Source of the DNA: a virus
Direction: 5' to 3' (one strand)
Virus record (IMG/VR): IMGVR_UViG_3300036770_005691
Span: 1-38,915 of that record
DNA: 38,915 nucleotides
Both the position numbers and the translations under genes were made by a program. Shown here one piece after another: positions 1-38,915 of this stretch. The notes beneath the pieces were generated by a model. The model was not told where the DNA came from. It made no database searches and worked only from the letters and a program-made list of their open reading frames with translations. Positions within the stretch are counted from its first letter, which is position 1; each line of letters begins with the position of its first letter.

Positions 1-149
1 GTTCGGTGCTCGGTGATTTTGCCGATCTTCGTGGCCTCGGTGACCAGCTTCGGCTTGGGCCCGGTCTTCTTCGCGGTCGGACCATTATGCCCACCGGGCG
101 GGCGGCCAACGGCTCGTTTCGGGGCCGTGATAAGTTCCATTGCAGACAT
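1..149 (-). CDS. Basic AT-hook-like protein, C-terminus outside window
   Basis: The gene runs off the left edge, so only its first 49 codons are visible. The start is ATG with AGGAGG four bases upstream; a second ATG three codons on would also work. The N-terminus carries a GRPPGG core followed by a Lys/Pro/Thr-rich stretch (roughly residues 15-35), like an AT-hook and compatible with DNA binding. It lies downstream of the ribonucleotide reductase operon terminator and behind its own possible promoter. Function is not recognised; DNA binding is inferred from the basic GRP motif only. Confidence 0.6.
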   Translation of the reverse strand, partial: MSAMELITAPKRAVGRPPGGHNGPTAKKTGPKPKLVTEATKIGKITEHR

Positions 150-181
150 AAAACCTCCTGATTCGGTTGTTGATATGCTCC

Positions 182-210
182 AACTACCGCTCCACCACTG
201 GGTATGTCAA
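182..210 (-). promoter_or_regulatory. Possible sigma70-type promoter for the left-edge gene
   Basis: TTGACA (205-210) is preceded by TTTTTGC, matching the TTTTCGC-TTGACA signature of the other phage promoters here. The -10 is weak: GTAGTT at 17 bp or TAGTTG at 18 bp. It sits between the terminator at 221-252 and the gene starting at 149. Confidence 0.5.
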
Positions 211-220
211 GCAAAAATAA

Positions 221-252
221 CGGTGATGGAAAGGTTAAAGTTTCCATCACCG
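221..252 (-). terminator. Intrinsic terminator of the nrd-grx operon
   Basis: A perfect 12-bp inverted repeat (221-232 with 241-252) encloses an 8-base loop. Read on the minus strand it is followed by TTATTTTTG. It lies 36 bp after the glutaredoxin stop codon. Confidence 0.85.
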
Positions 253-287
253 TCTAACAGGTTCAAAATGCAGGAGGTTGTTAACCT

Positions 288-557
288 TTAAGCGCTGTTT
301 TCCAACGCATTCCAGTCACGCGAAACCTCGGACCAGCCGCCGATTCGCTTGCCACTCGGCTCTTCCAGCGTGTGCTTTTCATCCGCCAGATAGAGTTGCG
401 GAACGGTGCGGACACCGGTCCGTTCGTAGAAAAGTTGTCGCTCCGAATCATCGGAAAGATCAACTTCCTCATAAGTCAAGCCGCGTTTCCGAAGCTCATT
501 TTTGAGGAGCGAGCAAAAGGGACATCCCTCCTTCGAGTAGACAACGATCCGGCTCAT
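288..557 (-). CDS. Glutaredoxin
   Basis: This 89-aa cytosolic thiol-disulfide oxidoreductase probably supplies electrons to the ribonucleotide reductase encoded just upstream. The redox motif CPFC is at residues 13-16, in the position and context of small phage and NrdH-like glutaredoxins. The TVPQLYL segment (about residues 51-57) is the cis-proline region, and GGWSE follows further on. Length is normal for the family. Its ATG overlaps the nrdB stop as ATGA, so translation is likely coupled. Glutaredoxin and NrdH-redoxin cannot be separated cleanly from sequence alone. Confidence 0.92.
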   Translation of the reverse strand: MSRIVVYSKEGCPFCSLLKNELRKRGLTYEEVDLSDDSERQLFYERTGVRTVPQLYLADEKHTLEEPSGKRIGGWSEVSRDWNALENSA

Positions 558-1591
558 GCCAAAGTTCCCTTCGATCCAAAATTAAGCGAATTTTTGATCC
601 GCTCGATGAAGCCCCACGGCTTGTCGTTCCAGCCGGTAACGCCGCCCTTCGAGTATTCGGTCGCCCGGCCCTCGAAGAAGTTGGTGTGTGTGTGAGCGGT
701 CATCATCTCGTCCAGCCAGTCCAGCGGGTTTTCTTTCTGCCGGTAGATCGGCTTGAGCCCCAACTGGATCATGCGGCGATCGGTGGTGTAGCGGATGTAG
801 GTCTTGGTATCCTCGGCGGTGATCCCTTCGATCGGACCTTCCGAGAACATCAGGTCGATGAAGCGGTCTTCGAGGACAACCATTTCCTTGGCGGTTTGCC
901 GGATCGCTGCTTTGAGTTCATCCGTCCAGACCTTCGGATGTTCTTTGATCAGCGTGTGGAAGAGTTTGATCATGCTATCGACATGATGCGACTCATCGCG
1001 CAGCGACCACTCGACGATCGTGGACATGCCCTTCATCAGGCCGCGACGCTTGAACGAGAGCAGCACCGCGAAGCTGGAGAAGAGTTGCATCCCCTCACCG
1101 AAGGCCGAGAAGACAGCGAGGTCCAGCGCGATGCGTTCGACCTTCGATCGCTTCGAGCCGTCCTTGTTCTCGGCGCGGTCGGCGAACATATATTCGTGCT
1201 TCTCCCGCATCTCGGCGAACTCGGCGAACATCTCATATTCCGCCTCGGGGAGACCGACCGTATCGATCAACTGCGAATAGGCGTCGATGTGATTGGCCTC
1301 GGCCGTGTTGAACGACGAGAGCATCATGCGAATCTCGGTCGGCTTGAACATCGGCTGATAGTTGTCGGTGTAGCCGTGGCTGATGTCCTCATCGCCCTTC
1401 GTGAAGAAGCGGAAGAGATGGGTCAGCAGGAAGCGTTCACGGTCGGTCAGCTTGACGCCCCAGTCGTGAACATCTTCCTGCAACGGAACCTCTTCGGGAA
1501 GCCAGTGAAGCTTCTGCATGATCTTGTAGGCCTCGTAGGCCCACGGATATTCAAACGGCTTGTAGGCCTTGCTCTTCTTAAACAGGGGCAT
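554..1591 (-). CDS. nrdB: Ribonucleotide reductase class I beta subunit
   Basis: The 345-aa protein houses the di-metal centre and tyrosyl radical needed to reduce ribonucleotides with NrdA. Metal-site residues are visible as E98, H101 (with Y105 placed exactly as the E. coli radical tyrosine, E-x2-H-x3-Y), E166, E200 and H203; the first acidic ligand is probably within D67-D69. The C-terminal tail (residues 325-345) would dock on the alpha subunit. The gene is third in the nrdA-unknown-nrdB-grx operon, and its stop overlaps the glutaredoxin start. The ATG at 1591 was chosen as the first in-frame start after the preceding gene. Confidence 0.95.
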   Translation of the reverse strand: MPLFKKSKAYKPFEYPWAYEAYKIMQKLHWLPEEVPLQEDVHDWGVKLTDRERFLLTHLFRFFTKGDEDISHGYTDNYQPMFKPTEIRMMLSSFNTAEANHIDAYSQLIDTVGLPEAEYEMFAEFAEMREKHEYMFADRAENKDGSKRSKVERIALDLAVFSAFGEGMQLFSSFAVLLSFKRRGLMKGMSTIVEWSLRDESHHVDSMIKLFHTLIKEHPKVWTDELKAAIRQTAKEMVVLEDRFIDLMFSEGPIEGITAEDTKTYIRYTTDRRMIQLGLKPIYRQKENPLDWLDEMMTAHTHTNFFEGRATEYSKGGVTGWNDKPWGFIERIKNSLNFGSKGTLA

Positions 1592-1600
1592 TGGGAAACC

Positions 1601-2008
1601 TTATGCGAGACGGGGATAGCGGGCGACGATGCGTTCCGGCCAGACAGCGGTGCGTCCGCCGACGTGGAAGCTGCCGTCTTCATTGACCTTGGAGACGCGG
1701 TAGCGGCCGGCCGGGACGATCGAGTCCTCGGCATATTCCAGATCGACGAAGTAGCCTACGATCGGCTTGAGGTCGGCGTTCCACTGCGGCGGCTGGGTGA
1801 TATACATCTCGAACTCACCGGTGGACTTCACCTCGCCGGTGTAGATGCAGCGGCCGACAAGCGAGCCGTCATCCTTGACCGACGAGACACGAATCCATTC
1901 GATGCGATGACCGTAAGGACTCTCGTCCTCGTTATACTGGCTCGGATCGAGAGCGTAGGGGACGATGAAGCCGACGACGCGGCCTTCCAGTTTATCCTTC
2001 ACAAGCAA
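1601..2008 (-). CDS. Unknown protein between nrdA and nrdB
   Basis: This protein of about 135 aa, of mixed alpha/beta composition, is not recognised. It begins inside the last codons of nrdA. The start is either TTG at 2008 (AGGAG four bases upstream) or GTG at 2002 (AGGAG ten bases upstream); no ATG is available. It is rich in aromatic residues and short acidic turns, with no cysteine pair, membrane segment or signal peptide. Position inside the RNR operon suggests co-expression with dNTP synthesis; a direct role in RNR regulation would be a guess. Confidence 0.8.
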   Translation of the reverse strand: MLVKDKLEGRVVGFIVPYALDPSQYNEDESPYGHRIEWIRVSSVKDDGSLVGRCIYTGEVKSTGEFEMYITQPPQWNADLKPIVGYFVDLEYAEDSIVPAGRYRVSKVNEDGSFHVGGRTAVWPERIVARYPRLA

Positions 2009-3758
2009 GGCACTCCTGTGGTTCGGGAGCGACGAGTTCCATCTGCTCCACTTTGGTGTTCATGTTCTCGGCCTTCTGCAAGGTCTTCGAGCGGACGTAA
2101 TACATCGACTTCGATCCGCCCGCCCAAGCGAGGAAGTGGAGTTCGAGGAAATATTCGGCGTCCACATTCGACGGCACCGAGATGTTCAGGCTGATCCCCT
2201 GATCGACGTGCGGCGTGCGATCGTTGTTCAGTTGGATCGTGGCACGCTGATCGGTCTCGAAGGCGGTCAGGAAGACCTTCTTCTCGTCGTCGGACAGGAA
2301 GCTGAGATGCTGGACCGAACCGTCGTTGGCGAGGATGTCCTTCCACACCTTGTCGGTGTTCTTGCCCTTGGCTTCGAGCAGGCGTTCGAGCGCTGGATTG
2401 CGGACCTTATGCGAGCCCGAGAGCGTTTTGTGGATGAAGATGTTTTCGGGGAACTGCTCGATCGACGGCGAGATCGGGCCGCATGGAACGAAGATCGACG
2501 AGGAGGCGTTCGGAGCGACAGCCATGCGGTGGGCGAACCGGTGACCAGTGCCTTCCATGTCCGGCGCTTCGCCGCGCTCTGCGCCAAGCTTGAGCGACGC
2601 GGCGGTGGTCTTCTTCGCAAGGCTCTCGAAGATCATCACGTTGTAGGCGCGAGCGAGATCACTGTCCCACGCGATCATGCGATCTTGGAAGAAGGTCTGG
2701 AGGCCCATCGCCCCGAGACCGACCGAGCGTTCGGCCTTCGCCGAATTGACAGCGCGCCACAGTTCGGGCGGCGCACGGCGGATGAAGTCTTCGAGGCAGT
2801 TGTCGAGCATCCGCATCAGGTCTTCGATGAAGAGCGGATCATCCTTCCACTCATCATGTGCCGCGACGTTCACCGACGACAGGCAGCAGACCGCCGTGCG
2901 ATCGGGCGCGGTCGGCAGCATGATCTCCGTGCAGAGATTCGAGTGGTTGATCTTGAGGCCTTTGCGCTTCAACGGCTCGGGCAGCGCTCGGTTCGCCGTA
3001 TCGGAGAACAGGATGAAAGGCTCACCGGTCTGGTGGCGCGTCTCGACGATCTTCCGCATCAGCGCACGCGCCGAGACGGTCTTCTTCACTTCGCCGGTCT
3101 TCGGGCTGACCAGATTCCAGTCGGCGTCATTCAGACACGCCATCATGAACTCGTCGGTCAGGTTGACCGCGTGATGGAGATTCAGCGCCTTGCGGTTGGC
3201 GTCGCCGCCCGAGGGCTTGCGGATTTGAAGGAACTCGTCGATCTCGGGATGCGAGATGTCGAGATAGGCGGCGTAGCTGCCGCGCCGCGTCTTGCCCTGC
3301 GAGAAGGCCAGCATGTAGCGGTCGAGAACGCAGACGAACGGAATACCGCCCGACGATGCCGAGCCCTTGGAGGTGCCCTCTGGTCCACGCACGCCGATGT
3401 AGCCGCCGACGCCACCACCGAGACTGGAGAGCCACGAGGTCTCCTTGTAATGCTCGTTGATGCCTTCGCGGCTGTCGTCCATGTAATTGAGGAAGCACGA
3501 GATCGGCAGACCTCGGGTGGTGCCGCCGTTCGACAGCAGCGGCGTCGCGAACATGAACCAGCCCTTCGAGGCATAATCATAGAGACGCTGAGCGTGCGCC
3601 GCATCATCCGCAAAGGCGGCGGCGGCGCGGGCAAAGGCATGTTGCGGACTGGTCTCTCCCTCGATCATGTAACGGTCTTGGAGGGTTTCGATTGCGTGGA
3701 CGGACAGCAAAGCGTCGCGCCCGAGATCGATCACGATCTCGTTCGGAGAGACTGGCAT
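1992..3758 (-). CDS. nrdA: Ribonucleotide reductase class I alpha subunit
   Basis: This 588-aa catalytic subunit reduces ribonucleoside diphosphates to dNDPs. The catalytic N-x-C-x-E set is N274, C276, E278. The redox pair is C88 and a cysteine in C291-C292. The double tyrosine for radical transfer lies in an SMYYVRSKT segment near the C-terminus, and the reducible tail ends CxxC (C583, C586). Compared with E. coli NrdA it is short at the N-terminus and has no recognisable ATP-cone, so dATP overall-activity inhibition is probably absent. The ATG at 3758 has no strong ribosome site, so the start is the least certain part. First gene of the operon, behind a promoter at 3803-3831. Confidence 0.95.
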   Translation of the reverse strand: MPVSPNEIVIDLGRDALLSVHAIETLQDRYMIEGETSPQHAFARAAAAFADDAAHAQRLYDYASKGWFMFATPLLSNGGTTRGLPISCFLNYMDDSREGINEHYKETSWLSSLGGGVGGYIGVRGPEGTSKGSASSGGIPFVCVLDRYMLAFSQGKTRRGSYAAYLDISHPEIDEFLQIRKPSGGDANRKALNLHHAVNLTDEFMMACLNDADWNLVSPKTGEVKKTVSARALMRKIVETRHQTGEPFILFSDTANRALPEPLKRKGLKINHSNLCTEIMLPTAPDRTAVCCLSSVNVAAHDEWKDDPLFIEDLMRMLDNCLEDFIRRAPPELWRAVNSAKAERSVGLGAMGLQTFFQDRMIAWDSDLARAYNVMIFESLAKKTTAASLKLGAERGEAPDMEGTGHRFAHRMAVAPNASSSIFVPCGPISPSIEQFPENIFIHKTLSGSHKVRNPALERLLEAKGKNTDKVWKDILANDGSVQHLSFLSDDEKKVFLTAFETDQRATIQLNNDRTPHVDQGISLNISVPSNVDAEYFLELHFLAWAGGSKSMYYVRSKTLQKAENMNTKVEQMELVAPEPQECLACEG

Positions 3759-3802
3759 AGGGATGTGGATTCCGTAACTGGAGGAGAGAAAAACGGCCGT
3801 CC

Positions 3803-3831
3803 AGTATATACAAGTGGCAGGTCTAAAGCAA
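3803..3831 (-). promoter_or_regulatory. Promoter of the nrdA-nrdB-grx operon
   Basis: TTGCTT (3826-3831), a 17-bp spacer and TATACT (3803-3808) precede nrdA. Just upstream (about 3850-3885) is an array of TTGACG/TGTCAAG elements in both orientations that resemble the TTGACA motif of the other promoters and could be regulatory. Confidence 0.55.
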
Positions 3832-3878
3832 TGGAATAATTTGCTGGAACGTCAAATATTCCGCTTGACATAGAAACG

Positions 3879-4478
3879 TCAAACGACGGTCGAGATGGCC
3901 TCCGCAACGGAGAAACGCGGCAGGGCGAGACCGGTGCCGTAGACCCATTCACCATGTTCCGGGGTCGAGCGGATTCCGTAGGAACCGATCTCGATTCCGC
4001 CGAGCATCAGGTCCGCACCTTCTTCCGTCTTCACGCTCACGATCCGGGCGCTGTCGCCGAGCAGGATCGACATCACTTCCTCGGCGTCCGACATGACCCG
4101 CGTCCATTCGGCCTCTCGCGAATTGACGAAAAGCTCCAGCTTCATAAAGCCGGTCTGGTAGAACAGATTGGTCACCGGCTCGTGGCGGAAACAGGGCGTG
4201 ATGCCGCAGTAAGCGCCGGCCGGGAGATTCATCGAGAGGAAGCCTTGCTCGGCCGAACCAACGAGGCCGCCCACCGAGCGGTAATGCGTCTGCGCCATGT
4301 CATCATCGTCGTCCAGATGCAGGACGGCTTCGATGAACGGAATCGGCATCGGAAGCGTGGCGCGGATGTCCTTCTTGGGAACGAGCCACGGCACCTCGAC
4401 ATATTTGTAGCCGCGAGCCTCATAATCGCCCAGCGCTTCGCCGAGGATACGATAGTCAATCTTGGGCGTCATCATCAT
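3879..4478 (-). CDS. Truncated class II aminoacyl-tRNA-synthetase-like protein
   Basis: The 199-aa protein resembles the catalytic core of SerRS-like class II synthetases. A GSAEQG segment (about residues 74-79) precedes a motif-2-like block, CFRHE at about 96-100 followed by a GFMKLELF strand, and a motif-3-like block GTGLALPRF near residues 182-190, whose arginine would contact ATP. There is no anticodon-binding or tRNA-binding domain, and the length is under half a normal SerRS. Start is one of three consecutive ATGs behind GGAGGGAG (4478 used). It may be an amino-acid-activating enzyme (compare amino acid:carrier-protein ligases) rather than a synthetase. The family call is by motif only. 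Confidence 0.7.
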   Translation of the reverse strand: MMMTPKIDYRILGEALGDYEARGYKYVEVPWLVPKKDIRATLPMPIPFIEAVLHLDDDDDMAQTHYRSVGGLVGSAEQGFLSMNLPAGAYCGITPCFRHEPVTNLFYQTGFMKLELFVNSREAEWTRVMSDAEEVMSILLGDSARIVSVKTEEGADLMLGGIEIGSYGIRSTPEHGEWVYGTGLALPRFSVAEAISTVV

Positions 4479-4662
4479 CTTCTCCCTCCACCCAGTAACG
4501 GGCGTCCTCGCAGGTGATGCAATCACCGCTGTCGGTGTCCATGTGGTCTTCGGGCCAGATGTTCCCGCACAGCGGGCACTCAGCCATGCCGGAGCCTAGT
4601 AGGTCTTCCAGATCATCCCACCCGCTGCTACCATCGAGCCAGCCATCGTCGAAATCACGCAT
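4456..4662 (-). CDS. Acidic zinc-ribbon protein
   Basis: The 68-aa protein has two CxxC knuckles (C29/C32 and C48/C51), consistent with one structural zinc. The N-terminus is rich in Asp, Gly and Trp, and the C-terminus ends in a run of acidic residues. It overlaps the gene upstream by 8 bp and the synthetase-like gene downstream by about 23 bp, so the three are likely translated from one message. A nucleic-acid or protein-adaptor role is plausible; function unknown. Confidence 0.75.
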   Translation of the reverse strand: MRDFDDGWLDGSSGWDDLEDLLGSGMAECPLCGNIWPEDHMDTDSGDCITCEDARYWVEGEDDDDAQD

Positions 4663-4909
4663 CGCGAAGAGCCTTCGCGAGCGTATCGACGAACTTCTGA
4701 TTCCGATAGTGGACCGCTTCCGTGATGAAATTGTCCCACGCTTCGGCGGACATTTCGAGCGACACGACTTCCGCGCTCGCGGCGTCACTCCGGGCCCGGA
4801 TCGAAAGGCGGACGTTCCCGCTCTCCAGTTCGTAGGCGTTGATGAAGCCAACGAGGATGCCCGGCGCTTGCGGCGTCGGATCGGTGTGAGCGGCGATGCA
4901 CTGGTTCAT
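4655..4909 (-). CDS. Unknown small protein
   Basis: This 84-aa protein contains an Ile/Arg/Val-rich beta-like middle (SGNVRLSIRARS, about residues 30-41) and a helical C-terminus. No known motif is seen. Its ATG overlaps the stop of the MazG-like gene as ATGA, so its start is well supported by context. Confidence 0.75.
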   Translation of the reverse strand: MNQCIAAHTDPTPQAPGILVGFINAYELESGNVRLSIRARSDAASAEVVSLEMSAEAWDNFITEAVHYRNQKFVDTLAKALRDA

Positions 4910-5175
4910 TCCTTGGACTCCCGATGGCCGGATTCAAAGACACGCTTGGTGACCTCGGCCATCTTGTCGAGATCGGCGAGCGTGATGGAAGGATGGTGTT
5001 TGGCGAGCCAGCCCTTGATTGCTCCGACCAGATCGGACAGTTCGATCAGCGCCATGAGCGCCACGCCCTGATCCAGAGCGTCAGCGAACTCGTCCACCTC
5101 CTCGAAAATTTTCGAGTCCTCGCCGAAGACGCCGCGATTGATCTTCGCGAGATGATAACCAACGGCCTCAGTCAA
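4906..5175 (-). CDS. MazG-like nucleotide pyrophosphohydrolase, short form
   Basis: The protein has the all-alpha MazG signature: an FEEVDEF helix (E-E-x2-E) followed by IELSD (E-x2-D) about 20 residues on, which together bind Mg and the NTP phosphates. From the TTG at 5175, which has GGAG eight bases upstream and overlaps the preceding stop by 8 bp, it is 89 aa. A GTG at 5211 would give 101 aa but would overlap the upstream small gene by 44 bp. It probably hydrolyses non-canonical or excess (d)NTPs; substrate unknown. This is the first of three MazG-type genes in the window. Confidence 0.72.
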   Translation of the reverse strand: MTEAVGYHLAKINRGVFGEDSKIFEEVDEFADALDQGVALMALIELSDLVGAIKGWLAKHHPSITLADLDKMAEVTKRVFESGHRESKE

Positions 5176-5308
5176 GGACGGCACTCCAAAAAGCGTAACC
5201 CACCAGCCCACATCCGGCGAGGCTGATCATGACAGCAGCGGCACACCCCCAGAATACAGGACGACTGTAGCGAAGGAGCAGGTCGATCTTGTGAACCGGG
5301 GAGGTCAC
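5168..5308 (-). CDS. Small single-pass membrane protein
   Basis: This 46-aa frame starts with GTG, overlapping the stop of the upstream gene as GTGA, and ends just inside the MazG-like gene. After a short polar N-terminus it has about 28 mostly hydrophobic residues (FWGCAAAVMISLAGCGL region), a clear transmembrane helix. No family is recognised. Evidence is the membrane segment plus tight overlaps at both ends; it is below usual gene-calling length. Confidence 0.5.
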   Translation of the reverse strand: MTSPVHKIDLLLRYSRPVFWGCAAAVMISLAGCGLVGYAFWSAVLD

Positions 5309-5481
5309 GAACGACCACCCCGGTTCTTGAATGCGCGCCGCTCGTGGGCGATCGCATGACGACGCTGTTTGCGGTTCATGCCGCGATAGCGTGGATCGGC
5401 CAACTCGTTCGCGGTGAGGGGACCGCCGCTCGTGTCGTCCGGATCGTCGATGATGACTTGGGTGGTGGATTTGCTCTGCAT
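5305..5481 (-). CDS. Small basic-tailed unknown protein
   Basis: The 58-aa frame begins at an ATG 15 bases downstream of a good promoter -10 and is the first gene of its operon. The N-terminal half is acidic, the C-terminal half strongly basic with several Arg-Arg pairs and a DPRYRGMNRKQRR-like segment. There is no strong ribosome site. The GTGA overlap with the next frame supports it being translated. Function unknown. Confidence 0.55.
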   Translation of the reverse strand: MQSKSTTQVIIDDPDDTSGGPLTANELADPRYRGMNRKQRRHAIAHERRAFKNRGGRS

Positions 5482-5495
5482 ATTAAACTCGCGAC

Positions 5496-5524
5496 TGCAT
5501 AGCCAAAATGTCGGTCGATGTCAA
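5496..5524 (-). promoter_or_regulatory. Promoter of the operon 5481-3879
   Basis: TTGACA (5519-5524), a 17-bp spacer containing CCGACATTTTGGC, then TATGCA (5496-5501). The spacer carries the conserved phage promoter element. It starts 12 bp after the stop of the previous operon. Confidence 0.75.
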
Positions 5525-5535
5525 ATAAAAAGACA

Positions 5536-5766
5536 TCAGGCGATGATGCGGAAAACCTCGCAGGCTCGGTAGCCGCTCTCCATGGCAGCGGCGAGTTCAT
5601 CGACCTCGCACGCAATGTCCAGATTGAAGATGACACCATCGGAGGCTTGCACGCACACTCGGGTGCGTGCAGCGCCTTGCTCGCGGGGCATCTGGGTCAT
5701 GGAAATAACCCGGTCAGCCGGTGCGTAGACGACACCATCCAGCGTATCGAAACGGAGAAGGTGCAT
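5536..5766 (-). CDS. Unknown small protein, last gene of its operon
   Basis: This 76-aa protein starts at an ATG that overlaps the stop of the upstream membrane protein as TGATG. It has a beta-rich middle (RVCVQASDGVIFNLD region) that could be a small barrel, and an acidic helix near the C-terminus. No family recognised. A longer in-frame extension to 5970 exists but lies across the two upstream genes and has the wrong composition. Confidence 0.7.
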   Translation of the reverse strand: MHLLRFDTLDGVVYAPADRVISMTQMPREQGAARTRVCVQASDGVIFNLDIACEVDELAAAMESGYRACEVFRIIA

Positions 5767-5915
5767 CAGAAGGGCGACCACCCGAAGACGAACTTGCACA
5801 GGGCGAGAATGATCAGACCCCAGAAGCCGAGGATGCCGAGGATGTAGAGACAGCCCAGCCCGAAGACGCCACCGACGAAGGCACCAGTGCCCACGGTTTC
5901 GAGACGGCGGCTCAT
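5766..5915 (-). CDS. Small hydrophobic membrane protein
   Basis: The 49-aa frame has a polar start (SRRLETV) then about 30 hydrophobic, Gly-rich residues (12-40) that would span the membrane once as a long helix or hairpin. Its ATG overlaps the MazG stop as ATGA and its stop overlaps the next ATG as TGATG, strongly supporting translation. Function unknown; holin-like size, but nothing else points to lysis here. Confidence 0.6.
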   Translation of the reverse strand: MSRRLETVGTGAFVGGVFGLGCLYILGILGFWGLIILALCKFVFGWSPF

Positions 5916-6493
5916 GCGGCTTCTCCCTGCTTGTCGGCCCGGTCCTGTGCGGCCTGATCGCTGTAGCCATCCTTGTAGCGAGCGTTGGGCCCTTCGGCGA
6001 GCTTGTAGATGTTGCCGGCGATCGTCTGGTCGTAGGTGATGTTCGCCGCCATGCGGAGCGATTCCATTCCGGCTTCGATCTCGGACAGCGCCTTCACGAA
6101 AGCGCTCTTCTCGATCGCCTTCTGGTAGACGACGGCCTTCTTGACCAGATCGAGGAACTTGCCTCCGGCAATGGCGAGGACGACGGCCGAGACCATGACC
6201 GACGCGCCGGTTTTGACGAAGCCGGGCGAAGTGTCGGCGCGGCTGAGGCCGATGTTCTGGCGGGCCTGTTCGATATAGAACTCCATGTCACCGAGTTCTT
6301 CGATCATGTTTTCGCGGTCGAGCGGATTGCTCTTCGACGCGGCAGCAGCCGCTTCCAGAATCTCGCTCGTCTCACCCGCCACCCCGGTGGCTGCGTGCCA
6401 CAGGTCGGCCGTCACGGCGGTCAGTTCCTTGGCGATCGTTTCGCCGGGCTTGGCCAGCGCCTTGACCATAACGGGGTGGGTTACTTTTGACAT
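5912..6493 (-). CDS. MazG-type nucleotide pyrophosphohydrolase
   Basis: The 193-aa protein has GETSEILE (E41, E44) and EELGD (E65/E66, D69), the metal-binding pattern of MazG/dUTPase-like all-alpha NTP pyrophosphatases, plus a C-terminal half (FLDLVKKAVVY, RYKDGYSD) that looks like the second MazG lobe common in phage enzymes. It cleaves (d)NTPs to (d)NMP and pyrophosphate, or possibly alarmones. The start ATG has AAGGAG seven bases upstream. It lies in the same operon as dNMP kinase. Substrate cannot be read from sequence. Confidence 0.85.
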   Translation of the reverse strand: MSKVTHPVMVKALAKPGETIAKELTAVTADLWHAATGVAGETSEILEAAAAASKSNPLDRENMIEELGDMEFYIEQARQNIGLSRADTSPGFVKTGASVMVSAVVLAIAGGKFLDLVKKAVVYQKAIEKSAFVKALSEIEAGMESLRMAANITYDQTIAGNIYKLAEGPNARYKDGYSDQAAQDRADKQGEAA

Positions 6494-6502
6494 ATATTCT
6501 CC

Positions 6503-7003
6503 TTAGGCGGCCCGAGCGTCGTCGGGCGCAAATGCAAGGTTGGCGATGTGGCGGCCTGATCGCTCGGCGACGAACTCGTCAGCGAACTTCCAACAGGCCA
6601 GTTGGAACTCTGCGGAGGAGATAAGATTCCGCATATAAGTGCCGACGATCTGGGCGATCGACGGAAGATGCTCACCCTTGGGATCACCCCCGTGGTAGTT
6701 GATGTTGGCATCGAAGCGGCCGGTGTTCACATCGACATCTTCCAAAGTCAGGATCACGGTCGCCGGATCGAACGGTGCCGGAAAGCACCCCTTCTCATTC
6801 ATGGCTGCGATCAGTTCCCGGCCATAGTCAGCAACACCGGTCGTAAACTCCGGAGTGTTCACCAACGAATGCAGGTAATAGCCAACAAAATAGGCGGCAG
6901 TTGCGTGGCCTTGTCCGAGTTCTTCGCCCGTGGCGTTGAAATCCACCTTGAAGGTGTCCTCAGCAATGCTGAGGTCGGAAACGGTGATCATTACAGTGGC
7001 CAT
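6503..7003 (-). CDS. Unknown conserved-looking protein
   Basis: A 166-aa soluble protein between dNMP kinase and MazG, with AAGGAG upstream of its ATG. It has alternating acidic beta strands (VDFNATG, ILTLEDVDV) and helices with aromatic residues (YFVGYYLHSL; an equivalent YMRNLISSAEF motif recurs in the C-terminal half), suggesting an internal duplication of a helix pattern. No catalytic motif is visible. A role in nucleotide metabolism is only implied by its neighbours. Confidence 0.75.
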   Translation of the reverse strand: MATVMITVSDLSIAEDTFKVDFNATGEELGQGHATAAYFVGYYLHSLVNTPEFTTGVADYGRELIAAMNEKGCFPAPFDPATVILTLEDVDVNTGRFDANINYHGGDPKGEHLPSIAQIVGTYMRNLISSAEFQLACWKFADEFVAERSGRHIANLAFAPDDARAA

Positions 7004-7041
7004 GATTGCTCCTTACGCACGGCGCGTTTATCCCTCTCCGG

Positions 7042-7057
7042 AGGGACACCTGTCCCT
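7042..7057 (-). other. Stem-loop at dNMP kinase stop codon
   Basis: AGGGACA (7042-7048) pairs perfectly with TGTCCCT (7051-7057) around a 2-base loop, followed by further Gly-codon-like GC sequence but no U-run. It may be an mRNA stability or processing element rather than a terminator. Confidence 0.4.
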
Positions 7058-7646
7058 ACAGAGCTTTCAATGTTTCCAGAAAACGGACTCGGAACTCTTG
7101 GATGACCCGCTCTTCCTCGCCGAGGGCTGCGCGCTTGTTCGTCACCCGCTGGGTGACCGGCAGCTTGGCGATGAGGTCGTCAATCAAGGCTTCCGACTCA
7201 TGTTCTCCCTCGGTTGGCTTGATCCAGTCGGCGACGATGCCAATGACGACACCACCCGCTTCTTCGATCGCAGCCATTTCGTTCGGGAAACGAACATCGG
7301 TGATCACGGTTTGGCCGTGTCCCTCCGCGCGCCGGATCGCCGATGTGACCCAGAAGTCACTGTCGATCAGGTCCCGTCCCCATTCAGTGCCCAAGGTTTG
7401 CATCGCATACCGAGGGGTGCGACCGGCGAGATATTCGGTGGGGACTTCTTTCAGGTCCCCCTCGACCATCTGCTCGATCACGCCCGGTTCCAAACCTTGG
7501 TATACAAGGAGGTTCCGGATCATGTCTTTCAAGGCTCCGGCGAACTTGACGTTGCCATAACCTTGTGCCGTCAGCGTCACCGCTGCCGTGTCCTTACCAG
7601 AACCCTTACGACCGATGAGGCCGACCAGATGAGGAAGTGCGGTCAC
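7056..7646 (-). CDS. Deoxynucleoside monophosphate kinase
   Basis: This 196-aa enzyme phosphorylates dNMPs to dNDPs using ATP. It has a P-loop GRKGSGKDT (residues 12-20), a TPRYAMQTLGTEWGR-type segment (about 77-91) typical of phage dNMP kinases such as T4 gene 1, and VITDVRFPNE (about 114-123), which carries the second Mg/nucleotide site. The start is GTG with GGAG seven bases upstream. It is first in an operon with MazG, and would recycle nucleotides released by host DNA breakdown. Confidence 0.9.
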   Translation of the reverse strand: MTALPHLVGLIGRKGSGKDTAAVTLTAQGYGNVKFAGALKDMIRNLLVYQGLEPGVIEQMVEGDLKEVPTEYLAGRTPRYAMQTLGTEWGRDLIDSDFWVTSAIRRAEGHGQTVITDVRFPNEMAAIEEAGGVVIGIVADWIKPTEGEHESEALIDDLIAKLPVTQRVTNKRAALGEEERVIQEFRVRFLETLKAL

Positions 7647-7727
7647 TATGTTTCTCCAAATCCTACATGTCTACTGCCTCCGACGAGTTGAGGCATATTT
7701 GCGGTGAGTTGATGCAACTTTCGATTA

Positions 7728-7756
7728 TGTTAAGCGATCGTGTCGGTAGACGACAA
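7728..7756 (-). promoter_or_regulatory. Promoter of the dNMP kinase-MazG operon
   Basis: TTGTCG (7751-7756), a 17-bp spacer containing CCGACA and ending TCGC, then TTAACA (7728-7733), or TAACAT at 18 bp. It belongs to the same spacer-motif family as the other phage promoters but is more diverged. Confidence 0.55.
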
Positions 7757-7793
7757 AGCGCTTGACACAACGGTTTGCGACGATTCGTGCTTC

Positions 7794-9131
7794 CTATCCG
7801 ACGATCACCAGCCGCTCGGCGGCGCGGGTGATGGCCGTGTAGAGCCATTTGTCAGCGTCTTCGCGGAAGGCGCTCGACTCGTCGTGGACGATGACTTCAT
7901 CCCACTGGGAGCCCTGTGATTTGTGACAGGTGATGGCCCAACCGAAGTCCATTTGGGCATCGTTGATACGCGAGCGGAACGCCGCCTGCTTGCTCGCAGT
8001 CGAGTAGTTCTTTTCGCGTTTCAGATGTTCCTCGAACATCCCTTGATAGGCGTAGCAGGTGAATCGCTTGCCTTCTTCGTCCGCGATCTTCGCGAGGAAA
8101 CGGGCCATGCCTTCTTCATAGCTGCCACCAAGGTCTTCGGTTGCGAAGACCGGCGTGCCGTTCACCAGTTCGGGATGCTCTTTGTGGTTCTTGCACATGA
8201 TCAACGGCTCGCCCTTATGGGGCAGCGGATCGAGCAAGCCACCCTCGCGGCGCATCTTGCTGGTGAGCTTCCAGCGCGTTTTGTTCCGGCCGACGATCAC
8301 CTGACAATCGCGTTCGAGGTCAAGCGTGAACTCATCCTTCTTCGGCGGCACGATCAGCACGCCGTTGCCATAGTCACCGAAGTCGGCGCGGTCGCCCTTA
8401 CGGACGAGCGTGGCGAGATAGATGATGGGGTTGTCGGCCGCCTGACGATGCACTTCGGTGAGGAAGGCATCGGGCAGTTCGTCCGGCTTGAAGAAGCCCG
8501 GCTTATCACCCACGGGCGGAAGCTGGCCGGGATCACCCATGACCAGAATCGGAATCTCGAACTCTTCGAGATCGTTGGCGATTTCGAGACCAACCATCGA
8601 GCCTTCGTCGAGGATGATAAGCTGGATGTTCTCCTTGACCAACACCGAGTCCGAGTTCAGGGTGAACCGCAGATCGTTGAGGTCGTAGGCGCGATCGAGG
8701 TCGCGCTGGAGAATGTGGGCCTTCTTCTCGGCCTCTTGCAGGTCGGCTTTTAGGTCCCCAGTCGGTGGAGCCACGTCGCCATTCTTGAGCATGACGATGA
8801 AGACTTCCAGATCGCGAAGCTCGCGTTCCAGCACCTCGGCCTTTTGCGGCTTCGGCGTGTAGATCAGCTTGTGGATGGTCGTGGGGTAGACCTTGATGCC
8901 CTGAGCGCGGAGTTTGTTACCCATGACCTTGGCGGCCTTGCCGGTGGGAGCGGCGAAGGCGATCTGACTCGGCTCAAGACCGGTGGCGTCGAGAATGTCG
9001 GGAAGGATGGTGGACTTACCGGTCCCGGCGTATCCGCCGAGGGTGAACACCTGTTTCATAGCAGAGTCGTTCATGAACCACTGCTTGATCTTCCGAACGG
9101 CGTCGCCCTGTTGTGGGGAAAGGGAAAACAT
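7794..9131 (-). CDS. SF1 DNA helicase, Dda/RecD2-like
   Basis: The 445-aa ATP-driven helicase has the SF1B motif series: Walker A GYAGTGKST (33-41), motif Ia with APTGKAA, Walker B ILDEGSMV (DE at 175-176), motif III GDPGQLPPVG (199-208), motif V with HKSQGSQWDEV and motif VI YTAITRAAERL near the C-terminus. A charged helical insert (about 100-150) lies between motifs Ia and II. Size and layout fit T4 Dda, which helps initiate and remodel replication forks. The start ATG has a GAGG ribosome site. Translation ends about 40 bp before the next operon's promoter. Confidence 0.93.
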   Translation of the reverse strand: MFSLSPQQGDAVRKIKQWFMNDSAMKQVFTLGGYAGTGKSTILPDILDATGLEPSQIAFAAPTGKAAKVMGNKLRAQGIKVYPTTIHKLIYTPKPQKAEVLERELRDLEVFIVMLKNGDVAPPTGDLKADLQEAEKKAHILQRDLDRAYDLNDLRFTLNSDSVLVKENIQLIILDEGSMVGLEIANDLEEFEIPILVMGDPGQLPPVGDKPGFFKPDELPDAFLTEVHRQAADNPIIYLATLVRKGDRADFGDYGNGVLIVPPKKDEFTLDLERDCQVIVGRNKTRWKLTSKMRREGGLLDPLPHKGEPLIMCKNHKEHPELVNGTPVFATEDLGGSYEEGMARFLAKIADEEGKRFTCYAYQGMFEEHLKREKNYSTASKQAAFRSRINDAQMDFGWAITCHKSQGSQWDEVIVHDESSAFREDADKWLYTAITRAAERLVIVG

Positions 9132-9150
9132 GGAACCTCGCCGTGAAATG

Positions 9151-9164
9151 GGGACCTCTCCCCG
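9151..9164. other. Short GC stem-loop upstream of the helicase gene
   Basis: GGGGA and TCCCC flank a 4-base loop in the 135-bp gap between the 112-aa gene and the Dda-like helicase. No U-run follows on either strand. The rest of the gap shows no gene or promoter. Confidence 0.3.
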
Positions 9165-9266
9165 TAGCGCGTTGCATCGGCCTGTATCGCTGCCGTAGAG
9201 GCTGGCGCAGGAAGGATGGCCGGGTGCGTGTGACGGACGCTTGGCGCTACGAGGAGGATCGGTTCG

Positions 9267-9605
9267 TCACTGTCCGGTGATGTCGGACGAGATGACGGGG
9301 AGCCCTGTGGAGGGCGAGGTCGGCGTGAGGCCGCCGACGAAACCGGGCGAACGATACTCGAAGAGAGCGAGCATCGAAGACAGGAGTTCGCGGAACTCCG
9401 TTTCCCCCATCTGGAGGGTGCCGCGCCCGGCGATACCGATGGTCCACGTCTGCTGCGGCATCTTCTCGCCGTGCAGGACGTTCACGAGGGCGTGCGTGCC
9501 ACTCCATGAACCATCGATCAAAACTCCCTCGCCCTTCGGGTGCGTCCCGGTGAGGCTCGCGTCAGGGAGACGCTTGAGGAAGTCGAAGGGGTTTTTCTTT
9601 TCCAT
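9267..9605 (-). CDS. Unknown protein
   Basis: This 112-aa protein is preceded by AAGGAT at suitable spacing. It contains beta-like stretches (TWTIGIAGRGTLQMGE, about 53-68) and a Gly/Pro/Thr-rich C-terminal tail. It lies between the Dda-like helicase and the RGRR-repeat protein, so it is expressed in a DNA-metabolism operon. No family recognised. Confidence 0.72.
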   Translation of the reverse strand: MEKKNPFDFLKRLPDASLTGTHPKGEGVLIDGSWSGTHALVNVLHGEKMPQQTWTIGIAGRGTLQMGETEFRELLSSMLALFEYRSPGFVGGLTPTSPSTGLPVISSDITGQ

Positions 9606-9625
9606 CAGGAATCCTTATCGGGTTG

Positions 9626-9679
9626 GCCGACCGGGCAAAGGAAACCCGGTCGGCACTCCCCATCGACAATTAATTGTCG
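9626..9679. repeat. Inverted repeat and 16-bp palindrome after the RGRR-repeat gene
   Basis: A perfect 10-bp inverted repeat (9626-9635 with 9645-9654, 9-base loop) is followed by the perfect palindrome CGACAATTAATTGTCG (9664-9679), which straddles the TAA stop of the upstream gene. There is no U-run, so it could be an mRNA-processing or stability structure, or a protein-binding site. Confidence 0.55.
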
Positions 9680-10746
9680 AAATTGCGGAGACGGCGGTTG
9701 GTGCCACGACCGGCCGACCGGCCACGCGGCGCGGGTGCCGCTTCGTCGTCACCTTCGTCATCACCGTCATCGGCGGCTGCGGCGCGGCGACCACGGGCCG
9801 GACGTGCCGGCTCACCTTCATCGTCGCCGTCGTCAGCCGGAGCAGCAGCGCGGCGACCACGGGCCGGACGCTCTTCCTGCTCTTCCTCGGCGGGAGCAGC
9901 ACGGCGACCACGGGGAGCCGGATCATCCTGCTCATCGCCATCGCCGTCGTCAGCCGGAGCAGCAGCGCGGCGACCACGGGCCGGACGCTCTTCCTGCTCT
10001 TCTTCGACCGGAGCAGCGGCACGGCGGCCACGACGCGGTTCGGGTTCCGGCTCGGGCTCCGGATCAGCACGACGACCGCCACGGGCCGGGGCCTCGTCCT
10101 CGCCACCGTCATCATCGTCACCGAGGTCACCGGCCAGACCGGCCAGTTCGGCTTCGGTCATCCAGCCGACGATCTTGAGCGTCGGCGAGAACTTCTTCTT
10201 GCCGTGCTTCTTGTTCTTCGGCGCATAGCTTTCCGCGCCGAGTTCGATGATCGGGAACTCGCCCGGATGCTGCGAGAACACCTTGCCATAGGCACCGGCG
10301 AGCTTGCGAATCTGGCGGACCTGACCACCGGTGGAGGTCTTCCACAGCAGCGCGGTGCCGACCGCTTCGTCCTGATCGTCGTCGCCGTAGCTTTCGAGGA
10401 CCAGCGACAGCTTGGCGGATTCGCGCCAGCCATCATCGTCATCATACGGACCGTAGTCGGTCAGTTGATGCTCGGCGGGCGGTTTGCCGTCGTGGATACC
10501 CGTATAGGTCTCCTCTTCGACGTTACCTTCGACCCAGCAGGTCCAGCCATAGGCCATGCTGTCCATGTCGCCGACGACGCGCGAGCCTTCCGGCAGGTCT
10601 TCGTCGTCCTGACCGAACGACCAACGACCATCGTTGCCGTTGAACTTGAGGTAAGTGCCGGTTTCGACACTCTGAGCCGCTTCGGCCCAAGGGTTTCCGG
10701 TGACCGCCACATCGCGACGGCCTTGGGTAACGAGATCGTTAGCCAT
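9670..10746 (-). CDS. Probable DNA-binding protein with acidic RGRR-repeat tail
   Basis: The 358-aa protein has two parts. Residues 1-205 are a folded, beta-rich domain with many Trp/Tyr/Gly residues, ending in a KKFSPTLKIVGW-like strand seen in phage proteins of unknown function. Residues 206-358 are low complexity, with six or so RGRR/RGRS cores followed by Ala-Pro and separated by blocks of Asp and Glu. The repeats resemble AT-hooks in an acidic linker, as in DNA- or RNA-binding scaffolds. It lies next to the Dda-like helicase. A single-strand DNA-binding or replication-scaffold role is inferred, not shown. The ATG has GGAG at good spacing. Confidence 0.8.
   Translation of the reverse strand: MANDLVTQGRRDVAVTGNPWAEAAQSVETGTYLKFNGNDGRWSFGQDDEDLPEGSRVVGDMDSMAYGWTCWVEGNVEEETYTGIHDGKPPAEHQLTDYGPYDDDDGWRESAKLSLVLESYGDDDQDEAVGTALLWKTSTGGQVRQIRKLAGAYGKVFSQHPGEFPIIELGAESYAPKNKKHGKKKFSPTLKIVGWMTEAELAGLAGDLGDDDDGGEDEAPARGGRRADPEPEPEPEPRRGRRAAAPVEEEQEERPARGRRAAAPADDGDGDEQDDPAPRGRRAAPAEEEQEERPARGRRAAAPADDGDDEGEPARPARGRRAAAADDGDDEGDDEAAPAPRGRSAGRGTNRRLRNFDN
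9720..10060. repeat. Imperfect tandem repeats encoding RGRRAAAP units
   Basis: A GC-rich block inside the 358-aa gene has repeated units built on GCGGCGACCACGGGCCGG-like cores (for example near 9787, 9855 and 9967). Two long stretches (about 9842-9885 and 9954-9997) are nearly identical, implying recent duplication or gene conversion. Confidence 0.7.
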
Positions 10747-10780
10747 GGTTGCTCCAGATTGTTGAGAGGCGGAGATACGA

Positions 10781-10797
10781 ACCCTCCCCGTGAGGGT
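10781..10797. other. Stem-loop between the coiled-coil and RGRR-repeat genes
   Basis: ACCCTC (10781-10786) pairs with GAGGGT (10792-10797) around a 5-base loop, just after the coiled-coil gene and before the GGAG ribosome site of the next. There is no U-run. Confidence 0.4.
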
Positions 10798-10805
10798 GCC
10801 GAAGA

Positions 10806-11096
10806 TTATTCGCCGGTCGGCAGCGATTTCTTGAGGCCAGCCAAAATCTTGGCGGCCTTGACCTTCTCGTCGATGGTGTCGGTGACGCTCTTCACGGCGT
10901 CCTCGGCTTCATCGAGAATGCGCTGGGCCTCGGCCTGCGCGTCGTTGCGGAGATCGACGATCTCCTGCTCGAACCCGGCGACCTCGGCGTCGTGCTTCGC
11001 GAGGAACTTGTCCAGTTCGGCATCGAGGCTGATGACAAAGGCGACGATCGAGTCGGAACTCCGGGCCACCCAGCGGAAGAAAAGGGATTTCAGCAT
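10806..11096 (-). CDS. Helical coiled-coil protein
   Basis: This 96-aa protein is almost entirely helical. A short aromatic N-terminus (FFRWVARSSDSIVAFVI) could sit at a membrane surface, and a long charged heptad-like segment (residues 25-85) follows. It is the first gene of its operon. The ribosome site is poor. It resembles no specific family; a structural or membrane-tethered adaptor is possible. Confidence 0.72.
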   Translation of the reverse strand: MLKSLFFRWVARSSDSIVAFVISLDAELDKFLAKHDAEVAGFEQEIVDLRNDAQAEAQRILDEAEDAVKSVTDTIDEKVKAAKILAGLKKSLPTGE

Positions 11097-11147
11097 GTCG
11101 GGATTGCTTTCTTTCAGGGGAACGGACCGCTTGGCCCGGTGACATTC

Positions 11148-11176
11148 TCGCTACACAAATGATGGTTAAATGTCAA
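11148..11176 (-). promoter_or_regulatory. Promoter of the operon 11096-7794, with tandem motif copies
   Basis: TTGACA (11171-11176), 17 bp, TAGCGA (11148-11153). Upstream are two direct copies of the family motif 22 bp apart: GACATTTTAATTTGACC, then GACATTTTCGCTTGACA. The second copy overlaps the -35. The promoter starts 24 bp after the stop of the preceding operon. Confidence 0.75.
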
Positions 11177-11199
11177 GCGAAAATGTCGGTCAGGTCAAA

Positions 11200-11556
11200 T
11201 TAAAATGTCGTTGTCAGGCCCTTTGGTTCAGTCGCCGGCTCCTGCTTGGTAAGCAGGCCTTGCCGTTCGGCTGCGACACCGATCATGAAGCCGGTCTCGA
11301 ACATGGAACAATCCTGCACCAGCCTCATCTTCTGCTCATCGCTCAGTTGGAAAGTGACCGAGTAGATCACAAGTGCATTGCTGATCGGCGGCTTGCCTTC
11401 CAGCGCTGCTTCCACCTTTTCCGAAACCATACGGAGACAGACGAGCGGAGCATCCTTGACGGGATCACCGGTGATGGTGATCTTTGGCTCCTCCTGCGGC
11501 GGTGTCGGTCCCGGCGCAGCGGTTGCGAGGAGAGCGGCGAAGAGAAGCTGGAGCAT
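11200..11556 (-). CDS. Exported small protein of unknown function
   Basis: The 118-aa protein begins with a signal-peptide-like hydrophobic run (MLQLLFAALLATAAPGP) with a plausible cleavage after TAA or SAP-like Ala residues around 14, so the mature protein would act in the periplasm or outer envelope. Two cysteines (about positions 40 and 82) could form a disulfide. A good AAGGAA ribosome site overlaps the upstream stop codon. It is the last gene of its operon. No family recognised; superinfection or envelope roles are speculation. Confidence 0.75.
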   Translation of the reverse strand: MLQLLFAALLATAAPGPTPPQEEPKITITGDPVKDAPLVCLRMVSEKVEAALEGKPPISNALVIYSVTFQLSDEQKMRLVQDCSMFETGFMIGVAAERQGLLTKQEPATEPKGLTTTF

Positions 11557-11565
11557 GATCGTTCC

Positions 11566-11802
11566 TTAGACGACGAAGGCCGGCTGACCAGCCAGCGGCT
11601 TCCACGAGATACCGACGTAGCCGCGCTCGGGGCGATGCGTCACGCCGTCGAGATCGACGACACGGTGCGAACCGCACGGGAGGATATAGAGCTTGTCGGG
11701 ATTCTCGACCCGGAACCGCTTGCCATCGGCGAACGTGTAGACCCGATAGGCCTCACTGCTGATGTCGATCGGTTCGACCTTTGCTTCATTCGTCGTCATC
11801 AT
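11566..11802 (-). CDS. Unknown small protein
   Basis: The 78-aa protein is rich in Tyr/Val/Gly beta-like segments (YRVYTFADGKRFRVE, then DKLYILPCGSHRVVDLDG). The start is the ATG at 11802 with GGAG six bases upstream; the adjacent ATG at 11799 is also possible. It overlaps the Cas4-like gene by 17 bp. Function unknown. Confidence 0.7.
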   Translation of the reverse strand: MMTTNEAKVEPIDISSEAYRVYTFADGKRFRVENPDKLYILPCGSHRVVDLDGVTHRPERGYVGISWKPLAGQPAFVV

Positions 11803-12865
11803 CTTCAACTCCAAGCAGTTTGACGGTCAGGCGCTCGTAACCGTTGCCTTCTTTCTGATATTCTTCGATGTCGCGGCCGAAGTCCTTGAGGTCGGCGGCG
11901 AGCGCCAGCGTATCGAGAGATTTCTTACCCGAACACCACGAGTAGGAGACGCGGAAGCGTTCGTCGTCGGCCCCCTTGGTGTCGGCATCGCGGAGCAATT
12001 CCTTGATTTCCGCCGAGGCAATTTCCTTGTCCTTTTTCGCGTCCTTCTCGGCCGCTGCTGCGGCCTTCTGACGCACGGCGAGGACATGCAGGCGGTCGAG
12101 CGTTTCCTGATCACTGACCTTGCGCTTCTTCTCCGGCATGGCTTCGCCGGTGGCGATGGCGCATTCTTCGGTGAACTCGCAGTAGGTGCAACCGCCGCTG
12201 ATCTTGCCTTCGGCCATCAGTTCGTGTGGCTCTTCGGCTGAGAAGACCTGCTTGGCTCGCGCCTTCGCGGCCTCGTAAATCTTCGGGTCACGCTTGACGA
12301 CGAAGGGACGGATGTCCGAAAGCCATGAAGCGTTGAAATAGATGATCACCGCATACTCGGGACGGTGGTTCGTCAGTTCGTGGATGAGGCCCATCTGGAC
12401 CTGAACCTGACCGGCGTGGATTGCCTTTTCTTCATTGACCGTGGCACGCGGATCGAACGACTTGTATTCGATCACGACGGAATCAGATTCGATGTCGTCG
12501 ATGCCAAGCTGCTTGAGCGCGTCACGCTCCAGTTCGATCGCGAGACCATCGGGCGTGGCGGACAGACGGCCCTTGCGGAGCGTTTCCTGCTCGTCGCCGG
12601 CATAGATCAGCGACGCGCCTTCGGGCATCACAGCCACCGTGGCCGGGACGGCGAAATGGTTTTCGATGATGTCGCCGCGCTTGGCTGCACCCCAGTCCTG
12701 CACATGCTCGTCGTCGGGTTCGTATTGATGCTTCTTGAAGAAGGCCTTACGGATACAGTCGAACGCTTCCGACGCGCCTAGCGACGCGTTGCGGTCATAC
12801 TTCCACTCCTTCTCTGCCGAAGCCGAAAAGGCCTCGAACATGCCCTTGAAATCGATCTCAGCCAC
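11786..12865 (-). CDS. Cas4/RecB-like PD-(D/E)XK exonuclease with Fe-S cysteines
   Basis: This 359-aa nuclease has D106 in a SATPDG motif, E133-x-K135 in VIEYKS and Q155/Q157 in QVQMGL, matching the PD-(D/E)XK core, with GDIIENHF upstream supplying an acidic residue. Four cysteines, C37 near the N-terminus and C226, C229, C235 after the core, match the Cas4/AddB-type 4Fe-4S arrangement. It probably degrades DNA ends during recombination or host DNA turnover. There is no CRISPR array here, so Cas4 refers to fold only. A charged, possibly coiled-coil C-terminal third (255-359) is an extra. It overlaps the MazG gene by 8 bp. Confidence 0.85.
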   Translation of the reverse strand: MAEIDFKGMFEAFSASAEKEWKYDRNASLGASEAFDCIRKAFFKKHQYEPDDEHVQDWGAAKRGDIIENHFAVPATVAVMPEGASLIYAGDEQETLRKGRLSATPDGLAIELERDALKQLGIDDIESDSVVIEYKSFDPRATVNEEKAIHAGQVQVQMGLIHELTNHRPEYAVIIYFNASWLSDIRPFVVKRDPKIYEAAKARAKQVFSAEEPHELMAEGKISGGCTYCEFTEECAIATGEAMPEKKRKVSDQETLDRLHVLAVRQKAAAAAEKDAKKDKEIASAEIKELLRDADTKGADDERFRVSYSWCSGKKSLDTLALAADLKDFGRDIEEYQKEGNGYERLTVKLLGVEDDDDE

Positions 12866-13409
12866 GGGGACGCTCCAGACGAGTGGTCAGGTTGTTCTTG
12901 ATGCTGGTCTTGTTGAACTTCGCGGCGACGCAGTTCGAGACATCGATCTGCATCATGAAGCCGACGCGATAGGTGTTCAGCACGACCTCTTGTAGGTTGC
13001 GGCCGAGGTCTTCGATCGAACCGCGTGCGCCGACCATGCCGAAGCGCTCGCGCTCCCGCTTCTTGATCGTGTTCGAGACCATGCCCACTTCCTTGAAGAG
13101 AGCGAGGAGCATGTCCTTGATCGCCTCGGGCGGCGCGGGCGGCGGAAGGTTCGCGTCGAACAGCGTCAGCAGCGGCAGGTCGAGACGCATCGCGATGAGA
13201 TCGCAGCAGATGATGACATCGGCAAGTTCATCGTGAAGGTTGTCGAAGTCGGTGCTGTCGCAGTCGAGAATGTCGGTGACCGCCTCGATCAGTTCGCCGG
13301 CCTCGCCACACAGTTCGTTTCCGGCGTAGGACAGATCGATGTTGCCACCCGTGTCCCATTCGCGCTGGCGAACGATGTTGGCTTCTCGCAGGGTGTGATA
13401 AACGCCCAT
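12858..13409 (-). CDS. MazG-like pyrophosphohydrolase, second long form
   Basis: The 183-aa protein has CGEAGELIEAV (E36, E39) and DELADVIICCD (E61, D64), a clear MazG metal-binding signature. A C-terminal half with KEVGMVSNTIKK and LGRNLQEVVLN-like helices reads as a degenerate second MazG lobe. It is not a close copy of the enzyme at 5912-6493, so the two are paralogues or independent gains. It sits between an unknown acidic protein and the Cas4-like nuclease, joined by overlaps at both ends. Confidence 0.85.
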   Translation of the reverse strand: MGVYHTLREANIVRQREWDTGGNIDLSYAGNELCGEAGELIEAVTDILDCDSTDFDNLHDELADVIICCDLIAMRLDLPLLTLFDANLPPPAPPEAIKDMLLALFKEVGMVSNTIKKRERERFGMVGARGSIEDLGRNLQEVVLNTYRVGFMMQIDVSNCVAAKFNKTSIKNNLTTRLERPRG

Positions 13410-13912
13410 CAGTCGTTGTCCTCTTCCTCGAAATCGAGCGGCGGGCGACCATCTTCATCGTCGCGGCCGAACATCCCTTCCCGGTGGAGCGACACGAATT
13501 TGCGAAGGTCGTCCATGAACTCGGGCAGGGTGATGAAATTGTAGATGTTGTCGGTTCCGCCGATCTCGATCAGATGCTCAGCGGAATCGCGGGACATGAT
13601 CTCGGACATGCCATCATCCCACAGACCGATAACAGGCTCGCTTTCGGTCCCAACCTCGATCGTCAGATCGATGAACAGGATGATGTCGCCATCCACTTCA
13701 TCCATCTCGTCGAGGTCTTCCATTTCGGCGAGTTCGTTCAGAAGCTCGATGACAGTGATCGAGCCGACGAATGCCGGGCTCTCGGAGATGTAGCCCACGT
13801 CGCCATTGTAGGCGATTTCCCATTGCCCGTTGTCGAAGAAGATGAGGGCCGGGGTCCCCGGATGATCGACGGCAGGAACGGTGGTATTGCAGGTGAGGAG
13901 AACGGCAGTCAT
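13409..13912 (-). CDS. Unknown strongly acidic protein
   Basis: The 167-aa protein has an Ile/Val-rich beta N-terminal half, an acidic middle (EMEDLDEMDEVDGD, about 62-75) and a very acidic tail. It is linked by ATGA to its upstream neighbour and TGATG to MazG downstream. DNA-mimic-like acidity is notable, but no family is recognised. Confidence 0.75.
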   Translation of the reverse strand: MTAVLLTCNTTVPAVDHPGTPALIFFDNGQWEIAYNGDVGYISESPAFVGSITVIELLNELAEMEDLDEMDEVDGDIILFIDLTIEVGTESEPVIGLWDDGMSEIMSRDSAEHLIEIGGTDNIYNFITLPEFMDDLRKFVSLHREGMFGRDDEDGRPPLDFEEEDND

Positions 13913-14112
13913 TGTTGTTCCATCAAAGAGAGGTCGTGAAAGTAACTGGCCTTGGCGATCAATTCAGTCGCAAATGGACCGCGCATGTCGCCGTGAAGCG
14001 GACTTCGGTAATACCAAGTTCCGCGACGCTTCCCGTTGTGTTGATCGGTGACCTCGAAGACCTTCTTCAACGGAAAGTGATTGGGAAAGTCACCATGGAT
14101 GACGACGCCCAT
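13909..14112 (-). CDS. Unknown small protein
   Basis: This 67-aa soluble protein has an aromatic/basic centre (RRGTWYYRSPLHGDMRG, about 28-44). Its start overlaps the upstream stop as TGATG and its stop overlaps the next start as ATGA. There is no motif. Confidence 0.7.
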   Translation of the reverse strand: MGVVIHGDFPNHFPLKKVFEVTDQHNGKRRGTWYYRSPLHGDMRGPFATELIAKASYFHDLSLMEQQ

Positions 14113-14324
14113 CAGTAGACCAGACAGGCGTCCATAACCCAGCGCAGGTTGCGGTAGCCGGACGCGGCATACTGCGTCATCGCCCGGTCCGCTTCACCAT
14201 GCGACGCATTCGCGAGGAACACGGCGAGCGGATAGGGCTCGACATCATCTTCGCCGGGCAGGGTGCCGACGAGAAGGCGAACCTTGTGCTGGGAGGAACA
14301 CTCGAACTGACGGCCTTCAAACAT
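14112..14324 (-). CDS. Unknown small protein
   Basis: A 70-aa protein with AAGGAT upstream of its ATG, mixed alpha/beta composition and an Ala-rich helix in the middle. It has two cysteines far apart and no zinc motif. It resembles a short modulator-type phage protein but cannot be assigned. Confidence 0.7.
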   Translation of the reverse strand: MFEGRQFECSSQHKVRLLVGTLPGEDDVEPYPLAVFLANASHGEADRAMTQYAASGYRNLRWVMDACLVY

Positions 14325-14327
14325 GGG

Positions 14328-14567
14328 TTATCCTTTCTTGTCTTCGATCAGAAGCCACGCCCGACGCACGTCGATGCTGTCGAAACGGCGACGGGCTTCG
14401 GCCTTCTGAGCCTCGGAGGCGTGATAGGAGAGGCCGAGCGAGACTTGTTCGATCGCTTCACGCCCGAGTTGATTGGCGCTATCCTGCGAGGCGCTGACGG
14501 CGATCGGGACGGTCTCGCCGTTGGGGTTGTCGAGAACGACCACCCAGACAAGCTGCGGCACGCTCAC
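14328..14567 (-). CDS. Unknown small protein
   Basis: The 79-aa frame starts with GTG overlapping the exonuclease stop as GTGA. A beta strand (LVWVVVLDN) is followed by a small loop and a long helix rich in Ala/Glu/Arg. A longer in-frame extension reaches 14750 inside the exonuclease gene, but the GTG start fits the overlap rule of this genome. Confidence 0.7.
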   Translation of the reverse strand: MSVPQLVWVVVLDNPNGETVPIAVSASQDSANQLGREAIEQVSLGLSYHASEAQKAEARRRFDSIDVRRAWLLIEDKKG

Positions 14568-15229
14568 AGACCATATTCCTTCGGGAGCTTGCCGGTCTTC
14601 TTGAGTTCGTAGAACTGTTCGTCGAACGCGCCGCGATTGATGAGTTCGTGGAAGATGCGGCGGGTGGCGGTGATGTCCACGATCGCCGAGTGAGCGCCGA
14701 CCAATTCTTCGTTGAAGAAGAACATCATGGCTTCTTCGAGGCGCGGCCATTTGAAGTCGCGCCGGCCATCACCCTTCGGCAGCTTGCAGATCGGCGTCGC
14801 CGTCTTCATGGTGCAGAGGGTCGGGAGACCGTTCAGGATTTCCTTTGGCGGGGCGTTCGGTCGCAGGCGGGTATACTCCATACCCATGATCTTGGTGTCG
14901 AAGGCCGAATTGTGGCAGACAATCGCATCGGCCGCATCAGCGGCGATCATGAAGATTTCGAGCGCGTCGCGGATCGGGATGCCGCTGTCTTCGCACATCT
15001 CCATCGTGATGCCGGTCAGTTCGGTGGACTTCGCCGAGATGCCATTCCCCGAGCAGGGATGGATGCGCCAGTTGTCCGGCTGGATGAAGGTGTCGAGCGC
15101 GATCGCATCGACGCCGTTGATCTCAAGGATGAGACCAAGCTGGGTGATGTGCGGCTGCTGCTCGTGATGCGGCGGATATTTGTTGGTGGGAAGACCGGTG
15201 GTTTCCACGTCGAAGAAGAGAGTCCGCAT
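14564..15229 (-). CDS. DnaQ-like 3'-5' exonuclease
   Basis: The 221-aa DEDDh exonuclease has Exo I FFDVETTG (D7, E9), Exo II CHNSAFD (D111) and Exo III AHSAIVD (H180, D185). It probably works as a proofreading or DNA-trimming enzyme, although the phage polymerase already has its own exonuclease domain. The ATG at 15229 overlaps the upstream stop as TGATG; a GTG directly before it is less likely. It is second in its operon. Confidence 0.9.
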   Translation of the reverse strand: MRTLFFDVETTGLPTNKYPPHHEQQPHITQLGLILEINGVDAIALDTFIQPDNWRIHPCSGNGISAKSTELTGITMEMCEDSGIPIRDALEIFMIAADAADAIVCHNSAFDTKIMGMEYTRLRPNAPPKEILNGLPTLCTMKTATPICKLPKGDGRRDFKWPRLEEAMMFFFNEELVGAHSAIVDITATRRIFHELINRGAFDEQFYELKKTGKLPKEYGL

Positions 15230-15585
15230 CACCCGACATCCTGCGATTCGAGAAGACGCTTGGTAAACGACTCCGAGTTGAGGACCGAACCAGTGCGGTT
15301 CGCTCGCGCCACCTTCTCTTCCACGATGGCGTCCAGCTTGCGATCCATGTCGGCGTCACGGATCGCTTCATGGAAGGCGTTGCGGAGGACGGAGAAGGTG
15401 TATGCCCGGTGTGCAACGAGCGCGATCGGCGCGACGGCGATATACCACGGGATGGCGAAATAGCCGAGACCGTTCAGGGCGAACATCACGATCGACGCGA
15501 TGACAAGACCAGCGGCGAGCCAGATCGAACCGGCACGACTGTTGTCGTTATATTCGTAGGGAAGATCGAAGTCTTCGATGAGCAT
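15229..15585 (-). CDS. Inner-membrane protein with two helices
   Basis: The 118-aa protein has a short acidic N-terminus, two adjacent hydrophobic segments (about 22-40 and 45-60) and a charged cytoplasmic-like helical tail. It is the first gene of its operon and overlaps dnaQ. No family recognised; it may bring DNA-metabolism proteins to the membrane or affect the envelope. Confidence 0.75.
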   Translation of the reverse strand: MLIEDFDLPYEYNDNSRAGSIWLAAGLVIASIVMFALNGLGYFAIPWYIAVAPIALVAHRAYTFSVLRNAFHEAIRDADMDRKLDAIVEEKVARANRTGSVLNSESFTKRLLESQDVG

Positions 15586-15627
15586 GTCGGGGATTTCCTT
15601 GTCGGCATCGGGCCGAGTGATGTTTCG

Positions 15628-15656
15628 CTGTTAACCAATTTGGTTCGCAATGTCAA
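15628..15656 (-). promoter_or_regulatory. Promoter of the operon 15585-11200
   Basis: TTGACA (15651-15656), 17 bp, TAACAG (15628-15633). The CCGACATTTTCGC element abuts the -35 upstream. It starts 25 bp after the last stop of the preceding operon. Confidence 0.8.
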
Positions 15657-15680
15657 GCGAAAATGTCGGTGACAGATAAT

Positions 15681-15863
15681 TTAAGTGCAGATGCCGAGCG
15701 TGCTAATGAACACCGCCGTATCGTTGTTGCGCTTACGGGCAGCGTAGTCGAAATCATCATAATCATCGTCATCATCATCATCATCATCGATCAGACTGAG
15801 CAAACCGTAGATCGTGAAGATCAAGGCGACGAAGGCGGCAGGGAACAACCACCAGATGCTCAT
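15681..15863 (-). CDS. Small membrane protein with nine-aspartate run
   Basis: The 60-aa protein has one transmembrane helix (WWLFPAAFVALIFTIYGLLSL, residues 4-24), then an uninterrupted run of nine Asp followed by more acidic and aromatic residues. The Asp run is encoded by a GAT-rich simple repeat (about 15759-15788). The start overlaps the upstream stop as ATGA. It could bind metal ions or basic partners at the membrane; function unknown. Confidence 0.65.
   Translation of the reverse strand: MSIWWLFPAAFVALIFTIYGLLSLIDDDDDDDDDYDDFDYAARKRNNDTAVFISTLGICT
15759..15788. repeat. Trinucleotide (ATC/GAT) simple repeat
   Basis: About ten ATC/GTC units in a row encode the poly-Asp run of the small membrane protein. 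Such repeats can change length by slippage. Confidence 0.7.
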
Positions 15864-16054
15864 GACACGCACACCACGGCCGAGCAGGCGGCGACCGCAG
15901 CGGCCGACGCCATTACAGCGGCGTCATCGCTGTGGCTGATGTTGTCGGACGAATAGCTGCTGAGTGTGCGCGGCGGGATGGACGTGAGGTCTCCCCACGC
16001 CTTCACCAGCACAAGCACGACCACGATCGCGAGGAGAGTGAGGAACAGCGCCAT
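15860..16054 (-). CDS. Small membrane protein
   Basis: A 64-aa protein with a strong N-terminal transmembrane helix (residues 2-18), a Ser-rich polar linker and a second Ala-rich hydrophobic stretch at the C-terminus with two cysteines. Tight overlaps on both sides support it. No family recognised. Confidence 0.65.
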   Translation of the reverse strand: MALFLTLLAIVVVLVLVKAWGDLTSIPPRTLSSYSSDNISHSDDAAVMASAAAVAACSAVVCVS

Positions 16055-16335
16055 CAGTTCGGGTTGTTGCGGTCGTTGATACCGAAAGCACCCTGTTCGG
16101 TGGCTTCGATCACTGCCTTGTCGAAAGCGAAGTGGAGGAGTGTCGATCCTTCTTCATCTTCCTTGAGGAGTGCATAGACGAACTCTTTGGCGAACTCGTT
16201 CACGTCCTCGACGTAGAGCGCGTGTTCGTCCTCGCCATATTCCTGATCCCACGCGACCTCGGCGGCGTGCGGAAGGGCTTCGATCGGAATGCGGATGACG
16301 ATTTCGTCACCTTCGATTTTTGCGTTGATCGACAT
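16054..16335 (-). CDS. Unknown small protein
   Basis: The 93-aa protein starts at an ATG with AAGGAG at ideal spacing. It opens with a beta strand set (AKIEGDEIVIRIPIE), as seen in small phage regulators, followed by acidic helices. The stop overlaps the next ATG as TGATG. An in-frame extension upstream to 16407 lacks a ribosome site and would cover the next gene. Confidence 0.72.
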   Translation of the reverse strand: MSINAKIEGDEIVIRIPIEALPHAAEVAWDQEYGEDEHALYVEDVNEFAKEFVYALLKEDEEGSTLLHFAFDKAVIEATEQGAFGINDRNNPN

Positions 16336-16345
16336 GTCTTTCTCC

Positions 16346-16513
16346 TTAGATGATGTCTTCCACCGGCGACGACGTTTCCCGTTCTTTGTAGAAGCGGAGC
16401 GGCACACCAGCGATGAACTCGCGGTAGTAGTCGCGCCGCAGTTTGATGATGTAGAGGAACGCGAAGACCAGCACCACGCCGATCGCGAGCAGGATCATAT
16501 GAAGGTCAGTCAT
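16346..16513 (-). CDS. Small single-pass membrane protein
   Basis: The 55-aa frame has a good GGAG site. After a short N-terminus it has a transmembrane helix (residues 6-23, ILLAIGVVLVFAFLYII) and a basic then acidic cytoplasmic tail with Arg/Tyr. Its stop lies within the ribosome site of the following gene. One of several tiny membrane proteins in this operon. Confidence 0.6.
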   Translation of the reverse strand: MTDLHMILLAIGVVLVFAFLYIIKLRRDYYREFIAGVPLRFYKERETSSPVEDII

Positions 16514-16742
16514 AATTATCTCCAAGGGAACGAGCGACCCGTTGCAGGGCCTCGACGATCGCTGGCACCTGAGCCGGGTCGAACGTCAGCGAAGGGAAGG
16601 AGTTCGGATCGACGCCCGGCTCGCAATATTTGAGCCGGATCAGATCGAGGCCGTCGTCATCCGGTGCGACCTCGAAATAGGTGCCGTGCCGGTTGTCGAA
16701 AACGCGAATGGTCGTTTCGAGGGTAAAGCGTTCGTCAGCCAT
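16506..16742 (-). CDS. Unknown small protein
   Basis: A 78-aa protein starting at an ATG that overlaps the glycosylase stop by 8 bp. The sequence is beta-rich at the start (FTLETTIRVFDN) and ends in a helix. It contains no recognisable motif. Length and the overlaps on both sides suggest a genuine gene. Confidence 0.7.
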   Translation of the reverse strand: MADERFTLETTIRVFDNRHGTYFEVAPDDDGLDLIRLKYCEPGVDPNSFPSLTFDPAQVPAIVEALQRVARSLGDNYD

Positions 16743-17304
16743 TGTTCGCTCCTGCGTATTTCTTCCAGACCTCAAGATCGTAGGCCGCCACGTCCATGCC
16801 CGCCTTGTCGGCGAGTGCAACGAACGCCTGTTCGAGTTCACGGTATCGACGACCGGCAGGCGGGGTTGCCTTGGGTGCGTCGATACCGTGGGCCCGGAGA
16901 TGTTTCAGGACATGGGTGTCGAGAGCCGCAACGCGCTGTTTCGGCCGCGACATCATCACGAACATGCGGGCCGTCTTGGGCCCAACGCCGTGGATGTTTT
17001 CCAGATCGTCGATCGAGCAGTTGCGGAGATCGAGGTTCAGGCTTTCGATGAATGTCTTGGACAGGCGGTTGAACTGTCCAAGGCGGCTGGCCTTCACTGC
17101 GTCCAGCATCTTGGTCGAACCAATGCGGCGTAGTTTCTCGAACGGGCTGGTGCCCTTGGCTCCGCTCAGGAACCGATCGAGCAGCTTTGCTTGCGTGGTC
17201 GCGGTTTTGCCCGCAACCACGCAACTAAACAGCCAGAACAATTCCAGTTCGGAATCGTTACGATCGTAGTTGATCACGTCGGAGGGATCGATCAGGTAGT
17301 TCAT
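16735..17304 (-). CDS. HhH-GPD superfamily DNA glycosylase
   Basis: The 189-aa protein has the helix-hairpin-helix IHGVGPKTA followed by ALDTHVLKHLR. The Lys in the hairpin and the Asp in LDTHV correspond to the catalytic Lys/Asp of endonuclease III-type glycosylases, so both base removal and lyase activity are possible. It lacks the C-terminal 4Fe-4S cysteines of EndoIII. It is translated one base after the DNA polymerase stop, so a repair function coupled to phage replication is likely; target base unknown. An OGG-like identity is the main alternative. Confidence 0.8.
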   Translation of the reverse strand: MNYLIDPSDVINYDRNDSELELFWLFSCVVAGKTATTQAKLLDRFLSGAKGTSPFEKLRRIGSTKMLDAVKASRLGQFNRLSKTFIESLNLDLRNCSIDDLENIHGVGPKTARMFVMMSRPKQRVAALDTHVLKHLRAHGIDAPKATPPAGRRYRELEQAFVALADKAGMDVAAYDLEVWKKYAGANNG

Positions 17305-17305
17305 A

Positions 17306-19531
17306 TTAGTGAGTCTCGTGCCATGCGTTGCCGATAGAGGCCGAAGCTTCCACCGGAAGGGCGAAGTCCAACTGACGCCCCGTTTCCATCGCCGCTTTGA
17401 TGCAGAGTTCGGCGACGCGTTCTTCCAGACCTTCGCGACAGGCGATCTGAACCTCGTCGTGAATCCATGCAAGAAAGCAGAAGTCACCATCCCACCCATA
17501 GGTCAGACCTTCTTCGGCGAGCATGTCTTCGAGGTTGATCAGCCACCAGTTCGCGATCGTCGCGCCCATGCCCTGCAAGTCGGTGTTGAGCGCCGCGTGC
17601 TTCGAGCGAACGAACAGACGCCGACCGTCGAGACCCACGAGGAACTTACGAGCCGCTTGCCGCTGCACGTCACGAATGACGCGGTTGAGAGCGGGCAGGT
17701 TTTTCAGGAAGCGAGCCTTGAGTTCCTTGCCGATCCTCGCCTGTTCGACAGGCGAGGACAGCGGACTCACGATCTTGCCGATTTTCTCGTCGCCCGCCCC
17801 GTAGAGGAAGGCGTAGATAAAGGTCTTCGCCGTGTCACGCATGTCGAGCCCGGCGAGGCGCTGGTTTTCCGAGTGGATGTCACCTTCGAGCAAGACCTGC
17901 CCGTAAGCGCCCCCGTCATACTTCGCCATTTCGTGGGCGAGACAGCGAAGTTCGATACCGGCCAAGTCGGACCCGACCAGCTTCCAGCCGTCCCAGACGG
18001 TGAAGAGCGAACGGCACTCATAGCCCCAGCCACCCTTGAGGCCGAGGATGATCACATCGACGACGGCGTTGCCTTCGTCATCGGTCTTGAAGGCGGACTC
18101 GGGCAGCAGGTGCCAGTCGTCGCAGCGCTGCCCCTTGACCATGACAAGGACCGGGCCGTTCTTCCAGCGAGCGTTCGGACGGATAATGCCGGTGGGGTTC
18201 GCCACCTGCAACAGGTCCTTGACCTTCGCCTTCTTCTTACGGACTGCCGGAACCTGAGCAAGGTTCGGGAAGGCGTGCGTCGCACGCGTCGTTACAGCAC
18301 CGCACGGATTCACATAGCCGTGGATGCAGCCGGTCTCTTCGTTATAGACCTTGAGCCACGCCTGCTTACCATCGGCCAACTGGCCCATGAGTTTGCGGAT
18401 CGCGAGAAGGTCGGCCAGCTTTTCAGCGACCGGGAAACGCTCGACGATGCGGCGCAGGATAACGTCGTTTGCCTTGACGTTGCCTTTTTCGGTGTAGTCC
18501 TCGTCCTCGGGAATCCACCCCAAGTCCTGCAAGCGATCGGTGATCTGCTTACGCGAAGTGGCCTTGAACTCCTGCCACTTGATCGGGGTGAACCACGCCC
18601 CCTCCTCGTAACGAGGATGGAGAGGGTCCTTCCACTTCGGACTGGCCTTCCTCTTCTGCTCGGGGTAGCCATGCCAGCGTCGGTCCTCCGGTTCATCATA
18701 CACGTAGAAGTCAGGGAACTCACCGCCTTTGACATTCCGTCCGATTGGTGCGGTGTCCATGCTCTTCGCAGGGATGAAGCGACCGGGGAACTCGATCGCC
18801 AGTTCACCTTCGAGGCGAACTTGTTCCTCGGTCAACTCACCGGCGAGGATCATCGCACGCGGTTTGTCGAACGGGAATCCGTTTTCTTGCTGGCGAGCCA
18901 TCAGGTCCGCCAAGCGATGTTGCACGTAGACCGCCTGTGGGGAGGCCTCGCGGCTGTCGATCATCTTCACGAGGAGGCTGGTGACCTCCACGTCGTTTTC
19001 GCAATAGTCTTCGAGTTCGGTGGTCCACGTCCCCCAGACCCACGCGCGCATCTCTTCGGAGTCTTTGACGTAGCCGCGCTCGACGCCGATCGCTTCCTTG
19101 ATCGCCTTGTAGTCGCCCTTGAACATACCGAGGCGTTGACCCCAGCTATCAAGCGTGTGCTTACCGATGTTCTTGCCTTCGAGCTTCCCGGCCTCGAACA
19201 GACGGAAGTCCTTATCTTTCTGATCTGGGAAGAGCAGACGGGCGAGAACGAGCGTGTCGCGGATGCGTGCTTCCAACACCCAGCCGAACAACAGTTCGAG
19301 CATCGGGATGTCGTATGCGACAATGTTGTGGCCCCAGATTTCCTCGGCGTCGTTCAGGAGCGCATAGGCCTTGTGGATCGTGTCTTCGCGCTTGTTGCGG
19401 CGGAAAACCCACTTCTGGCCGGTGTCGTAGTCTCGGACACACAAGCAGTGACAGACGGTCACCTGATCGAGGAGACCGTCCGTCTCGGCGTCAAAGACTA
19501 GCCGACGATATTTTTTGGGCTTGAGGCGCAA
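17306..19531 (-). CDS. T7-like family A DNA polymerase with 3'-5' exonuclease
   Basis: The 741-aa replicative polymerase has an N-terminal exonuclease (D14/E16, D74 in GHNIVAYD, Y176 and D180) and polymerase motifs A (SDLAGIELR, D522), B (RDTAKTFIYAFLYGAGDEKI, K569/Y573) and C (WIHDEVQI, H691/D692/E693). Motif B is almost the T7 sequence. About 70 residues (432-501), with a beta-like stretch, are inserted between an AQVPAVR segment and the WGYECRSLF segment, where T7 polymerase has only a few residues. The start is TTG behind a weak AGGG. It would need a host or phage processivity factor. Confidence 0.95.
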   Translation of the reverse strand: MRLKPKKYRRLVFDAETDGLLDQVTVCHCLCVRDYDTGQKWVFRRNKREDTIHKAYALLNDAEEIWGHNIVAYDIPMLELLFGWVLEARIRDTLVLARLLFPDQKDKDFRLFEAGKLEGKNIGKHTLDSWGQRLGMFKGDYKAIKEAIGVERGYVKDSEEMRAWVWGTWTTELEDYCENDVEVTSLLVKMIDSREASPQAVYVQHRLADLMARQQENGFPFDKPRAMILAGELTEEQVRLEGELAIEFPGRFIPAKSMDTAPIGRNVKGGEFPDFYVYDEPEDRRWHGYPEQKRKASPKWKDPLHPRYEEGAWFTPIKWQEFKATSRKQITDRLQDLGWIPEDEDYTEKGNVKANDVILRRIVERFPVAEKLADLLAIRKLMGQLADGKQAWLKVYNEETGCIHGYVNPCGAVTTRATHAFPNLAQVPAVRKKKAKVKDLLQVANPTGIIRPNARWKNGPVLVMVKGQRCDDWHLLPESAFKTDDEGNAVVDVIILGLKGGWGYECRSLFTVWDGWKLVGSDLAGIELRCLAHEMAKYDGGAYGQVLLEGDIHSENQRLAGLDMRDTAKTFIYAFLYGAGDEKIGKIVSPLSSPVEQARIGKELKARFLKNLPALNRVIRDVQRQAARKFLVGLDGRRLFVRSKHAALNTDLQGMGATIANWWLINLEDMLAEEGLTYGWDGDFCFLAWIHDEVQIACREGLEERVAELCIKAAMETGRQLDFALPVEASASIGNAWHETH

Positions 19532-19558
19532 GGGGGAACCCTATTAAATGAGGCTGAC

Positions 19559-19587
19559 TGTTAAGCAGAAATGTCGGTCACTGTCAA
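19559..19587 (-). promoter_or_regulatory. Promoter of the DNA polymerase operon
   Basis: TTGACA (19582-19587), a 17-bp spacer gtgaCCGACATTTCTGC, then TTAACA (19559-19564), or TAACAG at 18 bp. A further copy, TGACATTTTGC, abuts the -35. This is the clearest tandem arrangement. It begins 9 bp after the last stop of the preceding operon. Confidence 0.8.
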
Positions 19588-19595
19588 GCAAAATG

Positions 19596-19907
19596 TCACT
19601 TGCGCTTGGGGAAAGGCACCGGATTGGGTTGGCGCTGCATCAGCGCCGCCATCCGCTCGGCCGGCGTCATATCGCACTCCCTGCGGACACGCCCGATCGC
19701 CGGCCACGTATCGCTCTTGCCGTGATAGTCGAGAATGCGGACGCCTTCGGTCGGAACCTGTGCCGGCCGCCAGACCGTGCCACAGCCGAGGCATTTGTGT
19801 GACGTGTGTGGAGGGTTGTCCCAGCCGGGATTGGTCACCTCATCCACTTCATCGATATGCTGGAGATGACAGACGGGGCAGATGAGGATCATCGGGATAG
19901 GAGTCAT
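19596..19907 (-). CDS. Zinc-ribbon protein
   Basis: The 103-aa protein has an N-terminal CPVCHLQHID knuckle (C10, C13) and a CLGCGTVW knuckle (C39, C42) with nearby histidines, forming one zinc site, then a basic C-terminus. Small proteins with this CPVC..QHID..PH..H..C layout are frequent in phages and lack a known role. The ATG at 19907 overlaps the upstream stop as ATGA; an in-frame extension to 20027 is not supported. Confidence 0.8.
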   Translation of the reverse strand: MTPIPMILICPVCHLQHIDEVDEVTNPGWDNPPHTSHKCLGCGTVWRPAQVPTEGVRILDYHGKSDTWPAIGRVRRECDMTPAERMAALMQRQPNPVPFPKRK

Positions 19908-20122
19908 AGTTTCACCAACCAGTTTCCACAGATACGGCGCAGCCAAAGCGCACCAATGACATTCGGATGTTTCCAGAAAGGTTGACCACAATCGTGGCAG
20001 ATCATCTCCCCGGATGCCCGCGACCAAGCGCTGAACCGGATCAGCTTGCGGTCCTCTTCCGATAGGAGATCAGGAGCGTTTCCGTTCTCGTCGTGAAGTT
20101 CGAGGAGATATGGATCAATCAT
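19904..20122 (-). CDS. Small cysteine-containing protein
   Basis: A 72-aa protein with CHDCGQPFWKHP followed by a further Cys, suggesting a partial zinc site, and an acidic N-terminus. It is joined by overlaps on both sides. It is not assigned to a family. Confidence 0.7.
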   Translation of the reverse strand: MIDPYLLELHDENGNAPDLLSEEDRKLIRFSAWSRASGEMICHDCGQPFWKHPNVIGALWLRRICGNWLVKL

Positions 20123-20576
20123 AATAGAACTCGCCGCCGCAATAATATGCGTCACCATCCGGGCCGGTGTAGATGTCGCAGACAGGGCAGTGCAGTCCCA
20201 TCATACAGCCGCCACAAGGAGCGGCACCGGTGGAGCAGGTGCAGAAGGGTGTTTCAACTTCCATGATGCCGGGGCAATGATGGCGTCCGCAGATTTCACC
20301 TTCCTCATAGCCGATCGAGTTGGCCTTCAAGAGGATGTGATCGCAGTGACAGGGTAGCGGGGCACACCAACACAGGAGATGCTTGCCGCGTAGTTCTGAC
20401 ACGTCGAGCGTGGGAAGAACCTCCGCGACGAAGCGGTTGATCACATGGGTGCGGCTTCCGTGCTGGCCGGCGATGAAGGGATTTCCGTAAGGGGTGCCCC
20501 GCCCGCAATACACCGCCGAACGCGGGATGCGGACTCGGTGCTTGTCACGGAGATTCCAGACGCGAGGCTCACCCAT
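20115..20576 (-). CDS. DUF4326-like protein with cysteine-rich C-terminus
   Basis: The 153-aa protein begins RVWNLRDKH and continues YCGRGTPYGNPF and LRGKHLLCWCAPLPCHCDHILL, the pattern of DUF4326, whose function is unknown. The last 50 residues add many Cys (CMMGLHCPVC etc.), which could bind one or two zinc ions. The ATG at 20576 has only a weak ribosome site. It overlaps the following gene by 8 bp. Confidence 0.75.
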   Translation of the reverse strand: MGEPRVWNLRDKHRVRIPRSAVYCGRGTPYGNPFIAGQHGSRTHVINRFVAEVLPTLDVSELRGKHLLCWCAPLPCHCDHILLKANSIGYEEGEICGRHHCPGIMEVETPFCTCSTGAAPCGGCMMGLHCPVCDIYTGPDGDAYYCGGEFYYD

Positions 20577-20665
20577 ATCGAAACTGCTTTCCGCAAAAAG
20601 AGCAGGCGTCCCCAGCGCTGGAGACGACCCGCCGATGCAAGCCAATCAAACAAAGAAAGGTGCAT
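20441..20665 (-). CDS. Possible small protein overlapping DUF4326 gene
   Basis: An ATG at 20665 has GGAGAA at good spacing, better than the downstream gene. The frame gives 74 aa with a Leu/Trp-rich, Arg-containing N-terminus, possibly amphipathic. The second half overlaps the DUF4326 gene out of frame by 136 bp and has shadow-like composition. Either only the first half matters, as a translation-coupling leader, or the frame is not real. Confidence 0.25.
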   Translation of the reverse strand: MHLSLFDWLASAGRLQRWGRLLFLRKAVSIWVSLASGISVTSTESASRVRRCIAGGAPLTEIPSSPASTEAAPM

Positions 20666-20678
20666 ATTATTTTCTCCA

Positions 20679-20822
20679 TCAGGTCCAGCCATCAGGATCG
20701 TCATCATCGTCTGCAAACCAGTGACAGCGCACCAGTTCGTGGATGCCGAAGCCGGTGACGATCACGAGCAGCATGGTGAACCAGAAGACGGTGTTGTCGA
20801 TTACGTCATAGATCGAGGGCAA
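20679..20822 (-). CDS. Small single-pass membrane protein
   Basis: The 47-aa frame starts at TTG with GGAGG five bases upstream, inside the end of the kinase-like gene. Residues 13-30 (VFWFTMLLVIVTGFGI region) form a transmembrane helix; an acidic DDDDDPDG tail follows, as in the small membrane protein at 15681-15863. Function unknown. Confidence 0.6.
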   Translation of the reverse strand: MPSIYDVIDNTVFWFTMLLVIVTGFGIHELVRCHWFADDDDDPDGWT

Positions 20823-21354
20823 GCTGACCTCCTTCGGTGAAGTCGTGTTCTTCGACCTTTTGCTGGCTGTCATCGAATTTGATGTAACCAGCTTCGACGC
20901 TCATCTCGCGAGCCATCTGGTGGAAGAAGTGATTGTAGCCATAATCGTGGCAGGTGACCCGGCCGTCGTAGAGCCCGAAATTCCCGAAGTGGATGTCATC
21001 GAACACGGCCGGAATCACTCCGCCGCGTGTCCGTTGCAGAGCCGCTTTGAAATCCTTCTCGCTCTTGAACGGCTCAGTCCGCTTCTGGATCAGGACGTTA
21101 CCATAGGCGTCGATGTCAACGCACGGCACGAACCAGTCGGAGATCGGCCACCGGCGAACTTCTTCCCAGATCAGATATTCCATCTGGTTGTGGAAAGTCC
21201 AGCCGGTATGCTCGACCTTGAGGACCAGCGTCGGATCATATTTGAGCGCATAGACACGGCGCGACGCACCGGAGCCAACAGACTCGCCGACCATCAAACT
21301 GATCGCGGAGTTCTTGAGCAGTGGACCTTCGTCTTGGAGGTTCCAGTCCGACAT
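20806..21354 (-). CDS. Putative protein-kinase-fold protein
   Basis: The 182-aa protein has a glycine-loop-like VGSGASRRVY (27-35) and a beta-3-type lysine (K46 in LVLKVE). Conserved acids follow, and a catalytic-loop-like DIHFGNFGL (D120, H122, N125) is followed by CHDYG (D137), resembling the D..N and DxG motifs of kinase-like phosphotransferases. It is shorter than a full kinase, without the C-lobe helices, so it may be a minimal or inactive kinase. Target unknown. The start is an ATG within TGATG; the GTG just upstream is an alternative. Confidence 0.6.
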   Translation of the reverse strand: MSDWNLQDEGPLLKNSAISLMVGESVGSGASRRVYALKYDPTLVLKVEHTGWTFHNQMEYLIWEEVRRWPISDWFVPCVDIDAYGNVLIQKRTEPFKSEKDFKAALQRTRGGVIPAVFDDIHFGNFGLYDGRVTCHDYGYNHFFHQMAREMSVEAGYIKFDDSQQKVEEHDFTEGGQLALDL

Positions 21355-21674
21355 CACACACCACGCGAAAAGCGGATCACCGTGAACGGCGTATCCAGTT
21401 CGGTCTCCGGATAGCGACGACGCATGTCATAGCGCGCCTCTTCGCCATCGGCGTAGCCCGCGAGTTGGGCGTCATAGTCCGAGATGCCGAGAAAGGTCGT
21501 CTTGATGACCAGATCGACAGCGACGACGATCGGGAGATAGGTCGCCGCCTTCGACTTGAAGACGAGCCCGCCTTCTTCGATGTTGCGGTGTCCGATACGG
21601 ATCGTCGCCGAGATATTCCCAGCCAACACCGGCTGGAAATACATGTCGTCGAGTTCGAGGTTGGGGTAGTTCAC
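21354..21674 (-). CDS. ASCH-like (PUA-fold) protein
   Basis: This 106-aa protein has GNISATIRIGHR near the N-terminus, a beta-rich core and a C-terminal DYDAQLAGYADGEEARYDMRRRYPE helix followed by TVIRFSRG, a layout like ASCH domains, which bind RNA or modified nucleobases. It starts with GTG overlapping the upstream stop (GTGA). Family call is by pattern only. A second ASCH-related protein lies at 26668-27189. Confidence 0.7.
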   Translation of the reverse strand: MNYPNLELDDMYFQPVLAGNISATIRIGHRNIEEGGLVFKSKAATYLPIVVAVDLVIKTTFLGISDYDAQLAGYADGEEARYDMRRRYPETELDTPFTVIRFSRGV

Positions 21675-21868
21675 TGGGTCACCTCATCATATTTCTTGAC
21701 GATCTCCTCGGCCGCGACCGTCGCCTCGTGGACGATGAATCGCGAACCGAAATGGTAGAGCATCATCGGATCGACTTGGCGACGGATCGTCATGACCGCT
21801 TCGCCGACCGGGACATCGATCGTGATCTCGATCATTCGCGTGCGAAGTTGGGGCGTGTCATCGGTCAT
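21671..21868 (-). CDS. Unknown small protein
   Basis: The 65-aa protein starts at the ATG overlapping the phosphoesterase stop (ATGA). It is beta-rich (MIEITIDVPVGEAVMTIRR) with a C-terminal helix. A longer in-frame extension upstream overlaps the phosphoesterase. No motif. Confidence 0.68.
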   Translation of the reverse strand: MTDDTPQLRTRMIEITIDVPVGEAVMTIRRQVDPMMLYHFGSRFIVHEATVAAEEIVKKYDEVTQ

Positions 21869-23502
21869 GCGTAGAACCTTCCTCGGTGGAACGTGATGAT
21901 GGTTCGCTTCCCGTTCGGGTAAGTGATAATATGCGACTGTGACCACGACGACGGACCCTTGTTGTATCCGAGGTCGAGCAGCGCCGAGACACCTGCCACA
22001 TAGGCACCGTCACGAATGGCCGGCGAGTGGGAGTGACCGGTGTTGGACTTCATTCCGGCCCGGCTGATGTTCAGCGGGGAGCCGCGAGCCCCGTTCGGTC
22101 CGAGGTGACCGTGCATCCCACATTCGATGTCGCCGCAGATGACGAAGCTCTGATCTTCGTTGACGAACTCGACATCCTTTGGCGCACCGAACTCCCGCAT
22201 GACATATTGGAAGATGTCCGGGTTGTCTTCGCCGCGAGCGATCTGCTCGTAAATCCATTTCTGGCAGTGAAGGAAGAATGGCGCGTTCTCGGGATCGTCA
22301 CGATAGTCAGCCGTCTTGAGCCACTTGACCAGCGCTTGGTCATGGTTCGATTCGACGACGATCGACTGGCAGTCCTCACGGTGAACCGCTTCGAGGAAGC
22401 GAGCGCATCCACGCAAGGCAATCGCCACATTGTCTCGCTGCCCGCCCTGCATGTGGGCCTTGAAGCGGAAGTGGTGGTCCTTGATGTTGTGGTGGTTTCG
22501 CGGCGCGAAGTCCGAGAGGTCGTGATAGAACTCGTAGTTCGGACGCAGGAAGCCGACCAGCGATTCTTCCCCGTTGAGGAGCGCGTAATCGTCGAACAAC
22601 TTTTCTTCCGCCACGTCATATCCCCACGTCGCGAGAGCGACATCCGGGTCGAGCTTTTCGTGATGGATGTCGCCGTAGCTGATGGCCTCGACGCGGTTGC
22701 CTTCTGTGACGCCTGTGCTGGTGACATATCGGTCGAGGTCGTAGAAGGAACCGTCGTCGAGGTCAGTCGCCAGCAGGTGCCGGCAATAGGTGGAACCATC
22801 GGGGCGCATCTCGACGAGAACGGCACCGATCTGGTGGTGGAACATTGCCTTGATACCGGCTTTCTTGCGGATGTAGTTCGGCAGCGTCACGGCACCGGTG
22901 GTCATAAGCTGCTTGGCGCGCTCATGCTTCATGGTGGCGATCGACTCAAGCTGCACCTTCGGATGCGGGAAGATACCCCAGCGACCTCGGGTGTAGGTCG
23001 AGAAGCCCGACAGCGGTGTGACGGCGGTCGGCAGCGTATTCATCTCGCCACAGAACTCCAGTTCGTCACCGACTCGGATTCGTTTGTGCGAGATATAGTC
23101 ATTCACCAGTGGGTGGAAGAAGACGTTATCCGATCGCTTGTCGTGATCCTCGAACAGTTTCTTCGAGTAGGTGAACCCCGAGACGATGATCTCGCAGTTC
23201 TCCAGCCACTCGCCATAGACGTGGAGAGCCGCCCAGAAGTCCTCGTGGACCTTGGAGCCATCCTGCGCCGACGTGAAAATGAAATAGCGGTTGTGGGTGG
23301 ACAGCGGCTCGAACACCAGCGCCTTCGGGGCACGGTAGCTCTTGAAGTCCAACTCCATCTGAGCATCGATCTGGGTGGCTGCGGCGTGCGCCTTCACCAG
23401 ACGACTACGGATCGTGGACTCGGCAATCCCGAGAGCGCGACCGGCCGGCCGGATACCACCATAGGCTTCGATGGCTTCATAGAGTTGTTCGACGGAATAC
23501 AT
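21865..23502 (-). CDS. Calcineurin-like phosphoesterase with N-terminal HTH
   Basis: The 545-aa protein starts with a helix-turn-helix (GGIRPAGRALGIAESTIRSRL, 15-35). After a roughly 200-residue linker domain come the metallophosphoesterase motifs: GDIH (277-280), a second-metal Asp around 329-331, a NHD motif (386-388), H464/H466 and GHSH (489-492). These bind two metal ions and cleave phosphoesters, with DNA, nucleotide or protein phosphate as candidates. Architecture and size recall the T5 A1 DNA-transfer protein family, suggesting a host-DNA degradation or takeover role, but this is inference. It has a perfect AAGGAG site. Confidence 0.75.
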   Translation of the reverse strand: MYSVEQLYEAIEAYGGIRPAGRALGIAESTIRSRLVKAHAAATQIDAQMELDFKSYRAPKALVFEPLSTHNRYFIFTSAQDGSKVHEDFWAALHVYGEWLENCEIIVSGFTYSKKLFEDHDKRSDNVFFHPLVNDYISHKRIRVGDELEFCGEMNTLPTAVTPLSGFSTYTRGRWGIFPHPKVQLESIATMKHERAKQLMTTGAVTLPNYIRKKAGIKAMFHHQIGAVLVEMRPDGSTYCRHLLATDLDDGSFYDLDRYVTSTGVTEGNRVEAISYGDIHHEKLDPDVALATWGYDVAEEKLFDDYALLNGEESLVGFLRPNYEFYHDLSDFAPRNHHNIKDHHFRFKAHMQGGQRDNVAIALRGCARFLEAVHREDCQSIVVESNHDQALVKWLKTADYRDDPENAPFFLHCQKWIYEQIARGEDNPDIFQYVMREFGAPKDVEFVNEDQSFVICGDIECGMHGHLGPNGARGSPLNISRAGMKSNTGHSHSPAIRDGAYVAGVSALLDLGYNKGPSSWSQSHIITYPNGKRTIITFHRGRFYA

Positions 23503-23511
23503 GAAAGCTCC

Positions 23512-24237
23512 TTAGTTCAGGACCAAGCGACCGGTCTTCGGTTCACCGGGCTTGGGGGCGAAGTCGGGATGGCTGTAGGTGATCGCGGCCGGCCCGGCTT
23601 TGTGCCGCCAGTCCCAGACGAACCACGCATAGTTGTGACGCGGCGAGCCCTTCGATCCCTCGACCCAGCGCGGACGCTTGGTGACGATGATCTTCTTGTG
23701 GAAGGGAGCCATGCCGAAGAGGTCCATACGGCCCTTCGAGCAGTCATATTCGTTCCGCAGGAACATCGCGACTTGCCCGTTGACGGGCTTCATCAGACGC
23801 AGCGCGTGGCGGATGAACTGCTCGGGCATGTCCTCGAAATAGGGCGGGTTGGTCACGATCGCCTTGATCGACGGATCGGGCAGCGCCGTTTGTTCGAGGA
23901 AGTTCGACAGCGTGAAACGCTCGTCGAAGCCGTAGTCGATGATGTCGCTCGACCAGACCGTGTGACCGAAATCATGGAGTTGTTCGGCGAGGTTGCCCTT
24001 ACCGACTGCACACTCCCAGACCTTCTCGTGGATGTTCACATGCTGGAGAAGGCAGTTGAGATTTTCGTGCGGCGTGTTGTAGTGGTCGGCTTCGATCCGG
24101 TCGTAACCGGAACTACCAATCATCGCCGCGTCCTTGTTGGCAGCGATACGGCCTTGTGCCTGCTCAGCAGCAGCTTCGTAAGCGTCTTGGCGCAGTTCTT
24201 CATCACCGGCAGCGGAGCCGGTGTAATAATCAGGCAT
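23512..24237 (-). CDS. SAM-dependent methyltransferase, probably DNA adenine
   Basis: The 241-aa protein has a motif I-like WECAVGKGNL (74-83) and the catalytic NPPY (130-133) typical of N6-adenine (or N4-cytosine) methyltransferases, followed by conserved aromatic and basic segments (FLRNEYDCSKGRM). It probably modifies phage DNA to evade restriction or to mimic host methylation. No cognate restriction gene is nearby. AAGGAA precedes the ATG. Confidence 0.82.
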   Translation of the reverse strand: MPDYYTGSAAGDEELRQDAYEAAAEQAQGRIAANKDAAMIGSSGYDRIEADHYNTPHENLNCLLQHVNIHEKVWECAVGKGNLAEQLHDFGHTVWSSDIIDYGFDERFTLSNFLEQTALPDPSIKAIVTNPPYFEDMPEQFIRHALRLMKPVNGQVAMFLRNEYDCSKGRMDLFGMAPFHKKIIVTKRPRWVEGSKGSPRHNYAWFVWDWRHKAGPAAITYSHPDFAPKPGEPKTGRLVLN

Positions 24238-24240
24238 GGA

Positions 24241-24807
24241 TTATTCCTTGGAACAGAGGAGGGCGTCGAGATCGATGTCGAGCATGTTGAACTCGACACC
24301 GGCTTCCTCAAAGAAACCAGCGGCACGGGCGAGCGAATCACCCCAGCGTTCCTTGAGGTGTTCGGGAAGAGCCGGCGTGACGACGCGACGGATGCCTGCT
24401 TGGATGATCAGCACCGCACAACGATCACAGGGAGCGAACGGTGTATTGTAGAGGGTGCAACCATCGACGGGACCATGTGCGTTCAGCACCGCGTTCATTT
24501 CGGCGTGGATGATCCGCGAGTATTTCTCTTCGCGGTTGTGGTAGAGTTCGTCGTGGTCGCACATCCCACGGGCGAAGCCGTTGAAGCCGACGCTGGCGAC
24601 GGTCTTGTCCGGCCGCACGATGACCGCACCGACCTTCGTCGAGGGGTCTTTCGAGACGCGGGACATGTAATGGGCCATGCCGAGATAGAAGGGGTCCCAC
24701 TTGGCGCGGCTCTGTTCCTTGCGGATCAGTGCTTCGCGTTCGGCGAGCAGCGCTTCGGTGGAGGTCTTGATCCGGGTGCCCCGGTATCCGCGATCGTAAA
24801 GGCTCAT
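24241..24807 (-). CDS. dCMP deaminase
   Basis: The 188-aa enzyme deaminates dCMP to dUMP, feeding dTTP synthesis. Zinc ligands and catalytic Glu are in HAEMN (H101, E103) and PCDRC (C127, C130), with the nucleotide-binding GFNGF/NREEKY features of dCMP deaminases rather than tRNA or guanine deaminases. The ATG overlaps the stop of the neighbouring gene (ATGA). No thymidylate synthase is in this window. Confidence 0.92.
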   Translation of the reverse strand: MSLYDRGYRGTRIKTSTEALLAEREALIRKEQSRAKWDPFYLGMAHYMSRVSKDPSTKVGAVIVRPDKTVASVGFNGFARGMCDHDELYHNREEKYSRIIHAEMNAVLNAHGPVDGCTLYNTPFAPCDRCAVLIIQAGIRRVVTPALPEHLKERWGDSLARAAGFFEEAGVEFNMLDIDLDALLCSKE

Positions 24808-25217
24808 AGCGATGCAGTCGGTCCGTCAGTGAAGATGCGCTGGTTCAGGTTCGCATCGAGAAGATGATTGGCGATGTCCTTGGCGATCTTGTCCCGCAGT
24901 TCATGGACGAAGCCGACCTGATCGTGGACCGACCGAATCTGGAACGCGCTCTTCTCGACGTTCGTCTGGAACTGCTTGCCATTGATCTCATAGACCGCGA
25001 CAAGCTGGTATGCGTTGATCGCATAATAGTGGTGGAGAAAGACCTGTCCCTTGATCAGATTGTCCTCCAGAGGAACGGTTGCGATGATTCGCTTCTCCGC
25101 CTCGTGCTGGAGTTCGTTGAGGAGCCGGGCACTGTCGGTCGTTGGCGCACGATGTTCGTGGATGTCGATCCGGGAAGGCATCCCGGTGCGAATCTCGTTG
25201 ATGGTCGTGTCGAACAT
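24804..25217 (-). CDS. Unknown protein in dCMP deaminase operon
   Basis: This 137-aa protein has long amphipathic helices and a hydrophobic YYAINAYQLVAVYEINGKQF strand block (about 66-84). There is no motif. The ATG at 25217 overlaps the upstream stop (TGATG); a GTG one codon before is possible. Confidence 0.72.
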   Translation of the reverse strand: MFDTTINEIRTGMPSRIDIHEHRAPTTDSARLLNELQHEAEKRIIATVPLEDNLIKGQVFLHHYYAINAYQLVAVYEINGKQFQTNVEKSAFQIRSVHDQVGFVHELRDKIAKDIANHLLDANLNQRIFTDGPTASL

Positions 25218-25516
25218 CACTCGCCCTCCCGCTGGTTGGCATATTCCAGCTTCTCTTCGGGCGGCAGTAGCGACGCCACGGCGGTCAGAACGCGGACGAG
25301 GACTTCTTCCTTCGCCACATAGCCATCGGCCTTGTCGAGAAGCCGACCGATCAGCGCGTCGAGTTGCGAGCGGGATGCTGTCTCTTGACGGGCGAAGATG
25401 ATGGCGCTTTTGATCGCGGCTTCATCATCCGGAGTCAGTTCACCATAACTGGCCTTGTAACTGATCTCCACACCTTCGGGGAGAAACGGTGGGCGAAGTA
25501 TCAGGCTCATCGTCAC
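25217..25516 (-). CDS. Unknown small helical protein
   Basis: A 99-aa mainly helical protein, starting with GTG overlapping the HD-protein stop (GTGA) or with the ATG two codons later. Mixed hydrophobic and charged helices hint at a dimerising regulatory protein; no family recognised. Confidence 0.7.
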   Translation of the reverse strand: MTMSLILRPPFLPEGVEISYKASYGELTPDDEAAIKSAIIFARQETASRSQLDALIGRLLDKADGYVAKEEVLVRVLTAVASLLPPEEKLEYANQREGE

Positions 25517-26319
25517 AGGCGGTATCCTCGGTTGACATATTCCAACGGTTCGTATTCACCGTCATTGGCTTGGATCATTTCCCAGCGACGGAGGAACTTG
25601 TCCTTCGCCTCCTTGGCGTCCCAGACATAGAAGTCGGGAACGACATCGTGGATCGTGATGCCCGGATGCTGATGCTCGTTCGTGTAAGGAACGACAGGCG
25701 GCCCCATCATTTCGTCGCGTTCGAGGAAGACCATCATGTCGTCCACCATCTTGACGATCTGCGAGATGCCGAGGTTGACCGGGACATCGAGATCGACCGC
25801 GATCTGGTGCATCAGGGCGTTCTCGTTCTCCTTGTAGCCCTCGACCGAATATTTCACCGGCCGCACGAGATCAGCGAAGCCGTAGCCCTCGGGCGCATCG
25901 TGGAGCAGCGCCAGCGCGGCCGGCGACGGCATCTTGTCCCAGTCCCAACCGGGCAGGAGCTTGCGTCGGTTCAGGACGCAAATGTCCGCGACGTGGACCG
26001 AGTGCTGGGCGACGGAGTAGCGCAGCGGATCACCGTCTTCGTTGCTGCCGATGAGAGCGGTCTGCCCACCCCACCTCGGCATTACGGCCAACGCATGAGC
26101 GATCGTCTCGATGTCGATGTCATTGCCGGGATGGTTTGGCTGCATCGGCCAGAAGTATCGACCCTTATAGATTTGGATCGCGCCGCCGAGGTCGGACACA
26201 GCGGCGATGGCGCGGTTGCGATTGATCGCGGAACGCCATTGGTCTTCCGTCCGGCAGACTGCCGGCTTGGCCAAGGTGGGGTGGAGCATGTCGGGAATTT
26301 CCTTGCGCTCAAAGAGCAT
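25513..26319 (-). CDS. HD-domain hydrolase, 5'-nucleotidase-like
   Basis: The 268-aa protein has the HD signature YSVAQHSVHVAD (H106) and LLHDAPEGY (H140, D141, E144), with VDDMM further on for the final Asp, as in YfbR-like metal-dependent deoxynucleoside monophosphatases. It would dephosphorylate dNMPs and balance pools with the dCMP deaminase and dNMP kinase. It is the first gene after a strong promoter; the ATG at 26319 or at 26289 (AAGGAA upstream) could start it. Confidence 0.82.
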   Translation of the reverse strand: MLFERKEIPDMLHPTLAKPAVCRTEDQWRSAINRNRAIAAVSDLGGAIQIYKGRYFWPMQPNHPGNDIDIETIAHALAVMPRWGGQTALIGSNEDGDPLRYSVAQHSVHVADICVLNRRKLLPGWDWDKMPSPAALALLHDAPEGYGFADLVRPVKYSVEGYKENENALMHQIAVDLDVPVNLGISQIVKMVDDMMVFLERDEMMGPPVVPYTNEHQHPGITIHDVVPDFYVWDAKEAKDKFLRRWEMIQANDGEYEPLEYVNRGYRL

Positions 26320-26348
26320 GACACCTGAGCGTCATCGGGATGAATGAC

Positions 26349-26377
26349 TGAGTAGCGAAAATGTCAGTCATTGTCAA
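26349..26377 (-). promoter_or_regulatory. Promoter of the operon 26319-19596
   Basis: TTGACA (26372-26377), a 17-bp spacer atgactGACATTTTCGC, then TACTCA (26349-26354). A second GACATTTTCGC abuts the -35, so two copies lie 22-23 bp apart. It begins 14 bp after the last stop of the rII operon. Confidence 0.8.
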
Positions 26378-26390
26378 GCGAAAATGTCTG

Positions 26391-26552
26391 TCAGCCGAAC
26401 GACCCGGCTTTCAGATCACAGAAGGCGCATTGCAAGGCGTGACGCATCCCGTCCTCGAACTCTCCCATCACATGCTTGAAATGATGGTAGAAACCGTAAA
26501 AGAAGGCACCGCAGCCGGCGAAGAGCAGGAGGGCGATTTGGATGGCTTGCAT
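26391..26552 (-). CDS. Small membrane protein
   Basis: The 53-aa protein has an N-terminal transmembrane helix (residues 3-22, AIQIALLLFAGCGAFFYGFY), then a His-rich, acidic tail with two cysteines. It is the last gene of the rII operon; its ATG overlaps the upstream stop (TGATG). An in-frame extension to 26879 has the wrong composition. Function unknown. Confidence 0.65.
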   Translation of the reverse strand: MQAIQIALLLFAGCGAFFYGFYHHFKHVMGEFEDGMRHALQCAFCDLKAGSFG

Positions 26553-26668
26553 CAGATGTATCCCTTGATGTCTTGAGGACGCAGACCGCGCGGCGGCGGC
26601 ATGGCGTGAGCCAAAAGGAGCAGGACAAGAACGAGGGCCACGATGATTTCGAGGGCGTCCGCACTCAT
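26552..26668 (-). CDS. Tiny membrane protein
   Basis: A 38-aa frame whose ATG overlaps the upstream stop (TGATG) and whose stop overlaps the next ATG (TGATG). It is a hydrophobic helix (LEIIVALVLVLLLLAHA, residues 6-22) followed by a Pro/Arg tail. The double coupling and helix make it credible despite its size. Confidence 0.55.
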   Translation of the reverse strand: MSADALEIIVALVLVLLLLAHAMPPPRGLRPQDIKGYI

Positions 26669-27189
26669 CACGCGTTCCGATCCGTGTCGCCAAGTTCATG
26701 ACAGCCGACCGACAAGACGGCAAAGTCCCGGTCGAGAACGGACGAGGACATGGCGCAGGGTGTCTCGTTGTTTGTGATGTAGGTGATGAGGGCGATGCCC
26801 TCGCGGCCGGTATAGGTGCCGGTGCGGGGATCGAACTCGCGGAGCAGCATCCGGTCGCCGATCTTGTAGGGCCGGTCACGCATGTCCCGCATGTCGTGGG
26901 TCTTGGTGCCGGCCATCATCGGCTCGAACAGCCACGGCCACGATTTGACCTCATAGTCGTAGTGGGCGTGATGTCCGGCCGGCGTCAGGCGCGGCGGCAC
27001 ACCGCCCAGCGGATGCCACTTCACTTCGGGCAACGGCGTGCCGGGATAGGCATCCTCGCGAACGGAGGTGCCGTTGATGTTGTCTTCGGGAGCAAATGCG
27101 TTGTCGGTCAAGGGTTGGTCCTTCCGGAAGTGTTCAGGGATGTGCGTGGAAAAACTGGTCGTGGCGCAGCTATCGATAAGCTCTGGCAT
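26668..27189 (-). CDS. DUF3850/ASCH-like protein
   Basis: The 173-aa protein has a long polar N-terminus and a C-terminal module (YEVKSWPWLFEPMMAGTKTHDMR, then DRPYKIGDRMLLREFDP and YTGREGIALITYI), matching the DUF3850 branch of PUA/ASCH-fold proteins, likely RNA- or nucleobase-binding. The ATG at 27189 has GGAG six bases upstream and directly follows the previous stop; a GTG at 27207 is an alternative. Confidence 0.75.
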   Translation of the reverse strand: MPELIDSCATTSFSTHIPEHFRKDQPLTDNAFAPEDNINGTSVREDAYPGTPLPEVKWHPLGGVPPRLTPAGHHAHYDYEVKSWPWLFEPMMAGTKTHDMRDMRDRPYKIGDRMLLREFDPRTGTYTGREGIALITYITNNETPCAMSSSVLDRDFAVLSVGCHELGDTDRNA

Positions 27190-27190
27190 T

Positions 27191-27730
27191 TCATTCTCCA
27201 GTTGCACAGGCCTGCATGACCTCTTCGATCTGCTGCTCGGCCGCGAAGAGTGCGATCAGGCGTTGACGCTTTTCTTCGGCGGCCAGAATCCGCGCCTCCT
27301 CTTCCTCCTTCTCGCGGATCAGTCGGGCGGCTCGCTCTTCGTCGTGTTGCGCTTTGAGGGTGACGGCGCGAGCCTCCAGCACAGCGAGCGCGGTGTCCTG
27401 CCACGGACCTTCGAGCTTCCAATAACCGTAGAACGGATTGAAGTAGCCGTAGGACGTGCCTTCCCAGATGAGCGTGTCTTGGTAAACCATCTGGTAGCGG
27501 GTGGACTGCTCGCCGTCGTAGAACTCCGAACGGTCCGACACCTCGAAGAGTCCGACACGATATGGGACTGGTCCTTTGGCATACGAATAGCGGCAGATTT
27601 CTTCGATCGCCTTGCGGATACGCTGATGCTCGGTCAGCGGCGGCTTCTTCGCCTCGGCGCGTCGTTTGAAATGCTGACGGACGGCTTCTGCGAAACCGTA
27701 GGTGCGGATGTCTTCCATCGTTACGCTCAT
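27191..27730 (-). CDS. Unknown protein with charged coiled-coil tail
   Basis: The 179-aa protein has an aromatic middle (GYFNPFYGYWKLEGPW, about 94-109) and a long Glu/Arg/Ala-rich C-terminal coiled coil (125-179). Its ATG overlaps the SNF2 helicase stop (ATGA). It might partner the helicase; no family recognised. Confidence 0.75.
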   Translation of the reverse strand: MSVTMEDIRTYGFAEAVRQHFKRRAEAKKPPLTEHQRIRKAIEEICRYSYAKGPVPYRVGLFEVSDRSEFYDGEQSTRYQMVYQDTLIWEGTSYGYFNPFYGYWKLEGPWQDTALAVLEARAVTLKAQHDEERAARLIREKEEEEARILAAEEKRQRLIALFAAEQQIEEVMQACATGE

Positions 27731-29538
27731 GCTGCTTCCCTCACTCGTTCTGTGCCGTCCACGCCTTCTTCGATCATGGCGATACGGTCGATAAGCTCTT
27801 GGATCGTGATGGCGTCGATCGTGCCATCCACCACGAGATACTGGACGAGGACGTTGTGCTTGAGGCCGATGCGGTGGGCGCGGTCTTCGCACTGTTCCAT
27901 GTCACCGGGGACCGACCACATCTCGACGAAGACGACGACCGTCGCCTCTGTCAGGGTGTGACCGACACCGCCCGCCTTGAGATTGCAGATGATGACCCGG
28001 CAATCTTCGTCCGGTAGGATGTCGTTGTCGTTGTCGCCTTGGAACCGAAGCTTCTCCGCTTCGACCTTCTTGGCTCCAAGACCGCCGATGATGCGGGCCG
28101 CCGTGGGGAAGGCTTCGTGGATCGCCGCGACGACATCCTTGTGGATCGCGAAGACGATGACCTTCTCACCGGCATCGACCAGTCGCTTGATATGTTCCAC
28201 TGCCATCGGCACCTTGGACAGCGCCAGATCGTGACGCGCTTCCGAATAGGCGGCGAACCCCGGCTGGACTTCACCCGCGTCGAGGTCCCCGATCTCCGGC
28301 GCATCGAAGCCCTGCGGCAGGAAGCGCGTCATGGTGTCGAGAATGAACGCCGGGTCCATCTCTTCTACCGCTTGCGGCGTAAACGCGATCCCTTCGTTCG
28401 CCGCGTCAAGCATGGCGAGGGCGTTGGTGAACTTGTCGCGCTCGGTCTTGATGATCTTCTTCATACCCTCGGGCGGGAAGACGATCACTTCGCGGGTCTT
28501 TTCCGGCAGGTCCTTCAAGACGTGCTTCTTCAAGCGGCGGATCATGAAGGTCTTGCGAAGGTGGTCGTTCAACTCCTCCAGATTGGAGCCGCCGTCCGCG
28601 ACCAGTCCGAAGCTTCCTTCGGTGCCGTCGCAATAGGTCAGAGCGAAGTCGTAGAAGTTCTTGCCCAGCCCGTTGGGATCGCACTCACGGATCATCGTCC
28701 ACATGTCCTTGGGCCGCTTCATCATGGGCGTGCCGGTCAGGAACAGGCGATACTCCGCCCGCAGGCAGGGCACGTAGATGGCCTTCTTCTTACCGTTCTC
28801 GGTGACTTCGATCCGCTGCTTCGAGCGAGCGAAGGCCTTCTTCTTGAAGTCCCAGCGATACTCACCGAAGATCGCTTGTGTGCGCTTCGAGTCACCGTTG
28901 GAAAGATACTGAGCCTCGTCGCAGATCAGGATGTCCCAATGCTCCGCCCAAAGCGTGTCCTTGTTGCGATTGAGAATGTCGTAGTTGATGATGACGAAAT
29001 CTGTGTCCGGGATTTCGTTACCGTAGGCGACACCGACTGTCAGGCTCTTGTCGTGGAGCCATTTCGTCATTTCCTTGAGCCAGTTCAGCTTCAAGGTCGC
29101 TGGGCAAACAATGACACCGTTCCGCAGATCGAGGTGGTTGATCAGACCGATTGCCTGAATCGTCTTACCGAGACCGGGCGGATCAGCGATCAATGTGTCG
29201 CGGCGCTCGGTCGCATAGAGGATGCCCGCCTTCTGGTAGGGCAGGTAGTCCATGCGGACTCCGGCTTTGGTATACATCTCCGGCACCGCGATCTCCGCGT
29301 CGGAGAACATCTCATAGGATGCGTCAAGAGCAGCTTCCCGCTCCTCGATCAGGCCCATCAGATAGTCATAGGTCTCGTCGTCCCATGCGTCTTCGACGAA
29401 GGGGGCCGCCTTCTTCCAATCCGTCGTCTGGTAGACGCGCCGGATTCGGTCGAAGATGAACCCTGCGGCACGGAGTTCCGGCCACATTCGCTCAGGGGCT
29501 TTGGCGATAAATCGACCGTCACGGAAAAATAGCTTCAT
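27727..29538 (-). CDS. SNF2-family helicase-like ATPase
   Basis: The 603-aa SF2 translocase has motif I DPPGLGKT (119-126), motif II DEAQ (207-210), motif III TGTP (268-271), and C-terminal motifs including NLKAGGVGHTLTEA and QCEDRAHRIGL. A 90-residue N-terminal domain resembles the HARP-like or substrate-binding region of SMARCAL1-type proteins. It may remodel forks or protein-DNA complexes, or assist recombination, like T4 UvsW. The ATG at 29538 was chosen because upstream in-frame sequence shows no ribosome site. It sits behind a 187-bp untranslated gap. Confidence 0.9.
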   Translation of the reverse strand: MKLFFRDGRFIAKAPERMWPELRAAGFIFDRIRRVYQTTDWKKAAPFVEDAWDDETYDYLMGLIEEREAALDASYEMFSDAEIAVPEMYTKAGVRMDYLPYQKAGILYATERRDTLIADPPGLGKTIQAIGLINHLDLRNGVIVCPATLKLNWLKEMTKWLHDKSLTVGVAYGNEIPDTDFVIINYDILNRNKDTLWAEHWDILICDEAQYLSNGDSKRTQAIFGEYRWDFKKKAFARSKQRIEVTENGKKKAIYVPCLRAEYRLFLTGTPMMKRPKDMWTMIRECDPNGLGKNFYDFALTYCDGTEGSFGLVADGGSNLEELNDHLRKTFMIRRLKKHVLKDLPEKTREVIVFPPEGMKKIIKTERDKFTNALAMLDAANEGIAFTPQAVEEMDPAFILDTMTRFLPQGFDAPEIGDLDAGEVQPGFAAYSEARHDLALSKVPMAVEHIKRLVDAGEKVIVFAIHKDVVAAIHEAFPTAARIIGGLGAKKVEAEKLRFQGDNDNDILPDEDCRVIICNLKAGGVGHTLTEATVVVFVEMWSVPGDMEQCEDRAHRIGLKHNVLVQYLVVDGTIDAITIQELIDRIAMIEEGVDGTERVREAA

Positions 29539-29725
29539 ATGAAATTTTGGCTTGCGAATCACTTTGAGTGGTGACAAAAGAATTGGGCCGGGGTGCGATA
29601 CCCCTCCCCCGCCGAAAGGCACTGGCGCGACCCTGCCAGATCAATCTCCGGCTCGTCTTCATCCGCCCGATGGGGACCGAAGGGGAGCCCGAGGCCGACG
29701 CCCCCGCAGAGCCTTGGGTTCCCCT
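29539..29725. other. Gene-free gap upstream of SNF2 gene
   Basis: No convincing reading frame or promoter is seen. It contains a small GC hairpin (GGGGT and ACCCC around 29589-29603) and GGCTTGCGAATCACTTT (29549-29565), a 17-bp sequence repeated at 35859-35875 next to a promoter. It may hold regulatory signals. Confidence 0.4.
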
Positions 29726-29938
29726 TTAATCGTTGGGAGCGGGAAGCCTCAGGATCAGACGCTCGGTGTGAGCATCATTCGCCCACGAGTGCTGGAGCGA
29801 GCAGCGCTTGCCCCGACACGACGCGATCAGCGCATCCACCAGACTGACCAGAAACTCGTTCTCGCAATCGTAGTGGATGATAAGCTCACCCGGCGCTACC
29901 GGGTGAACCTTCTCCTCGCGGGTGAGCTTATTCGTCAC
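29726..29938 (-). CDS. Unknown small protein
   Basis: The 70-aa frame starts at GTG overlapping the stop of the upstream gene. It is mixed, with a strand (GELIIHYDCENEF), a helix with two cysteines and a basic C-terminal strand ending in Pro/Asn/Asp. An ATG further upstream is possible (29962). No family recognised. Confidence 0.6.
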   Translation of the reverse strand: MTNKLTREEKVHPVAPGELIIHYDCENEFLVSLVDALIASCRGKRCSLQHSWANDAHTERLILRLPAPND

Positions 29939-30242
29939 GCGAATCGAGCCAAGCCGCCGCATAGGCCTTCGCCTGTGCGTAGAGCGACGGCGAGACGAGG
30001 TGCAGATCGCCGGGAGGCACCTTGAACACATCGACCAGCACATCCTCGATCAGTTCGAGACCGGGGTTCTCCGGCGTCGGCGTCACGACCTGACCGTTCT
30101 CGATCCAGCTATACAGCGGATGCGATGCAAGGATGTCCTTCGCCTTGTCGATCGCCGCCACGATCTCGGCGCGCCCCGTAGGGGAAAGCTGATCGGGCGT
30201 GATGGTGATGCCACCAGCAGCTTTGACTTCGTAGAGGTTCAT
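29928..30242 (-). CDS. Unknown small protein
   Basis: A 104-aa protein with an N-terminal strand, a helix with AEIVAAIDKAKDIL and a Pro-rich middle. A GGGGAA site precedes the ATG. It follows the rIIB-like gene closely and may be functionally linked. Function unknown. Confidence 0.72.
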   Translation of the reverse strand: MNLYEVKAAGGITITPDQLSPTGRAEIVAAIDKAKDILASHPLYSWIENGQVVTPTPENPGLELIEDVLVDVFKVPPGDLHLVSPSLYAQAKAYAAAWLDSRDE

Positions 30243-30247
30243 GGCGA

Positions 30248-31393
30248 TCAGTTCCCCATCTTCTTGAGCCAGCCCCGGAGGGTCGAGTCCTGAATGTCGA
30301 GCATACGAGCCGCGCCCCGCTTCGATCCGCCATACTGCATGGCGTTGTTGATCTGCTGCACGGTGATCGTGCGACCGTCACTGGTCAGGAAAGACAGGCT
30401 CTTCTCGGCCTTGCCCGCATCCGTCGTGGCTTCTTCGATCGCAGCGGCCTGTCGGTTTGCCACACCCAGTTTCCGCTCAGCCAAGCAGGTCGGCGAATCG
30501 TAACGACGGGGCAACAACTCACGGGCCGCTGCCAGTTGCTCCGGCGTCGGGAACGGGCTCGCGTCGATCGTCGGCGGCTCATTGAGGGCCGGCGTCGCCG
30601 CCGTGACATTCTTCAAGAACTCGGGCGGGAACTCGGTCGGGTCATCCAGTTCGGCGACGCCCTTCTTCCAGCAGCGAGCGTAGGCGGCCGACTCGGCGGT
30701 CAGTTCCCCGACGACGACATAGCGGCAGCAGCGCCCCTTCGTGAAGTTGTAGTCGATCGGAATCGACGTGACATCCATCGGATTGATCTTGACGACCACG
30801 ACCCGCTCGCCGCCGAAGGCGCTCAGGTAATCGGCCGAGCAGAAGTGGAAGCCCGACGAACAGACCTGCGTGCGATCGGGGTTACAGGCGGCGCGCTCCA
30901 TTTCCAACACACTGCCGGGCGAGTTGTCGAACAGACCGGTATGACAGTCGGTGTAGTTGGCGCGGACCTTCTTGAATGCGATGAAGTGGCCATCCGAGGT
31001 GATCGGCATCTCGGCCTTCTCCATCCACTGATAGAGTTCATCACGGACGTAAGTCGCCGGGTTCTTGTAGAGGTTGTCCATGAAGGTCGCCCACGGCGTC
31101 AGGTCGAAGCCTTCCTTCATCAGGTCCAGCATCCGCGACGCCATATAGGTGTGCGTCTCTTCGCCGTCGTAGATGATGGCGTCCTCGGTGACCGTCACGA
31201 GACCTGCCGAGAGGAGAGTGATGGCCCGGCGCACGTCCAGCATCTCGGCGATCAGCGCATGGTCGCGGTCGGCGGCCGGCAGCAGCAGTTGCTCGCGGAT
31301 CGTCTGGAAGTTGACGTGGCTGTTATCGATCGAATAGAAGCGATCGTTGAGGAACAGGGCGATCGATGCCCGTCCGATGGTGAAACTCAGCAT
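30248..31393 (-). CDS. rIIB-like protein
   Basis: The 381-aa protein, encoded directly after the rIIA-like gene as in T4, has a large N-terminal domain with YKNPATYVRDELYQWM and DGHFIAFKKVRANYTDCHTG, then CSSGFHFCSADYLSAFGG and the VVVVKINPMDVTSIPIDY region seen in phage rIIB homologues. A HTH-like C-terminal segment (MQYGGSKRGAARMLDIQDS) resembles Fis-type helices. T4 rIIA/rIIB protect against the lambda RexAB exclusion system. The ATG at 31393 has AGGAAAG upstream and overlaps rIIA by 7 bp. Confidence 0.85.
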   Translation of the reverse strand: MLSFTIGRASIALFLNDRFYSIDNSHVNFQTIREQLLLPAADRDHALIAEMLDVRRAITLLSAGLVTVTEDAIIYDGEETHTYMASRMLDLMKEGFDLTPWATFMDNLYKNPATYVRDELYQWMEKAEMPITSDGHFIAFKKVRANYTDCHTGLFDNSPGSVLEMERAACNPDRTQVCSSGFHFCSADYLSAFGGERVVVVKINPMDVTSIPIDYNFTKGRCCRYVVVGELTAESAAYARCWKKGVAELDDPTEFPPEFLKNVTAATPALNEPPTIDASPFPTPEQLAAARELLPRRYDSPTCLAERKLGVANRQAAAIEEATTDAGKAEKSLSFLTSDGRTITVQQINNAMQYGGSKRGAARMLDIQDSTLRGWLKKMGN

Positions 31394-33705
31394 CCGATTT
31401 CTTTCCTGATAGCGTTGAACACAAATTTCTTGAAGCACTTGGGCTTGCCGTTGGCGTGCTTGCCCTTGGCTCCGACATGGGTGGCGAGAATCGCGTCGGT
31501 CAGGCGTTCCCAGTCCGGAGCCAACAACGGCGTCGGGTATTTGATGTCGCTGCCGTAGCGTGGTTTCTCGATGTCCAGCACCTCGATCCCGAAGTGGTGG
31601 GCGCGTTCGATCACCTTATCCATGAACTCGGTCTTGGTGTGGCCGTGAGCGTAGGAGCCGCCGTAGAGGAACGACACGAGCAGCGACCGGCGCTTGATGT
31701 CGATCGCCTCGTAGCGGTCGTTGAAGCGTCCGAGCTTGTGAAAGGGCGTCGAGCCGGTGGGGAATGCTCCGGTCCACTTCTCGTGAATGTTGGCGTAGCG
31801 CGTGCCATTGAAGCGATACCAGTTGATGATCGCCATCATGTCGGCGACATCCTTGCGCTTCATGTGCTTGCTGATGTCGTCGAGGCAACCGTAGAACAGC
31901 GGCAGGTCACCCCACTTCTCGTCGATCTTGTCGAACTCGTTGCGCTTGATGTTGAGGAGCGCCACCGAACGGCCGGTGAAGAACTTGAGGATGTGGTGGG
32001 TCAGCACCACCTCTTCGGTCGTGAAGTCCTCATACTTCTCCGGGTCCGGATTGTGGATGACGCCGCAGTTCAGGAAGGCGTAGAGGGCCCCTTCGACTTC
32101 TTCTTCGCTGCGTGCGGCACGGTAGCCACTCGACTCGTCATAGATCACCTTGATGCGATCGAAGTAGCCGCCACCGCCGTTGTTGCCGCCACCGGTGCGA
32201 GCCGAGTGCGTGCGGGGAAGTTCGGGAAGCTCCGATGCCTTGATGACGACCGGGTTGCCCATCCGCTTGAGCAGCTTCTTCGACATGTCGCGATCTTCGA
32301 CCGTAAAGGCCCACTTCGCCCCGCGCTGCTCCATCAGGATTTCGGCACGCGAGTTGAAATAGCTCACCTTCTTGTCGCGGTGAATCACGAAGGCGTTTTC
32401 CATATCGCCCGGCAGTTCGTCCTTGCCGAACATGCCTGCCTGATCGTGGGCGTAGATGATGAGGCGCTTGCCCTTGGCATTGATGCGGAAAGCCGAGAAG
32501 AGCGGATAGGTGGAGCAACGCTCGCTCCGCTTCGGAGCCATCAGACTGCGAATGAAGTTCGCGTGATCGAGCGCCCGTTCATACTGCGGCGTCCGTTTGA
32601 ACATCAGCCCGAGATCGATCAGCTTGTCCGATCCTGCCCGGCACATATATTCCCACTCGGTCTTCGCGCCCTCGAACACGTCGTCGAGCTTACTGCCGAG
32701 GTCGGCGAGCATATCGTTCCAGCGCTGACGGAGCGAGATCACGGTGCGGTCGTTGTAGGACAGACGCTCGCGACCAAGGTCGAACTCAAGGCCGCCGATC
32801 GGGAAGTCGATCACGAAGACCGCATCGACCTTGGCGAAGTCCTGATAGCGCTCCGAAAGCTGCTTCATCGGGCGGGTGGTCCAGCCCAGTTCATCGTCAT
32901 AGTAGGACTCCGGGACCTCGACCGTGCGCTGGTCGATTTCCAGAAGGTCCACCGGATAGAGGACACAGCCCTGCCGCGCCCAGAAGACCGAACCGTCCAG
33001 ATAGCCCTTCGGATAGGAGCGCCAGAACGATCCCATCTCGCGCGGCTCGACGCGAAGCTGTTCCTGTGCATCGGCGGGCAGGCCGGTGGGCATCACGGGG
33101 AAGCCCTTGAACACGCGGATTGCTGAGCGGTGGAACTCCTTGTAGTCCTTGTCGCGGACAGCGAACTCGACCTTGACGCCGTTCGGTTCATCACTCGGCA
33201 CGGTGCCGGCATGGGCAACCTGCGGCACACCGTCCGGGCCCATGAACACCGTGTAGTGACGCGCCTCGCCGTCCTGCCAAACCGTTGTCGTGCAGTTGTC
33301 GGTGTAGGCGAAGAACGACATGCGGCCGAGACCCAACATGCCGACCTGATCGTCGGGAGTGATGAGACCTTCGTCGGCTTCGTTGAGGCCGTCCTTCGTG
33401 CTGTCGAACATGACCGCAAAGCGCGTCATCATGAACTCGTGACTCATGCCGGTGCCGAAGTCGCGAATATAGAAGGTCGGTTCGAGCATCGTCGGCAGGT
33501 GAACCTCGAACGGTGCGATCGATGCGGCGGCCTTGTGCGAATCGAATGCGTTGGTGGCAAGCTCCCGGATCGCGGCTTCGATCTTACGCGAATAAATGCC
33601 GTCGAGCAGTCCTTTGAAAGCCTTGCCACTGGCTGCGATCGAGAAGGTTGCGGACTGCTGGAAGCCCTCGGCCAAGACTTCTGCATGGCCTGATTGGAAT
33701 CGCAT
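31387..33705 (-). CDS. rIIA-like GHKL ATPase
   Basis: The 772-aa protein starts with a GHKL (Hsp90/MutL-like) ATP-binding fold: N-box IRELATNAFD (E48, N52, D55), G1 box RDFGTGM (82-87) and a glycine-rich loop near GMLGLG (about 133-138). T4 rIIA has the same ATPase and acts with rIIB at the membrane/DNA interface to prevent abortive infection; the mechanism is not fully known. A perfect AAGGAG precedes the ATG. It is the first gene of the leftward operon starting at 33757. Confidence 0.9.
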   Translation of the reverse strand: MRFQSGHAEVLAEGFQQSATFSIAASGKAFKGLLDGIYSRKIEAAIRELATNAFDSHKAAASIAPFEVHLPTMLEPTFYIRDFGTGMSHEFMMTRFAVMFDSTKDGLNEADEGLITPDDQVGMLGLGRMSFFAYTDNCTTTVWQDGEARHYTVFMGPDGVPQVAHAGTVPSDEPNGVKVEFAVRDKDYKEFHRSAIRVFKGFPVMPTGLPADAQEQLRVEPREMGSFWRSYPKGYLDGSVFWARQGCVLYPVDLLEIDQRTVEVPESYYDDELGWTTRPMKQLSERYQDFAKVDAVFVIDFPIGGLEFDLGRERLSYNDRTVISLRQRWNDMLADLGSKLDDVFEGAKTEWEYMCRAGSDKLIDLGLMFKRTPQYERALDHANFIRSLMAPKRSERCSTYPLFSAFRINAKGKRLIIYAHDQAGMFGKDELPGDMENAFVIHRDKKVSYFNSRAEILMEQRGAKWAFTVEDRDMSKKLLKRMGNPVVIKASELPELPRTHSARTGGGNNGGGGYFDRIKVIYDESSGYRAARSEEEVEGALYAFLNCGVIHNPDPEKYEDFTTEEVVLTHHILKFFTGRSVALLNIKRNEFDKIDEKWGDLPLFYGCLDDISKHMKRKDVADMMAIINWYRFNGTRYANIHEKWTGAFPTGSTPFHKLGRFNDRYEAIDIKRRSLLVSFLYGGSYAHGHTKTEFMDKVIERAHHFGIEVLDIEKPRYGSDIKYPTPLLAPDWERLTDAILATHVGAKGKHANGKPKCFKKFVFNAIRKEIGC

Positions 33706-33728
33706 CGGTATCTCCTTATTTGTCCGGC

Positions 33729-33757
33729 GTCCTAATTTAATTCACTTGCAATGTCAA
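33729..33757 (-). promoter_or_regulatory. Promoter of the rIIA-rIIB operon
   Basis: TTGACA (33752-33757), 17 bp, TAGGAC (33729-33734); the preceding AATTTACGC is a diverged copy of the family motif. It overlaps the rightward promoter at 33746-33774. Confidence 0.7.
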
Positions 33758-33774
33758 GCGTAAATTGCTATAGT
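33746..33774 (+). promoter_or_regulatory. Promoter of the rightward small-gene operon
   Basis: TTGCAA (33746-33751), 17 bp, TATAGT (33769-33774). Its -35 and spacer overlap the leftward rIIA promoter, so the two are face-to-back and may compete. Confidence 0.65.
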
Positions 33775-33800
33775 GCCTGCTCAGATTATCAGTGGGCCGA

Positions 33801-34037
33801 ATGAAGACCGTAACCGGAACAGATCGAAAGATTGCATCCCCGTCGCAAGATTGGGATGATAACGACTGCCTGTGTCAGGGGCCTATCCCGGACGATCAGG
33901 CGCTCTTGTTCCAACAGCATCTCTATAGCGAGAAGCTGAAAAAGCGGCGGTGGCGCAATGTGCTGAAATGCCACATGGATTGCCCCATCCACGGGGTGAC
34001 GATCACAACGGAGGACCGACCATGCCGCGAGGGCTGA
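33801..34037 (+). CDS. Unknown small protein with four cysteines
   Basis: The 78-aa protein has DCLCQG near the N-terminus and CHMDCPIHG plus a late Cys, possibly forming a zinc site. The start is ATG about 20 bases after the presumed transcription start, without a clear ribosome site; a GTG at 33792 is possible. Function unknown. Confidence 0.6.
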   Translation: MKTVTGTDRKIASPSQDWDDNDCLCQGPIPDDQALLFQQHLYSEKLKKRRWRNVLKCHMDCPIHGVTITTEDRPCREG

Positions 34038-34213
34038 GCCCCAACGTCTGTAATAAGATCGAGAAGGAAGGCGTCATCCCCGACGAATGCCGTTTCCTGA
34101 ATGAGACGCTGCATTTCTGCCCCTCGTGGGGCGACATGCTGATCGACGATTCCGATCCGGAATATGAACACTGCCGCTGCAAAGGAGATAAGCGTGGCGC
34201 AAACGCTGGTTGA
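34022..34213 (+). CDS. Small cysteine-rich protein
   Basis: A 63-aa protein with five cysteines, including a CRC near the end, consistent with zinc binding. GGAGG eight bases upstream supports the ATG at 34022. It overlaps its neighbours at both ends. Function unknown. Confidence 0.65.
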   Translation: MPRGLSPNVCNKIEKEGVIPDECRFLNETLHFCPSWGDMLIDDSDPEYEHCRCKGDKRGANAG

Positions 34214-34565
34214 GATTACCGAAGCCCTCATTCAGGATACCCACCCCGGTCCCGATGGTTGTTGCAACGCGGATCGCATCGCCTTCATCATGGATGTCCT
34301 CGGCCACGAGGAGATCGATCTGAACCAGAACTACAACTACGCGCTCGTCCAGAAGAGCAAAGACCCGAACGTGGTGGAGGCGTCCAAGCATATCGCCATG
34401 CTACAGCTTGATTATCTCAAGCGGGCGTATGACCACGATCATGTGGACGACGAGACCTACAAGCTGCGATCGGCCGGCCTCTTCCTCGATGTCCGCAAGA
34501 TGGACTGGCACTACGACCACCTGATCAAGGGAATGCCGACCCCGCCCTTCATCTTCATTCACTGA
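34194..34565 (+). CDS. Unknown protein
   Basis: The 123-aa protein starts with GTG after AAGGAG at ideal spacing, just inside the previous gene. It is mostly helical with many Asp/His/Tyr residues in the second half (KRAYDHDHVDDETYKL). There is no catalytic motif that I can recognise. It is the last gene of the short rightward operon. Confidence 0.72.
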   Translation: MAQTLVEITEALIQDTHPGPDGCCNADRIAFIMDVLGHEEIDLNQNYNYALVQKSKDPNVVEASKHIAMLQLDYLKRAYDHDHVDDETYKLRSAGLFLDVRKMDWHYDHLIKGMPTPPFIFIH

Positions 34566-34591
34566 CTTCCACTTCCTGTTTCCATTCCTTG

Positions 34592-34620
34592 TTGACTTCG
34601 GTTGCGAATCGGTCTAATCG
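34592..34620 (+). promoter_or_regulatory. Promoter of the tyrosine recombinase gene
   Basis: TTGACT (34592-34597), 17 bp containing TTGCGAATC, TAATCG (34615-34620), located 30 bp before the ATG. Confidence 0.6.
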
Positions 34621-34649
34621 ACCGGCACCGAAACAACAAGGAGTGAGAC

Positions 34650-35279
34650 ATGAAGCGTATCAAGCGCGCCCTTACATTCACCGACGACCAGTTCGGAAAG
34701 CTCTGGCGTCTGGTGGCGCAGGAATCCACGCTCCCGGAGCGGGATCACCTCATTCTTGCCCTCTCGTTCAAGGCCGGCCTGCGCGTCGGTGAAATCCAGA
34801 AGATCGACCTCAAGGCGATGCTGGATGTCGAGGGCAACCCCGCTGACAAGATCAACGTCTTCTCGAACGTCGCGAAGAAACAGCGCGCTCGGGAAATCCC
34901 CATGCACAATCTGGTTCGTAAGGCGCTCGTTGCATTCATGCGGGCGTATCCGAACGCGACCTTTGTCGCCATCTCTTCGCAGCCCTTCCAGCATATCGTG
35001 AAGAAGGGCGGCCGGGTCCCCCTCGACGCGTCCTTCAAACGCATGTCGCTTTCGGCCATTACCGTTCATTACTGGCTGCTGGTCAACAAGGCCGGTTTCG
35101 TCGGCGCAAGCAGCCACTCCGGCCGGCGCACGTTCGGCACCAAAATGGCCCGACAAGCCAACCTGCATCACTGCTCGATTCGCGACGTGCAAATCTTGAT
35201 GGGACACGCTCGTCTGGAAACGACCGAGGAGTATATCGAACTTTCCGAAGACGCTTCGAGCCTGATCAACGCGATCTGA
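34650..35279 (+). CDS. Minimal tyrosine recombinase
   Basis: The 209-aa protein retains the catalytic set R45 (GLRVGEI), H156-x2-R159 (HSGR), H186 (GHARLETTEEY) and Y195, so strand cleavage and religation should be possible. It lacks the N-terminal core-binding (SAM-like) and arm-binding domains of classical integrases, being essentially a catalytic domain. A possible catalytic lysine is K77 or nearby. AAGGAG precedes the ATG. It may resolve phage concatemers or dimers rather than integrate; no att-like repeats were found. Confidence 0.88.
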   Translation: MKRIKRALTFTDDQFGKLWRLVAQESTLPERDHLILALSFKAGLRVGEIQKIDLKAMLDVEGNPADKINVFSNVAKKQRAREIPMHNLVRKALVAFMRAYPNATFVAISSQPFQHIVKKGGRVPLDASFKRMSLSAITVHYWLLVNKAGFVGASSHSGRRTFGTKMARQANLHHCSIRDVQILMGHARLETTEEYIELSEDASSLINAI

Positions 35280-35291
35280 CGAAAATAGTTC

Positions 35292-35320
35292 TTGACCGAA
35301 TCAGTGGAGCCGGTTAAGAG
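35292..35320 (+). promoter_or_regulatory. Promoter of the H1-like gene
   Basis: TTGACC (35292-35297), 17 bp, TAAGAG (35315-35320), 35 bp before the ATG at 35355. Confidence 0.55.
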
Positions 35321-35354
35321 CGAATCATCTGCAACCCCAAGGAGGAGAACACAC

Positions 35355-35858
35355 ATGGATAAGACTGCAACGACTGCCAAGAAGATGCTGACCAAGCCGA
35401 AGGGCGCTGCTGCCCCGAAGAAGACTGCAACGCGCAAGGCCGGCACCGCCGCGCCGAACGGCAAGGGCCAGACCCAGAGCGACGCCGGCCTCGGCAAACA
35501 GGGCACGACCGCGACGACCCCGCCTGTTGCGGCTCCGGCCGTGATCATGGGCGGCACCAAGAAGGTCGTGATCGAAACGATGGCGGTTCCGCCCAAGCCG
35601 TATGCGCGCCCGGCCAAGCCCGAGGAATATCCGTTCGGCGAACTCGCGCCGGCCACGAAGGACAAGACCGGCGAGATCGTCGGCCCCAGCTTCTTCATCC
35701 CCGAGGGCGACAAGCCCGAGAAGCATCTGGCGAATGCCCGCAAGCGCCACAAGTGCCTGTTCTGGTCGCGCCGCGCGACCGAGAAGCCGAACGGCAAGGG
35801 CGCGCCGGTCCCCGGCGTCCGCATCTGGCGCGGCAGCGAAGACGCCCGGCCGAAATAA
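35355..35858 (+). CDS. Basic Lys/Ala/Thr-rich protein, histone H1-like N-terminus
   Basis: The 167-aa protein has a highly basic low-complexity N-terminal third (Lys, Ala, Thr and Pro repeats, like histone H1 tails) and a more ordered C-terminal part with KCLFWSRRATEKPNGKG. A nonspecific DNA-binding or condensation role is plausible. AAGGAGGAG precedes the ATG. Alternatives include a ribosome- or RNA-binding protein. No membrane segments. Confidence 0.75.
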   Translation: MDKTATTAKKMLTKPKGAAAPKKTATRKAGTAAPNGKGQTQSDAGLGKQGTTATTPPVAAPAVIMGGTKKVVIETMAVPPKPYARPAKPEEYPFGELAPATKDKTGEIVGPSFFIPEGDKPEKHLANARKRHKCLFWSRRATEKPNGKGAPVPGVRIWRGSEDARPK

Positions 35859-35861
35859 GGC

Positions 35862-35890
35862 TTGCGAATCACTTTACACGATCGTATAGC
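35862..35890 (+). promoter_or_regulatory. Promoter for possible small RNA
   Basis: TTGCGA (35862-35867), 17 bp, TATAGC (35885-35890), lying directly after the H1-like gene stop. Confidence 0.6.
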
Positions 35891-35896
35891 CTCCGT

Positions 35897-36026
35897 GTCC
35901 TAGCAAGACCTGCATGGATGGGTGCCTGCTCCAAGACAATCCCCCGTTGCGGGGCAGGCATCGTAAACCTGTTAGTTTGATCAGGGCTGAATCAGAGAAG
36001 GGTCGTCACATTGTGGCGGCCCTTTT
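35897..36026 (+). ncRNA. Candidate small structured RNA
   Basis: No convincing ORF lies between the promoter at 35862-35890 and the terminator at 36000-36026. The stretch folds with TGCCTG (35923-35928) pairing CAGGCA (35955-35960), enclosing a CCCCG/CGGGG hairpin (35942-35954). Its 5' end is estimated from the -10 box. Either a regulatory RNA or an untranslated trailer. Confidence 0.4.
36000..36026 (+). terminator. Intrinsic terminator
   Basis: A 10-bp stem (36000-36009 with 36013-36022, including two G-T pairs) with a 3-base ATT loop is followed by TTTT and a further U-rich stretch. The next promoter's -35 starts 4 bases later. Confidence 0.8.
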
Positions 36027-36029
36027 CTG

Positions 36030-36058
36030 TTGACAGTGACCGACATTTCCGCCATACT
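36030..36058 (+). promoter_or_regulatory. Rightward promoter of the motif family
   Basis: TTGACA (36030-36035), spacer gtgaCCGACATTTCCGC of 17 bp, CATACT (36053-36058). It has the same conserved spacer as the leftward promoters. Confidence 0.75.
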
Positions 36059-36082
36059 ATTTCTTTCCTGAAAGGACTGAGT

Positions 36083-36538
36083 ATGCGAAATGGTTTCGGC
36101 TTCGGCATGAAAGCCGCTCCGATCGCTCGTGCGCCTGTTGAGGGCGGCGGAGGCGATCCTGAGCCGGCGTGGCAAATGTTTCTCCTCACAGCCGGTGATG
36201 TTCTCGGCGTCTACGCCGGATACGTGGCTGCTGGTGCCCTCGGTAATGAGGAGCCAATCGGCGATGTTGGTCCCGAACCGCATACAGTATATATTGCTCG
36301 TGGTATCATCGACGCCGGTCCCGGCGAGGGATACGCAGTTCAGATTTTTGGCGACTGTGCCAGTGAACTGGATAACCTCGTGCTGGAGATTAACGGCATT
36401 CAAACCGTCCGCATGTCGCCGGCTGTCTATATCGAAGCAGATAATTATACGACCGTGCAGTATAATTCGGAAACGACGGAGCGCTTTGTGATCGATGGCG
36501 CATATGTCTGCCAACTGGTGACACCGAATCCTGTGTAA
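36083..36538 (+). CDS. Unknown 151-aa protein
   Basis: AAGGA precedes the ATG. It has a short Gly/Arg-rich N-terminus with a Gly-Gly-Gly-Gly run, a mostly beta-rich remainder with many Tyr/Val/Asp and few helices, and no cysteine pairs typical of zinc sites. It could be a small surface or virion-associated protein, but no family is recognised and no structural genes are near. It is the last protein gene before the tRNA region. Confidence 0.65.
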   Translation: MRNGFGFGMKAAPIARAPVEGGGGDPEPAWQMFLLTAGDVLGVYAGYVAAGALGNEEPIGDVGPEPHTVYIARGIIDAGPGEGYAVQIFGDCASELDNLVLEINGIQTVRMSPAVYIEADNYTTVQYNSETTERFVIDGAYVCQLVTPNPV

Positions 36539-36568
36539 AAATAATTTTCATTCGATGACATTTTTATG

Positions 36569-36597
36569 TTGACGAATTAAAATCGAATCGCTAAATA
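36569..36597 (+). promoter_or_regulatory. Promoter of the structured RNA region
   Basis: TTGACG (36569-36574), 17 bp, TAAATA (36592-36597). An A/T-rich TTTTCATTCGATGACATTTT element upstream resembles that before the promoter at 37869. Confidence 0.6.
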
Positions 36598-36599
36598 GA

Positions 36600-37032
36600 C
36601 GACATACCCGCTTGAGGGTGACAGCTTCCGGCAACGGGAGTAAAGGAGGTAAGGCCACTTAACTCCGCCAGCTTCACGGTTGGTCAATTCAAGCAGGTGC
36701 GATCGGCCCAGCGATGGGCGCTTCTCCGGGCAACCGACAGGAGCTACGATCCAGACAGGACAGGGGCGCTAGAAGCGCAATAGGGGTAGCCGATGGTGGC
36801 CCCGAAACGCCGGGTTAGAATCCGGAGCCTGTGTCTAACCTGTGGGGGTTCGATGATAAAGCACAAGGCATCAGGTTCGAGGCTTAGCGGTCGAGGGCGG
36901 ATGTCAGTTTGTCAGGGTGCAAATCCTGATCGACGGTCTTGGTATCCCTTCGCGGGGAGACGGACATGAGGCGACTAGCATTCTGTCGGTGGAAACACTT
37001 ATGGAACTAGGTGGTAGCTCGTCTCGGTGGCT
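36600..37032 (+). other. Structured RNA region without clear genes
   Basis: There is no ORF or normal tRNA here. Several good stem-loops are seen, including CTTCCG-GCAA-CGGGAG with a GNRA loop near 36624-36640, GCGCT-AGA-AGCGC near 36766-36779 and a long imperfect stem around 36645-36668. T-loop-like sequences (GGTTAGAATCC, GGTGCAAATCC) and a D-arm-like segment around 36999-37022 recur without matching partners. It could be degenerate tRNAs or a novel RNA. Confidence 0.5.
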
Positions 37033-37107
37033 TGCAATCTAGCTCAGTTTGGATAGAGCATCTGACTTCTAATCAGACGGTCGCGGGTTCAAATCCCGTG
37101 GTTGATA
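37033..37107 (+). tRNA. tRNA-Arg (anticodon UCU)
   Basis: A D-arm GCTC/GAGC, an anticodon arm TCTGA-CTTCTAA-TCAGA and a T-arm GCGGG-TTCAAAT-CCCGT fold cleanly, with UCU in the anticodon loop. The acceptor stem pairs at positions 3-7, but positions 1-72 and 2-71 are mismatched; CCA is not encoded. Confidence 0.85.
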
Positions 37108-37461
37108 AACGCAAAGATTGCCACGACTGCATGTGAAAGACGCCTAATGCCATGGGTCCTCGGATCAACATGGCAGCTTCCAAGCTCGCAAGGCGCGGAA
37201 GTTTTGGTGACCGAATTATCGTTGGGACCGCAATCCCTTTACGGCGTGAAAGCGTCGGCGGTGGAGAAGTTGCCGAATATCATGCAGTGTCGCCGCAAAA
37301 GCCAGCGGCCCCGTGAGAACCGGGAAAAATTGGCGGCGTTGATCTGGGACCATCGGAACCTTCGGGAACGATGGTGGATAAGTCGGCAAGGAGCCTCGCA
37401 AGGGTTCCGTAATCCGGCGAACGACGGATCATAGGTGGTGTAATCTCAGCCCACCCAATCT
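37108..37461 (+). other. Structured RNA-like region without clear genes
   Basis: No supported coding frame. Strong hairpins include TGCCATG/CATGGCA (about 37149-37176) and ACCATCG/CGATGGT (about 37349-37375). A T-loop-like GGTTCCGTAATCC occurs near 37404 with a two-base-expanded loop. Antisense and sense ORFs here have no ribosome sites. Confidence 0.45.
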
Positions 37462-37539
37462 GGACCAATCGACTATGTGGTAAGTCAGCGCGCAAGAAAA
37501 AGCGGGTTGAAGCCGGTTCAAACACGGCAAGGTCCACCA
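37462..37539 (+). pseudogene. Degenerate tRNA-like element
   Basis: The element has a 5-bp acceptor GGACC/GGTCC, a D-arm GACT-ATGTGGTA-AGTC, a T-arm GCCGG-TTCAAAC-ACGGC with its closing pair disrupted (G-A), and A73 plus an encoded CCA. The anticodon stem cannot be paired, and acceptor pairs 6-7 fail, so it is a defective, chimeric or unusual tRNA. Confidence 0.45.
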
Positions 37540-37868
37540 TCACTCGCAATGCGAACACTTTTGCCGGACGCGGAGTTCGGTTGATCAACACTAGGTCGGC
37601 AAGCTGAGGTGTAGTGGCCTTGGGGAGCTTGGAGTGTTCACATTGCAAGTGATGAAGATTTTCCGAGGGGCCGGTTCGGCCGGTTAGAAGAGTTCCGGGG
37701 TCTAACTTGGGCCCCTTCCCTCGCTCAGGTTTGGTAGTGATGAGACATACACGGATCGCGTGACAAGCACCGGGAAGCCGGTCGCCCCATTCGACAAACC
37801 GTTGTGTGCCGCTGCCAGAGTAAATGAGCCGGTCTCGCGGAAAATTTTCATCCACTGCATTTTTTATG
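37540..37868 (+). other. Gene-free stretch
   Basis: No supported gene or tRNA. It contains small hairpins such as CCGGTTCGGCCGG (about 37671-37683) and ends in an A/T-rich promoter-upstream element (ATTTTCAT, then CATTTTTTATG). Longer antisense ORFs here have no ribosome site and are probably spurious. Confidence 0.4.
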
Positions 37869-37897
37869 TTGACAACCAGAGACATTCTGGGTATAGT
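37869..37897 (+). promoter_or_regulatory. Promoter upstream of leader peptide and tRNA cluster
   Basis: TTGACA (about 37869-37874), 17-bp spacer with GAGACATT, TATAGT (about 37892-37897). It is nearly consensus and has the family's GACATT element. Coordinates may be off by one or two bases. Confidence 0.75.
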
Positions 37898-37949
37898 TCG
37901 GCTTCAACAACGGACACCGCTCCGTTCGGAAAGGATTTAGGAAGTTCTC

Positions 37950-38039
37950 ATGTTCGCCGCCATCGTAAATATTGCGATCATGCCTGCCGTCAACCCGGCA
38001 GCGATGGCGCGCGTCAACGAACAGGCTGTTGGAGGATAG
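37950..38039 (+). CDS. Possible 29-aa leader peptide
   Basis: An ATG with AGGA eight bases upstream opens a 29-codon frame ending TAG, between a strong promoter and a terminator. The peptide is Ala/Val-rich and has no run of rare or repeated codons. It may be a tiny protein or a translated leader controlling the terminator before the tRNAs. Confidence 0.4.
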   Translation: MFAAIVNIAIMPAVNPAAMARVNEQAVGG

Positions 38040-38074
38040 GTCCCCTCCGTCAACCAGACGCAAGCTTCAAGAAG

Positions 38075-38105
38075 GGCCTCGGAGAAATCCGGGGCCTTTT
38101 CTTTT
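38075..38105 (+). terminator. Intrinsic terminator just before tRNA-Pro
   Basis: GGCCTCGG (38075-38082) pairs with CCGGGGCC (38089-38096) through a 6-base loop and is followed by TTTTCTTTT. The tRNA cluster begins at the next base, so this may be a leaky or regulated terminator. Confidence 0.75.
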
Positions 38106-38181
38106 CTCGGTGTAGCTCAGTTGGGAGAGCGCCCGGTTTGGGACCGGGAGGCCGCAGGTTCGAGCCCTGTCACCTTGACCA
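38106..38181 (+). tRNA. tRNA-Pro (anticodon UGG)
   Basis: D-arm GCTC/GAGC, anticodon arm CCCGG-TTTGGGA-CCGGG and T-arm GCAGG-TTCGAGC-CCTGT are perfect apart from one G-T pair. C1-G72 and A73 fit proline identity, and CCA is encoded. Acceptor positions 2-71 and 3-70 are mismatched. Confidence 0.88.
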
Positions 38182-38192
38182 TTTTGACTAGA

Positions 38193-38283
38193 CTAGCCGT
38201 AGGCCCGTAACCCGGTAGCGGTCCTGCTTCGGATGCAGGTGGAGTAAAATCCCTTGGAGGTTCAAATCCTCCCGGCTAGACCA
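38193..38283 (+). tRNA. tRNA with CGG anticodon and long variable arm
   Basis: The acceptor CTAGCCG/CGGCTAG is perfect, with A73 and CCA encoded. T-arm GGAGG-TTCAAAT-CCTCC and anticodon arm CCTGC-TTCGGAT-GCAGG are perfect. The variable region is about 16 bases (with a short GGA/TCC stem) and the D-loop is long. C1-G72, A73, G35, G36 suggest tRNA-Pro(CGG), but the variable arm is class II-like. Confidence 0.75.
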
Positions 38284-38289
38284 GTCAGT

Positions 38290-38364
38290 AGCAGTGTAGC
38301 TCAGAGGCAGAGCAGCGGGCTCATAACCCGAAGGTCGTTGGTTCGAGTCCAACCACCGCTACCA
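38290..38364 (+). tRNA. tRNA-Met (anticodon CAU)
   Basis: D-arm GCTC/GAGC with a short loop, anticodon loop CTCATAA, T-arm GTTGG-TTCGAGT-CCAAC and encoded CCA. The acceptor has one A-C mismatch and the anticodon stem one G-A at its base. It could be elongator Met or, if C34 is lysidine-modified, Ile2. Confidence 0.85.
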
Positions 38365-38777
38365 GTTCAGCGCTCTCGAAGTTGAGATCGATCGTGTTGG
38401 CAGTCATGACGCCGACACTGTGGAGAGAGCAAGACGGGAAGGTCGCCGGTTCGAGTCCGGCCGGGGCCGATTGGCCGCGTAGCTCAGTTGGTAGAGCATC
38501 CTGCCTCATTCGTCCCCGGCGTCCGTAAACTCGGACGGGACAAGCGGATACAAGACGGCTTACGCCATCGCCCCGACCTACGGAACGCGTCCGTTGAAAA
38601 AGGCGATCGACTAAGTGCCAAGTCGCTAAACTGAGGGCCGTTCGAGCCGGCCGGGTCAGACAAGGAAGGGAGGTCGTTAACCTCCCGGTCTATGCTGGCT
38701 TCCATGGTGGCAAGGGGTGAAATGCCGGGATCGTAGTCCGGCAAACCTTGTCGGGGCGGTGGCGTAAGTCGTCTTTT
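38365..38777 (+). other. tRNA-derived fragments and stem-loops
   Basis: No complete tRNA is seen. A T-arm GCCGG-TTCGAGT-CCGGC (about 38446-38462) lacks a matching 5' half. A 5' half with acceptor-like GGCCGCG and a perfect D-arm (about 38473-38497) lacks an anticodon stem partner. Another T-arm GGCCG-TTCGAGC-CGGCC lies at about 38638-38654, and an anticodon-like arm GGAGG-TCGTTAA-CCTCC at about 38670-38686. A 10-bp hairpin GTCCC..GTCCG/CGGACGGGAC is also present. Possibly interrupted or decayed tRNAs. Confidence 0.5.
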
Positions 38778-38852
38778 GGTGGATTAGCTCAGTGGTAGAG
38801 CAGGGTCTTCACATGGCTCAGGTCAGTGGTTCAAACCCACTATCCACTACCA
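38778..38852 (+). tRNA. tRNA-Val (anticodon CAC)
   Basis: Acceptor GGTGGAT/ATCCACT (one terminal G-T), D-arm GCTC/GAGC, anticodon arm GGGTC-TTCACAT-GGCTC, T-arm AGTGG-TTCAAAC-CCACT, A73 and encoded CCA. It folds fully. Confidence 0.92.
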
Positions 38853-38857
38853 GATAC

Positions 38858-38915
38858 GCTTCGTTAGCTCAGTTAGTAGAGCGCTGTTGTGACACGACAG
38901 AGGCCGGAGGGGCAG
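38858..38915 (+). tRNA. tRNA-Val (anticodon GAC), truncated by window end
   Basis: 5' acceptor GCTTCGT, D-arm GCTC/GAGC, anticodon arm CTGTT-GTGACAC-GACAG with U33 and GAC; the T-arm is cut by the window edge. The acceptor and T-stem cannot be checked. Confidence 0.75.

Follow-up and report, generated by a model that had tools for sequence, protein, structure and literature searches.

In phage P1, a single repressor, C1, acts at about 22 short asymmetric operators dispersed along the genome and thereby governs replication and, by an indirect route, the late genes (PMC8546580). Cluster A mycobacteriophages such as L5 and Bxb1 have genomes with up to about 30 asymmetric repressor sites, most of which face the same way relative to transcription, and the motifs of these sites diverge along with the repressor (PMC6550527, PMC9283540). 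Here we describe a promoter element in an IMG/VR fragment of 38,915 bp (the window) and in related phages, which on sequence grounds is probably the clade-specific operator of a phage CI-type global repressor. This protein, encoded beside nrdB, combines an XRE HTH with a phage-186-CI/LexA-like domain and would block RNA polymerase at the element.

The window comprises an nrd-polA-rapA-rII-integrase-tRNA region that encodes a tyrosine recombinase. Its phage is kin to Erythrobacter phages XM05 and vB_EliS-L02 (L02) and, more distantly, to Sphingobium phage Lacusarx and Citromicrobium phage RXM. Phages of this group are large, have sphingomonad hosts, and are thought to be purely lytic. Published accounts of them, as far as these could be searched, describe no operators; the authors of Lacusarx found no genetic switch (PMC5648845), and those of RXM noted a repressor and an integrase. 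The comparison set consisted of ten Cbk-like/Lacusarx-like phages, namely XM05, L02, Lacusarx, RXM, and six large contigs (G001–G006) found via relatives of the HTH gene adjoining nrdB.

A 14-bp Element in Promoters of the Window

A plain 11-mer, allowing up to two mismatches, occurs 20 times in the window against 14 expected, which is only slightly over chance, and the bare count was dropped as evidence in favor of a trained 14-bp matrix. Its training sites came from XM05 and two relatives from metagenomes, with neither the window nor the hexamers included. A preliminary description of this DNA had proposed a scan with a matrix of its own listed sites; the scan with the matrix from other phages gave six window matches above 15 bits, five of them intergenic in a fragment whose intergenic share is 13%, whereas 200 dinucleotide shuffles of the window averaged 0.39 such matches and never gave more than 3. 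Eight of the nine best matches are the spacer and upstream sites described below, while the ninth, at 13264, lies inside a gene and has no -35. By gene boundaries called here with a frame-competition model, all window sites discussed fall in intergenic gaps. The element in the window is real, and the genes downstream of its sites belong to nucleotide metabolism and replication.

Read 5′ to 3′ along transcription, the element takes two layouts. The first, TTGACA-nnn-ACCGACATTTTNGC-(-10), places it in the spacer. At 5496–5524 on the minus strand, the promoter TTGACA-17-TATGCA contains the putative operator ACCGACATTTTGGC (5502–5515; 22.7 bits) and heads an operon of small genes that starts with 5305–5481; its orthologs in XM05 (28255), G001, and G002 are also of the spacer type. 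The plus-strand promoter at 36030–36058 (TTGACA-17-CATACT), which heads 36083–36538, likewise holds a putative operator, ACCGACATTTCCGC (36039–36052; 15.4 bits), in its spacer. Two further minus-strand promoters carry a spacer copy together with an upstream one. The promoter of polA (17306–19531; phrog_17), at 19559–19600 with TTGACA at 19587 and the -10 TTAACA after 17 bp, has the putative operator ACCGACATTTCTGC (19565–19578; 14.7 bits) in the spacer and GACATTTTGC, 1 bp shorter, upstream, with 22 bp between the copies. In the promoter at 26349–26391 (TTGACA at 26377, 17 bp, TACTCA), the two putative operators, upstream (26378–26391; 13.8 bits) and in the spacer (26355–26368; 18.1 bits), lie 23 bp apart. 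This promoter heads the dNMP phosphatase gene (25513–26319) and the operon up to the A1-like DNA transfer gene, with a match to phrog_318, and the XM05 promoter that precedes the same first gene, at 9743, has both copies.

The second layout, ACCGACATTTTCGC-TTGACA, is found on the minus strand at 26377 and also at 11176, 15656, and, in weaker form, 210. The promoter at 15628–15670 (TTGACA at 15656, 17 bp, TAACAG) has the putative operator ACCGACATTTTCGC at 15657–15670 (21.8 bits) and heads the operon formed by 15229–15585, the polymerase exonuclease (14564–15229; phrog_192), and onward. An identical putative operator (11177–11190; 21.8 bits) lies directly upstream of TTGACA (11176) in the promoter at 11141–11209, whose -10, TAGCGA, follows after 17 bp and which heads 10806–11096 and a nucleotidyltransferase (9670–10746; phrog_9528). 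Here a partial copy lies 22 bp further up (11199–11209) and an inverted one, GACATTCTCGC (11141–11151), just downstream of the -10; the layout recurs at XM05 22064 and G003 88637. The paired copies about 22–23 bp apart that the preliminary description had reported are borne out at 19587 and 26377 and are incomplete at 11176.

The shared promoter signature put forward in that description holds for 5524, 11176, 15656, 19587, and 26377 on the minus strand and for 36030 on the plus strand, is weaker at 205, and is weak or misread at 7751, 33752, and 37869; that it stood at the head of nearly every operon was too strong a statement, as the nrdA and helicase promoters of the window have no good copy. 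The promoter at 7728–7756 (minus strand; TTGTCG-17-TTAACA, with ACCGACACGATCGC in the spacer), before the dNMP kinase gene (7056–7646; phrog_139), scores only 2.6 bits and is a degenerate member, although its XM05 ortholog has a good element, TCCGCCATTTTCAC-TATACG. The site at 37869 is likewise degenerate (3.1 bits with the trained matrix). At 33752 the score is -0.9 bits, and the region reads better as two divergent, face-to-face promoters over one stretch of DNA, TTGCAA-17-TATAGT on the plus strand and TTGACA-17-TAGGAC on the minus strand.

Fixed Register and Enrichment across Ten Phages

Under stricter rules, which required at least 5 of 6 matching letters in the -35, 140 promoters were collected from the ten phages; the element is only upstream in 88, only in the spacer in 38, and in both places in 14. 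Its register is exact: the 14 bp end exactly at the -35 or, within the 17-bp spacer, exactly at the -10. In every one of four clades, the two commonest positions of TTGACA relative to the element are exactly +14 and -9. Matrices built for the four clades without the hexamers gave 93, 38, 93, and 98 intergenic matches above 11 bits, and at 11 bits the element is 11–39 times denser in intergenic DNA than in genes, as opposed to the equal abundance inside genes that the preliminary description had named as speaking against its proposal. Each full-length phage has ~10–20 element-bearing promoters, at the heads of replication, nucleotide-metabolism, virion, and packaging operons; those of the XM05 portal, scaffold, tail, and ligase genes are among them.

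In the GACA phages, 63 of the 92 sites of at least 12 bits abut a hexamer and another five are no more than 70 bp away from a promoter with an abutting site. This differs from an L5-type stoperator system, in which the majority of sites are remote from promoters and block elongation. A feature in common with such a system is that sites are oriented with transcription, in 84 of 95 and 33 of 42 cases in the two asymmetric clades. Dyad symmetry is clear in the GCAA clade, moderate in the GTTA clade, and poor in the GACA clades, and a perfect dyad was accordingly discarded as a description of the element as a whole. The largely asymmetric site of the window's own clade is not what an ordinary CI dimer would predict, and this counts against reading the element as a CI operator.

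A second promoter class, class B, has GGAnnAwTyrTCC in the spacer, serves early-region genes, and keeps nearly the same letters in most phages; none was found in the window. Apparently isolated sites in L02 and G005 were considered as stoperators and set aside, being mostly class B palindromes or terminal-repeat promoters caught by the A/T-rich matrix; several of the rest lie in a spacer behind a weak -35, for instance TTGCTT ahead of nrdA. CtrA sites (PMC9437464) were also rejected as the identity of the element: stretches like TTAACC occur in some spacers and are absent from the element itself.

The position of the element bears on two readings that dispense with a repressor. An A/T-rich, UP-like element beside sigma70 promoters, spread by recent promoter copying and with no dedicated regulator, would fit the ATTTT core at about -42, the place of a proximal UP subsite, and the partial T-run at the repressor promoter. 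However, the same element is also present in the spacer, from where UP elements are not active, its flanking G and C and its clade-specific bases are conserved, and its type switches track a repressor helix (see below), so that we consider this reading highly improbable. The preliminary description had offered as one possibility a specificity element for a modified polymerase, and the element might be read by such an enzyme, by a phage sigma factor, or by an alpha-CTD mimic; Lacusarx indeed has an annotated sigA and a Sigma70_r4 match above cut-off, and L02 an annotated alpha-CTD protein. We nevertheless hold it to be quite improbable: a sigma factor was not found in about half of the phages, with no Sigma70_r2 match in any of 11 records and no Sigma70_r4 match in XM05, L02, G001–G003, or the window fragment, and yet the promoters occur in all full relatives, including those without Sigma70_r4. 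The L02 annotation is unsupported, as the protein has no Pfam match and the aligned family has motifs resembling a class II aminoacyl-tRNA synthetase core; moreover, the spacer is not a place where alpha-CTD binds.

A CI-Type Protein Encoded beside nrdB

An HTH_3 repressor gene adjoins nrdB in XM05, L02, Lacusarx, and RXM, and the protein can be aligned over its full length across the ten phages. Its N-terminal Cro/C1-type HTH (PF01381) scores above cut-off in all four annotated relatives, and in 8 of 10 relatives no other protein passes the Pfam cut-off for HTH_3. In an AlphaFold2 model (pLDDT 73, with a disordered N-tail), the HTH resembles P22 c2 and 434 Cro (P22 c2, Z 13), and the C-terminal domain (pLDDT about 85–90) matches LexA (Z 12.2) and the 186 CI C-domain (Z 11.9) over 109–116 residues; Foldseek relates the model to a lambda-186 hybrid (E 3e-8). 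The C-terminal domain is thus predicted to have a 186-CI/LexA-like oligomerization fold. As to the Ser-Lys self-cleavage dyad, which belongs to cleavable members only, Pfam gave no Peptidase_S24 match and inspection of the alignment by eye showed no GxSM motif; 186 CI, too, is not known to undergo cleavage.

The repressor gene of the window starts on the minus strand at 3–149, with an ATG at 149 after GGAGGT, and the contig end cuts it before the HTH. Because only the first 49 codons, a basic tail, are present, its recognition helix is a prediction, which we take to be of the RGTI type (RGTIxAYE). An intact copy was sought through nrdB relatives and operator-pattern scans of viral contigs, and no contig combined a site of the window type with a new repressor; the many single-site contigs in these scans are probably chance matches. 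The promoter of the gene, at 182–224 with TTGACA at 210, has a weak element, ACCGTTATTTTTGC (211–224; 14.8 bits), which doubles as the T-run after a hairpin, and this T-run at 205/210 may partly belong to a terminator. A similar TATTTT element precedes the repressor gene in the other phages too. The element at the repressor's own promoter is thus poorer and independent of clade and may be only a terminator T-run, which counts against the operator reading.

Element Type Follows the Recognition Helix

The -35 and -10 are constant among the phages; it is the element that varies, as ACCGACATTyTnrC, GCAATTTTTGC, GTTATTTTaAC, or GTCAGTTT. Specifically, it reads ACCGACATTyTGGC in XM05, G001, and G002, ACCGACATTyTnAC in G003, AGnGCAATTTTTGC in L02 and G005, AnTGTTATTTTaAC in Lacusarx, G004, and G006, and GTCAGTTTnGC in RXM. 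In the ten phages the helix RGTI(V/N)AYE pairs with GAC/GCC elements, RQS(I/V)RNYES with GCAA, RATIVQYE with GTTA, and RASMVHYE with GTCA, so that four helix types match four element types one to one. With seven lineages, random labels would give a perfect match in about 1 case in 420, a figure that is too optimistic where lineages are related; some of the ~7 lineages may share ancestry, leaving few independent switches. The orthologous tail-tube promoters of the full-length phages share the -35, TACCAT, and much of the spacer, and only the upstream element switches type. Class B serves as an internal control, since, unlike the element-bearing class A, it shows no type switch between GACA and GTTA phages.

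The match is not mere genome similarity, because the window and G004 depart from the grouping by protein identity. RapA of the window is 80–81% identical to that of L02 and G005 and 70–73% to that of XM05, G002, and G003 (76–81% against 70–74% for XM05/G003-type phages when RapA and the A1-like protein are taken together), and its element is nevertheless of the XM05/G003 type. PolA of G004 is 77–79% identical to that of the window, XM05, G003, and L02 alike and 66% to that of Lacusarx, and yet G004 groups with Lacusarx in both element and helix type. Site sequence therefore appears to co-vary with the recognition helix and, in the case of the window phage, whose own helix lies beyond the contig end, to do so independently of overall similarity between genomes.

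Another phage or host DNA-binding protein, co-inherited with the repressor in each clade, might be the true reader, given that the covariation is correlative and spans few lineages. This is improbable in our judgment: the phages have no other HTH_3 protein in common, and a host factor would not be expected to differ in specificity from phage to phage within a single host genus, as XM05 and L02 both infect Erythrobacter yet differ in element. As the element changes its letters in step with the repressor helix, its copies most likely all serve as binding sites for a single master switch. Of the two readings in the preliminary description, the operator for a phage regulator is hence the one favored by a module that is separate from the sigma70 hexamers and varies in type with the helix of a CI-like repressor.

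Discussion

Collectively, these comparisons support a model in which the CI-type repressor, bound at the -35 or -10 edge of ordinary sigma70 promoters, would cover or abut the hexamer. Because the operator ends exactly there, bound repressor would keep host RNA polymerase off; in the spacer it should necessarily exclude the polymerase, and against the -35 it probably does so too. The ~10–20 promoters of a full-length phage would thereby be united as one regulon switch. We infer that the protein binds physically, as a dimer, and that it controls these promoters mainly by repression.

The exact register at both hexamers exceeds what a simple steric block requires, and a dual regulator has to be considered, which, as with lambda CI, would repress from the spacer site, whereas from an upstream site near -41 it would touch sigma region 4 and activate promoters whose -10 box is weak. 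The 11-bp core of the upstream site extends from ~-46 to -36. Its center at -41 is where class II activators bind (for lambda CI at OR2 the position is -42), and an exact register suits protein–protein contact. The -10 match is indeed weaker in upstream-only than in spacer-only promoters (2.56 vs. 3.18 of 6, p = 0.001). Better -10 boxes in spacer-only promoters are also what strong promoters under a repressor would show, a result that leaves room for activation from -41. On the other hand, the -35 is near consensus, which is seldom so in activator-dependent promoters, although its strength is not independent evidence in promoters that were selected partly by their -35; and 14 promoters carry both sites. 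Dual action is accordingly possible but doubtful.

The global-repressor reading must also be weighed against the life style of these phages, as a test of Lacusarx for lysogeny was negative and gave no lysogens (PMC5648845). A search of 84,980 species genomes for prophage copies found no relative of the repressor, a result that is in keeping with a life style without integration and is no proof of it. More speculatively, apparently virulent Cbk-like phages might possess a CI-type master regulator that, in fixed register with either hexamer, represses from the spacer and activates from -41, and whose operator specificity has been rewritten wholesale, at tens of sites, several times, creating separate “immunity” types in phages of the same host without integration.

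A genome-wide operator set with its likely reader would make the transcription program of these phages predictable from sequence, and it raises the question of why virulent phages keep a CI-type brake. Moreover, with tens of operators rewritten to follow a changed helix, the phages, about ten in number, form a natural series for a direct test of a protein–DNA recognition code.

Among known systems, phage 186 CI and the lambda, P22, and 434 repressors share with the protein described here the fold of both domains, and their operators overlap promoter hexamers. However, their action is confined to one or two clusters of operators in the immunity region, whereas here many promoters over 100–176 kb are involved in phages with no known lysogens. 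Cluster A phages are temperate and use a monomeric two-domain DNA-binding repressor, in contrast to the predicted 186-CI/LexA-like C-terminal domain found here, and most L5 sites lie outside promoters and stop elongation, whereas here, in the asymmetric clades, the majority of sites adjoin a promoter hexamer. P1 is also temperate, and operators fixed at both hexamers are not described for it in PMC8546580. With these differences, the dispersed, asymmetric sites of P1 C1 and of the L5-type repressors are the nearest known systems in logic.

At the window promoter on the minus strand whose TTGACA lies at 11176, which has the putative repressor operator directly upstream, an inverted copy of the element sits immediately beyond the -10 (11141-11151). 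The corresponding promoter in Erythrobacter phage XM05 and in the related contig G003 carries this copy too, and it may serve as a third operator site or as the partner in a loop. Two divergent promoters, TTGCAA-17-TATAGT and TTGACA-17-TAGGAC, occupy one common stretch of the window (33715-33775), between rIIA (-) and the integrase-side genes (+), and the arrangement is comparable in Erythrobacter phage L02 and in G001, G002, and G005. Close to the gene for the HTH_3 repressor, G002 alone has two additional small HTH_3 genes (G002:137878-138517, in L035), which may be Cro-like or represent a competing immunity gene.

A second promoter class, TTGAC-(about 5)-GGAnnAwTyrTCC-TA, holds a near-palindrome in its spacer. 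It is nearly identical in sequence across most phages and is found at early-region genes only: in L02 (L011/L012, 86-117 kb), XM05 (L009), G002 (L029-L037), and G004 (L048-L056). At the tail-tube promoter (L008:17288, minus strand; L010:11369, plus strand), absent from the window, most full-length phages share the spacer TTAACCATTTTCGT-TACCATT, regardless of operator type; this conserved feature may be CtrA-related. GANTC is the CcrM methylation site. In XM05, L02, G001, and G002, its intergenic frequency reaches about twice expectation and it is depleted within genes, a distribution that the window lacks.

A protein of about 200 aa is encoded at window 3879-4478 (-) and, in L02, at L010:41542-42150. 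The L02 annotation makes it a protein with the C-terminal domain of RNA polymerase alpha, an assignment without Pfam support. It carries CFR.E and YGTGLALPRFSV motifs, which resemble those of a class II aminoacyl-tRNA synthetase core.
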